Part shown: positions 1 to 64,000 of the stretch, piece by piece
How the letters are laid out: the number at the start of each line of letters is the position of its first letter
How positions within the stretch are numbered: the first letter of the stretch is position 1
Assembly: GCA_033675265.1 (NCBI GenBank)
Contig: JAUJYZ010001041.1
Span: forward strand, 186,001 to 250,000
Direction of reading: 5' to 3'
Origin: Actinostola sp. cb2023
Taxonomy: Eukaryota; Cnidaria; Anthozoa; Actiniaria; Actinostolidae
Length of the DNA: 64,000 nucleotides
Translations under genes and position numbers: made by a program
The notes under the pieces: generated by a model
What the model saw: the letters and a program-made list of their open reading frames with translations, nothing else
Database searches by the model: none
Told to the model about the DNA's origin: nothing

Positions 1-1542
1 TTTAGGAATCTTTGTTTAGAGTATTATCAACTCGACCCCTGTCATTTTTACACCGCACCAGGTCTTTCTTGGCAGGCGTGTTTAAAAATGACTGAAGTTG
101 AACTATAATTATTGATAGACCCTGATATGCATCTGTTTATTGAGCAAGGTATGCGGGGGGGGGGGGGGGGGATTTCAGTAATTACTCATCGCTTTGCTAA
201 AGCTAACAACCCATACCTCGAAAGTTATGACCCTAATCAGGAAACAAATTATTTAATGTATTTAGATGCTAACAACTTGTATGGGTGGGCGATGTCACAA
301 TATCTTCCTACTGGTAATTTTGGTTGGTTAAGTGAACAGGAAATAGAATACTTAGATGTTACAAACCTCCCTGAAGATGGTGGAGAGGGGTACATTCTGG
401 AAGTAGATTTAGAGGTTTCTAAAGAACTCCATTCTCTTCATAATGATTACCCCCTAGCTCCTGAGCAAGTGAAAGTGTCGGTTGATATTCTCTCTCCATA
501 CTCTCTTCAACTGATTGACGATCTAGACATGCAGAATCAGACGTTTACAACCAAACTCATACCGAATTTAAACAACAAAACAAACTATGTATTACACTAC
601 CGCAACCTGCAACAGTACTTGTCCCTAGGTATGAAATTGACTAAAGTCCATCGTGTGCTTGGTTTTGATCAAAGTCCTTGGCTCAAAACGTACATTGATT
701 TCAATACAGAAAAACGCAAGCAAGCTCGTAATGATTTTGAAAAGGATTTTTTTCAAACTCATGAATAACTCGGTCTTCGGAAAAACTCTTGAAAATTTGT
801 ATAAAAGGATTTCTGTTAAATTAGTACACTCCCCCAAACAGCTGAAAAAACTAACAGCGTCACCCCTGTATGATTACTTCACCATTTTTAATGAAGACTT
901 AGCTGCAATCAACATGAGAAAACCTTCATTGTATTTGAATCGTCCAACTTACGTAGGGTTCTCTATCTTAGATCTGTCCAAGGTACTAATGTACAATTTT
1001 CATTATTGTGTAATCAAACAGAAGTACGGGGACAATGCAACACTGTGTTTCACTGACACAGACAGTTTAATGTATGACATACGCACGCAGGATGTGTACA
1101 GAGATATGGGGGAGGATATCAACCTATATGACACTTCGGAATACCCCAGCGACCACCCCATTTATAGTACCCTCAATAAAAAGGTTCTGGGTAAGATGAA
1201 GGATGAGACCCGTGGTGTTCCTATCAAAGAGTTTGTGGGTCTACGACGAAAAATGTATTCTCTGCTCTATAATGAGGGTGGGAAAACGGTTGAAAAGAAA
1301 ACTGCAAAGGGGATTTGTAAAAACGTCACCAAACGTGATATAAAACATCAACATTATAAAGATTGTTTATTTCATAAAAACGAACAATGGCTAACATGAA
1401 TCGTATACTGAGTGTGAAACACACGTTATACTCAGTGAACATTAACAAAATAGGTCTAAGTCCTTAGGATGACAAGCGGTATATATTAGCAGACGGTATA
1501 ACCACCTTAGCACATGGTCATGAGCTATTAAAGTGCCTATAA
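1..1542 (+). pseudogene. DNA polymerase type B fragment, Polinton/Maverick-like
   Basis: C-terminal half of a family-B DNA polymerase of the protein-primed kind; its 5' part lies outside the window. Visible are the motif A equivalent (DANNLYGWAMSQYLP, near 265), motif B (KLMNNSVFGKT, around 755-790) and motif C (DTDSLMYDI, around 1050-1076). This set is known from self-replicating Polinton/Maverick elements and related viruses. The copy is dead: in-frame TAA at 106-108, frame change in a T run near 746-752, second frame change near 1390-1396, TAG at 1465-1467. A run of 17 G at 155-171 leaves the frame intact. The reading frame runs into an inserted TTAA element near 1528; a short stretch after the second insertion (2855-2877, ending in TAG) could be the original 3' end. 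No Polinton integrase, ATPase or capsid gene was found nearby. Confidence 0.85.
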
Positions 1543-1986
1543 CCCCTGTGAGATTCTTTCAAAAATCTATTCAATATAAGCTGAATAGTTGGTGGGTTCA
1601 GTATTTTGTGATTTGAACCTTGCGTTTATGAGTTATAGAGGTTTGAAATCTCAATATGCAAATTTGATGACGTCAACCCAGGAATTTGCCATAACTTATT
1701 TAGACTTTTTCAAGAAGAGCTTATTTTTTGAAATGGGGAAAAAGTTATAAAATCATTTATAAAGACTGTGAAAATATTCTGTAAGTTTTCAAATGTCAAT
1801 AATCAGCACAAGGGCGTTTTGTATAATAAATGAAGTCTTAGTAGACGTCATCAAATTTGCATATTGAGATTTCAAACCTCTATAACTCATAAACGCAAGG
1901 TTCAAATCACAAAATACTGAACCCACCAACTATTCAGCTTATATTGAATAGAATTTTAAAACAATCTCACAGGGGTTATAGGCACT
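1532..1986. mobile_element. Palindromic MITE with TTAA flanks
   Basis: About 455 bp. The outer about 140 bp on each side (roughly 1532-1675 and 1848-1986) are near-perfect reverse complements beginning AGTGCCTATAACCCCTGTGA. TTAA lies on both sides (1528-1531, 1987-1990), the expected target duplication of piggyBac- or Kolobok-type transposition. There is no coding capacity, so it is non-autonomous. It sits in the 3' end of the DNA polymerase pseudogene and abuts a second TTAA element, sharing the TTAA at 1987. Confidence 0.8.
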
Positions 1987-1990
1987 TTAA

Positions 1991-2850
1991 GGGTGGACTA
2001 ACATATTTATTTAGACTGTTGCTAAGGAAAATTTGAAACCTAAAAAAAATCGTAAAATTCAAAGAGAAGAGAAGGGACTTATAGGAAGTGATTGTACGGG
2101 AGAAAGCTTTGTCAGAGCATGACGTCACCAAATTACGTCACAATGACGTCATCAAAACAGAAAACGCTCTTTTTTTCCAAGGATTTATAAGATACTGTAA
2201 ATCTATGATTATACACTTGTTCTACAATACAAGGAGCAGACAACTGAGCATGGATTTGGTATTTAAATGAAAAATGATTTTTTTATGGACGTTTTTCGAG
2301 CTGTTTTTAAGGATTAAATTCCATAACTTGTCATATTGTCTTCAGTTTTTAAAAAGCATGCTCAGCAATGTTGACTAGGTCGTTGTTGATATTCTAGGTT
2401 AGAAAAAAATAACCCTCAGTGAACGTGCTCGAAAATTTTGAAGGTTTTTGAAAACGAGAATCTGCGCATGCGCAATGAAGTCTTGTTAAATTTACCGTTC
2501 TTTTTCAGCATTGAATTGATGGATTTCGGAAAAGAATCCTACGAAAATGTTTAGACAGTTCTCTATTCTGTCATTTGGCATAAAAATTATTATGCAGCAA
2601 AGACGTTTTGATTTTCCTGTTGTACCCAAGCAGGAGATGCGCGAATTGTATGACTTTCAATTCATAAATTGTATGCTTGTTCATTTCTGCTAAAGCGAAA
2701 TTTAAAACCCCTAGAGAGAAGTAGGATGTTTAACAAGGCTATAAAATATCAACATTTCAGAAAAAAATCCTCAACAAAGCAAAATAATTGAAGACATGTA
2801 AAACCCCATAGCAACGCGGTTGCATAGTAACGAAATATGTTAGTCCACCC
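1991..2850. mobile_element. Non-autonomous TTAA element, 860 bp
   Basis: Bounded by TTAA at 1987-1990 and 2851-2854, with short terminal inverted repeats GGGTGGACTAACATATTT / AAATATGTTAGTCCACCC. The interior has no convincing ORF; a 60-codon ORF at 2088-2270 has no recognisable feature. TTAA duplication suggests piggyBac- or Kolobok-like mobilisation in trans. It is stacked directly on the palindromic element to its left. Confidence 0.75.
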
Positions 2851-2877
2851 TTAAACACACTGTATTCAGCAAAATAG

Positions 2878-3590
2878 TACAGTTTAAAGTTTATAAAATA
2901 GTTCAGTATGAACATAATAGTAGTCGATTGTAGAATGTAAATTGTATTATATTACCATAAGTATTATATTGTATACAATGATGGAGAATAATAAACGTTT
3001 TAAAACAAAGCAGATGTCTTTGTGTTAAACCATGCACATCACATTCACATGCATGTTTACATACATGTAATCTCAAGAACAACGATTGAGTTCAGCTTAC
3101 TAACTATCCTTACATAAACGGTAGAACTCTGAGAGTTCTGACTAGCATAAGATGTCTCGTTATTCTCGGTTTTAAATTGAATCGAGGATGTAATAAGATA
3201 CAATGTCTAAGTGTGGAACTCTTTAGACTATGAATATGATGATCTATGAAGTGGAATATACGATCATACATGTTAATTGAAAATCGTTTATATACTCACA
3301 AAAAGCTCGCCGCAATCACATCCTTCCCAATTTTGAAGATAACCCATGTATAATCATTTAATCCACCTTATGGAACGTCGAAAGCAAACTGAGATGAACG
3401 GAATTATGTCTCATTTAAAGATTTTAGATAAGCTGAAGTCACCGCCCTACAAACATGGTGGCTTCAATATGATTGATTTTATTTAAGGTGAGTCTGCTGT
3501 CGAATGGCATGCGGGCTCACGAATCTAAAAATAGTCTTGTGTAGGGTAACAGAACAGTTGGAAAACAACAAAACAATTGCTACAATATTT
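2878..3590. other. Intergenic; a faint exon-like trace
   Basis: AT-rich, with an AATAAA-type signal near 2988 after the polymerase remnant. On the minus strand around 3305-3350 a short stretch reads GCDCGELF followed by GTGAGT, recalling the GCDCNEI motif of the neighbouring membrane-protein gene; it may be a decayed duplicate exon. Nothing else was seen. Confidence 0.3.
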
Positions 3591-4553
3591 TTAGATGGAG
3601 GTAGCAACATTCTTTTTTCCAGCAGAATATAATTCAATTTCTTCATCGCTGCTGCTTGCAATACTTAAAACTGGAGACCGATCACTTCCCATGGGGATAA
3701 GTTCCATGGTGGGTTGGATCGCCAAGTTAGGGTGGTGAAGTCTCCAACATCTTCTTAATACAAAGAATATAATTACACATACGATGATGGTGGATAGAGT
3801 GCCGATTAAGAAGTAAATGTATAGCATATCCAACGTCATTGTGTTAGGTTGTCTTGGAAGACTATCCACCGTTGAACTTGGTGAAACTGGCTGGGTTGGT
3901 GTTGGGTGGAGAGTACCAACAGTTAATGATAAGCTTGGTGGGGCAGTTGTTGTTGATGTAAGTGATTGATGAAATGGTAAGGTGGGGGGTGGGGGTAGTG
4001 TAGATGATCTTCTTCTTGAGTGGGTAGGTTTTATATCCATACTTCGTGATGTAGGAGTAGTGAGAGTGATAAAAATGGTCCATAGTCGCATGGGAGATGT
4101 TGATCGATGAGGTGAAAAAGTGGAGATAAAGGCTGGTGTGGGGGTGATGGAACGGTAGCTTGACGGTGAAGAATATTGCGTTGTGGAACATGACGGAGGC
4201 ATACAATTGGTGCGGATGGTTACATATGGAGGGGCGAGCTGACATAGAAGGTATACACAATCCATCGGTGGGTTATTTCTCACGTCTATGATCTTTATCC
4301 ACAAGTTATTTAGGGTAAGTGCGGTTACATTGACAAGTTTGAGGTTGTTGTATCTAAGCGAAAGGAGCGTGAATCGATTTGAAAGTCCTGTAACGTTCGG
4401 TTGGGTGTCCAGATTTAAGAACGAGCAATCAACAAGTCCCAATATCTCGTTACAATCGCATCCTTCATTGAGACAACTGTTGCGTGGTTTCCCCTCCGCA
4501 TGATGAGCGTGGAGAAGGAGGATTGAAAGTATAAGGAGTAATATTGATACCAT
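3591..4553 (-). CDS. Single-pass membrane protein with LRR-like N-terminal module
   Basis: Uninterrupted minus-strand ORF. I start it at the Met at 4553 because a classic signal peptide follows (MVSILLLILSILLLHAHHA); the ORF is open 28 codons further upstream. Next comes a Cys-rich cap (CLNEGCDC...VDC) like an LRR N-terminal cap, one or two leucine-rich repeats (TLLSLRYNNLKLVNV; IIDVRNNPPMDC), a long Ser/Thr/Pro-rich stalk likely to be O-glycosylated, a membrane helix (about IYFLIGTLSTIIVCVIIFFV), a basic stop-transfer (RRCW) and a short acidic tail (SSSDEEIELY). It looks like a type I cell-surface receptor or adhesion protein; the ligand is unknown. It is the only undamaged longer ORF near the polymerase fragment and is transcribed towards it. 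Whether it is a host gene or cargo of the mobile element is open. Confidence 0.7.
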   Translation of the reverse strand: MVSILLLILSILLLHAHHAEGKPRNSCLNEGCDCNEILGLVDCSFLNLDTQPNVTGLSNRFTLLSLRYNNLKLVNVTALTLNNLWIKIIDVRNNPPMDCVYLLCQLAPPYVTIRTNCMPPSCSTTQYSSPSSYRSITPTPAFISTFSPHRSTSPMRLWTIFITLTTPTSRSMDIKPTHSRRRSSTLPPPPTLPFHQSLTSTTTAPPSLSLTVGTLHPTPTQPVSPSSTVDSLPRQPNTMTLDMLYIYFLIGTLSTIIVCVIIFFVLRRCWRLHHPNLAIQPTMELIPMGSDRSPVLSIASSSDEEIELYSAGKKNVATSI

Positions 4554-4794
4554 TTTGTACAATGCTGAGAAGTAAACAACTATCGGCATCGTAAAGACAA
4601 TAATGTTGCGAGATGCGCTACAAATATGTAACACCATTAACTGTTATATAAATTTTGACATTTTCCCCTGCGTGTACTGCATATGGAGATAACCATAATT
4701 TTCAATTTCGAGATGGAATAGGATTCTTAGATGGAATGAAAGAGATAACATTTCACCAGTCCGAGAGAGGACCGGATCTCCCTCCAGAAGTTGG

Positions 4795-4915
4795 GACCCC
4801 GGTTTCTAAGGTCCTAAGATTTGGGACCGAGGCAAGCTCGTTAAGACCACCCATCCTGAAATTTGGGACCGAGACAAGCTCGTTAAGACCACCCCTCCCC
4901 CCCAATATTTTTGGG
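4795..4915. repeat. Two-copy direct repeat, about 50 bp unit
   Basis: The phrase TTTGGGACCGAG(G/A)CAAGCTC followed by GTTAAGACCACCC occurs twice in tandem, and a partial TTGGGACCCC precedes it. An overlapping ORF has no recognisable feature. Confidence 0.6.
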
Positions 4916-4954
4916 ACCGGGACTATGGTGAACTCTCATTTGACTACTACTGTG

Positions 4955-5520
4955 AGACAAAATTAATGATGATGTTTTTACTCTTACCAACTATGCTACT
5001 ATCTTACCAACATGCTCTCCACGATGTCTTTGTCAGGGTGTGGTTTCTCATGTGCATCTGTTAAATTCATCTGTTAAATTCATCCCAGTCATTTCAATGT
5101 TGGTATAAAAGCAATTCCTAAGGAATGATGCACATGATGATGCCGACTTTTTGACAAGTGCTTGATCCAAAGACTTTTGGAATAAATAGACACTAGATCC
5201 TGGTGATAGTTCAACCATCTACAAAAAGAGAGCAACATATATGATATTCAGATATTAAGCTATTATATACTGGTACCACATAAGTATTTGTAATGTATTA
5301 ATACTGTCCTACATGTATATCGATCTTTATGGTCATAGCTTGTTTATGAGGGGGACAGATCGATGCATGAACAATAGCCTTTTGAACTTAATCTGCTCTG
5401 CTGAGGTTTGCTTGATTTCAATTAAACCTCTATTATGCAGCTCTCGATCTGTTATCTGTTCAAGTGCAACTAAACCCTGAACGCAAGGTTCAAATCGTCT
5501 GCTTAACAGAGGTTAGACTT
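4955..5520. other. No gene seen
   Basis: AT-rich sequence without a supported ORF or clear repeat structure. Confidence 0.5.
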
Positions 5521-5523
5521 GTC

Positions 5524-5618
5524 ACAAGTCGACCTCTCTTGTATCCCAGATGTGCGAGCGAAGCGAGCCATTGAGGTCGCGACCGAGCGAGCGACGAAGT
5601 CGCGAGAGGTCGACTTGT
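5524..5618. repeat. Inverted repeat with CG-rich core
   Basis: ACAAGTCGACCTCTC (5524-5538) is reverse-complemented by GAGAGGTCGACTTGTC (5603-5618). The core is GCGAGCGAAGCGAGC-like and gives open frames on both strands that I take to be fortuitous. A second small inverted pair, AAAAGTCCTTCC / GGAAGGACTTTT, lies at 5974-6018. They may be termini of one small element. Confidence 0.5.
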
Positions 5619-6265
5619 CCCACTTGCAAGGTTTTCATTTGCGTTTCGCGCCATAAATTATCAGGGGGCGGAGTTTTGTCACACACACCGTCGTGTCTGG
5701 TTTCATTCAGGGTCAACTCCAACACTCAGTCACAAGATCATATTTGTTTGCTCTGAACCAAAGTTATTTGTAACAAAGACTATAGACGAAAGCTTGTAAC
5801 ATTCGTTAAGAGGCTTCCTCGTAATTCTTTGTATTCTGTTATTCTTTGAGCTTCGTTCAACGCCTCAGATATCAATTTCATGGTGAGTTGACCCAAAGCA
5901 ACGTGAGACGACGCGTACGTACTTGCTGTTCGGTTGTATTATTGGGTCGCTAAAATTGGCGGGAATCAAGTTTGAAAAGTCCTTCCCCGGGGCAACAGAA
6001 AGAGGAAGGACTTTTCGAAAGTCTAAACAGAGGTTTGACCTGCATGTACATACAATTTTATTTTAGTACTGAGTTTTTGTGGCTACTCTCCTTCGTAAGA
6101 AGAGTAACCACTATGTCATCGAGTGTGTAAGTAAGTAAGATATGTAAGTGTGTAATTCGGGTAGTGTCCGGAACTAGTCAGGTGATCGAAAATCAGCGAC
6201 GATGTCGCCATGATGTACCCGATGGTTTTCCGACTAGTCATCCATCTTTTCTCTTCACGCGTTGG

Positions 6266-6796
6266 TTTGAAGGTAAGTTTTCACTCTATTATACTATTAT
6301 ATTCTATGCTATTTTGCACCAGAAACCAGACACATCTCTCGTGCAAAGTGTCAAGTGTTTGTTCATAACGATTGTTTCAGGTTTTTCATGGCGGTCTGTT
6401 GTGATTTCCCTGCAGACGAATATCGATCTCAAAGTCAATGTATTCGGCTCTCGGATGCGAGTTAAAAACTCGCTATAAAAGCCATTATAATCACTAAATA
6501 CTAAATGACACACAGGACTCAAGTAGATATTGATGTTTTAATATTTTGAAAGCAGTTTTAGAAATTCAAGATATCAAAAGGACAGGATTCATGGCTATAG
6601 TATAGAGTACATTTGTATACGGGTTTTGATTTTATGAAAGACACAGGAAGCCCAATACACAAACAGAGAGTGGTGATCACCTAAAAAAATATTTATGAAA
6701 AAACACTTGACACTTTTAATTTCCACGAGAGATGTGCCTGGTTTCAGGTGCAAAATAGCGTAAAATCATAGTATATTAGAGTGTAAACTTCAACAC
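6266..6796. repeat. Diverged inverted repeat, about 95-bp arms
   Basis: The arm at 6266-6362 (contains GCTATTTTGCACCAGAAACC) reappears in reverse complement at 6700-6796 with scattered substitutions. It is probably an old foldback or MITE; no target duplication was defined. Confidence 0.65.
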
Positions 6797-7448
6797 CACT
6801 TTATCAAAAGTTGAGTTCAACGGTCTATATTATATATTACTGAACACTGTTAAATTAATGTTTTAAAAGTTATTGTTCAATTATTTGTATGCTGTCACAA
6901 TTGTTTTCAATTAAAGTTGTATTAAGATACATTTCTGATTCAAATTAGTATTATGTAGAACCAAAGATCAAGTTCAGATAGATAAGATAGATAAAGTATT
7001 TAAAGTATTATTATTATGATTATAGTTCAATCATACTAGTTCAACAGAGGAATCCCCCAAAAGGGATATGACATTGACTAACATTTTCCCTTGACGACTC
7101 AATGACAGTTTAAGGCTAGTTTACTGCCCTATCTAACTACACATTGCTTCTACATTTCAAAACCGCAGTACCTACACTACCTATTTTTATTTTTGTTTTA
7201 TTTACTGTCGAGTAGCCACATGCAGTCCTTGACTGCCTATTTTTCAATTTAAGATGAGAATTACAATATCTAAAACAGAATATTAATGTATTAATTAGAG
7301 TATATATAATCTTTGTTGGACAAAAATGATTATTTATTTACCTTGTACTGCATTGCTGTAGCTCTATTCAGTTTACCAGGCCTCGGTGAATCACCTCCAT
7401 CTGCAAAGTCAAATGGAAAAAGTACTGATGTAATTATAACAATAATAA
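6797..7448. other. No gene seen
   Basis: AT-rich spacer without supported coding sequence. Confidence 0.5.
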
Positions 7449-7450
7449 TA

Positions 7451-7722
7451 CAGCCCTTTGCAAAAATTCTGTAAATCAAGTATATCAGTATATCCATATA
7501 TCGGGTGCATTATGGGTAATTGAAAAAGTCCCCTAAATGATGTTTCACGCAAGCAACATTGGTGAAACTCTTTTGCATGTTATGTAATTTTGTCTCTAGT
7601 TTGTTGTTTGTATGTCTCTGCTGCATATTTTGTGGAAAAACTCTATAATAGTATTACCCATAATGCACCCGATATATGGATATACTGATATATTTGATTT
7701 ACAGAACTTTTGCAAAGGGCTG
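7451..7722. mobile_element. MITE with TA duplication (mariner-like)
   Basis: 272 bp. The arms begin CAGCCCTTTGCAAAA and end with its complement; about 68 bp on each side pair. TA lies on both sides (7449-7450, 7723-7724), typical of Tc1/mariner-type insertion. No coding capacity. Confidence 0.75.
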
Positions 7723-7853
7723 TATATATTCAATAATAATTGTATGGGACTCTATGTTTGAGCCTGTGATGCCTTGAACAATATGTTTGCAGTACGTACA
7801 GAAAGACCCAAACATTAGCAAAAGGCATCAAGGGCTCGGATACAGGGTCATTA

Positions 7854-8101
7854 CTACCGAAATCACTCGACTGTTAGCACTGCCAAAATAACGATCGATT
7901 GCGTTTTGAAATTCGGTTAACTCATTGGAGAGCTCCAAATGGTCAGGTGACATTAGTTTCTCATTCTTTTCTGATCAATGGAGACCTTTTTGAATGTCAC
8001 ATGACCATTTGGAGCTCTCCAAATGGTCACGTGAATTAACCGAAATTCAAAAAGCGATCAATCGTTATTTTGGCGGTGCTCACAATCAGTGATTTGGGTA
8101 G
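7854..8101. mobile_element. Foldback MITE with TA duplication
   Basis: About 248 bp. The left half (CTACCGAAATCACT...GAGAGCTCCAAATGGTCA) pairs with the right half over about 100 bp per arm. TA lies on both sides (7852-7853, 8102-8103). Non-coding. Confidence 0.75.
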
Positions 8102-8234
8102 TATGTGCACTCATGCTGAGACCACAGGGGTTCTACATGCACATGTATTTTGTAGGGTTACAACATTGCATTTCTTTTGTAAACTGGCAGAATACGTACC
8201 CCACCTCCAGATATAAATTTTCATAGGACTACAA

Positions 8235-8549
8235 TCATTGCTTACCATATGCTTTGTATCCAGCAAGCTCTCTCTTTAGCTCCTGTAACTCTTGCTTGAG
8301 GACCTTACAAGAGGAACATCCATAGGTGTCTTCCACTACCTCTCTCCTTGGGCACTTTCCACCAAATGTTAACCTTTGACCATGGAATGGAGTCTGCGGA
8401 GGTGTGGAGTTAACAATGGATGCATCTGCACCATACTCAGAATGAACGCGTGGAGTGAGGTTTGAAGTCTGTCTGTGATCGATTGGGAGAGAGACCTGTG
8501 TGTCGATGCTGTCGTCATCCACGTGATTGATTGGGATCACTTGAAACAA
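8235..8549 (-). CDS. Exon with minisatellite-derived N-terminus and coiled coil
   Basis: A 104-codon open stretch on the minus strand. Its first third (HVDDDSIDTQVSLPIDH) is a copy of the 48-bp minisatellite unit arrayed at 12.66-13.09 kb, translated in the same frame. The rest is unique, with a Cys pair (CSSCKVL) and a short heptad-like helix (LKQELQELKRELAGYK). It ends at a GGTAAGC sequence that could be a splice donor (about 8244). This looks like an internal or first exon of an unidentified gene that has taken in the repeat. No function can be assigned. Confidence 0.35.
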   Translation of the reverse strand: MFQVIPINHVDDDSIDTQVSLPIDHRQTSNLTPRVHSEYGADASIVNSTPPQTPFHGQRLTFGGKCPRREVVEDTYGCSSCKVLKQELQELKRELAGYKAYGKQ

Positions 8550-8817
8550 GTTTGAAAAGTAATCTTTTTAATAAGAATTTGTGGTGTGTTTTTAATTAGT
8601 ACATAAGATAATTAATTGCCATTAGATTTTGCATTTTTTTATATGACTAGTTTATTCGAATTAGTTGTATCTATAAAAATAAATATGCAAATAAATAAAT
8701 ATAAACCTCTGCATTATCTAAAATATTGTTGAAGTTTTGATTTTGAATCCAGCTCATTTACAAAATTTATTAGAGAGATTGGTAATTTCTTTTCATCCTG
8801 AATGTGCATGATGCACG

Positions 8818-8975
8818 TTTGTGGCAAGGTCTTCGTGTGGTTGCACAAAATGTCCTGGCTATTTTTTTTAAATGTAAAAACAATTTAATGTAAAAACATA
8901 CATAGAACGACAATGGAACAATAGCCAGGACGTTTGTGCAGCTAGACGAAGAACTGTGAAGACCTGACTGTAGAT
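8818..8975. repeat. Inverted repeat, about 45-bp arms
   Basis: GTCTTCGTGTGGTTGCACAA...TGTCCTGGCTATT near 8830-8866 pairs with AATAGCCAGGACGTTTGTGC near 8921-8940 and the bases after it. It is likely a small foldback element. ORFs across it (8770-9039) look fortuitous. Confidence 0.55.
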
Positions 8976-9039
8976 CTAAACGGCCCAAAACCATTGAGCG
9001 TAGTGTAGAGTTAACCAAGAATATCCAAACGCACCACAA

Positions 9040-9733
9040 AGTTCTTACAGCGTATCTTTCACATTAATTTGATAACCGAGTGATCATAGTTGAAGTAATG
9101 CCGTAGATATGATGTAGATATTAGGTAGAGATGATGGTTTGAACTAAAGTAATATAAATCAAAAGACAACGGATTACTATTCGATCACTAAGTTAATGTA
9201 TACAATCTTTAAGTGCAATATAGAAGGTCAATTATGTATAACAATGATGATTAACTCCATTCTAAACAACTAAACATAAACTTGAGCTTACTTTGGTTTC
9301 CTGGCTAGGTAAAATAGCAATATAGATGAGGTAGCTTGTAGATAGGTTCGTGATAGAATAGCTGCAGTGTACTTGTCGATAAGTCGCGGTTTTACATGTG
9401 ATAACTCGTGATCTCTCAAAAGGGTATTTTATTTGTAATTTAAAAATTACAAATAAATCACTATGGTTGGCTAATTACAACTTAATAGAAATACGTCATA
9501 CAAAAGTAAATAAGAATGCTCCGTTAGCATTCTAAGATAACATTCCGGTCCCTAAAGGTGATACATGGAGCCTTTATATATATATGTGTAGCAGAATCAA
9601 GTACGTTCTAATCAACTTCGTGATCACGTAATTTAACAAAACGTTGAGTAAATATCTAATATACTTAGTGTTCATATAATGTTCGTTGCAATGTTCATGC
9701 AAACACTTGTCTTTACTCCTCTCTATTTCAGGT
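9040..9733. other. No gene seen; possible BEL 3' flank or LTR
   Basis: This stretch lies downstream of the BEL/Pao integrase on its strand, where the 3' LTR would be expected, but I could not identify LTR borders. It contains a short AT palindrome near 9430-9460. Confidence 0.35.
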
Positions 9734-10041
9734 CTACTGGATTTCAGGGAAATCAGCGCCTTTCAAAAGAACTATCTTGTCAACGAGATGCACCAACACA
9801 GTTTTTCTGTTTTTCACCTTTACTGACCGCACCCTTCCATCATGGCTGCTCTTGTGTACTTCTTGAATACGACCAAGCGGCCATAAGCTTCTAGGTGTAT
9901 TCTCGTCGACGATCATCACGATGTCATTCACTTGAAGATTTCTCATGTCCTTGGTCCAGCGTTGCCATGCTTGAAGAGTGGGAAGATATTCCTTTATCCA
10001 ACGACGCCAGAATATATCGGCCAGATATTGCACTTGGCACC
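9734..10041 (-). pseudogene. BEL/Pao integrase C-terminal (DUF5641-like) part
   Basis: Codes on the minus strand for the conserved tail that follows the integrase core in BEL/Pao retrotransposons: YLADIFWRRWIKEYLPTLQ at the start, then a small beta-rich domain (NDIVMIVDEN, LGRIQEVHKS, RSVKVK). It continues the integrase at 11874-12654 but is cut off from it by a 1.8-kb inserted element. The frame is open to its stop at 9734. It would act in the nucleus as part of the integrase during cDNA insertion. Confidence 0.8.
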
Positions 10042-11873
10042 TAGACTCCTCCGCAGGCTACTTTATCGGAATGGAATTTTTATCGGAATTGGGATTCCTG
10101 TGGTAGAAAATCATTATCGTACCCAGAGCCCACTCCTCATTTGGTTTGTTGTTGGCTCTGGGAAACCCTGTTGCTCGGCCGTCAAATTTTGACGACCAAG
10201 TTGTCAGAGCGCATGCTCATACTAAAGACCGCTGAGAGCGGGTACTGTGGAAGAGTCTACTGGCTACGTAGGGTTTAAGTTGGTTTGAATATTCAAACAA
10301 TGTAACAAGTACACAAGTTTGTACATTTATCTTCGTGTAGCCGTTTAAAAGCCGTTCGACGTTCATCACCGGTTCTTCTCTGGCTCTGTTGCGATCAAGG
10401 CTGGACGATAAATACATGTTCTAATATAATCTTGCATGTTAACCTTCCTGTCTTCCGCTTTGTTATTGTTTCTCTTGAATTGTAAAAATATTCCTTTGAA
10501 TACTCCAAGCGATTGTGTCTGTAGCCGTTACTTTTATAATTTATGTATTGTTAGATCTCCCTTTACGAATTTATGTCTAAACAGTCAATGAGTCACTCTC
10601 TTTGCCATTGATTTATTATTCAAAAAAGGTATATACTACTGGGTATATACTTTTTGAAAATAATATTGTATGAAATTACTACAACCGTCGCTGTCATTCG
10701 CTTCGTTCGCTTTGCAAGTTTGAATCAAACACTATGCGTTTACGGTTCAAGACGTGATCTCTACTAGGTACTAGAACGTTTATTAAAAAGTTCCTGCCTC
10801 TGAAGACTTTCAAAATAGAGAGAGTGAAATCCCTTTCGCGACCGAGTGAAATATATTTTTAACCGCCATAGTCAAATCAAACAAGAAGTTGATTCACACT
10901 GCGGACTGATGCATTTTAAAATTAGTCGTTCAGTTTAAAAGGTTCCTTTGAAATACTAACTTCGTTAATGCTTTCAATTGAAGTACAGCAAATCTCAAAG
11001 ATGATCAGAAAACGCAATGTGAGTGACCTGACGGCGGTTTAAAATTGTCACACAACGCGCCTGGTCAACTCGCTCGCGCTCTACGCTTATATGCCTTGTG
11101 AATACAACTTCTACCTAAATTCCACTTACAAAAATCGTCTCTCAGTTTTTAATCTCTCGTTCTTATAATTATTATTTGTTTTCACTGCTGCGAAAGAGAG
11201 AAGATGTCACCTCTCCAACGTACGCTAACCCGACCCGTTGTTTATAAGTCGGGTTATATACATGGGCATTATTTGTAAGCCCGCCGTCGCTGATGTGTTT
11301 TGCACAAGAACACATGTTTGTACTCAAAACCGAATTCATGTTATGGTTTCCTATCACTATAAACGCTCTAGTGTTGGCGATTTTAGGCGCCAGAATCAAG
11401 CCACGCTCTGATCGGTCGGTTAGTTGTTGTTGACCTTGGTCCTGACGCTGTCATTTGCAGTGTATTCTATTTATGAAACGCACTCTCTTTGCTTCCGATA
11501 AAAATATGTCAGTTTCACTGCTTTTCCGTTGGCCTTTATTTCTAAAACAATGGCCTGGACTGAAAATAATTTCCAGGATTTTACTAAAACATCGGGCTTC
11601 AAGAGATTGAGTTCCAGCACAAATCCCAACAACAGCTTCAAATCAAGAAATCTGTCGAATGTTTCTTATCCCTCCCGTACTAAGTATATTTGGCATGCGC
11701 AATAAAACATGCGCGAAGTGATAATCTGTTGTTCAATTTTGGCAGGCAACTCCTCTTTCTTTTCCTTCTCCTTCCTCTCCCCCTCCCCCCTTCGTCTTTT
11801 TCTCTCTCCCCATTTCCCTCTCTTCATCACACAGGAACCCCAAGCCCCAAGGAGTTGCCTGCGGAGGAAGCTA
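10042..11873. mobile_element. 1.83-kb DNA element inside BEL integrase, 9-bp duplication
   Basis: The BEL reading frame breaks at 10041 and resumes at 11874. The insert begins TAGACTCCTCCGCAGGCTAC and ends with the near-complement of TAGCTTCCTCCGCAGGCAAC, so it has about 20-bp imperfect terminal inverted repeats. The flanks CTTGGCACC (10033-10041) and CTTCGCGCC (11874-11882) look like a 9-bp target duplication with two substitutions. No transposase ORF is visible; a pyrimidine-rich stretch near 11750-11820 gives spurious ORFs on both strands. A 9-bp duplication fits Mutator- or Merlin-type elements, but the superfamily is not settled. Confidence 0.7.
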
Positions 11874-12654
11874 CTTCGCGCCATCTTCGTCGAGAATAGC
11901 AATCCTCCTTGTCAAACATTCCAGGTGGCAGCATCGGCCCAGCTCGAAGTAGTAATAAGTGGTTGGGCATGAGTGCTTCATAATCGTTGGGATCATCTGA
12001 TACCTTGGTTATCGGACGACCGTTGATGATCGTTTCCACTTCACACATGAGAGTGAGAAGACTCTCATCGTCAAGAATCTGCTCTTTGAGAATCGCTTTC
12101 ATGATTTTACCCACTGTGCGTATACAGCGTTCCCACACGCCACCGTGGTGAGAACCGGCGGGAGGGTTGAACACCCATTTGATTGACTGTTGCGACAAGA
12201 ATACATTAACCTTTCTCTCGTTCCAGTCTGTAATTGTTTCTGCGATTTCCTTGTTGCCACTGACAAAGTTGCCTCCGTTGTCAGATCTTATTTCTTCTGG
12301 ATGGCCCGTCTCGCGATAAATCTCGATGTGTACTGCTCTTACACATAAGCAAATGAAGAGTACACCATATCTCTTTGCTGTACTTCTTCCACTGCGGCCT
12401 TGAAATGGACCGAAGCAGTCGACACCAACGAATGAGAAGGGTGGTTGCGACGTTGTCACTGGTACTTCAGGTAAATGAGCCATTTTCTGTTCTTGCACTG
12501 GGGCTTGTCTTCTCCAACAGCTGAAGCAAGTGTCCAGTATTCATTTTATCGTCGGTCTTGCCTTGATAATCCAGTAACGTTGCCTGGTAAGAGATAACAC
12601 ATATTCCAAACCAGAGTGTCCAGAGGCTTGATGGTGATGACGCACTATCAATTC
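11874..12654 (-). pseudogene. BEL/Pao integrase, zinc-binding and catalytic core
   Basis: Minus-strand frame with a zinc-binding region (HHHQASGHSG ... CFSCWRR) and the DDE catalytic core: first Asp in FVGVDCFGPF, second in IRSDNGGNFV, Glu in SHHGGVWERC. These are the hallmarks of retroviral-type integrase in BEL/Pao elements. An in-frame TGA at 12541-12543 separates zinc domain and core; the frame is otherwise continuous, so a CGA-to-TGA change is likely. Upstream, the reading frame passes straight into the 48-bp minisatellite, so reverse transcriptase and gag are missing here. Downstream it is cut by the 1.8-kb element and continues at 9734-10041. Confidence 0.85.
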
Positions 12655-13085
12655 TACCACGCTGTCGTCATCCACGTGATCGATTGGTAGAGAGACCTGT
12701 GTGTCGACGCTGTCGTCATCCACGTGATCGATTGGTAGAGAGACCTGTGTGTCGACGCTGTCGTCATCCACGTGATCGATTGGTAGAGAGACCTGTGTGT
12801 CGACGCTGTCGTCATCCACGTGATCGATTGGTAGAGAGACCTGTGTGTCGACGCTGTCGTCATCCACGTGATCGATTGGGAGAGAGACGTGTGTCGACGC
12901 TGTCGTCATGCACATGATCGATTGGGAGAGAGACCTGTGTCGACGCTGTCGTCATCCACGTGATTGATTGGTAGAAAGACCTATGTGTCGACGCTGTCGT
13001 CATCCACGTGACCGATTGGGAGAGAGACCTGTGTGTCAACGCTGTCGTCATCCACGTGATCGATTGGTAGAGACCTGTGTCGACA
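12655..13085. repeat. 48-bp minisatellite, about nine copies
   Basis: Unit CGCTGTCGTCATCCACGTGA plus TCGATTGGTAGAGAGACCTG plus TGTGTCGA, 48 bp and therefore in frame. On the minus strand it encodes HVDDDSVDTQVSLPID over and over. Most copies are nearly identical; a few lack 2-8 bases. One further copy lies at about 13244-13300, and one to one-and-a-half copies lie within the exon at 8235-8549. Confidence 0.9.
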
Positions 13086-13089
13086 CAGG

Positions 13090-13243
13090 TCTCTCTATTT
13101 TATAATTAGATTTTATAGTCATATTATTTATTTATTTATTTGTTATTTTTATTTAAATTATGTTTGCCAGGGCTCCCAGTGATAACAGTGTCCTTCGGGA
13201 TACTGAAGGGATTACCCTGGGATTAAATAAAGGTTGTTACATA
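13090..13243. repeat. Insert between minisatellite copies, possible LINE tail
   Basis: AT-rich TTTATTTATTTATTT followed by a hairpin-forming stretch (AGTGTCCTTCGGGATACTGA, near 13187-13206) and a GGATTAAATAAAGG end, lying between two minisatellite copies. A short 3' hairpin plus A-rich simple tail resembles LINE 3' ends; this is only a guess. Confidence 0.25.
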
Positions 13244-13299
13244 AAGACCTGTGTGTCGACGCTGTCGTCATCCATGTGGTCGATTGGGAGAGAGAACTG

Positions 13300-14337
13300 T
13301 GACAATTATTATTATTGCTTGAGCCAATCGATCAGAAACTATTTATTGTGGTCACTCAATGTGACTTGAATGCTTCATTATTTGAGACTCGAAGTGTTTA
13401 CGGTTCTGACACACTGTATTAAATATAAACAAATGTTTTATTGTAGCTACTGATCTATTTACTAGCTATAAAAAATCTGGACGACAAGGCTGAATGATAT
13501 CCTCTGGAACCATAGACATCTGATCTGACACTGAGAACATGATACAAGATTGTTTTCAAATTCAAAGAGTCACATCTTTTTACAAATGAAGACCAGGTAT
13601 AATCCTCAGGAACTTCCGGTTTTGATGTGCAGTAGCAACGTTAACACTGTTAACGTTCGAGTGAGTGAGTGACAACTTCCGCTTCAAAGGCCCAAACTAA
13701 ATCCAAAACTTGTGGATGCTTTGCAATCCAAACAATTGTCCTGACCATGGAGCATCCTTTGGTATTTCATCGCATAGGGAATTCTTGGAACAATGTTGTA
13801 GGGCAGCGAATACAACTTGTGTGTTGCACAACTGCCGCATTGATAACACACAGTTCCTGGAAATTAATTAATAATTATTAGTGAATTTATTTTCAGATAA
13901 ATACAGGTATCTAAACTTTGGCTTTTTTAATTAACATTTAATAAAATATTAATAATGCATGGTTTCCAATTTGTGAAATTTGAAATACCCAACTTTATAA
14001 AAATAGAACAACTTTGTAGAAGATTGATTGCAACTGGGAAACATATAATTGCCAAATTGCAATTCCAGAGTTGGGTATGTAAGACCGGATTATTTTGTAG
14101 CATTGGAGTAAATTTATCAGATATGAAATCAAACTATATTCCCAAAGCTCCCCCAGGATTGGGAAATAAATTTACTTTTTTCCCTGTAATATAATCATTG
14201 AATTTTAGTAGACATTATTTTTCACAAACTCTTTATTTTATTTTGTAGAGAGATAATTAAAAGAAGTCATGAATAAAAAAAGTTAAATATAACAACTGAA
14301 AAATAAGAAATAATTTCAAAAATTATAAACATATCAG
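13300..14337. other. No gene recognised
   Basis: Short ORFs at 13669-13881 and 13955-14194 show no domain or splice context. On the minus strand around 13800-13870 a Cys-containing stretch (CYQCGSC) is visible but too short to assign. Confidence 0.35.
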
Positions 14338-14450
14338 GTTTTCTTAAAAGGAGTCTTGTTGACGAAGACCCGTTTTGTAATAACAGTCCTCATGAGGTCT
14401 GTTTTCTTAAAAGGAGTCTTGTTGACGAAGACCCGTTTTGTAATAACAGA
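14338..14450. repeat. Two-copy direct repeat, 61-bp spacing
   Basis: TTTTCTTAAAAGGAGTCTTG followed by TTGACGAAGACCCGTTTTGTAA is repeated in tandem, starting near 14338 and 14399, almost without change. Confidence 0.8.
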
Positions 14451-14971
14451 CCTCACATATGGTTATCGTTATCGTCATTCCAGTTTCATTATCCAATTCA
14501 CATACCTCTGGCATTCCATCGAGTTGGAGCACATGAGTAGACTTTCAACTGGCGATTGTAGCCCCGTTTTACTAGACCCCTTAGGTAGCTCACCCTGTAC
14601 CTGGAGGTGAGTCCTGGAACTTGTTCATCACATGGTTGTCAACTAACGTAGTTACGGGGCTGTTCTCAATAGCTTGCAATAATATTTTTCTGCAATTTCA
14701 ATAAATAGGAGATTTGAATATGGTTTTGTCAGATTGGTATTTTTCACTTAAAGTGCCTATGAAATGAATTTGGGCCCCCTTTGGACTTGCAATTTACAAA
14801 AAATATCACATTCACTTATATAGGATTTGTATTTTTAAAATGAGTTGAAACATTTTTTATTTTGCGTATGAATGTTGAGAATTTGGCGTTTGAACTTGCG
14901 ACATTTCCCGCGCGGTCAAATTTATGCAAATGAGATGTGTGACGTCAAGGAGTTGTCACAGAAAATAAAAC

Positions 14972-15336
14972 ATGGCGGAACTTACAGTGACTCGAAAAGT
15001 GTTGAGAAGAGGAGGGAAATATTGTGTTGCAGGAGGCCCGAATAACGTTAGTTAACTATGCATAAGTTCCCCAAAGATCAACGTCGACAGTGGGTTAAAT
15101 TTGTACGTAAACATCGAGCAAATTTCGAGCCATCCTCTTCATCGCCATCGGCACTATGCTCCGATCATTTTGAGGCGACAAGTTTTATTCGGCGTCAAGA
15201 TATATCTCTTGACGATAAAGAAAATCCTTTGACAGAGACAGTGTTATTGAGACGTCTGGAAGCAGGAGCTATACCAAAAATTGACGCGGTAGGCCCAGTA
15301 ATACTCGAAAGCACGTCAGCACGAGGTCGAAGACAA
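14972..15336 (+). pseudogene. THAP-domain protein, first exon (damaged)
   Basis: ATG at 14972 sits in a good initiation context (AACATGGCGG). The frame begins MAELTVTRKVLRRGGKYCVA, giving the first Cys of a THAP zinc finger, but reaches a stop at 15053. From 15058 another frame continues the fold: HKFPKD, RRQWVKFVRKHR, ALCSDHFEATSFI, which are the conserved FP, W and C..H blocks of THAP DNA-binding domains. About ten residues including the second Cys appear to be lost at the junction, so zinc binding should fail. The exon ends at AGACAA|GTAAGT (about 15336), a good splice donor. THAP domains occur in host factors and in P-element and Kolobok transposases; no downstream catalytic exon was identified. 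Confidence 0.7.
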
Positions 15337-15552
15337 GTAAGTTTGTATTGTCGACAAAATTGTAATAGTTGCTTGTATGTTTTAGGGCATGACCTCGGTG
15401 TAAGAACCTTTATACATACAAACACTGTAAGACTACTAGCTTTAATTTTAATCGTGTTGAAATAAAGATCATGTATTACGGCGAATGTATAAGTAAGCTA
15501 TGTAAAGCTAAGACTAACTTATGTAATAAGTTAAGTTACTGTATCGATCGCA

Positions 15553-15986
15553 ATTTTCAAAATAACTACAATAATTCATAGAGATATGGATTAATCAATC
15601 CAGTACTAGTACTGCAAAGAGTTTAGAGATCTTTAGAACTTAGAACGAAGTTAGTTGATATACGCGCATTGAGAGAAAATGGCAGTTACTGTACGTCAGT
15701 TGTAAGCCAGTCGTCGTTGACCTCAGAAAGCGTACTGAGTTCTACAGCGCATGCGCACTGTGCCAGCCGCTAAGATAATCACCGAAGGCTCTAACAACAT
15801 GATTTATCAATACGAGACTGGTCGAGTCTGAATTCACAAACCTTGTTGGAGGAAGTTTATGTCGTCTTGTTTTCAAAATAACCACAATAATTCATAGAGA
15901 TATGGATTTATCAATCCAGTACTAGTACTGCAAAGGGTTTAGAGATCTTCAGAACTTAGAACGAAGTGAGTTGATACACGCAGCCG
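15553..15986. repeat. Direct duplication, about 120 bp, 316-bp spacing
   Basis: The segment starting near 15553 (TTTTCAAAATAACTACAATA...) recurs near 15869 (TTTTCAAAATAACCACAATA...) with a few substitutions and continues through GAACTTAGAACGAAGT. The two copies run to about 15672 and 15986. It could be a local duplication or paired ends of a small element; no coding content. Confidence 0.75.
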
Positions 15987-16499
15987 GCGGTGAAGAGAAC
16001 AGTTGTAAGGTTTTCAGCCGACCGATAACTGTCGAGGTAAACCCATATTTACACTTCATCCAAACATTGTTTAATCACTAGTTTAATGTCTAGTTTAATG
16101 TCTAGTTTATGTATACGGTATTTGTATTTGTATGGATATATTTATGGTAACAAATAAACTATGTCATTGTCATTCATGATTCGCTGAGTTTGTGAAATCG
16201 CAGTACCGATATTACAAGGAAAACAAGTTATATCGAGCTCGATTCACGCAACGACGAGCAACCAAACACTGTTTTAATCGCACTATAAGATATCTATATT
16301 TAGTTCAAATAGGTTACATTTCATTTAGAAGCCCGACTTCACGCTAGAATAGCGTCTAGTTATTATTATTATCTGGGTACTCCGGTTTTCCTCCCTCATC
16401 CAAAATCAATATGCGAGTTTCAAGTGTTGTGTGAATTATACAAAAATAAAAAAAAGAATACAAATACCAAATACCAAATATAGTCATGATGAGTGTGCC

Positions 16500-16660
16500 C
16501 ACATCATCTGCCAGAAATTAAAATTATTTAATAATAATAATAACTTTATTTATGTGTCAATCCAATCCAATAAGCTTTATTAGGTTCCCCGAAAGGTTCA
16601 ACAATAATAATAATATAAATAAATAAAACACTAAATAAGTAAAATGATTATTTATGCCTT
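16500..16660 (-). repeat. Simple-repeat-rich tails, possible LINE 3' end
   Basis: ATAATAATAATAACTTTATT and AATAATAATAATATAAATAA flank AAGCTTTATTAGGTTCCCCG. Read on the minus strand this resembles truncated LINE 3' ends with TAA-type tails. Weak evidence. Confidence 0.3.
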
Positions 16661-16858
16661 GTTTATAATATAATGTAGCAATGATATAACGCGAGCTCTG
16701 ATTGGCTAGAGTTCTATGAACTATTTCCCCATGGGGTGCACGCCTCGTGCCACTCTTACGCTTTTAGAGTTCTTTATATTTTCTCTTGTGCAATGGGCGC
16801 ATGGACGGTTGTTGACTAATTGATAATTCACCACCATATGTAATTATTGTTAAGCCAG

Positions 16859-16954
16859 GATGACTATAACACTGCCACAAGTTCCGATGATGAGGGCAAT
16901 GAGGAAAGCAACGAGGAAAGTGATGAAGAACACGTAACAGTAGAGGATAAATAA
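16859..16954 (+). CDS. Acidic C-terminal exon of unknown gene
   Basis: After a plausible acceptor (TTGTTAAGCCAG|G) a 31-codon stretch reads DDYNTATSSDDEGNEESNEE and continues acidic to TAA at 16952, followed by AATAAAT. The bias to Asp/Glu/Ser makes a real terminal exon plausible. It could belong to the THAP gene starting at 14972, which is on the same strand, but the middle exons were not found. Confidence 0.35.
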   Translation, partial: DDYNTATSSDDEGNEESNEESDEEHVTVEDK

Positions 16955-17239
16955 ATAAATAATAATAATAATGGTCTTTATTTGAAATACTTTAACAAAC
17001 ATTAAAGTTTACAATATCCTAAAAAACAATAACACTATTTAGTACTAAATATTATTATTTATGTTGCATGGTTTTAGTGTTTGCACTCTAATGTTTATAC
17101 TATATTATTATTCAAACTTCATACACTGTACTAAATTGTGGCTTCTGATTGGCTAAAATCGATCACGTGATCATGTGTTATCTGATGACAACGCACGAGC
17201 GTGCGTCTGTCACAGTTTTACGCACGGTGCAGCAGTGTC

Positions 17240-17630
17240 ATGGCGGCTGTTGATCATGACAAAGACAGGTTTAACCAACTAGCTAAAGAAGAAATAGACG
17301 AAATAATAGCAGGTGCTCAGCCTAAAACGACTGTTCGTCAAACTCGTTGTGGAGTTTCAGTGATGAAAGGTAAAAAAACGAACCTAATTATTATTCAAAA
17401 CAAACACTTTTTGCCGTCGGCCTCGGCTATCAGTCTGTTCTTGTTCGTTGAGTGAAGAAGCTCAGAGCTTAAAATGATGAATGAAACTTTCCTTGTTATG
17501 ACTTAAAAACAAAAGATAAATGCTTTATTCGTGTTTTCTTTGTAGAATGGTTGCAATTGGAGTGGTTGTAGAGGAGATATCCAGCAGAAGCGTCGGAAGA
17601 TCTAGTTAAATATATTTTTTCTTCATTTAC
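17240..17630 (+). pseudogene. Crypton-like (DUF3504-like) protein, first exons
   Basis: ATG at 17240 (GTGTCATGGCGG) opens an exon with DRFNQLAKEEIDEIIAGAQP and QTRCGVSVMK. The RF..L..EEID.I......T spacing resembles the N-terminal segment of DUF3504/KIAA1958-type proteins, which derive from Crypton tyrosine recombinases. It ends at ATGAAAG|GTAAAA (about 17369). A second exon begins after TTTCTTTGTAG (17546) and continues the frame with EWLQLEWL, an in-frame TAG, then RRYPAEASEDLVKYIFSSF, up to a CCGTAAGT donor (about 17630). The stop shows the copy is inactive. The catalytic recombinase exons were not found, so the family call rests on the short N-terminal similarity. Confidence 0.5.
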
Positions 17631-18290
17631 CGTAAGTAATATTATATTTTGAACATTTTACAACTGCAGTGTATTCAGTTTGAATAATAAATGGGTTAGA
17701 GACTTCTAGTTCGTGCTTTACCGGCAAATAGACGCACTTGCTGGCTGTAGAATGAACTCGTAATTCTTCATACTGCACTCGGCTATGCCTCGTGCAGTAT
17801 TTGAATTCTCGTTCATTCTACAGTCAGCGCGTGCGTCTATTTGCCGGTAAAGCACTCACATCAGTCTCCTAACCCTTAAACAGACTATTGTCGATTTGCT
17901 GCTGTTACATATCCACTTGGTGGATTGCTTACAAATCTTGTTCGAATGTTGTGACACATGCAAGTTGCTAATGGTCTTGTGTTTCCCCAAGCCATGTACC
18001 CACATAACCATCTTACAAGAAGAAAAACTGAATAAGGGTCAGGCTTGATATAAATTGTTATTCATATTTTTACGTTCAGCATTTTGTAAAGTGATATCAC
18101 CCATAGTGTAATTAGCAAACAATAGAATCAAGGTCTACTACATTTGTAGTCTATGATATGTGTATTTCACGAATTATTAAATGACATTACTCTACTGCAT
18201 TTTAGTTCATAAATTTCCTTTGAAAAGTAATTCCAATTCAATTCATTTTTGTTGTTTGCTATACAGTGGTTATATCCTTATTTATTATAC

Positions 18291-18876
18291 TCACTCTTTC
18301 TCGGATTGATTCCCGCGCTTACGGTACACCCTTCCACTTGTGTCCTTTAGCAATGGCCCAACTTGTTTTAGTACTGTGACGTTGGTAAGAGCAAGATAGT
18401 CTTCATGTTCGGTGATGCAATTTATATGTTCTATGCTTCCATCGAACACCATCATACCCGAGGCAGGTAGGACCTCTTTACAACATCGGTATTCCACAGC
18501 TCCAACTAAATTTTCGTCTTTGCAGTGGCCACACTTGCACCTTCAGTTCAAAACAAAGTCATGTACTGATGAATTCTAAGATATTCTTTGGCTATACGTC
18601 GAATAATCAAAGCAATTTCACTTACCACACGCTAACCGGCTCTCGTTTCTCGTATCTGGCCTCTAAAGTAGCGAACGGTATTCTGTCTTCATCATCATCT
18701 TCATCAGTATCTTCGACTTGGTCCTCATCCGATTCGTAAGTTACTCGAAGAGGCTCGTCTTGGTAAGGCTGTATTACCGTATTTACGGTTCCTACATCTT
18801 CCTCGTCAATGTAAGAAGATTCTTCGTCCGTTTCAGATGAAGATTGTTCAGAATAGCTTTCGCTGAGAGATATGAC
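18291..18876 (-). CDS. P2X7-C-like zinc domain protein, two exons
   Basis: Minus strand. The first visible exon (about 18876-18622; a CTCTCAG acceptor precedes it) is very acidic and holds IQPYQDEPLRVTYESDEDQ, matching the PYxFEP-type segment I associate with this family. It ends at a GTAAGT donor. After an intron of about 75 bp, exon two (about 18548-18291) reads CKCGHCKDEN, YRCCKEV, CITEHEDYLALTNVTVL, GRVYRKRG: the Cys-rich fold of the P2X7 receptor C-terminal cytoplasmic domain and its free-standing invertebrate relatives. Splice phases join to give W-C-K-C-G-H-C. The end at 18291 may be a stop (TGA) or a splice donor (GTGAGT overlaps it). No lesion was seen. The function of stand-alone members is not known; a host gene or transposon cargo are both possible. 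Confidence 0.6.
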
Positions 18877-19015
18877 AACCGAAATACTAAATGTTTACAT
18901 GCGTTCCTTCGCTTCATCTTTATGATAAACAAGATGCATATAGCTGCGTGCACTCGGGCTTACATGTATATGATAGTTTGACTATAAAGACGTTTACCTA
19001 GAGTGCAAATAATAT

Positions 19016-19276
19016 AACCGTGAAATAGTACTATTACTAAAAAGATAGTACTAAATAGTGTTATATCCTTTGTTTTCTATTGTTTCATCAGTGCTATTTA
19101 GTACTAATTAGTTAGTACTGTTTCACGGTTAGAGTGATTTCATTTAACCCGTGAAACAAAATCTAATAGTCAATGTCTAATAGTCGATACCAAACAAAAG
19201 AAAACAATGGAATTAGTGTATAATAAGGTGTATTAGACTAATATCTATTTCACAGGTTAAATGAAACCACTCTATT
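19016..19276. repeat. Two adjacent inverted-repeat elements
   Basis: First: AACCGTGAAATAGTACTATT... (from 19016) pairs with ...TTAGTACTGTTTCACGGTT (to about 19131). Second: AGAGTGATTTCATTTAACCC (from about 19131) pairs with TTTCACAGGTTAAATGAAAC (to about 19272). Related words (GTTTGCACTCTA, AACCGTGAAACAGTACTAA) recur near 17080-17095, 19278-19290 and 19430-19480, indicating one dispersed MITE family. Confidence 0.6.
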
Positions 19277-20086
19277 ATGTTTGCACTCTAGTAATTAATT
19301 GTTTATGCTTTATGTCATATATAACTAAACTCTATAAAGGGGGTTTCGTCATCTAGATATACACAGATTATAGACTTATCCGTAATAAATCTGCATAAAG
19401 TTCAAAATATGATCAAGGAATCGGTTATAGAGTGCAAACACTAAAACCGTGAAACAGTACTAACTTTAATTAGCACTATTATATAATGCAAGTGCAACGT
19501 AAGGTAGAATAAATTGCTAACAGGGTATTAGTAAATGAGAGGCTGTGTGACAAAAAGGTATCGGAAAAATCAGGGTATAAAAGGATTAAAGGAAAAAAGT
19601 CCCTCCCTTTTTGTAAAACGGGGTTCCCACTTATCTGGAAAAATAAAATTCCGACTTTTCCATGACCAAAAACCATTTTTGTAGATTTAGGCGTTGACTC
19701 TTTCAATATGGGAGTCCGAAATTAAATTTTGCAATTAATTAACTGCAAAGTTTGGTGTAGAATCAAAGAAAAATATTATTATGTTTAGATAAAATTCATT
19801 GCAAAATTTTATTTTTCTTCTATATATATAATATAGATTACAAAATTTGTAATGATATGAACACAACTTGAAATAGGTAACTCAAAAATAGAATTCAACA
19901 ATAAAAGAGGCAATTCACAATGGTAATTGTCATTTGTTCAAACATGAGCAAGGTAAATAACAGTTATTTGAAAAAGGTACAAAAATGTAACTCAACGAGG
20001 TAACTTAACAATGGTAATTGTCCAAACATGAGCAAGGTTGATTTGAAATAGGCAACCGTCAAAAAATTGTATTATGTCATTTGTAA
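19277..20086. other. No gene seen
   Basis: AT-rich. Phrases like AACTCAA(C/A)GAGGTAACT and CATGAGCAAGGT recur loosely between 19860 and 20060, a degenerate tandem pattern. No supported ORF. Confidence 0.4.
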
Positions 20087-21116
20087 TCAACCATGAGTAA
20101 TTTCGATGACAATCTGAGTAGTGGGCTTGAACGTGATTGTAATATTTTCCAAACTCAGTAACTTGGCTGCCATCTCACTTTCATCTGTCAAGTCATCTTC
20201 AATGAGGGTTGTTAAGACATCTTCGTAGATCTTGAGTGTTTTGCGGGTGTCTTGGTCAATTTGAACGACGATTTTGGCACATGTTCCGGTTTGACATTTG
20301 GAGAGTCTCATCGTGTGTTTGCAATAATCACAGGTAACGAGATTGCTGGCCGTTGCTTGGAGCAGTTTTTTGTGGCAGTCGATACATTTCGGAAATCTTT
20401 CAAGTTTTTCAATAGAGTGGATATCTCTAACAGTGATAACGCGGTTGCTGTCTATCTCGTCTTCATCGTTGGTGGAAACCTCATCTAGTGCTTCATCGGA
20501 GATAACAGTTATCTTGGTCTGCATGGCGATGGTAGATAGTTTCTTGGTCTTCCAAACGCGAACTTGAGCATTGCTTATTAGATAGGTTTGTCCTTGTTGG
20601 AACTTGTCTGTAAAATCCTCCTATACGTCAAAACGAATGGAGCCGGTTTGATCTGCTATCTCCGCTTCCATTAATCTAAGAGACTTCTTTCCTACAGTAA
20701 CAGTGGGCTTGACCTTGACCAGTTTAGCACGGATACTAACAACATCCCATTCTTTAAAATCATTGACGATAGTCAACACGGAGGAAGGTTCTCGTGTGGA
20801 TTCCGACAGTTCTTTATACTGGAAGGAATACTCAGATGGACCTGGAAGTGATATGTTTGTCATATCATTAACAATAAGTTTGTCCTTCTGAGTAGTGTAA
20901 GTGTAATCTTGCATTTTGACGGGCGTTCTACTGTTCTGACTTTGAAATAATAAAGCTCTCTTATTGTTACAACAGCACTTCCTTGCTTTCGTCTTTAGTT
21001 TGCATAGTCAGTGTCGCATAATCCATTGTATTACTACGATTCCGTTTAAGCGGAGACAAATTATGGACATATCCGATAATAGGTTTCGGAGATTGATAAG
21101 TGGTCTTCTTCGACAT
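20087..21116 (-). pseudogene. OB-fold ssDNA-binding protein, RPA1-like
   Basis: Start Met at 21116 (MSKKTTYQSPKPIIGYVHNL). Then SPLKRNRSNTMDYATLTMQT, a KDKLIVNDMTNISLPGPSEY block, an OB fold (WDVVSIRAKLVKVKP ... AEIADQTGSIRF ... GQTYLISNAQVRVW) and a C-terminal zinc ribbon (CIDCHKK ... CDYCKH ... CQTGTC). This layout is that of RPA70-like single-stranded-DNA-binding proteins found free-standing or beside rolling-circle transposons. It is broken by a frame change near the TAA at 20967-20969 and an in-frame TAG at 20621-20623 where the fold expects Trp; otherwise the frame is continuous. It lies downstream, on the same strand, of the Helitron helicase at 23.6 kb and could be the Helitron's accessory gene, but 2.5 kb of unexplained sequence separates them. 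Confidence 0.65.
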
Positions 21117-23155
21117 TTATATTAATTAATTTGAACACAATACTTATACGTTAGAAGTAGCAGTAGAAAATGACAGTCGAAAATGAGGGACACAGTAAAT
21201 AGTCTAGCTTTTATATGAATAAGCCGGATCGAAATGCACCAATCAAATTGTAGTGCGTGATTACGAACTAGGATCAGAACAAATGCGAACTCCTGAGAAA
21301 ACACAACAGTGCGAGAACTGTAACTGATTGGTCTATTTTCCTTGCTTGTGAATGTGGTGATTTTCGATCCTGTAGAATCAAGCTGAATCATCAACCTGAA
21401 TTTATGAATTCATTATCCAGATCTATAACGGCAAACAAAGGGAAATACATGATCTTTCATTGACTCGATCGAGTGAATGTATACATGTGTATAGATATAA
21501 TATAGATAATAACGTTTATGTATTGGTACTTTGGTACACATACAACATACAATGTACATGAGTATACTCCAATAATATTTTACAAATGTTCATATTAATT
21601 ATATGAGCGAAACTGTAAGGGGCCGTCAACATATTCTATATGCCCCGCTTAACGTCCAACGGATGTTTAGGGGCGTATTGGAAGAAGGGGGCTTAATAGA
21701 GCATTTACAGTACATGTATGTACACAATCAAACTTTCCAGATGTAGAGAGAAGGGTAAAATTGAAACGGCTCTAACTCTCTCAAAATTTATCGAAATGAC
21801 TCCAAACTTGTACTAAAAGATAAGCTTAATTAAGGCCTGATGCCAACACAGAACAAAGTGATTCAAAAGTTTGACTTTATTGATATTTTAAATTTCAGAG
21901 CTTGGGCTGACCTGTGGTTCAACGCATTAGATCTTTAGTAAACTGAGGAGGAACTTTTCGCTAAAATAAATAAATCAAATTCAGGTGTCTTGACAACGAG
22001 TAAAAACTAAGCGTTGTACGCGGCATACAATTGACGTAATAGTCCATATTTGGGCACGAGTACAATATTTGGCTTTTTACCACAGTAAGCCCAACGAAGT
22101 TCAACAATTATGCATATTGACGCTGTTCTAGCGTGAACTCGTGCTTCTTGGGATCCCTGTGGAAGTGTGGATTTCGAAGGGGTGTTCCTGTGGCGTAATT
22201 TACCTAGGAGGACTGGGTCAAACGTTCGGCGTTCGTGGCGGCCATATTTGAACACAGACTAAAGTAAACATGGATTTTATTTACGACAGAAGATGTTTAT
22301 ATGGATATATTTGTTACAAGAAAGGTATTGAATAATATGTTTGTTACATTATGTATGTATTTACCATTTTTAAAGTCTTTATTTAATACATACTATGCTG
22401 AAAACACACATCCATCGTTTATGTCTTATGATTCTTGAAATTCTAGTATCCTTGAATGGCTTGAGGCTTGAAATGTCAATGAACTTGTTTCAAGTTAGTT
22501 TTGACTTTTGGTGCATGGCGACAGTATGGTGTGTGATACCATCATAGGTTGAGCTACTGTAGCATTCAACTCTTCTATTTGCTTTGGTGCAAATATGATA
22601 CTTGTATTTTCGCGTAGAACCCGTAATCTTAACATACATTGTACATGTACATGTTACAAGTCTTATGTTACTGTAAGCTTAGATGCTTGAGTAAACAAAT
22701 TGTTTTGATACACAACTTGGTTGTTGAATCTTTGCTTTGTGTTGTCGTGTTGATAGTTTGTTGAATGGATTTTCCCATTGTTCATTTATTTCACAATATG
22801 TTGGTAGCACTAGCAGTGAAGTGATATCATGCTTGTGAGCTATCAATCCACATGACAATGATACAGGGCCAGATATACTGAAGGTGACTTTGATATACAA
22901 TTGGATTATTGTATCCTTGTAATATTAACTGTAATTAACTGTAATATTAACTTGTGGAGATCATAGGTTGGATTTTTCATTTTCTTTCATGATAATAATC
23001 CATCGAGGTACAATGTATTCAGATGTGGTTATGTCATTCAGTCCAAGTCTTGTAAGAGATCAGATTAATATATGAGGTTTGGTCTGTTGAGAGAAATGTA
23101 AAAAAATGATGAATTAGTTCATTTATAAAAATATATATTTGGATTTAGATGGTGT
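21117..23155. other. No gene recognised
   Basis: Several short ORFs (for example 21122-21394, 22007-22255, 22679-22900) lack domains. Near 21620-21700 the words CCCCGCTTAACGTCC and GGGGGCTTAATAGAG resemble termini of small elements. If the Helitron and OB-fold genes are one unit, this is its internal spacer. Confidence 0.4.
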
Positions 23156-23164
23156 AATACAATG

Positions 23165-23271
23165 TAGTCTGCGTGGCCGGCTCTGGGGGAAAGAGGAAAG
23201 GGAAGGAGAGGGGAAAGTGAAGGAGACAATCCCTTCCCCTTCCCTTACTCAGGGCCGGGCTACGCAGGCTA
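23165..23271. mobile_element. 107-bp MITE with perfect 9-bp duplication
   Basis: Terminal inverted repeats TAGTCTGCGTGGCCGGC / GCCGGGCTACGCAGGCTA enclose a purine-rich then pyrimidine-rich core. AATACAATG is duplicated exactly on both sides (23156-23164, 23272-23280). The TAG...CTA ends and 9-bp duplication are shared with the larger element at 10042-11873. Confidence 0.85.
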
Positions 23272-23281
23272 AATACAATGT

Positions 23282-23646
23282 AGATGTACTTACCTTGAGA
23301 TGGATGTGTGCTTCATTTTAGGCACCAAAGTAGGTGTCTGTTATGCCTCCTGGGCAGTATTTAGAGGGAACATTTGAAACCATTGTTTTAATATAATTTC
23401 ATATAAAAGTTGGGAACAACAGATTACTGCAGATTATATGGGTGGTCTCTGATGCTATTGTTCTCGTTGTGATGGCAACTTCGCAAAATATATTTCTATT
23501 CAACTTACTGGTAGTGATAAGAGCGCCAGTGTATTGTGTGTTTTAGCTACAAGTACATGTACATGTGAAGTACATTGTGTAATGAAGTTATTTGTTTCAG
23601 TGATGTTGGTTCATATATGCATGTAATTAATAAATTCATTCAAAGC
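23282..23646. other. No gene seen
   Basis: Spacer between the small element and the 3' breakpoint of the Helitron fragment; no supported ORF. Confidence 0.5.
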
Positions 23647-25084
23647 TTACGAATTATAATGGGTGGCATCATGATCAGAGTAGTAAACAGTAATAATATT
23701 ATTTTGAATTATATCAAAGGCTGTTGGTCTTAGATAAATATGGTATAACAAACTTAGAAGGACAGTAGGCAAATCAGGGTTCATAGGACCGTGTCTGAAG
23801 GTTTTTGTTGCAGTGTGATAAATTGTTTTGATCAAGTGACTTTTACATGCACCAGCTCCACCAGTCACAAATAGATAGATTGGTTTCACTTCTTCAGGTT
23901 TTAAGCTATTCATGTTTTTCATCTTATTTCTACACCAGGAGAGAACAATGTTATATGCACAGCGTTGTTTGTTATTCAAGGATCTAACAGACTCACGGAG
24001 ATTGTCATCAGATATTTCTGCAGGCTGAGTATGTGTTGTTATTCCAGAGGAGACATGTTGATTAGAATCAGAAGTTGAATCAAAATCTGAAGGTAGTTGC
24101 TCGTTAAATGATTCTTCGGGTATAGAATTGTCTTGTATCTCTGAATGTAACTCAGAATTATCTTGATCATTGATGGGATCATACGAGTGAATGATATTAC
24201 CCTGGTTTCTTAGAGACTCGAGGGCTTCTGCTACGGCATCTGCATCAAGTTCAAATATTGATCTATTCTGCTCTACAACTTCTTGAACATTAGGCTCATA
24301 CAATTTTGATGCATAGGATTCATCTGTACCAATCAGATGAGTTTCCTCTCTCCATGGGTAATACAGCATCAGTAAATGGTGGAAATACAGTTCAGGTTCT
24401 TTTCTCTTGTTTGGGGTGTGGTACCTAATAACAGCTTTAACTTTTCTGCATTTCATCTTCTCATTAGTATTCATTAGTTTTATTTCATGTGGAAGTGAGG
24501 AATTATTGTCATCTGTAGGTGAATGTTGCAATTGAATTATATCATCAGTAAGAACTTCTGGCTGAGCATCAATAGTTTCCTGGCAATCTTTTTTATAAAC
24601 TTTGTAATAGTGAGCTGCAAATTCAGCTAGACAAAGGTTATCAACAGCCTGAATACATTTAGGTCTATTAGGGTAGCGCTCAATTAGGTTGGATTTGAAT
24701 ATGTCTGTACTGTCATCATCCAGATCTTCAAGATCTTGCTTTGTCTTTGCAACCCTTACTCTTTTTTCGGGTAAATCTGTACTAACAAAAACTGTTCCTG
24801 GGAAGATTTTTCTTAACCAGAGTTCAGGCATGCATCTATAAACACATTCTTGTGAGCTAACTTCTCTAGTGGAAAGAAAGGCAGCACCTATCTTTTTCAA
24901 GCCATCTCTGATATTCATGTTGGCAGCTTTAGCTTCTTTTGCTGCATTCATGATAGCCTGTGAGCATTCTGTTTCATCCTTTGTCAAATATGAGCATACA
25001 TATGTTATACATTTATAATGGTTGAAAACTGGCTGTAAATCAACGTTAGCACCAAAACCTTTTATACCAGCGACAAAGTAGTTA
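23647..25084 (-). pseudogene. Helitron Rep/helicase fragment (3' part)
   Basis: Minus-strand ORF carrying the middle of a Helitron replicase-helicase: NNYFVAGIKGFGANVDLQPV, FNHYKCITYVCSYLTKDE, CVYRCMPELWLRKIFPG, a variable acidic linker, LNNKQRCAYNIVLSW, then the Pif1-type Walker A, which reads GGAGACKSHL. The usual Gly before Lys-Ser is Cys here, so ATP binding is doubtful. Shortly after PTVLL (about 23760) the sequence leaves the family and the remaining helicase motifs are missing. At 25084 the ORF is cut by TTAA element A; apparent codons beyond it (to 25140) come from the transposon's terminal repeat. The reading frame resumes at 31796. Helitrons transpose by a rolling-circle mechanism in the nucleus. 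Confidence 0.85.
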
Positions 25085-25088
25085 TTAA

Positions 25089-25867
25089 GAGTGACTTCCT
25101 GTAAGAATCGACCAAATCGTGGCACAAGTCGAAAAATCAATTTTGCTCATATTTGGTGTATCGATAGGTTATAGTAAGAAAGTAAACGGTGCGAAGTTAG
25201 TTTTGAAAAAAATTAAATAGTTTCGAAGAAAACAAGGATTTTCATTATAGCCCTATTTACCGCTAAATCAGCTTCTAATTATGCATATTTTTACCCTAAA
25301 TATTATCGACTCGCTTTACAAAACCGTTACACAAATTTATTTTGAAACATTTTCTCTGTAATATTTAGACATTTCTCTTCCTTCTTGATGAAAAAAGAAT
25401 TCAAATTGAATGATAACGAAGGCGGGGGGAAATTCTAAACAAAGGCTATACTTTTCGCATTTGCGAAAATCAATTTGTATGGTAAACACACGGTAAAGGT
25501 TCGGCATGTGCAACTTCTCGAAATAACGTAAACTTTCACCCGAAGCCTTATTAGACATTTGCCTTTCGAAATATAAAGAGAAGTCTCTGGGCAAATTACT
25601 TTCACGCACCCTACGAGGCCCGTTTTTATCCCATAATTACTCTAATATTTTCGCTCGGTAACGCAAGTATCAGAGTCAACTCGTGACATAAATTTGTCAA
25701 TAATATATCGGAAAATATGAACAGATCTCAGCTGAATTATGTGAAATTGTTCATTTGCTATATTTACTTTTAGTACTATCGGAAGGACGGATATTTCGAA
25801 AATAATCCAAAAAATCAATGTTATTTCTGAACAGCTTTTGTGTTGCGTGACATGCCCGACAGCGGAT
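25089..25867 (+). repeat. Left terminal inverted repeat of element A
   Basis: Pairs with the right arm up to GTGACATGCCCGACAGCG. It holds no coding sequence; the 90-codon ORF at 25337-25609 (minus) is within the repeat and is not taken as a gene. It probably contains the transposase promoter and binding sites, which is inference. Confidence 0.85.
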
Positions 25868-26735
25868 GGAAACTTTTCTCTTCACTAGAATTTGGAAAGA
25901 TGCATGTATGTATCTTAAAAAGATGACAAAATGGCTGATTGTTCCTTTTTCATATTATTTTCCACATTGTGAAACGATATTAGACGTCTTGAGAAAAAAC
26001 TTAAAAATTTGCATATACATTGTGCACAACAAGCCGCTGAGTGGGAACAATAACGTATACTTAGTGTGTTATTGTGAAGACGGAAGTGTGTTGCTCCTTT
26101 AGAACCCTTGTTGGTGGTCCTTGTACATTCGACAAGAAATATAAAGTATTTAGTAGATATAACACCTTTAACTTCCTGCGTAAAGGATATCTCTGGACAT
26201 AAATCGCTGTTTGGCTTTCAAGATGTGGAAAATGAAATAGAACTAATTCTAGCACGTGCTCGAATATTTGAAATATGTCCTTCCACCATTGCGTCTCTAA
26301 CCATCTGTCCATCTCATCGCTCAAACCTTGGCATTGGTTGGATCAGAAGCAAGAAGACATGTTGTGTACCTACTGAGTTATCGCGTCATCATAAGGGAAA
26401 GTTTCCGAAAGCTGATAGAGGAATTTCAAAATTATTATCTCAGACAATAATGGATCAGACAGGCGTTTTTGTCCCGGTAGGCTTAGGTAAACAACAAATG
26501 TATTCACTACCTTTTGAAATTACTCTACAACAAAGAAAGAACAAATAATAATGAAATTACACTTATTGTTCTGCAGGTGTATGTAGATCTTGTAGAGAAG
26601 TATTGAAGTCCCACAGTAGCACAGATAGAGAGGCTACCTGTACACCAGAAAGAATGTTACTCGTGGACGACATGAGTGATTTAAATTTAGTGAGTTTTAT
26701 TACTAATAATAATTTGTGTAGTTTTCTTATCAGTA

Positions 26736-26895
26736 CAGTCAAACCTTACTTTTCGCACATGTTGAATTTGACCACACCCAAGGTCCATTTGTGTTTCCTT
26801 TCATTGGGCGCCAACGATTATTTTTAAAACGATCATGGCTATTCACCAAGGATGGCCGCTTAATAGAGGTGCGCCGCTTAATGGAGGTTTGACTA
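26736..26895. mobile_element. MITE in intron 2 of element A gene
   Basis: Begins CAGTCAAACCTTACTTTTCG and ends GGAGGTTTGACTA; the interior has TGGCCGCTTAATAGAGG. It belongs to the same terminal-sequence family as copies near 36750, 51715 and 54084. Confidence 0.6.
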
Positions 26896-28320
26896 ATTCC
26901 TCCCCATATGTTTTCCTGTAACTGCAACATGAATTTATTCAGTTGTTGTTGTGGTTTAACTTTTTTGTGAAGAGGGGAAACAGACAGTCTAATATAGTCC
27001 ACAATTTCTTAATGTATTAAGGATGACGATGATGATATATGCTTGACAACAAGTACTCCAGCCACCAAACCACTTCTGATGCAAACAGCTGATATACATG
27101 TACCTATGGATATGACAAGCTCATTTTTACCTTCAGACACTCAGGATGACTCCGCCTCACGAACGTTGAGAGATGTAAGTTCAAAATTTCAGCTAAATAA
27201 GTTCTTGGTATCAAGAGATATAAGCCCCGTCAGATCATGTCTTGCAACCCCTTGGAATGAAGCTGGAGATCGATCTAAACGATATTACATAAAGAAAGCT
27301 AGCCAGGCAGTTGCAGAATCGTTGAAGGTTATTGTCCCTAATGACCCTGATTTGCTGTGGCAGTCCCTTGTAGGATCACAAACAATCAATAAGCAGTTAT
27401 CTGTGTCGTCATCTCATGACGCATATATTCATAAAGATGACGCTCTACTTGAAAGCCTTGCTGAATGCTACAATGAAGCTGACCAGTGGGAAACTCGCCG
27501 TCAGATATTATCAATTATGGTCGAGAAAATCGATTACAGCACCCTAAAAAGGCTCATCCCGGATCTTACTCGATATCGCTATAAAATCGCAAAGCGACAT
27601 TCATTGCTGCATGGCAAAGGCGTTCCTGTGCCATCATCGAGTCATACAAGAATGCGTGTTCCTCAAGAGAAAGTAGAACACTTCATTTGCTTCATAACAA
27701 GCCAACACGTTATCAGTGATTTACCGTTTGGCGAGAAAAAGCTAACCCTCTCTTCAAAAGAGATAATTACAGTGCCAAATGTTATCCGAATGATTGTCCC
27801 AGAACGCATCGTAAAGCAGTACTTGCAGTTCTGTAATGAAACACATTTCAGCCCACTCAGTCGGAGTTCGCTTTTACGAATCTTACAAGTTTGCTCTGCA
27901 TCTGTTAGAACATCACTTCAGGGCCTTGATTACATCACAGAGTCTGGATCAAAAGGCTTTGATGATCTTGAAGATGTCGTTGATAGGCTAGGAGATCTGC
28001 GTCAGGATATGTCATGGGCCAAACAGACGAAACATCAACTAAAATTGGCCAAGCGCTATCTGAAGGGAGATTTTAAGGTGAGAATAAATAGCAATCTCAG
28101 AGTGATTGAAAATCCCGCAGCGGCCCACATGCACACCTGACAAGAATGAGACTGGGGATGTAACATTCCATGGGGGATTTGCTGACAACGTTTATTGAAG
28201 CATATACAGCTGTATACGACATTTTAATATCAGAGCATGTCAGAATTAGTCGTCATGTAACTAATATTGATGCCAACTCCGTTTGAAACCTTTTGTCTTG
28301 ATATCGTAATATATACACAC

Positions 28321-28481
28321 ATCAAGAGTTCCAGACTTCCGGTGCGCGCGCAATGCATTGTGAGAATATTACAAAGGAAAAGTGAGCACCAAGTGAGAAA
28401 AATCATTGCTTGGGCTCCCTGTGTCTAGAATTGGTGCTCACGTTTCCTTTGTAATAATACCGGAAGTCTGGAACTCTTGAT
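28321..28481. mobile_element. Foldback MITE in intron 3 of element A gene
   Basis: ATCAAGAGTTCCAGACTTCC...TTACAAAGGAAAAGTGAGCA pairs with TGGTGCTCACGTTTCCTTTG...GGAAGTCTGGAACTCTTGAT. No coding sequence; no target duplication defined. Confidence 0.7.
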
Positions 28482-31019
28482 GCTTGTATACGTAATGCAT
28501 CATTTTATTTATTTTATTTCTATTTTTTCACCCGTGCGTTCGTAGTTATTTATTTTTTGCTTATTTTTTGCTTATTTTTTGCTTCCCGAAAAAGGTACAA
28601 TCATCGATATAAGTACTTATATATATTTGATGTATTATTTTCAGGTTCATATTTCCTGTTCGTCAACCGTTCCTGATCATTGCCGAACACATGCATTGAG
28701 CGACCCCAAAGACACAGACTTCCATGGGGTTTGTGACCACGCCCATGATGGCCTCTGTGATCGCTGTGATCATTTAGCCTTAACACTGAATAAGATTGAC
28801 AAAGCCCTTGACAGTGTAACAGGGACACCTGAAGAGACCGACGAACTTTTGTTCAACATCAAACATGCCAAGCAAAACATCGATGCATGGAAGGCTCACC
28901 TCCTTCGCTCGCTCAACCAGGACGATGCAAGGCTGGATATACTTGAAGATCTAGACAAGAACTCCGTTTTGCTAGTACAAGACTGGGCAATGAAGTATTT
29001 ACCCAGAAAGTATCGTGAAAGCCAGAGGGACTGGTTTGCTAAACGAGGACTACCCTGGCATATCACTGTTGCTTTCAGACGAGGCCAAGCCGATGAGATA
29101 GAAATGGCGACGTTTGTTCATGTGTTTCAAACATGCACTCAGGACAGCATAACAGTTTTGTGCATCATGAAAGATGTGTTGAGGCAACTAAAAGACATCA
29201 TGCCAGACCTTAAATCTGTGTTTTATAGACAAGATAATGCAGGTTGTTATCATTCGGCGTTAACAATTACTACTGCCAGAAATATTGCAGAAGCTGCTGG
29301 AATCAAAATTATGCGAATGGATTTTTCAGAACCCCAAGGTGGGAAAGGGGCATGTGACAGAAAAGCGGCAGCCATATAAAATCACACATGCGCTTGTATC
29401 TCAACTCTGGTAAAGATATCGAGACCGCGGCTCAAATGAAAGAGGCAATAGAATCGTCAGGGGGACTTCCAAGTGTCAGTGTAACACTTTGTGGCACACC
29501 AAACAACACACCATCCACCAAACGTACCCTCAAATGGGAAGGTGTTAGCTTGGTTTCCAATATTGAATATTGTGAGGAAGGACTTCGCATATGGAGGGCT
29601 TATAATGTCGGTCCAGGGAAACTTCTTCCCTGGAGCAAGTTCGCTAATTCTAGCCAACTACCAAGCATCACCATCATTGAGAACAGCAGTTCACAGGTCC
29701 AGTTTGCATTGCCAAAATCTAGAAAGTCCTCCAATAAAGTGTCACCTGATCATCAAAACAGTACCGATGAGAGTGATGAGGTCCAAAGCGATGACTCAGA
29801 GGAGGATGATCATGAGGTTGTAGCTGGTTATCCAATCAGTTCCAAAAACGCGACAAGCAAGCTATTTTGTTGTCCAGAGGATGGATGTGTGAAGTCATAT
29901 CAGAGATATTCAAGTTTACAACATCATCTTGAATGCGGACGACATCGAAGGGAATTGGAGAGAGAAACACTCTTAGACAAAGCAATGTGTAGCTATGCCA
30001 ATAGGCTTGAAGTGGGAGGCGCAAGAATGCAAGCAGCGACGAATAGTTCGTATCAGCAAGGGTTGGATGTGCATCCCAGCTCTAATAAACTTCCTGCCCC
30101 AATGGGATGGTCACTAAAAACATCGAGCACTAAAAGAGTCAAGTTCACAACAACGCAGAGAGATTATCTCCGCAAGAAATTCCTTATCGGTAAAACGACA
30201 GGGCGTAAGCTAGACCCATCCATAGTTGCTAAGGACATGCGCAGTACTAAAGATGTGTTAGGTGATCGACTGTTTGCAGTCGATGAGTTTTTGACAAGTC
30301 AACAAATAGTAAGCTATTTTTCAAGATTGGCGTCAAGCGGCACGTTTGAAAACATTGAAGAGGAAGAAAAAGAAGAATCAGAGGATGTGGGGAACAGTGC
30401 TAAAGAAGAGAAGGCAATAGAAGACATGAAGTCACTTGTGGCGAAGGAAGTAGATCTCAGTCACCCAATCATTTATGACACACACAATATTTGTGAACTT
30501 GTGGCCACTGATAAACTAAGCGTCACATTCAGTGTCACTGCTTTGCGAGAGATCTGTCTTTATTTTGACATAGATGTAACTGATGTTACAGCGAAGCGCA
30601 AGAAGCCCTACACAGAGAAACTTCATCGTCTAGTGGGGTCATGCACCTGTCATCTCACCAAAGCCTGCTGACTGTAGGTTAGAAGATTGTAAAGGGAGCG
30701 ATAAATTAACAGACAATTAGAGTCACTAAGCAAGAAGTGTGAGTATCTAAATGTTAAAAGCTAATAATTTCTTAGGTGTTTCAACGTACTGTATTTTTCG
30801 CAATAACTACAATCATGCGGTGTATTTTCCCGCCTTTCAATCGACAAGTAGCGCATGATGTACCCAGGCACATTCTTGTGTACATTTGTGTTTTGTTGGT
30901 GATATAGTCTATTTACAGTTTGATAGTTTGGTGAACTATACTTTCTGTCAGACTATATACGTACATTTCTATACATTTTAGCATAAACTTTCTTTCAGCG
31001 GAATATATATGAAAATACC

Positions 31020-31791
31020 ATACGCTGTCGGGCATGTCACGCAACACAAAAGTTGATCAATATTAATAACATTTTTTTTTTGCAATATTCGTCCTTCCGA
31101 TAGAACTGAAAGTACAAAAGTTAATTTAGCAAATGACCAATTTCCCCCTTTATTTATTTCCATATATATTATTGACAAATTTATGTCACGAGTTGACTCT
31201 GATACTTGCGTTACCGAGCGAAAATATTAGAGTAATTATGGGATAAAAACGGGCCTCGTTGGGTGCGTGAAAGTAATTTGCCCAGAGATTTCTCTTTATA
31301 TTTCGAAAGGCAAATGTCTAATAAGGCTTCGGGTGAAAGTTTACGTTATTTCGAGAAGTTGCACATGCCGAACCTTACCGTGTGTTTACCATACAAATTG
31401 ATTTTCGCAAATGCGAAAAGTATAGCCTTTGTTTAGAATTTCCCCCCGCCTTCGTTATCATTCAATTTGAATTCTTTTTTCATCAAGAAGGAAGAGAAAT
31501 GTCTAAATATTACAGAGAAAATGTTTCAAAATAAATTTGTGTAACGGTTTTGTAAAGCGAGTCGATAATATTTAGGGTAAAAATATGCATAATTAGAAGC
31601 TGATTTAGCGGTAAATAGGGCTATAATGAAAATCCTTGTTTTCTTCGAAACGATTTAATTTTTTTCAAAACTAACTTCGCACCGTTTACTTTCTTACTAT
31701 AACCTATCGATACACCAAATATGAGCAAAATTGATTTTTCGACTTGTGCCAGAATTATTAAATTTTGGTCGATTCTTACAGGAAGTCACTC
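31020..31791 (-). repeat. Right terminal inverted repeat of element A
   Basis: Reverse complement of 25089-25867. Differences visible include ATTTAATAATTC in place of ATCG near the tip and a run of T near 31073-31080. The 66-codon ORF at 30978-31178 (minus) overlaps its inner border and is not supported. Confidence 0.85.
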
Positions 31792-31795
31792 TTAA

Positions 31796-31904
31796 TAAAA
31801 CAACTGTCCGATGGCCTTTTTAGGTGTAAACACGTTCCAGAATGACTTCGGATATTCCAAAACCAAAATTTCAGCAAATAACATTGAAAAATGAAATTCC
31901 TTGC
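31796..31904 (-). pseudogene. Helitron helicase, 5' exon piece beyond element A
   Basis: In the frame that joins 25084 across the TTAA target, this stretch gives HLKRPSDSCFI leading into NNYFVAG, as in Helitron replicases. It is preceded by CTTTTCTAG, a possible splice acceptor (about 31904). Its joining to the main fragment shows that element A inserted into the Helitron and not the other way round. Confidence 0.7.
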
Positions 31905-32149
31905 CTAGAAAAGAGAAGATTTTGGCAAGCTTTTATAAAAAGAGGTCCAATCAGCTAACAGGTGTAGGACTGCAGGCAACGTTTGTTGTATCATCGAGAA
32001 ATCTGCTAAAACCAGTCAAATTTGAAATTGAAAATGAAATTCAAATTTGCCAGCTTGACCATTTTTAATGGCAAGATTTAATTTGCTTATAATATGTTTG
32101 CCAAAGAGGAAAATATGGCATCATAAATAAGTGCAAGAAGCATTTACTT

Positions 32150-32535
32150 GCTGAACCCAACAGTATGTCGGCATTTGCCAACTTCCCTGCAACTCGGCAT
32201 TTGCCAAACCAGAGAATTCCGGCATATGCCAGCTGAGAGGAAGTTGGCAAATGCCGACTTAGAGAATTCCGGCATTTGCCAGCTGAGAGGAAGTTGGCAT
32301 TTGCCAACTCAGAGAATTCCGGCATTTGCCAACTCAGAGGAAGTTGGCATTTGCCAACTCAGAGAATTCAGGCTTTTGCCAACTCGGAGGAAGTTGGCAT
32401 TTGCCAACTCAGAGAATTCCGGCATTTGCCAACTCAGAGGAAGTTGGCATTTGCCAACTCAGAGAATTCCGGCATTTGCCAACTCAGAGGAAGTTGGCAT
32501 TTGCCAACTCAGAGAATTCCGGCAATTGCCGACCA
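32150..32535. repeat. 25-bp-period array with GGCATTTGCC core
   Basis: About 15 units of 25 bp: six variable bases (alternating AATTCC and GAAGTT, making a 50-bp dimer), GGCATTTGCC, then AACTCAGAG. In the GAAGTT units the core extends to GTTGGCATTTGCCAAC, a near-palindrome. Early units are more diverged, one carrying the core inverted (GGCAAATGCC). ORFs through it in three frames are a by-product of the periodicity. Confidence 0.9.
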
Positions 32536-33061
32536 AAACTGCTACAATCTAGGCTTTAGGTTTCTGTTACCAACAACATTCAATAATAACTTTTTATTTT
32601 CAATCATGGTCTTCCTTGAAAATATTTTTTTTACAAAGCAAGAAGTTTCTCAATGTAATGGATTTATATTGTTGTACACACAATACTTTTCTTTTCTTTT
32701 ACGTATCTAATCAATTTCGTCAGAAATTATACTGTAATTACGGTAACAAATTGCAACCAAATATAATAAGACTGTCCTTGAATAACCTATCTATTTTAAA
32801 TGACCAGTTATCGCTATTTTGAAATCGGTTGCATTCAAGTTATCACTTTAATAGCACACAATTGTCCTGACAAAATACATGTACTTGCCACAGCCACTGA
32901 TTCTGAAATAAACAAACAAAACGTTAATAAAATACCGTACAGTTCCGAAAGTAGCGAGGTCGTTACTTTCGGATTGAGCAACCTTAAGTAACTGTTACTT
33001 TCGGGGGAGTCGCTACTTTCGGGGTGCTAAAATCGTTAACTTTTAGGAGCCATACCGTGTA
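32536..33061. other. No gene seen
   Basis: AT-rich; near 32935-33045 the word GTTACTTTCGG(G/A) occurs several times in both directions. No supported gene. Confidence 0.4.
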
Positions 33062-33509
33062 CAGGGTTCCCACTGACCTTGAAAAGTTAGTGAATTTGAT
33101 TTTTTTTTTTCAAGGTCAGGGAATTTTGATTTTGGTCAGGGAATGTTGTAATTTACCCAAAAGTCAGTGAAAAGTCAGGGAATTTATGTCAGCCTTCACA
33201 AAATCGATATGTACAGTGTAGCATAATTATGGGTAACATTTAGACAGATTGTGATCAATCATGATGAAAACTCACAAAAAAGTTTAAAAGTTGTCATTGA
33301 CCTTATATGGTCCATGTAAATGTATTTCTTCATACATATTACTGTACATACAGTATATACATAAAAAGACTATAGTAAATGTAAGTCGCACTGCAGGATA
33401 TCATAGTAAAACAAGAGTACAGTATGGTCAGTGAAAAATGGTTTTTGGTCAGTGAGAAGTCAGGGAAAAGCCAGATAATTTTATTTTTTACGGATGAGTG
33501 GAAACCCTG
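33062..33509. mobile_element. hAT-like MITE, about 450 bp
   Basis: Begins CAGGGTTCCCACTGACCTTG and ends AGTGGAAACCCTG, a 13-bp imperfect terminal inverted repeat of the CAGGG...CCCTG type common in hAT elements. The interior repeats GTCAGGGAAT-like words. No 8-bp duplication was recognised. Confidence 0.55.
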
Positions 33510-34077
33510 GTTATTTTTATGTCAAACGATTCTAGTATCCTGATCTCGAAAATCAACACTTGTGCATAAGCCATAAAGATCACATAATACGCTACGCTAT
33601 ATAATATATGCGCAGTAGAGTTGCACAGTGCAAAACTAAGGAATCACCTTAAATGCCCCCTCAGCCAGCTTCAGGGACATTTAATCACTAATACCCCTCG
33701 GTGCCATGATATTACTTATAATAAAACACTTGTGCTAGTTTATTCATGATCACAAATCAACCAATGTATGACAATGTATGACATGCAGCAAATCACAGCT
33801 ATACAATGTATACATGTAAATGTATATTTGTGTAACAACACCTGTATGTGTTGTATAACCTGCTTAGCTGAAGTCTGCTCTCTCTCACTCTTCCTTCAAT
33901 GAGGACGAGCGAGCTTTGCCAACTACATGTACATGTACATGCAAGGTACTTCCACCCAAAAAAGTAACATTTCTCTCTCTGGCTCTTATTGTGTACGTAT
34001 ACACCATTTAGGCTTTTTTTGTTCAGATATTTTAACAGCATGTACAATACGAACCAAGACCTGCTCAATCACATGAG

Positions 34078-34149
34078 TTCCCAGTGGCTCAGTGGTTAGA
34101 GCGCCTGACTGGTATCCAGGAGGTCACGGGTTCAAATGCCGTCTGGGCT
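34078..34149 (+). tRNA. tRNA-Thr(GGU)-like sequence, possibly pseudogene or SINE
   Basis: 72 nt fold as a cloverleaf: D arm GCTCAGTGGTTAGAGC, anticodon arm CCTGA-CTGGTAT-CCAGG with anticodon GGT (U33 and A37 present), five-base variable loop, T arm ACGGG-TTCAAAT-GCCGT. The box A (TGGCTCAGTGG) and box B (GGGTTCAAATG) promoters are good. The acceptor stem pairs only five of seven positions and the T stem has one mismatch, so a pseudogene or tRNA-derived SINE head is likely. Confidence 0.5.
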
Positions 34150-36037
34150 CAGTAAGAAACCTTACGAACTACATTACTAACAATTACCAAGCGACAAATT
34201 ACCATATAACTTACAGTACAAACATGTACAATGTTGCGGGATAGCTTTACAATGAAATGGCTTCTGATACTTGGACTTAAACTCACCATTGTCAAATATA
34301 TCAATGATCCATAGCCCATGGTTGTACCTCAACCTGAAACAAACAAAAAGCATACATCGTCAATGTCTCTGATGACTACATTGTACATTCGTTCCCCCAG
34401 GGGGTGGGGATTTGTCCAGATTCCTCTGCCCCATTCCCATTCCCTTAACTTATAAACTAAATTGTATGTAAATTACTGGTACTAAAATAAAGTATATGTT
34501 TCCCCATGTCTATGTCAAGGGGATATCATGTTTGAATGGACATTTGAACAAATCCCCCAACGTCCCCAGGGTTGGCACCCAGGGGTTTGACCGTCAAGTA
34601 TAAACATGTATAACTACGATTGCTTCAAAATTCCAAAAAGCACATACCTGTCTAAGCAGGAATAAGTATATTGCTCATTACATCATCCGGTTTCCAGGTC
34701 GGTTTCCATCATCTTACGTTGTCTACGACTACATGTAAGTTATCCAAAGTCAAAGTAGGGCACGATATTAGAGTCGAGTAATACGTCTTCATGCTTCAAA
34801 AGAATTAATTGCTTCGTTTTTCGTGAAAGACCATTGCTTTGGGGCTCGAGGATGTCAGTAGATCGGGCATTTCATGGATTTAGAGCTACGCTTTCCTGGG
34901 TTCTTGTGTTCATTGTACGATCGATTGTCCGCTCGTTTTCCGACTGTTGTGTAGGCTGGCTCGTTACGAGACCATTGCTGTAGTTCGTTAAATATTTTTT
35001 CACCAGTAAATATTGACGAATACCGTTCCGAAAGGACCGGGGAAATAAAAGAACAATTGAAGCTTGAGCATACAACAAACCAACCTTCAACATGGCGGCC
35101 GGGGAATAAACAGTCAGGCGTCACACGACCACTCCATATTTGGAACATATCCCCTGCAGCGCTTCACTCTGATTGGCTAGAACACGGTTTTGAGCGCCAT
35201 TTTCTTAGTGTTGTAACGGTTCTAGAAACTATAGAACTCTTTTAGTATTTTATCGTGGAATAGTCATTATTTTCTTCAACCAAATCCCTGGAGAACGGAA
35301 CAATGGTATGTGTGACAGAGTGCTGTTTATCTATAAACATACAGTGAAATTCAAGAATTTATGCTCATTTTAAAAGGTAAGATTCGATGCTGACATGAAT
35401 TCCTGATCAAAGTTTCGATTGTATAATCGCAGTATAAAGCTTATACACATTCAGAATACGGTATAAAGCTTTAATACATAACGTCATAAGCTTAATATAC
35501 AGCAGACATATATTTCCTGCCAAAAGTGTCTATAGACATCTACATGTACAATGTAGAATACATCTAGTGTCTATTATGTCGAAACCATTATGTCTATACT
35601 CAGTACACCAACCTTTTAAAGTGGCCACCCTCTATTAAGCGGCCTGTTTTAAAAGTCCCGAATCAGTGGAGTTTCACCCATATAAACTCTGCATAAATTT
35701 GCTACCTCTATTAAGTGGTATATGTACAATGTATATATATACATAATACATGTATACTCTATATCCACTACATGCTGCTTACTAGTGCTGTATATAGACA
35801 TTGCAATATATTTGTTTATAAATAATATAAACTATGTGTACCTCCCAAGAATGCACGATTTGATTGGTTGCTGAGCGTGTATATTATTATGTAATAGATG
35901 CACAGAGTAGTGAAAACAATGCAGAAAGCCTGTTTAAAACTACATTGCGTTCCTCTATACTGTATAAATGTACAATTGCAGAATATACAAATAGACACAT
36001 ACCATATATCTACTGTATGTACACTGACAGTATACAT
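34150..36037. other. No gene recognised
   Basis: Short ORFs at 34855-35148 (minus) and 35057-35245 (plus) overlap and lack domains. Fragments such as TGGCCACCCTCTATTAAGCG near 35620 resemble MITE ends. Between 35700 and 36030 the sequence is rich in TATATA/TACATG words. Confidence 0.4.
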
Positions 36038-36136
36038 TAGCCGGAGAAAACAGCTGTCTCTCATCACGTACATCAATTCCTAGGTGGAATCAATGTATGC
36101 GATGAGAGACAGCTGTTAATTTTAATTCTCAGGCTA
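36038..36136. mobile_element. 99-bp foldback MITE, TAG...CTA ends
   Basis: TAGCCGGAGAA...AGCTGTCTCTCATC pairs with GATGAGAGACAGCT...TTCTCAGGCTA. The ends resemble those at 23165-23271, but no clear 9-bp duplication flanks this copy. Confidence 0.6.
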
Positions 36137-36189
36137 TATGTACCGACAGTATACATATGATATAGTATATACAATGTATAGACAGTATA

Positions 36190-36338
36190 CACCGAATCGA
36201 AATATGGCGACCAATTTGAATAACTATTGTTCTGGTCTGACCAACCTCGTGTTCACGTGGAAAGACAAAAGCGTTTTCACATGAATGGTCAGTCAGGAAC
36301 AAAGTTATTCAAATTGGTCGCCATGTTTCGATTCGGTG
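36190..36338. mobile_element. 149-bp MITE with TA duplication
   Basis: CACCGAATCGAAATATGGCG...CTGGTCTGACCA pairs over about 55 bp with its right end ...GCCATGTTTCGATTCGGTG. TA on both sides (36188-36189, 36339-36340), as in mariner-type insertion. Confidence 0.75.
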
Positions 36339-36749
36339 TATAGCCATGCTATTTCAATTGTATATTACATACATGCCATGGTTCACTTTGCCTATTTACA
36401 AATTTGATTTCATATTTGACACTTTTCTGTTTTTCTTCAATAGAGTGAAGCATAAACAAATCTAACACAATCATGGTGCTTGGACAAATGGATGCAAAAG
36501 AGGTCAAAAAAGTGATAGCTACAATGTAGCACTAAGTGAACAGTCTACAAAATAGTATTGAAATATTTTGATTTAAGTTAAGAATTATAACTTAATATTA
36601 TACCTTATTATTTTTGTCGTGCAATCGTCATTGAACGTTTTTTGAAATAGCGCATTGTATTTTAAATTCACTAGATGCACAGGATTATTTGTGGACAGAT
36701 GAGGTTCGAGTGAATGAATACGAGGAAAAAATGACACAAGTGCATAGTA

Positions 36750-36880
36750 CAGTCGAAGCTCTCGTAAGCGACCACTTCAGGAATTCGAAAAAGTGGTAAT
36801 AACTAGATCAGAGCTGTTGTCGCTTAAATGAGATGGACCGCGCACTGAAACAACATAGGCTGGTCGCTTATGAGAGCTTA
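36750..36880. mobile_element. MITE of the CAGTCGAA...GCGACCA family
   Basis: Left end CAGTCGAAGCTCTCGTAAGC with GACCAC; right end TGGTCGCTTATGAGAGCTT. Relatives lie at 26736, 51715 and 54084. Confidence 0.55.
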
Positions 36881-37669
36881 ATATTGCTGTGAGCCGCCAG
36901 GCGAGCAGCGAAACTAGTCTTGATGGAGTTCCTGTGTCATGTTTGGTCATGTGGGATCTGGGCACTGGGACAAGGGTGGGAATGAGAATCAATAGATATA
37001 TGGGAGGGAAATAGGTTTCTTGTAAGCTAGAACACATGACAGTAATAAAGTTATTATTATTATTATACTGCATTTTTATTATTTTATATTACCACTAATG
37101 TGCCTTGCTGACAAGGGACAGCCACATGTATGCATTGAAAGCTACATGTACGGCAGTGCACAACTCGCAGCACTTCACTTTCTACCAGAAACGACTAGTT
37201 TAAGCTCTTGTGATGTATTGTAATACGTAAGCACGATACCTGCACATTGCTACAATATTTAGTATGATGTGCACTTGCAAACAACGTTTCACACAACAAT
37301 GCACATGGTTTGCGTCTAAGACTTATTGAAGAAGTTATTGAGTATTGACTAATACGACTCAGCCTCTGGAGTGATTTAGAGTTTTGGTTTTGTTATAGTC
37401 AATCAGCTTGCAGCATTCCGCTAGTGCTCATGCAGTGGAATAGAACTACACACTGTACACGGATAAAATAATAATAACTGTATATATTTTTAAATATAAC
37501 TGTATATATTTTTTTAATATATACAAGTAACTGGTAGAATAGACTACAAATGACCTCGTGTATTATTTTATATTTAATTAAAGCTTTTACAATATTTCTA
37601 CATCTTTTATTGATTATGCAGTGTTTGTCTCTGACTTCCTACATCTTGTTTGAATCTTATCTCAGTGAA
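36881..37669. other. No gene seen
   Basis: AT-rich spacer; an overlapping minus ORF at 36777-37073 has no domain. AACTGTATATATTTTTTAA-type repeats lie near 37480-37530. Confidence 0.45.
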
Positions 37670-37957
37670 AACCGTGAATGCTGGCATTTGCCGAAACCGT
37701 GAATCTTGGCATTTGCCGAAATTTTGAATGCTGGCATTTGCCAACATCGTGAATCTTGGCATTTGCCGAAATTTTGAATGCTGGCATTTGCCGACATCGT
37801 GAATCTTGGCATTTGCCGAAATTTTGAATGCTGGCATTTGCCGACATCGTGAATCTTGGCATTTGCCGAAATTTTGAATGCTGGCATTTGACGACATCGT
37901 GAATCTTGGCATTTGCCGACATTTTGAATGCTGGCATTTGCCGACATCGTGAATAGG
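37670..37957. repeat. Second 25-bp-period array with GGCATTTGCC core
   Basis: About 12 units alternating TGAATGCTGGCATTTGCCGA + CATCG and TGAATCTTGGCATTTGCCGA + AATTT, again a 50-bp dimer of two 25-bp units. The core and period are the same as in the array at 32.15-32.54 kb, but the spacer words are unrelated. Confidence 0.9.
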
Positions 37958-38144
37958 ACTGGCAATATAATAACTATGTACCATCGGTGGTCCAAACAGC
38001 AGTTTCTATAGTTTAATTTTGAGAACAGAAACAATTTTAGCTGAAAAAAATAACAAATCGGCAATTCAAATAAGATTTCTTCAATATTTGCTAAAATGGA
38101 TAAAATAACCAGCAAAAAATTGAAAAGTACGGTGGCCCATAAGT

Positions 38145-38515
38145 GCACACCGAATTCCAATTGCTCACACCGAATTCCAATTGCTCACACCGAATTCCAA
38201 ACGCTCACACCGAATTCCAATTGCTCACACCGAATTCCAAACGCTCACACCGAATTCCAAACGCTCACACCGAATTCCAATTGCTCACACCGAATTCCAA
38301 ACGCACACACCGAATTCCAATTGCTCACACCGAATTCCAAACGCTCACACCGAATTCCAAACGCACACACCGAATTCCAATTGCTCAAACCGAATTCCAA
38401 ACGCTCACACCGAATTCCAAACGCTCACACCGAATTCCAAACGCTCACACCGAATTCCAAACGCTCACACCGAATTCCAATTGCTCACTCGCAAATCGAA
38501 ACTCACACCGAATTC
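38145..38515. repeat. 20-bp tandem array, about 18 copies
   Basis: Unit CTCACACCGAATTCCAA(TTG or ACG), 20 bp. The two variants (AATTG, AAACG) alternate irregularly. Because 20 is not a multiple of three and no unit holds a stop in any + frame, all three + frames stay open; the resulting peptides are not evidence of genes. It ends about 85 bp before the ATG of the integrase-core gene. Confidence 0.9.
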
Positions 38516-38598
38516 CATAACCTCACAACGAGTGGGCTTCCTGTGCCAAGTAGGAGAGACTGGGAAGGATACATCGCCATTTCTCCCTCTCCACAACA

Positions 38599-40560
38599 AT
38601 GGCGTCCAGTTCGGTTCTGTTGTGCGACAGTTGTAACAAAAATGTATCGTTGGACGACAACTTCTGCACTTTTTGTGGGGTAAAACTAAACGCTGAGGAA
38701 ATTGCCATCAAATACTATTTTACGGAGGGATATCAGTACAGTGTTATTTTGGAAATGCTATGCAAATACCACGGTATACAAATGTGTATGCGAACTCTAA
38801 AGAGCAGGCTTAGTATACTTGGGCTTTGCCATGCTCGAGAATCCATCGGTGCTCTTCGGCGTGGGCTCGGATGAAACATCGCCCCGCCAGAGAACCGCTG
38901 GAGAACTTACCTGCTAAAACGACTTCTGGGGCGTAAGACAATGCTGGCTTCTGATTGACCCTATTTTTTGTCACAAAAAATAGGGCCAATCAGAGCTCAG
39001 CCATATTTTCATTCATTAAAACGGACGCCGTCGGCAAAAGTCAGTGTTGACAGCTGTTGAAAGGACTGTTGAAAGATGGATCCAAGAGATCAAAGTTGTT
39101 TACAAGATATTTAAAAATATTTATGCACTTCAGTCATTCCCTGCACGGTTCATAGTCAGACAGATGTCCATAGAAAATCGAAGCGATATTTTTTCGATAA
39201 CAGTTTGATTATCAACTGACATTGCCGGAGTTAGACGACAGAGAAATCCTGAACATGCCCGTGAACGGCAAAAGACGTGTCCAGATTTTGTTTTAAAGTC
39301 TGGAAGTTTTGGTTGGAGACGACAAGTACGTTACCTTGTGCGCCAGAGTCTTCTTTTGACCTCCTTCCCGAGAGAGGGAGAGCGAGGTCAAAAGAAGACT
39401 TACCTTACAAGCTGTCAAACCGCAATGAGATTATGTCTCCGTCCAGGTTGATGCGCTCGAGTGCGTATCACGCCCCAGAAGCCGTTCTAGCAGGCAAGTT
39501 CTCCAGCGGTTCTCTGGCGGGGCAATTTCCGAGCCCACGCCGAAGAGCACCGATGGATTCTCGAGCATGGGGCTTTGCCGAAGGTCAGTTGACTTTGATG
39601 AAGGAGAAATAAGAGCGAGAATACAGCAAGAGCTAGATGGACCTGGCTGTATGGCTGGTTACAGGAGTGTATGGCACACCTTACGTCTAGAGGGCTTCCA
39701 GGTACCAAGACAAACAGTTGAACAGTATTTACGAGAAATGGATCCCGATGGTTGTGAAGCCAGAACCAGACGTCGACTGAAGAGGAGAGTGTATGTCAAT
39801 CAGGGGCCAAACTGCTGCTGGCACATGGATGGATACGACAAACTGAAACCATATGGATTTCCGATACATGGTTGTATCGATGGTTTTAGCCGAAAGATGT
39901 TGTGGTTAAGACTATCAAGATCAAACAACAATCCTTCAGTGGTGGCCAACTGGTACCTGGAAGCTGTCAAAGAGCTGGGAGGTTGTCCTGTAAAGATACG
40001 AACTGACTGGAACTGAAAATGGAATTGTAGCAGCCGCACAGTGTTATTTTATGAATGACGATAAAGCCCATATATATGGAACATCTCCACATAACCAGCG
40101 CATTGAAGGATGGTGGTCTTATTTGAGACGAAGTAGAACGAGCTGGTGGATTAATTTTTTAAAAGACTTGATGGAACAAGGCATCTTTACTACAGGAAAT
40201 CCTCTTCAAATGGAGGGTTTGTGGTTTTGCTTTTCTAGTGTCATTCAGCAAGATTTGAACATAGTAATGGACCACTGGAATACCCACTACATTCGAAAAT
40301 CAAGATTTGACACTGTAAGTGGAAGGCCAGATGAGCTATTTTACTTACCTGAATTGCATTCTGGGAAAGATTGTCTTAATCAGGTTACAGAGCAAGAGTG
40401 TCATTTTGTCAGGGAAAATGGTTTAACCCCAAGGGAATCAAGAAATGAATATCAAGAATACTTTGCATATGTAATGCAAACTGCAGGATTACTTCAACCT
40501 AAGAGCTGGAGAGAAGCCTTAGCCCTTTATCAGCAACTACAGCAGTATGCAACTGTCTAA
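38599..40560 (+). pseudogene. Integrase-core (DDE) protein, interrupted
   Basis: ATG at 38599 (ACAATGGCG) opens a zinc-ribbon start (CDSCNKNVSLDDNFCTFCG) and a helix-turn-helix-like region (GYQYSVILEMLCKYHG ... TLKSRLSILGLC). After an inserted element the frame resumes at about 39579: PGCMAGYRSVWHTLRLEG, WHMDGYDKLKPYGFPIHG (first Asp), VKIRTD (second Asp), SPHNQRIEGWWSYLR (Glu). This is the rve-like integrase-core family seen as multicopy genes in fish and marine invertebrates, related to Ginger-type transposases. It ends at 40560 (QQLQQYATV). Besides the insertion, a frame shift near 40008-40015 falls just after the second Asp, probably by loss of two bases in a G-rich spot. The single-exon layout suggests a transposon gene. 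Confidence 0.8.
38830..39569. mobile_element. 740-bp foldback element with 9-bp duplication
   Basis: GGGCTTTGC is duplicated exactly (38821-38829, 39570-39578). The outer about 105 bp at each end are inverted copies beginning CATGCTCGAGAATCCATCGG. Removing the element and one duplication restores the integrase-core frame. Internal small hairpins lie at 38953-38993 (CCTATTTTTTGT...) and 39345-39400 (GTCTTCTTTTGACCTC...). Long inverted ends plus 9-bp duplication suggest a Mutator-like non-autonomous element. Confidence 0.85.
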
Positions 40561-42225
40561 ACAACTTAATCATGTATGTACATGTCAATAACAAATATTC
40601 GATTAAACCCTAAGGAACATTCAAAAGACTGGAGTGTTCATCCTTGTGTACATAAACACTTTTGTTTTATTCCAACAACTGATTTATATTCAATGGCTCA
40701 TTACTAATTCAAATCCAAGTCAATCCAAATATCACTTGTCCAGATATTGAAATACTGTAGCATGTATGGGGAGGAGTAAATGGAGGGGGTTTACAACTTG
40801 GGGGGTTGTAACTCGGGGGGTTATAACCGGGATTCTACGGTATATACCTTTGCATTTACAGAACTGCAATGACTTTTAGTGATTGAAAGTTTTTAATCTC
40901 TAGACAAGTGATATTTCACTCCAACCATTATCATAGTTCAGCGATGAAACCTGTATTGATTGGATATCTTTGGGAATGTTTTAATACTGGGTATGTTATG
41001 AACCTCATACTGTTCTCTATCAATAGCAGGATGAACAATTGTTTGCACAGTGTTCAACTTCACCCTTGTTTGATCGCTGGTGCAGTTTCACTAGCTTACA
41101 AACCAGTTTTCATTATGCATCTGTCAAATCCAGTTGTAAACCGCCCCTCCCCCCACCCTCCCTCCCCCAGGCACACCGTAGGGATTTTGTTGCCCCGGGG
41201 ATGGGGGGTGGGGATAACTTGACCGAGCGTATAATCAATGGTGGAATTCATAATAATGAAATTCACCGGTAAAGAGAATACTTTTGTCGCTGATTGGCTT
41301 GAAAAACAACTAGGTCTTGCAAAGTTAAAGGCTTTGTTTGAAGGTGTAAACACTTCATGATTTTATAAGCACAGATGACTTCTTATCCCTACATTATATC
41401 AGTGATCGATAAATTAGTTATTTCTGGCGGCCCGGGGGGCAGGCAATTTGTAGTCCCACGGGGAAAAAATTGCAAATCCCGGGGGTCAGCCCGGGGGGGA
41501 TGGTAACAGCTGGAATTGATCCTTGCATTAGTTTCCAAAGTAGATTGGACATTTTAAATTTGTTCATCATAGGCATTTTCTCTTTCAAACAGTTTTGCAG
41601 TAAATACTTGTATATATAGACAGAAGTTCCAGGAACTAGTTCACTGTGTGCTCAATTGAGAGTGTCCATTAATACAGGTTTCACGGTACCTCTTGACAGC
41701 CATGTTTCTTCAAATTTATAAACAATAGCTTTTCAAAACATTGTGTGGACTGAAACCTTGTAATTCATTTGCACTCTACCAGTTTAAACTGTGTAACTAA
41801 TTGGGCCACAATATTCTTGTACAAATGGGGAATACACATATTTGATTGCCTAATAAATGACTTATTGATGGCACCAGGTATTTAAGCTGTTACCCAACAA
41901 TCAACCATTATTGATTGACAATAAAGAAAGTACCACCACATAACATGATGTTTTTGTTTTATTATACATCACAATGTTATTATACAAGTTGAATCAATCA
42001 ATCTCTATGCTGTTCATAAGCAATGAGACAAAAGGCTGTGGAAACTGCAATGACTGACCTTAATCATTATAGTTTTAGGCATTTTTTAGGATTTTTATCT
42101 TGGCAATTATTTAAATAGAGTTCCCACTACATTTTGCCATCAAACTTATGTCAAAGTACCTCTGCTGTCAAGATAATGAGTACAATGTACATACAATGAA
42201 TTAGTATTGTAAAAAAATATATAGA
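40561..42225. other. No gene seen; G-rich patch
   Basis: Around 41430-41515 the sequence is strongly G-rich (GGCCCGGGGGGCAGG, CCCGGGGGTCAGCCCGGG) and could form quadruplex or hairpin structures. C-rich runs near 41140-41170 oppose G runs near 41200. ORFs here (for example 40908-41222, 41096-41353) have no domains. Confidence 0.4.
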
Positions 42226-43300
42226 TGTTCTACACTCTACATTGCAAGTTTTATGTTAGATTAGACTCCAACGGTATACACATGCATAGTAATACATGTC
42301 ATTATATAACAGTGCTTATAAATATTAATTACAAGACTAGCTATTGTGAGTTTTATGTTACATTAGACTCCAACGGTATACACATGTATAGTGATACATG
42401 TCATTATACAACATTGCTTATGTATTTAGACTCCAACGGTATATTCTACATTGTGAGCTTTTAATGTTACATTAATTAGACTCCAACGGTATACACATGT
42501 ATAGTAATGCAATTACAGTATATACAAGACTCTACATTGTGAGTTTTATGTTACATTAGACTCCAACGGTATACACATGTATAGTAATGCAATTATATAC
42601 AAGACTCTACATTGTGAGTTTTATGTTACATATTAGACTCCAACGGTATACACATGTATAGTAATGCAATTATATACAAGACTCTACATTGTGAGTTTTA
42701 TGTTACATTAGACTCCAACGGTATACACATGTATAGTGATACATGTCATTATATAACATTGCTTATGTATATAGACTCCAACGGTATATTCTACATTGTG
42801 AGCTTTATGTTACATATTAGACTCCAACGGGATACACATGTATAGTAATGCAATTATATACAAGACTCTACATTGTGAGTTTTATGTTACATTAGACTCC
42901 AACGGTATACACATGTATAGTAATGCAATTATATACAAGACTCTACATTGTGAGTTTTATGTTACATATTAGACTCCAACGGTATACACATGTATAGTAA
43001 TGCAATTATATACAATACTCTACATTGTGAGTTTTATGTTACATTAGACTCCAACGGTATACACATGTATAGTAATGCAATTATATACAAGACTCTACAT
43101 TGTGAGTTTTATGTTACATTAGACTCCAACGGTATACACATGTATAGTAATACATGTCATTATATAACATTGCTAATGTATATATTAAATACAAGGCTAT
43201 AATACAGTGTGAGTTTTATGTTACATTAGAACTCCAACGGTATATTCTACATTGTGAGTTTTATGTTACATATTAGATTCCAACGGTATACATGTACATG
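42226..43300. repeat. 75-bp satellite array, about 13 copies
   Basis: Consensus start CTCTACATTGTGAGTTTTAT, then GTTACATTAGACTCCAACGG and TATACACATGTATAGTAATG, with CAATTATATACAAGA completing 75 bp; some units gain TAT or swap the last part for CATGTCATTATATAACATTG. ORFs through it are repeat artefacts. Confidence 0.9.
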
Positions 43301-43836
43301 TAATTATATATGCAAGGGAATATACAATGGTATTGGTTGCACAGAGATAATAGTTAACCGTAAGACAATTTTCAAGGATTTGATAATTTGAACAAACTCT
43401 GTGATACTAACACCTTCACTGATAGTCATCACATACTCACCATTCCAAGTAGTATAACTTTTGAGTGGTTTGAATTTAATTAAACGTGTATCTTACCATA
43501 TGCAGGAAAGTCATTTCAATCAATCAACTGCTTTCCAAAAATACAACAATGGATAATTTAATTATGCATGAGCTCAAACAGGGTTTTTGATGTGAAAATT
43601 AAAAATAACACAGTTAACACAGACTGTGCTGGATGGATATACTGCCACGGTACAAAATAGTTGTTTTTATAAACAACATATCCTTTGACAACATACATGT
43701 ATGTAATGATATACAGTATATATTGTATAACTTTCAATAAAATATCAAAAATAGAAAACTTTGTGTAATGAATTCAAATACTAGCTCCCAGTGACACGCT
43801 GACATCAATAACCCTGATCAAGTACAGTACATTGTA
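43301..43836. other. No gene seen
   Basis: AT-rich 3' flank of the minus-strand gene that ends at 43837. Confidence 0.4.
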
Positions 43837-46555
43837 TTAAAGAAGTGATGTTGTACCATTTTGTATACATACCTTAATTCTTTCTCGCAAGGCATGCGAG
43901 CAATACCAGCAGCTTTCATCCTGTATGGTTTTAATGTCCATTCCACAGAGACAAAACTCAGGCATGCTTTTTTTGGCCCTCGGTGGGACATATGACTGGG
44001 AGCTTGATGTTGAGCTGGATGAATTGTAGCCCCTTTCACGCAGCCATATCAGGGAAACATACTCGTGGCGGAAGATCTGCTCCCACCTTTCACGAGGCAG
44101 AGTGTTCTCACTATACTTACTAATAAATACATGCTTCGCCTCTCTGCCCTCCATCGAGTTAAGACCAAGGCCCATATCATACAGTTGCTTCATGTGTTCT
44201 GTATGTGCTGGCACTATGTGACCAATGGTCCAAACAGTTGGGTTCGCACTCAAAAACAGTGCATAAGTACAAAAATAATTGTAACATAATGATTTTAACT
44301 CAAGAACTTGTGATGGTGAAATGTTTACTCGTGAAAAAAGAGAAACAGCATCACGCAAGCAAAGACAAACATAAGCAATAATGTGCAAATCATTTGAACT
44401 TGTCTTACCTTGTGGATCTACAGATGAAATTAAAAACATAAAATTGTGTAAAAAAAACCTGGAATCTCTCCCTGTGAATTTGTAGTCAAAGATTCTGCCA
44501 GAGGTCCTTGATTCATCAAACCACTTGATTATTCTCTTTGCCAACCTTGACAAATTACACTTATTGCGCATTGCGTCAACATATTTAAAAAAACAAGAAG
44601 TGGATGGAACCTGTGAAAAAGAAATGTTGTTAGGCAAATTAGCCAAAGATAAAACTTCATTCAAGACAAATCTGTGTGCAAGGGCACAAGCATTATTTTT
44701 CAAATGTAAAGGGTCAACATGGGCCCTGTCAATTAAATTGCCCAAAAGAGGCACAAATGCTTGTCTACTGCTTTTAGAGGCAATAAAAGTAGTAACTTTG
44801 GATCGTTTTGTTGCCTCTGCAAGTTTCTTTGGATTCTTGGCCAAGGTGCTTCTAAATTTTTCAACTCCCTTTGCTATGGCAAGCCGGTGTTTGTACTGCC
44901 ATGGCTTCCATGTGCAGTCTTTGCCATCCAGACTGAAGGTTCCTGTGATCTTATTCAGGTCATCCTTGTTCACATCACCAAAAGTTGAAACATATTTAGC
45001 ACTGTTGCTGAGCTCACCTGCAATAAAAGAAAGCATTTTCATGTCATTAGGTAACTCAGCAAAAAATAAATTTAACATCAACAAAAGTGTTCTTCTGCAT
45101 GACTGAAAATGTTGTGTTCTCAATATGTTGGATGTCCTGGTGCAGTTTCTTTAAGAACCTAGAAACAGGAACACAATTTTCAGAACAGTTAGCACCGAAT
45201 AGCAGGTGGTTCTCATTGCTACTGAGAACTCCTCTTCCAATATTGAGGAAGCTCACAAGCCATGCACATGTTGTTGCATCTTTCCCGAAAGGAGCTCCAT
45301 CACCACCTATAGACACATGAAAAGTGTTAGTTTCATTGCCAAACCATGTAAGGTTATAATACTTCTCATCAAGATAAAATTGAGCTAAGTTAGTTAAAAG
45401 ATCTCTGATGTCCCTATACATACCATCAACCTTATCCTGCTCTTTGAGACCATCACAGAGAGTTTCTCTGACACTATATAACTTACCTATATCGATTTCC
45501 TTAATACTTGGCATGAGCTTATTATACGGTACAAGTTTAGGTATATTACAATTATTAACACTAATGCGCACTGACTTACTACCTACTTTCCTATGTGAAC
45601 TATATCTGCAGACAGCACGGTACTTTTTCTTCCCCATAACACCCCCACTATAATATATAGATATGCTACGGGTCAGGTTTTCATCAGACTTTTCGTATTC
45701 CTTGACACGATGATTATGCAGCTTTGGCAACACTCTGTTCTTCATCCGTGTACTTTTCCCCAGCTCTTGTACCACAACCCTGTCGCTACAGTTCTTGATA
45801 ACTGTCTCCATCAGTCCAAGCTCCCCTGGTGTCTGATCTTGGCTGGTTCCACCATGAATTTCTTGGGCTGCCTGGAATGTCTCCTCCCTTCTTCTCCTCA
45901 ATGCCCTCTCACAGGGCATCAACATACTACCATCATCCTGATATCTGAATACAAACTTAATAACATCCCATGAGGTGAAATGCAGAAATATAATATTAAT
46001 TTTGTTTACAACACAGTAAGCTTATAACAGTACAGCTTAATCACACGAGAGAGTATTTAATAGCTACATGTACATTTTTGTACATGTGTACCTTGTTGGT
46101 TTCCTTCTTCTAATATTGGCTGCCTTCTCTGACAGAAATTTTCTTTTCTTAGATGGCTTTGGCTGATCTGCCGAAAGCTCCTGGTACAACACAGTACCCT
46201 CTAGAATCTGCCTGTCTACCTCTTCTACCTTTTGATTTCAAGCTTAATTAAGTTAATTTCGAAACTAAACCTGGAAGCTGTTGACATGTGAAATTCAGCT
46301 TATAAGTTGCGCGCTCATGCAAGCTATATCACATACAAACTGAATCGAACAAATCAACATCAAAAAGGTATTTTTACATAAAATTGAGAATCGAGGGCTT
46401 ACCTTTGTTCTTATACGATCTAGCCGTTTTCGTTCCTTCTTCAATTCGGCTTTTTTTGCTGCTACTTTATCGGCAAGTTCTGCTTCTTCTCTTCGCTTCT
46501 GTTGTACAAGCCCCCTAAACTGACCCACGGCGAACCGCTTATAACTTCGCTTCAT
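43837..46555 (-). CDS. Three-exon gene of unnamed family (GGDGAPFG protein), one frameshift
   Basis: Exon 1 (about 46555-46404) is a basic coiled coil, MKRSYKRFAVGQFRGLVQQK onward, ending at a GTAAGC donor. Exon 2 (46228-46092) has VEEVDRQILEGTVLYQEL and a basic KPSKKRKF stretch. Exon 3 (45944-43837) holds the core: FHVSIGGDGAPFGKDATTCA, LLFGANCSENCVPVSRFLKK, AELPNDMKMLSFIAGELSNS, LIDRAHVDPLHLKNNACAL, FDYKFTGRDSRFFLHNFM, and a zinc-binding tail (CLCG...CWYC). Splice phases fit across all three. About 800 residues. A one-base shift in an A6 run (45061-45066) divides exon 3; all else is open. I recognise the motifs as recurring in invertebrate multicopy predicted proteins but know no named domain. 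Asp residues in GGDGAPFG and AHVDPLH could be catalytic (inference). It lies head-to-tail with the Ulp1-like gene beyond element B. Confidence 0.65.
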
Positions 46556-46559
46556 GATG

Positions 46560-48465
46560 AGTTCATCGCAGCTACGGCTATTAAAACTGCCGTTAGAGAA
46601 CGTCGAGAAAAAAATATCACGAAGGAAAACGAAAAATCCAAAAAGATACGATTGAAATATAAACCATGTCGAAGCCAAGTAATCACATTGTTATCGATTT
46701 CACGTTGAATTTAAAAAAATGAATGAAGCCAAAAAGGAGCTGTTTTCAAAGTAAAACACAGAAATTCAAAAACAGCGATTTAGGCACTTTTCAAAAATTC
46801 ACAACGTCGCACGAAATCACCCTAGCTGCTCGAATTTGGCCTCAAAAGAAAGCTTGAGACGCTGGCTTTTCGCTTCCCGCCATCGATTGGAGCTGTAGTG
46901 ACAAAAAATACCATGTAGGGGAGGGTAAGCATGCTATAGTCCGTTGATGATTAATTAGTTACCAGTCTCCCAAAAGTACCGCGCGTCCAAGGTCGAAACT
47001 GGCCCCAAAAACTGGTGCCGATTTTGACTGTGTTTTTGCCCGACGTGTAAACATATCTAATTTTCTGATTGGCTGATTGCCTGACACACCTCTCAATCTG
47101 TCACTCGACACGCTATTATTACGTTACATTATTACAACATTGGTTTACATAAAGTCGCAGTGGCCAATCTCCGACAAAGGGAATGCAATATACCGGTGAT
47201 GCGGCCTCTATTTTAAATGGTACTCGATGGATAACAAAGTAATTTTGAACGGTTTTGCGCTCAACTTTTTATTTTCACTAAAGCTTGCATAAGCCAACTT
47301 GACTCAGTGAATCCAGTAAACGTTGAATCAAAACTTGAATGAAGTAAACCGTAGTTTTTACAGAGATTTCAAGTCATTCAGATGCCGTTATACACACAAA
47401 AATATTCACAATCCATTTTTAAGTCATTTTAGGTAAAATACACAAGAAACAATGCTTACTTATACTTTCACTGCTTGTTTGATTCTTTCGTGACTCGTCT
47501 TGTCGCTCATCATCATGTGTTTCACGGCAAATTTGTTTGTGAATAGCCTTGTGAAAACTCTTCAAACGCCACATCGATAATTACAAGATACCACTAAACC
47601 ACATCCAAGAATAAATTGAAGTCACTTTCGAAATAGTTTGATGAAAGAGACGAAAATACGTCTTTGAATGTCTTTGGCTAAGCAGGCAGCTTTGCATCCA
47701 CACGCTACAACGATCAACAGCCTTTTTGGAAAACCAGCAATTTTCACGACTTTATCCTTAGATTTTCCATCGGATTTAGTCTTTTTTTAAATGCACTTTT
47801 AAATCGATTACGTTGATTCTTGGGAATGTTTGCAGAACAGCAAGAAGAAAGTACAAACAGCGACCTTCTTCATGCAGCGACTTTCTTGTTGAGTTGACAG
47901 TAGTCTTCGGCGTACATGTTGTTCATTCAATCCTACAGACCACAACACAAGGCGACTTTTTGGACTCTGTTCGAACTTAAACAACTCCTTTCCATATAAA
48001 ATAAATTATTGCGATGCTTTTCTGATGATTTCAGTCAAAATCAGAGTCAAAATACTCGGCCTAAATTAAAAACACAATACATCTGCTTTGAACCGGAAGT
48101 TAGTTTTTCTCGAACGTCCGCATTCTAAAAATAGATTTAGTGAAATTAACATATCCCAAGCCCTATACTGGAAGACTCCCTCTCTGTCCCTCATGGTCTC
48201 TTGGCTCTATCTAAACATATATCGCACCCGACCCTTACAACCAAAAGAGCAGTTAAAATCATGTATCTAAACCGAAGTGCGAGTAAAAAATTTCCGATAT
48301 GATTGTTGGCTATCAAATGTACGCATTATTTAGTGTGAAATGTATTGGTCCATCATTTTGGTGTAGAACAGTAGTACACCAACCAACATGGCGGTCAAAA
48401 CGTGACGAGTCCTTTTGAATTGTTTGCTAAATCTGGGATGAAGGACAGGGCTGTGTAAGGCTGTG
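46560..48465. other. Upstream region, no gene recognised
   Basis: Between the GGDGAPFG gene and element B. An ORF at 48088-48270 (plus) has no domain. The region may hold the promoter of the minus-strand gene. Confidence 0.4.
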
Positions 48466-48469
48466 TTAA

Positions 48470-49522
48470 GAGTGCCTCCACGAGAGGACCAGGCAGATGT
48501 GATACATGCTATCTCTCCGATTTTAATGAAACTTTCCCAAAATAAAGGTTATGGGTAGAAACTCAAGAATCCAAAACCGTTTGGTTTTTCGATTTTTCCC
48601 TGGCGAGATAGACCACCCCCCCTGCTTTTTCAGGGGGTACGCGAAAATTTCCACCTGTAATTTTTACAGAATATGCTATAATTTATTGTCAGTTCACAAG
48701 AGTAATGATACATACTTTGTTAACTTACATGCCCAATTTTAACTTATTTGGAATTTTGCCTGTCAATCAGTGGCTGTCAATCATTAACTACGTCACACAA
48801 TATTTTCAAAGACGGCCAAAACACGACATTTTAGGACTAAATATCTCCAATGCGCATCTTTCCTAAGACAGACAGTTATATCTCGTGTCACATCTATCCT
48901 AGTACTACCTAAATCCGTCATAAAATTTTTGGCATCTGTTAAATATTTCGCGCAGCCCTCACTCGAAGTCTCTAACCAGCATAATGAAACTCACTTTCAA
49001 AAAAAGTAAAAAAAAACATTTGAAATGGTTCACATTAACAAATGGGGTTTATCGTTATTGTAATATCCTACTGATACCTTGTGATAAAGTAATTACCAAT
49101 ATGACATAGTAAATATAATATAATAATAACAATTGTGGTCGAATAGCGGCTGAAAACGATCATATATTTCGAGCTTTCTCGCATCCATGTAACTCAGCCA
49201 CACAAAATACAAATCTTTGCAAAAAGCCAAAATAAATGATACTCACATATCATTTCAAAGTCACGACTTGTTTATTTGCATCAGAAGCCGTAAAGACCAT
49301 CTCTGCTTCATGTTAATTAGCCGTAATCCAGTGCACTCGAACGTGACAGACGGCACATTATATGCACTGATTGTTCAAATCTCGCCTACAACAACGTTGA
49401 ATCAACCAAACAAACTTATTCCTTGGCTTAAATGAGGATTTGTAAACACCTATGTGATGAAAAATGTCAAAATATATTATTGGAGTCCATTGAGTTGGGT
49501 AATGACAGACTGATTGCGTGAC
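48470..49522 (+). repeat. Left terminal inverted repeat of element B
   Basis: Pairs with 55146-56227. It contains ORFs of 63 and 72 codons that recur in mirror position in the other arm; because both arms are one duplicated sequence, this is not evidence of coding. Confidence 0.9.
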
Positions 49523-51714
49523 AGGAGCTCGAATCTAAAAATAGCCTACAGGTAAAAGTTATGGGCTTTGGCCGTAATAACAGGTTTTTTAAAAGATAAT
49601 TTTCGTTAATATAATTTGTGCAACTGATTATATTTGTTCATTTTGCTTTAAAACGACCACTGAATTTAAAAATAATATGAACAGCTTTCAATATACCAGC
49701 TTATAGTTCAAGTTCTCTTCTTATCTGAAGCCTTGTTTTCATTCTGTTAGTTTCAAAAGTTGTGACCTCAGTGTACTCGTCTTCCTCCTCAGTTGGTACT
49801 TCCGTTACTTCCTTCCTTCACAATTTGCCGCTTTTGTTGAGTGCTGAGAGTCGGCTAAAATACCTTGCAACTTGGTCACTTGTAAGCCATTCTTCTTTTT
49901 GAAAGGTTTTTTCCCCACTGGCAGAGCGCTCTCTTTTCATTTTTGAGGCGATATCTGAGGCGTTTGCTTTGATTCCTGTGTCCTCACCATGGAAGAAAAT
50001 GTCAGTCAGATAGGATTTTACTGCAGTGGAAAAATGGGTAGACCTTCTGGTTTTCTTCAGTGCCCAACCTTGCTGTAATACTGGCGTAACGTCATCTGAT
50101 GAAGTGGCTGATGTTGAAGGGACGTTCTGCAAATAGGAACCGGAAACAGTTTTGCATGTTTCGGCCCATTTCATTCTGATTTCATCATATGTAGACTCTC
50201 TCTCAAGTTTTACTAGGTGTTTGCCAACATCGAGGTGCTTTTGGAGGTTACGAAATGATTGGTATGTCTTTATGCAGCCTTCTTCTGGACAGGAAAAACG
50301 TGCATGCACGCTTTCAATATCTTCTTCTTGAGCCTGTGGTTGTTGTTCAGGTGCGATGGGTTGCTGCGATTGTACTGTTGTTGATCTCGTGAAACTACCA
50401 ACTTGTTGATGTGGTTGACTGAAGGGCTCCACAATCATCATATTTGTAGGACCTTGTAGAACACCATATTTGAGTAACTGAGTTTTACTAAATAATTTTC
50501 CAGGACCCACGTTATAGGCTTTCCACGATCTTGTCCCAGCGGATTCAAAGCTGAAATTGTTCAGCGACTGTACGCCAGACATTGTGTGCTGTAACATAGT
50601 TTGTGAGGAGACCTGGATCTGGGCAACAGCGGTATAACACCCTTTCACGCCACCATATGACTCTATAGCGGTCTTCATGTCACTTGCTGTCTGAATATCA
50701 TTTCCTTCATTCAGAAATCTTCTCATGTGACTTTTGGTTGCCGCAATGCGTCTGTCGCAAATATCTTTTCCCGCTTATGGATCACTGAAGTCAAACCTTG
50801 TTAGTTTAATTCCAACACGTTCGCCAAGACTTGGAAGAGACAAAATCATATATGCACAATGATAGCACCCTGCGTTATCGGAACGTAAAAAGGCTTCCTC
50901 TAGGGAGGGCTTGATAGATTTTAGAGTAGCGAGAGTGTGCTCTAGGATCGATGCCACAGAAAACCAATTTTGAGTGCATTGCGCAAATACGTGAATATAG
51001 CTTCTGGTCTGAAAATAAACGATATGCGAATTATAAATAACCATTTTTTAAGGGTTTGTTGAACAAAACAACATTATTATTATTATCAACGCCATATGCC
51101 ATCATCCTCATCATTTATCCTCATCATTATCCTCATCATGACACAGTAAAAAGTATAGGTAAATACTGACCTCAATTTCACCGTTTTCTTCTTTTGTTAT
51201 TGCCACTGAGACATGCCAGGACTTCCCTTTCTTTCCGAACCAGTCTCTTTGGGTTTCTCTAAATGTTGATGGTAAATATTTCATAGCCCAATCCATAATA
51301 ATAAGAACTTGGCTCGTTGTCAGGTTTTCGATGATGGTGCTCTTGGCTGTATCCTGATGTGCAGCTCGTAGAATATGAGACTTCCACTCATCTATCTTTG
51401 GAATGGCACTCTCTATATCGTGTTGCAGTTCATCGCATTGGTCGCTACCACTAAATTAAAAGAGACAACATATAGATGCAAATAAGTGACAAAATATAAA
51501 TAAACTTTTTAGGCTAAAATAAAACGATGCTACGTGCGCGTCGTCAGTGTGATGGACTTTAATTCGTCAAAGCGCAAAGCGTACTTGATTGGGTTCCCCT
51601 GTGGTAGAACGCGGGACGATTCCGCGTAAAAATATTTTTGCGACAACGTAAACCAGGCGATTCCCATTGTGAAGTACTACAGACACGGGGAGCTCAAAAA
51701 CAGTATACGTATAC

Positions 51715-51857
51715 TCTACTTCTCTAAAGTTTGTGGTCGCTTACACGATGCGTTCGCTTAGGTTTCAACTATAGTGATTTAACTTGGAACTGAACTTTTG
51801 GTATTTTGTAAAACTGGTCGCTTACGAGAGGTGGTCGCAACTGGAAGTTCAACTGTA
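51715..51857. mobile_element. MITE relative in intron of element B gene
   Basis: Contains GTGGTCGCTTACACGATG and GGTCGCTTACGAGAGGTGGT and ends GGAAGTTCAACTGTA, like the family member at 54084-54260. The left border is unclear. Confidence 0.45.
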
Positions 51858-54083
51858 TTTACCGTTAACAATAGATATTTGCGCTGCCTGTGGCTATACA
51901 CGCTAACTTGAAATATGCGTACCTGAAATTAAGTTCAGGAGAATTTATTGATAGTTGTAAATCGGTGATGGAATTCTTGATGTCCTCACATCGATCACAG
52001 ATAGTATTGTGTTGGTGCGTACACACCCCATGGAACTCAGGCTCTGACGTACTAAGCGCATACAAGCTGCAATGATCAGCGCATGGCGATTCCTTTGAAA
52101 CATGGATTTTATAGTCCGATTTTAAATACTGGCGAGCAGCTTTCAACTCAGATTTGATGTTTTTTGTCATTTCTTCATTTAGACCTGATAAAAAAAGAGA
52201 AGATGTATAAAGCAACCATAAAGACATGTCAGTTATATATAACATACATACCTAATAGACGCAATTTATCAGTTATTTCCTCCAGAGATGTCACTGCGTT
52301 TACTCCATCTGTCTGCGTACTATCCAGTCCAGCAAGGGATTTTTTTTGTGAAGCAGCACATATCTATACAAGACAATCAGTTATACATCAGTCATGTACT
52401 ATAATCACGTGATATAATATTCCACTTCAACAATGACTACTCTCTCCGGCTCTCAGTTGGCAAAGAGCAATCTTGAGAGATCGTAACTTAGACCCTGAAT
52501 TCGACAGTGCTAGATAGAGTGCAGACACCCACCTTAAGAATATGGAAGAGTGTTGATCGGCCAATCGGCTGGAATCCAAATTCAGCACAATACGACAGAT
52601 ATAGCTGAACCAGTCTGGAGGCTATTACTGTCCTCACAACATTGGGGATTTCTACCTTCTCGCCACTGGAAAGCTTGAGTAGCTTTGTTCCATATGCAAC
52701 ATCCTGCAGAAACGAGGGGCTTGAAATAAAATCTAAGAAGTGATCCACTTTCGCAGGGTCCAGCCGGCTTCTTTGTAATTTTGGTGGCTCGATCTGGTAA
52801 CCAGGCATGGTTTCAGTGGCGTGTTTTCTGGCCTCATCAATTCTCCACTTTGTAAGTCCAGGAATTAATGTCAGAAGTTCGATTTTTGAATAGTCTCCAA
52901 CAAATATCGACAGAATTTGTTGCCGCGTATACCAAGAGTCGGCCTCCTCATATAATCGTATCAGCTTTGAAATAAGGGAACCCTCAAGCAAGTCAGTTCC
53001 ACATGTAGTTTTGAACTTGTCGGCAACGTGCTGAAAGAGCCAGGTAGAATTTGCCGGTGCTATGGCATCCAACACTGTCTCTACAGCCTGAGTTGCTTTT
53101 CGTTTGTAGTATCGAGTTGTTGATGTTGAAATTTCTGTTACGTCAGTGTTTAGTTGAGATCGTATGGGACTGATATTTCCAGCTGTTCTTCTCAAGAAAC
53201 TATTAAGAAATAGCAGCCTGTCCTGTATCTTGGATGTTGGCTGCCACTCTTGTGAAGTCTCACCTGCCGTCACTGAGTCTTGGGATCCCGACGAAAAAAC
53301 ATCAGAATTATGATCACCGGTGGCAGCTGACTGTGTTGTCTGTAATATTTGAACCTAAAATCACCAAACCCACAGCATATATTACTATACGAAACAGTAC
53401 TGAACTATTCATATATTTGATTTATTTTCGATTTCACGGAGATTTCCAATGATTTCCCGCCACCAAAGCCCTGGTTTCCCTCTATTAGGCTGTGAGGTAT
53501 GTTCGTCGTATTGTTTCGAGATTGAGAGTGGTGAGTTAGTATATATATTTAGGCCGGTAGTTTTTTTTTACCCCGAGCAAAAAATATGAAGGACGAGGAG
53601 ATGTTTCAAGCAATAAGACTTACTTCACTCTCTTCCTGCTGATCTGGTCCAGGTCCCCCAGATTCCACAACGATTGATGACAAAGTGGTTTCTACCTCAA
53701 GGACTTTGTCACCTGTGTCAGTGTCTGGCTGCAGATCTACCTCCATTGTTACACTGGCACTTTGCGGAGAATCCAGTTGGGCCCGATGCTCATTTCGACA
53801 ACGTTTACATATGCCTGTTTGAAGGGACGAACAACATCATTATTATTTAACATTATTTGTTAATCTGGCATAAGGTATGGAAAAACGCACTACTTTGAGG
53901 TGTCCGCGGCACACTAACTACTGTACCCTACACCCATAGTACCCTCCCCAGTCTGTGGTCAATATCAGTAATTAATAATAAATATGTAATAAAATGCTAA
54001 TAATATTCATGATGATTACAGTAGCAGTACTAATTAACAGGATTTTAGCTCGAGGGGGCGGGCATGGGTTGATTATCTTAATA

Positions 54084-54260
54084 CAGTCGAACCTCCTGTA
54101 AGCGACCACCCAAAATGTCAAGCTTTGTGGTCGCTTACGAGAGGCGGTCGCTTACGAGAGGTATAGCGATTGGAACTGATCATCTGTTGGTATTTTGGAA
54201 AACTGGTCGCTTACGAGAGGTGGTCGCTTACGAGAGTGGTCGCAACCGGAGGTTCAACTG
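54084..54260. mobile_element. 177-bp MITE in element B, TA flanks
   Basis: Begins CAGTCGAACCTCCTGTAAGC and ends CGCAACCGGAGGTTCAACTG, with internal copies of GGTCGCTTACGAGAGG. TA stands on both sides. It lies between exons 1 and 2 of the element B gene. Confidence 0.65.
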
Positions 54261-55145
54261 TATTTTCATTTTTAACATACCAAAATCCACTCGCCCGGGA
54301 TAGTTAAGGCTGGTCAATTAGTATTGCATTGGGCTAAACATTAATCGATCAGTACGTACTATAGTAATAATCAAATGAATTAGGATTCCATACCTGCGCC
54401 AACGGAAAGAAACGTATTCCAATTTTTCGCAATTTCTCGAACCATTCCCAAGTTTGCTCCTCTTTCTGGTTTATTTTTGCGGTTCAAGTGCAATGGATGC
54501 TGACATTGCTTATGTGCTCTCCAATACACTCCCAGGACTGCGCGGTGTTTTGGACAGATAGTCATGTCTTGACCTTCCTCGTCAAATAGGCCAGCACGTG
54601 CAAGGATCAATGCCTTTTCGGAACGAACACACGACTGAGCGACTTTGATTTGTCTTAGGTGAGGCCTGATATCACTGGCACATGCACTCAATGCAAAGAA
54701 TTCTTGGTGACCAGGAAATCTTGGCGATACATCACATTTACTTTTACAGTGTGTAAAAAAGGAACACGACAAGCTTGACGACATAGCTCGCTCACCAAAC
54801 ATTGCTCATGTATTGACCTGGTATACTTTGCAGGCATTTATTTATACAGAATGACTTCATGTACAATTACGCAACAATTGCGTACACAGCTGACAATATT
54901 GCAGCCTTGAAATACCATATTTGGCTGGGAGATTTTCGCTTGAAAACATTGAGCAATAATTACGCAATTCACTATGTAATATAAAACTTTATGTTGTCAC
55001 AATATACCATGATGTCCCAAACAGACATTCAGTAAAACAATTCAAAGCGGAGACTTTCCTCAAGGCAAAGTATATGCCTAAGATCAAAAATGTACAAAAA
55101 CAGCACCAAAAAACTGTTTGTTTCATAGCAGACCATAGCATAGTC

Positions 55146-56227
55146 ATGTCACGCAATCAGTCTGTCATTACCCAACTCAATGGACTCCAATAATATATTT
55201 TGACATTTTTCATCACATAGGTGTTTACAAATCCTCATTTAAGCCAAGGAATAAGTTTGTTTGGTTGATTCAACGTTGTTGTAGGCGAGATTTGAACAAT
55301 CAGTGCATATAATGTGCCGTCTGTCACGTTCGAGTGCACTGGATTACAGCTAATTAACATGAAGCAGAGATGGTCTTTACGGCTTCTGATGCAAATAAAC
55401 AAGTCGTGACTTTGAAATGATATGTGAGTATCATTTATTTTGGCTTTTTGCAAAGATTTGTATTTTGTGTGGCTGAGTTACATATGGATGCGAGAAAGCT
55501 CGAAATATATGATCGTTTTCAGCCGCTATTCGACCACAATTGTTATTATTATATTATATTTACTATGTCATATTGGTAATTACTTTATCACAAGGTATCA
55601 GTAGGATATTACAATAACGATAAACCCCATTTGTTAATGTGAACCATTTCAAATGTTTTTTTTTACTTTTTTTGAAAGTGAGTTTCATTATGCTGGTTAG
55701 AGACTTCGAGTGAGGGCTGCGCGAAATATTTAACAGATGCCAAAAATTTTATGACGGATTTAGGTAGTACTAGGATAGATGTGACTCGAGATATAACTGT
55801 CTGTCTTTAGGAAAGATGCGCATTGGAGATATTTAGTCCTAAAATGTCGTGTTTTGGCCGTCTTTGAAAATATTGTGTGACGTAGTTAATGATTGACAGC
55901 CACTGATTGACAGGCAAAATTCCAAATAAGTTAAAATTGGGCATGTAAGTTAACAAAGTATGTATCATTACTCTTGTGAACTGACAATAAATTATAGCAT
56001 ATTCTGTAAAAATTACAGGTGTCTACATTTACTGCATTTTGGGTGGAAATTTTCGCGTACCCCCTGAAAAAGCAGGGGGGGTGGTCTATCTCGCCAGGGA
56101 AAAATCGAAAAACCAAACGGTTTTGGATTCTTGAGTTTCTACCCATAACCTTTATTTTGGGAAAGTTTCATTAAAATCGGAGAGATAGCATGTATCACAT
56201 CTGCCTGGTCCTCTCGTGGAGGCACTC
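55146..56227 (-). repeat. Right terminal inverted repeat of element B
   Basis: Mirror of 48470-49522 with few substitutions and an extra stretch of about 25 bp (around CTACATTTACTGCATTTTGG). It lies upstream of the transposase gene and so would contain its promoter. Confidence 0.9.
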
Positions 56228-56231
56228 TTAA

Positions 56232-56726
56232 GGTGACTCCAACATAATTGCGAGTGCATTTTGTAATATTTTTAACTCGCTCTTATCGCGTCAAAAACAA
56301 TCGGATATTTCTGCATTTAACACATGTAATAACTCAAACATGTAGGCTTTTAAAAAAATCTCTCGACTGCAAGTTGCGCGGCCTAAAAACTGACCATAAA
56401 AATAATGCCGCGCAACTTGCAGTCGAGAGATTTTTTTAAAACCCGGCTGACAAAATTATGACAATCTATTTAACAAGAATCTGAAGTTTCGTAGAAATCG
56501 TACGATTTTTGAGCGAACAGGAGGACAATATTATGAAAAACCACTGTTAGAAAATCGGCCCGTAACGGCAAACGCGACTGAAAAATAAAATTTTGAATAC
56601 ACCATTAAAAGCCTACATGTTTGAGTTATTACATGTGTTAAATGCAGAAATATCCGATTGTTTTTGACGCGATACGAGCGAGTTAAAAATATTACAAAAT
56701 GCACTCGCAATTATGTTGGAGTCACC
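56232..56726. mobile_element. 495-bp TTAA MITE abutting element B
   Basis: Inverted termini GGTGACTCCAACATAATTGC / GCAATTATGTTGGAGTCACC, about 125 bp per arm, with TTAA at 56228-56231 and 56727-56730. A second nested palindrome (AAAAAAATCTCTCGACTGCA...) lies at 56350-56445. Non-coding. Confidence 0.85.
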
Positions 56727-56730
56727 TTAA

Positions 56731-57172
56731 GCCCATCATGGGTACCACTGGAAATCTCCATGTTGAAGTTGGCATTTCCAATAACTAGTGAAAAGAGATT
56801 AGACGTTTAGCTTTGATTATTACTAAGTGAACCACAGCAGGAGGGAATTTTGTTGCGCGCATCCGCGACCAGTTGTGAGTTCAAGCGAAGCTTCGACTTC
56901 AGGCCATCGAATGTGAGTTAACTTAGGATTTCAAAACGGTTTTATTGCTACTTCCAAGGCTGACATTGGACTTAACTGCCACCAGAGGCTATACGAAGAC
57001 TTAGATATCATGGAAGAACGCAATTGGACTTTAATAGACTATTCTAAAGCACTTTATTATCACTGCAAGTGAACATCCCTGTGTTGACAAAATGGGGTCT
57101 TGGTATTTACCAGCAACGGTTTCGCGTTTAATTCTTGCAAGCACTGAAGAAACTCTATGATAATATACTATA
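56731..57172. other. 3' flank of Ulp1-like gene, no gene seen
   Basis: No supported ORF on either strand. Confidence 0.5.
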
Positions 57173-58630
57173 TTAATAATGATAGAGTAATCTATATAAT
57201 TTTAAGTACTGATTTTTCATTGTTTCTCGATCTCTTATTAAAATAAGTTCTCGCATAATGTGCTTTCTAAGAGAACTGCTGTTGCTGAATGACCATGACA
57301 TCTTTGTATTTCTTTTACCCACCTGACTGATTAAATCTCTTGCGCCAAAAATGACACCTATGCCACAACTAGATACCCCTTCACCTTGAGATGGCTGGGT
57401 TGGCATCCCAAATTCCTTGTATGTTGTTCTTACCCAATTATCAGTAGTTAGGGCTTTACAACGTGGGTAGACCGTCTTGAGGACGGCCATGATATTTCTC
57501 AGTACTAGATATATGTTCTTGGGTGGAGGCAAGTGAAGTCCATCATCATAAAAAAGTTGGCCGCCTTGTGAAACATCTACATACAAGAGTCCCCAGTGAC
57601 ATTTGTCAACGTTGACTGGAAGAAAGACTTGAAGGATATTATCTGATCCTTTGGCTGGGAGAAATGGATCTATTTTTTTCTTTAAAAACTCTACTCCACA
57701 GGAAGCCCAAGTGGGAGTGTAGCTTGGAAGATAAATGATTACACCACTCTTTGGCTTGTTTGTTGCAAGGAAAGTTAGGAAGGAGATATCTATGGTGTAA
57801 CCATCCAAGTATCTTTCGCAGGCAAGGTTACTGAAATCTGCTGCGTCCATGAAAATATTCCCAACTCTTATGAATTCCTCATTAGGCCTCATTGAAAGTA
57901 GAAGATCTTTAATGGGGTCATTTTTCAACCAGGCCACTTCAGCTTCAACTCTTTTTTGAAGTTCTGCCACCCTGCAATACGCAGCACACACTTCAAGTGA
58001 CCTGTAACCGAACCTTCCAAAAGCTCCCAAATCAACACAATGCTTGCTACCACCAGCTTGACGTAACAGCTTCATTGCTTTTTCAACTACATTTTTTTAT
58101 GGACGATCATGCAAGCAATAGGGATCTTGAGTTGTAGTATCAGATTTTATTACCTTGACCTGGTTTTCATTGATAAAGAAGACAGGTGGAATGTTAACTC
58201 TGGCAAGTTGACCACGTGTTGCTTGTAAAGAAACACAGAGTTTTAATTCACAAGCGCCAATAGATTGTGCTGGAATGGATGCTGGTAGTTGAGGGCTGGA
58301 CAACAGGTTTGTGGATGATGCAGGGCTGGAGGCAGATGGCTTAGGGCTTGAAGTGGATGATGCAGGGCTGGAGGCAGATGACTGAGGGCTTGAAGTGGAT
58401 GATGCAGGGCTGGAGGCAGATGACTGAGGGCTTGAAGCGGATGATGCAGGGCTAGAGGCAGATGATTCAGGGCTGGAGGCAGATGACTGAGAGCTTGGAG
58501 CTGTTGGCTTGGGGCTGAATGACGGGCTGAATTGCCTCTCCCATTCATTGTGGCTGTAAATGAAAGTTGGCAAATCATTTGGGCGAACAATGCATTTGCA
58601 ATGTATCGTGGAAAATCTTGTGAAAATCTT
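57173..58630 (-). pseudogene. Ulp1/C48-like cysteine protease with Ser/Pro repeat region
   Basis: Minus-strand frame running from IHCKCIVRPNDLPTFIYSHN (about 58610) through a Ser/Pro-rich stretch of 14-residue repeats (SSASSPASSTSSPQ; 42-bp units at about 58310-58500), a conserved middle (CELKLCVSLQATRGQLARVN, PPVFFINENQVKV), then a protease domain ending at 57173. One in-frame TAA (58097-58099) interrupts it; the frame is the same on both sides. Counting from the Met at 58075, the catalytic set is His160 (CHWGLLYVD), Asp177/178 (FYDDG), Gln227 or 230 (MPTQPSQ) and Cys237 (SSCGIGV), as in SUMO/Ulp1-type C48 proteases, which also occur fused or adjacent to transposases. Further upstream another frame (GCHWKKNHKSVWSSEDVIWI, about 58640-58720) suggests an additional exon or frame shift. 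It lies upstream of, and on the same strand as, the GGDGAPFG gene. Confidence 0.65.
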
Positions 58631-59147
58631 GAGGTGAACAGGCCATTAATTTGCTTTATCCATATAACATCCTCACTGCTCCATACACTTTTATGATTTT
58701 TCTTCCAATGACAGCCTGGGAAGTGAAATGGCGTCCCTAAACAAATATAACTATGTTTCAGGTATAGTAAACTTGTTTACATTGACACATAATAAGGTAT
58801 ATTGTTATTATATTAGGTATTGCCTGAATCAATAATTTATTTATTCCACAATCTTATATAAGGTACGTGCTTCATGTTTTGTGTTCATGCAGCTCTGGAA
58901 CTTACTTGTTTCAATTGAAAGAATTACTTGTCAGAAGCATAGCCTTTGAAAGAGTAGTACTTCACTGTATTGGTGGGTTATCATTTGGTTCACTATAAAT
59001 ATATAATTATTTTTGAATTAGGAAAAAAGAAACAATCTGTTAAAAACTCAAATATTGAAACCATAAATAAGGTTCTGATGTACTGAAATTGTAGCAGTAA
59101 AAAAACTAAACAATACACAAAAATGAACTTACAAGATGCTGCTGCTT

Positions 59148-59349
59148 CTGATGAATCATGTGCTGTTTCTTGAGCATACAACTGGCGGTGTACTTTGTGG
59201 TTGGCATCAAAGCCCTGATTCGACATCTTGCCAATTGACCTATGGTTGCGAGCAGCATTGATGCGTGATCTATCACCATGTGGCCATAGTCTCCAGTGCC
59301 AAGTCTTGGACCAAATACATGTCTGAGGAGAAAGCCCCATTCTTTGCAC
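59148..59349 (-). CDS. Unidentified exon upstream of Ulp1-like gene
   Basis: The open stretch MGLSPQTCIWSKTWHWRLWP ... SRINAARNHRSIGKMSNQGF ... HKVHRQLYAQETAHDS ends near AGCATCTTG|TAAG, where a donor could lie. Composition (Trp, His, Asn, Arg) is unlike random AT-rich sequence and suggests a real exon. It may be an upstream exon of the Ulp1-like gene or the tail of another transposon protein. No domain recognised. Confidence 0.35.
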
Positions 59350-59702
59350 AGTCAGTAAATTTTGTTAGGTTCTGAGATTTTAATGTTTATATTATTATTA
59401 TTATTATTATTATTTTTTTTTTATTAAACATATTTATATAATAATTGGTATATTACGCACGATTTGATGCACTGATGAAGTCAAAAAATGATTCAATTCT
59501 CAAACCGTATTCACCGGCGTATAAGCCGCACATTTTTCCCGAAAATCGCGATCCAAAGTTGGGGGTGCGGCTTATCTTGGAGAACATCGGGAATTGGTAC
59601 TAGAAATTTACATATAATTAACACAAAAGCATAAACGAATACGTACATCATTCGTGTGTTTATTACTGTTAGTTACGTACTCCTAAAAGCATTGGACATT
59701 GG
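59350..59702. other. Microsatellite and MITE-like fragment
   Basis: ATTATTATT repeats at 59388-59425, then CGGCGTATAAGCCGCAC and GTGCGGCTTATC (about 59515-59580) in inverted orientation, like the ends of a small element. No gene. Confidence 0.4.
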
Positions 59703-60071
59703 TTAGACGTCCAACTTAATAAAAAAATGGATATCAAAATTATGGGATTTAGTAGGGAAACTAGATTCCAGGCGCGCAAAGGTTTTAACTTTAATTGCGA
59801 CACTAATCTTTGGTTGGGCTTCCTGTGTTTCAGATGCCAGCTCGATTCTCGATTTGTGTTTTTCAGTGGATTTGGATGTTTGTTTTTCACGTGACTTTTG
59901 CCCTGACGTCATATATCGTACGTTCCCGTCGTTCATTTGGGCATTTGTGACTCGTGATCTCGTGTTTAGAGTGGTTGCGAAGCCTTTTTGCTCGTACTTT
60001 ATATCCGATTCTTCGATGGAATTATGTAAAGATCTTCGTTTATTGTTGACGATCGCTTCAGTTAGCAACAT
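59703..60071 (-). CDS. Possible exon, unknown polar protein
   Basis: A 122-codon minus-strand ORF beginning MLLTEAIVNNKRRSLHNSIE, rich in Lys, Ser, Thr and Gln (EKQTSKSTEKHKSRIELASE). No domain, signal or splice support. Length and composition are its only support. Confidence 0.2.
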   Translation of the reverse strand: MLLTEAIVNNKRRSLHNSIEESDIKYEQKGFATTLNTRSRVTNAQMNDGNVRYMTSGQKSREKQTSKSTEKHKSRIELASETQEAQPKISVAIKVKTFARLESSFPTKSHNFDIHFFIKLDV

Positions 60072-60725
60072 ATCGAGGGGAAGGCAATGTTATTTTATTA
60101 GTCTTTCACCTCTGTTGTGTCCTAAGTCGCTGCACTGATTGCCACTGTGGAAAACATAAGTAAGCTTATAGTCGATCGAATCCTAGTACCGTATAAATGC
60201 TCTTGGAAACCAAGTCATCCCAGATGCAGAGACATTGTCACTGAATTATCTGCCTAACAGTAACAGCTCGTTCGTTTATCGTGCCGCCAACCGTACCAAA
60301 CTTTATTCTAAGTTCAAGATATAGGTGTTCATAAGAGACCGTTCATAAGTGTAGCAAAATGAATACTGAAAAATCGATAAAGTACGTACATTGATAAATG
60401 CTACTGTATTTCTTCAGTGATAATAATTGCCGTCGGAGCGAAGCGATGGCTTATAAATTCTATGTCAATAGATTTCTAAAACTGTTCAGGTGGCTATGTA
60501 CTACTACACGGGCTTGCAATAACTAGCCTCCTATGTAACATGACAGCGGAAATCACTGTAAAAATCAACCAATCAGAATGGACCGTTCCCGCGGCTGAAA
60601 TGGACAAGAAACGATCGCGAAATCAAAACATTTTTACGTGCATGGAGGATTGTCAATTTGTCTTGGTTTTCGAATTCGGAGGTCGCAATTTTTTACCTAT
60701 GGTTAGCCTAGTATCATACCTTTAA

Positions 60726-61119
60726 AGGGGGACTAGTACGTAAATCGTTCAAAATTTGATTTAGCTGAAACTTCACTGAAATAATCTCAAGGACCCATAC
60801 AATCACTGGTTAATTTTTTTCTCAAAAATTCCAATGGAAAGTAATACATTTTTATGAATCTTTAGAGGTGCCAGTGACTCAACCCAAACTCAGCTCCACA
60901 CATTTCTTTGCATTTTGTGATCAAAATATCTGAACGGTTTGTTCAGATAACAGCTCTGCACTGAAGAAAACTATTCAAACAATCAATCCTAAGCACATAT
61001 AAGGTAAGAAAACTCCTTCACACAAACGTTTATAACCAGTGATTGTATGGGTCTTTGAGAATATTTCAGTGAAGTTTCAGCTAAATCAAACTTTGAGCGA
61101 TTTACGTACTAGTCCCCCT
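60726..61119. mobile_element. 394-bp TTAA MITE
   Basis: TTAA at 60722-60725 and 61120-61123. Termini AGGGGGACTAGTACGTAAAT and complement, about 90 bp per arm (ending near CCAGTGATTGTATGGG). Non-coding. Confidence 0.8.
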
Positions 61120-61289
61120 TTAAGTCAAATACGTCAATAAGATTCTCCTGGTCATGACTGAATTCTTGATTCCTTATAACAAGCGCTATATCCTTCCATT
61201 CAGAAAATACCTGGAATATATAATTATTTACATTAATTAATTAGTGTAAGGATCAAATTAAATATAGATTAGTTTTATTAACTTAGTAT

Positions 61290-64000
61290 ACATTTGTAAT
61301 TTTGGTAATTTCTCTCGGCCAATCAATGTTTTAGCATTTTGATTGGTTGAGAGCAGTGGTATAACCGGTCGATCACCAAGAAGGGGCCTTCTTACACATC
61401 GTTTTGCAGCTTTGGGCAGCGCCCCTTTTTCCGTTTCGGATTGTGCAGCCATACTGGGTCGCCGCGGTTGAAGCTAATGTGGTGAACTCCACAATGGTCG
61501 TAGTAGCGCTTTTGACGTTCGGTTTCGAGGTTGAGGTGTTCTCTGGCGAAGTTGTATATGCCTTAGCAGCTGTGCGTACTCCGATGCGTCAGCCATGTCT
61601 TCTGTCGGCTGTGAGCTCCCATCACCAGGTCGAATGGCACTTCTGCTTCTCTGCCTAACATCATCATGCTGGGTGTGCACCCGGTCGTTTCATGCATCGA
61701 TGTTATACATATACATACTTTAATAGGTTTTCCAACAAGGCTTTTCAAAACCCATTACATTAATTAATGTTCAGTACGCCATCATCAGCAGAGGGAGGTG
61801 CTCATCCCAGTCCCGCTGGTGCTCAGAGGTGAATTTCGCTAACATCTATTCCAGCGTCTTGTTGTATCGTTCTACCATTCCGTCTGACTGTGGGTGAAAT
61901 GCTGTAGTTCTTGTCTTGTCGATGCCTAAAAGGGCACACATCTCGGTGAATACTGCAGAAACAAAGTTACATCCTTAATCAGAGTCCAGCTGTCGAGGTA
62001 CGCCAAATCGTGACACGAATTCGTCGACTACTTTCTTGGCCACTGTCACTACCTCTTGGTTGGGAATTGCGTACGCCTCTGTCCATTTAGAAAAGTAGTC
62101 TGCGACAACCAGGATGTACTTGTTCGAGCTCTCCGTCTCCGGTAGTGGCCCAAGGATATCTAGCGCGCAACTTTCTCTAGCGGCGCTCCAACATTGTATC
62201 TCTTCATTGCAGCACGCTGTGTTTTTTGGAGTCTCTTACTTGCTGCACAGAGGTCGCACTTCTGGCACCAGTCCCTAACGTCCTGCGAGCACTTGTACCA
62301 ATAGAACCGTTGCTTCACCTGTCCCAGCGTCTTAGTCACACCAAGGTGTCCTGCCTTTTTAGCACCGTGCAGACCTCTTAGTACTTCAGGACGTAGTCAT
62401 TTGGGAACGAGCAGTTGCCATTGGACGGTGTCTCCCTCTGACTCCCATTTCCGATAGAGCACGCCGTCTCGTTGTAGCCTTTCCCATTGTAGCCTTTACT
62501 GCACAGTTGTCGGCTGAGATCACCGACCATGATGGCCTCTCGGTTCCCTTCTCCTTCCACGTGATGATCCTTGCGATGTCCTTGTCGCGCATCTGCTCTT
62601 CTTCGAGGTCTTTGCTGGATTTGCCGACGACCCATGCGTCTTTCTCTGCTTCGCACTTTGAGCGTAGTCTGCGCACGTCAGTCTCTCCACCAGTCGTCTG
62701 TTGGAATGGCATCACATCGTCCTTGGTGCAGCCTTCCTTCGGCTCCATGCGGCCACAGTACTTGCAGTCCTCACAGTCTTTTGAAGAGGGCGTCTGCATT
62801 CGCGTGTTTGCTCGATCTTCATGTCGTACGGTCCAAGCAGCTCCAGCTATCTCGCTAGTTAACACTCCAGGTTTTTGAAATTAAGGCGCCATCGGAGTGC
62901 ACCATGGTCTGTCTTGGATCAAGAACGGTCGTCCAAAGAGATAGTGGTGGAACCGTTTCACTGCACTGACTACCGCCAGGAGTTATCTTCTGGTGACGCA
63001 GTAGTTGCGCTCTGCTTTTGACAAGGTGGAGCTGTAATAGGCCATCACCTACTCCTCTCCTTCCTGTACTTGAGACAGTACTACACCGAGGCCGAAGTTG
63101 CTAGCGTCAGTATCCAGGATGAAGGGGTCTTCGGTGGAGGGGTACGCCAGGATAGGGGCTGTCGTCAGGGGGTGGTCTTCAGCTGACTGAAGGCTTCGTC
63201 GCATTCCTCCGTCCACACGAATTTGCCTTTCTCTGTCAGTCAGTAGAGGGGTCTTGCTATCTCTGCGAAGCTACCCCTTGGTGAACTTTCGGTAATACGA
63301 GCACAACCCAAGGAAGCTGTGTAGATCGGTAACTCCAACCGGAACCACCCACTCCACCACCGCTCGAATCTTTTCGGAGTCCATAGAGTCCTGCGTCGCT
63401 GACCACGTGGCCCAGGAACGTCACTGACTGCTGGAACAGGTGGCACTTCTTTGAACTCAACTTCAATCCAGCGTCTCTCATGCGTCTGAACACCTGGCGA
63501 AGCCTGTCCTTCGTCGTCTCGAAGTTATCTGCATGCACGATGATGTCGTCCAGGTATGCCAAGCACACGTCCCAGGGAAGTCCAGCAAGCACTCTATCCA
63601 TTAACCGCTCGAACGTAGCTGGCGCGTTTACCAATCCAAACGGCATCACGGTGAACTGGTAGAGACCACCACTGCCTGTCGTAAATGCTGTGTTCTCACG
63701 GTCCTCCGTTGCCATGGCGACCTGCCAATAACCGCTGGACAGATCGAGCATCGAGAACCACTGTGATCCCGATAGCGCGTCAAAGGAGGAATCCGCCACT
63801 GGTAGAGGGTAGGAGTCTTTGATCGTCGCCTCGTTCAATTTGCGGTAGTCGACGCAGAACCTCGTAGACCCGTCCTTCTTCTTCACGAGTACGATCGGTG
63901 AAGCCCACGCACTTGATGATGGCTGAATTATCCCGTCCTTTATCATCTGCTGCACGTGCTGCTCGGCTTCCTTTCGTCCTTCGGAAGGCGACGCGCGGGT
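61290..64000 (-). pseudogene. Ty3/gypsy pol: RT, RNase H, integrase (decayed)
   Basis: Minus strand, running in from beyond the right edge. Reverse transcriptase (63955 down to about 63290): SSSAWASPIVLVKKKDG, RFCVDYRKLN, FSMLDLSSGYWQ, PFGLVNAPATFERLMD and the catalytic YLDD. After a frame shift near 63290, RNase H follows (DTDASNFGLG, YYSSTLSKAERNY, about 63130-62900). Integrase: H2C2 zinc finger (about 62380-62240; WCQKCDLCAA), core (YILVVADYFSKWTEAY; GVPRQLDSD; FHPQSDGMVERYN) and a tail (MLGREAEVPFDLV, about 61660). Many in-frame stops fit C-to-T decay of CAA, CAG and CGA codons; frame shifts occur near 62160 and 61700. Gag and LTRs were not identified. Confidence 0.85.

Follow-up and report, generated by a model that had tools for sequence, protein, structure and literature searches.

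Two TTAA-flanked transposons

The window, a stretch of 64,000 nt from Actinostola sp. cb2023 (JAUJYZ010001041.1, positions 186001-250000), contains two genuine DNA transposons of the cut-and-paste type, here called A and B, which are distantly related and each have their own transposase gene. Both had been proposed in an earlier note, and their borders proved right to the base, with TTAA on both sides of each element. The note was silent on the breaks carried by both window copies, a frameshift in A and an in-frame stop in B.

Element A:
25085-25088, no strand: TTAA, left target-site copy (sequence; pattern search)
25089-31791, plus strand: whole of element A, 6.7 kb, a DNA transposon of autonomous type whose window copy is broken (ends and full-length copies)
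25089-25869, plus strand: left terminal inverted repeat (TIR), tip GAGTGACTTCC (alignment of ends)
31018-31791, minus strand: right TIR (alignment of ends)
31792-31795, no strand: TTAA, right target-site copy (sequence; pattern search)

Element B:
48466-48469, no strand: TTAA, left target-site copy (sequence; pattern search)
48470-56227, minus strand: whole of element B, 7.8 kb, a DNA transposon of autonomous type whose window copy is broken (ends; more ends genome-wide)
48470-49526, plus strand: TIR at low coordinates, tip GAGTGCCTCC (alignment of ends)
55144-56227, minus strand: TIR at high coordinates (alignment of ends)
56228-56231, no strand: TTAA, right target-site copy (pattern search)

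The long TIRs that had been described were measured by alignment at ~781 bp in A, with 91.2% identity when gaps are counted (727 of 757 ungapped columns identical), and at ~1.06-1.08 kb in B, with 97.2% identity including gaps (1055 of 1060 ungapped columns). GAGTG tips were likewise borne out, as a count of the 9-mer TTAAGAGTG over the window gives four, one at each terminus of A and B and none elsewhere; the mean expectation from shuffling is 0.72, and four or more occurrences arose in 1 of 100 shuffles. Between the DNA of A and that of B there is no alignment beyond a best match of 75% over 56 bp.

Genes of A and B

Each element carries a multi-exon gene. The gene of A was modelled as follows.

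26222-26486, plus strand: N-terminal exon as far as the model reaches, with the cysteine-rich LTICP.HR block (gene model)
26577-26689, plus strand: exon 2, CR.CR (gene model)
27022-28077, plus strand: exon 3, helical middle part (gene model)
28645-30671, plus strand: last exon (gene model; frame unbroken in 4 other genome copies)
28981-28983, plus strand: codon of the first catalytic-type Asp, DWAMKYLP (conservation in family alignment)
29233-29235, plus strand: codon of the second Asp, DNAGCYH (position mapped on A)
29356-29358, plus strand: codon of the third Asp, CDRKAA (position mapped on A)
29868-29945, plus strand: C2H2 zinc finger (family profile matches solved C2H2 fingers)

The last exon of A encodes, in order, a zinc-type HC/C.H.H...C..C block, a predicted RNase H-like DDD core, the C2H2 finger and a C-terminal region, and it is broken in the window copy by a frameshift near 29377. 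The gene of B lies on the opposite strand.

54394-54802, minus strand: exon 1, candidate start ATG (gene model)
53624-53814, minus strand: exon 2, CR.CR (spliced model)
52533-53354, minus strand: exon 3, helical middle part (spliced model)
52252-52363, minus strand: exon 4 (spliced model)
51923-52184, minus strand: exon 5, zinc-type HC/C.H.H...C..C block (spliced model)
51171-51450, minus strand: exon 6, first Asp DWAMKYLP, codon 51291-51293 (spliced model)
49818-51008, minus strand: last exon of the model, holding the second and third Asp, the YNVGPGKL block and the C2H2 finger (spliced model)
50877-50879, minus strand: codon of the second Asp, DNAGCYH (position mapped on B)
50754-50756, minus strand: codon of the third Asp, CDRRIAA (position mapped on B)

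One in-frame stop near 50774 breaks the last modelled exon of B. The protein model of B has 1,088 aa up to its first stop, and a full-length relative from Oculina has 1,186 aa.

Spliced A and B proteins align over nearly their full length, with 380 of 1069 columns identical (36%) and the order of blocks shared, which confirms the earlier description of homologous multi-exon genes with the named blocks in the same order and one C2H2 finger. Because the tree of A, B and 48 further rows was midpoint-rooted, its B branch was flagged as long and the 48 rows were drawn from A's best matches, it supports a deep split between A and B at most.

Copies and mobility in the genome

A search for more copies with the same tips and TTAA had been proposed for related genomes; in the 424-Mb assembly itself (1594 contigs) such copies were found for A, and further ends for B. 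The 25-base end of A, including TTAA, matches the genome exactly at 21 places, two of them in the window, and its reversed control matches nowhere. Around the 19 matches outside the window, 14 regions were read. Five contain full-length copies of 6664-6710 bp, 98.7-99.8% identical to A and with TTAA on both sides, whose flanks are unlike over the 10 bases compared; five contain shorter elements of 1326-3465 bp that end as A does and are likewise flanked by TTAA at either side; and the other four show a single end only. The TTAA at tips of A and B elsewhere in the genome is partly there by construction, as the patterns contained it. Since the search pattern itself held TTAA, the second tips of the shorter elements, which lie outside that pattern, provide an independent test, and TTAA is present in 5/5.

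Two of the six full-length copies of A, the window copy among them, have a broken last-exon frame; in the other four it is open. For B, the end has nine exact genome matches, two in the window, and two more facing pairs stand ~7.5 and 7.8 kb apart. A is a multicopy, recently mobile element with derivatives that share its ends. Such derivatives suggest that nothing but the ends is needed in cis, the transposase being supplied in trans.

Related subfamilies in the same genome

When an unbroken A-type protein (P0001) was compared with the genome, with 64 of 1203 candidates scored, 79 match rows were obtained, 52 of them at 45-54% identity. Two of these loci, L032 and L033, form one subfamily in which likeness ends exactly after TTAA; their tip, GTGTAAGGCC, reads GTG and not GAG, and in the genome it has no occurrence beyond those two places. 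A pattern made of TTAAGNG plus a subterminal motif matched 6 of the 30 loci L025-L054, with candidate tips GAGG by L036, GAGACA by L038, GAGTGA by L053 and GAGCGA by L054. A search for the L038 tip that allowed up to 2 mismatches gave 20 sites, 10 per direction (control 0); TTAA, which was part of the pattern, is kept in 19 of the 20, and one facing pair stands 1.5 kb apart. In three other groups (L041/L043, L040/L042/L044 and L045/L048) likeness between copies ends without TTAA within the stretches compared, and these copies may be truncated or have their ends outside those stretches.

Spread among animals

Protein searches with A and B, in which 7990 and 7993 candidates were scored, gave 282 proteins at E ≤1e-3 for A and 310 for B, the best 120 of each being listed. 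Among the matches listed are proteins of anemones, stony corals, an octocoral, amphioxus (Branchiostoma) and a crinoid and, for B, a nemertean (Lineus), limpets, a mussel and oysters. Their NCBI names are mostly 'hypothetical', 'uncharacterized' or 'unnamed', and no precomputed transposase Pfam domain occurs among the matches listed for either element.

The predicted catalytic core

The predicted structure contains an integrase-like RNase H core with a conserved D-D-D triad. In family alignments of 48 and 219 rows the third residue is D, and in the 48 rows it follows the second Asp by 37-41 residues. Scans of Pfam, NCBIfam and PHROG gave no convincing domain match for the core; matches to DUF7337, HEPPP_synt_1, RAG2, SIP1 and others were too weak for use. 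Foldseek searches against PDB and viral models returned no match at E ≤0.001, the best rows being Argonautes (E 0.022), which are likewise RNase H-like. The catalytic core of retroviral integrases is 8-14% identical to the predicted core but has E as its third residue, where the family has D, and the flanking domains differ.

DUF7869 (PF25273), a candidate Sola-like domain, was considered as a sister catalytic domain. Proteins with DUF7869 have by eye a similar order of D.A, DN..G and D motifs, 3 of 48 family members gave weak Pfam rows (best 0.0046), and whole profiles aligned by hhalign at P 0.042 with the second and third Asp in register. However, cropped cores score within shuffles, 9 of 100 and 14 of 60 of which reach the score, and the candidate was set aside.

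Outside the core, a SAP match in 4 of 48 members (best 3.4e-5, in a Pfam scan without stated cut-offs) gives a hint on the C-terminus only. A homeodomain-like reading by eye of the C-terminal FLT..QI.SFFSR block was abandoned, with no solved structure matching at E up to 1. In viral contigs, none of 49 pattern stretches was confirmed.

Assignment to a transposon group

Sola3, named in 2009, has a 4-bp TTAA target duplication, 5'-GAG tips and a DDD transposase with an RNase H-like core. The TTAA duplication is seen at A, B, L032/L033 and the shorter derivatives. GAG is present at the tips of A, B and the candidates L036, L038, L053 and L054, with GTG in L032/L033, and a DDD RNase H-like transposase is suggested here by predicted fold and conservation. 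Given this agreement with Sola3, which was compared by its described features, A and B are most likely two deeply separated families of that one cut-and-paste group, at a probability of roughly three in four.

Sola3 is a named Repbase group (PMC4455052, PMC5753468). As Sola-3 it occurs in Acropora (PMC12314368). In three Caribbean corals, Sola-3 covers more bases than all but one of the listed DNA families, and in Siderastrea siderea its copies number 17,315 (PMC11370458). The group is also reported, as Sola-3 or Sola3, from a nematode and insects (PMC9297572, PMC5199201), and no nematode or insect relatives of A or B stand among the best 120 listed of each search. A mollusc survey counts 64 Sola3 elements and reports Sola in bivalves only (PMC10294476), whereas the relatives of B include limpets; our confidence in Sola3 is slightly lower because of this.

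The earlier note had viewed A and B as a possibly unnamed superfamily. It listed piggyBac and Kolobok as the only TTAA groups, and thus its claim of novelty rests on the omission of Sola3, a third such group whose features fit both elements. On the reading of the note, A and B would have founded an ancient, unnamed TTAA-specific DDD superfamily, distinct from Sola3, Kolobok and piggyBac, working by the same mechanism in Cnidaria, Mollusca, Nemertea, Echinodermata and Cephalochordata and targeting TTAA through a compact integrase-like core. The lack of a convincing Pfam, NCBIfam or PHROG match for the core and the mostly uninformative NCBI names listed are consistent with it, as is the fact that Sola3 was compared by description and not by sequence. 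However, the fit of the Sola3 features argues against it, and Branchiostoma, corals and oysters all have relatives. Genomes of all three have long been curated by Repbase, so a TTAA group of such size could hardly still be nameless, and we regard an unnamed superfamily as unlikely.

The note's doubt that the elements are piggyBac or Kolobok agrees with the features tested (Pfam, C/DxxH motif and Asp conservation). A divergent lineage of Kolobok would share the TTAA duplication and purine-purine tips, RR..YY in Kolobok (PMC9587614) and GA..TC here. Yet Kolobok is defined by a C/DxxH motif between the second D and the last E (PMC9587614), and the A/B family has such a motif between the second and third catalytic residues in 0 of 48 and 3 of 219 rows. 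With D and not E as the third residue, the short spacing given above, and THAP not among the 25 listed of 27 Pfam families found for 48 members at E up to 0.1, a Kolobok origin is very improbable.

Tips of piggyBac begin with 5'-CCY, and the spacing of its second and third Asp is unlike the short one of the A/B family. A divergent piggyBac lineage would account for the TTAA duplication and the DDD triad; against it stand the GAGTG tips and the spacing. The piggyBac Pfam domain is absent from 8 exon translations (E up to 1) and 9 relatives (E up to 0.5), nor is it among the 25 listed of 27 Pfam families for the 48 relatives, and this origin deserves even less credence than Kolobok. That a host gene family came to lie between inverted repeats by chance might be suggested by the size and several exons of the gene and by the ordinary gene models under which many animal genomes list it, but this can be dismissed, as for A the single-copy host locus that the note had offered as its own refutation is contradicted by six full-length copies, each bordered exactly by TTAA and with flanks unlike those of the others, and by same-ended derivatives.

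Proposed mechanism and significance

Each element encodes a single transposase, whose cysteine-rich N-terminal block, zinc-type cluster and C2H2 finger may bind the TIRs. The DDD core would cleave at the tips and join the ends to a TTAA target, joining would leave the 4-bp TTAA duplication, and the shorter derivatives would be mobilised in trans. The units, their borders, the copies and the conserved triad in a predicted fold were observed directly; end binding, chemistry and excision are inferred.

Transposons specific for TTAA, piggyBac among them, leave no scar on excision and are valued tools. A and B are probably new families of an already named kind and good material for a little-studied TTAA transposase. 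If they are Sola3, their value would lie in complete families from a sea anemone, with many copies of nearly the same sequence and with transposase frames that are open. A model of the core structure in which the DDD triad is defined would be a further gain, as would alignments of proteins that have no Pfam entry and are annotated as hypothetical. If not, they would represent a further TTAA superfamily of animals.

Setting of the elements

Joining the flanks of A with one TTAA gives an open frame of 516 aa, which is weak evidence of an empty site because only 36 aa lie past the junction. The protein across the joined flanks is Helitron-type by eye, and since a Pfam scan of the frame found nothing, the label 'Helitron-like' rests on motifs seen by eye. 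On the side of B, the TTAA at 56228-56231 is shared with a 495-bp element, itself flanked by TTAA, as its left flank.

Elements sharing ends or borders with A and B

A second TTAA-type element adjoins transposon B, since the right TTAA of B serves as its left TTAA and the two elements abut:

56232-56726, 495-bp element with TTAA on both sides, read from the sequence of the window

Its tips are GGTGACTCC, and its inverted ends are alike at 121 of 122 bases. Elsewhere in the Actinostola genome, three shorter TTAA-flanked elements carrying the ends of transposon A (L017, L020 and L022) match the left end of A over up to 0.98 kb, whereas the inverted repeat of A itself measures 0.78 kb. This longer match to the left end of A is seen at each end of L017 and of L020.

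Relatives in distant hosts

Among relatives of the A/B transposase, the proteins of the crinoid Antedon (P0067) and the octocoral Paramuricea (P0076) are sisters in the protein tree and are 69% identical over 881 positions. Such likeness is more than we would expect between hosts so distant, and horizontal transfer is a possible cause. P0076 and a further Paramuricea relative, P0086, are named 'SURP and G-patch domain-containing 1' at NCBI, probably a mis-naming or a fused gene model.

Other sequences in the window

The insertion of A splits a long frame (23647-25088 and from 31796). By eye this frame reads like a Helitron helicase, with the motifs NNYF... and GGAGACKSH; a Pfam search of it gave no matches. 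Frames at 109-1399, with YLDANNLYGWAM, and at 11827-12540 resemble by eye a Polinton-type DNA polymerase and a Pao/BEL-type integrase, respectively, and had no Pfam matches at 0.001. Between them, two overlapping frames at 39429-40557 yield a match to rva_4 (PF24764), an integrase core domain of Pfam, and represent a further broken mobile element.

The window also holds tandem arrays of short repeat units, several of which stand near each other:

12659-13084, tandem array
32169-32530, tandem array
37669-37954, tandem array
38146-38531, tandem array
42247-43292, tandem array
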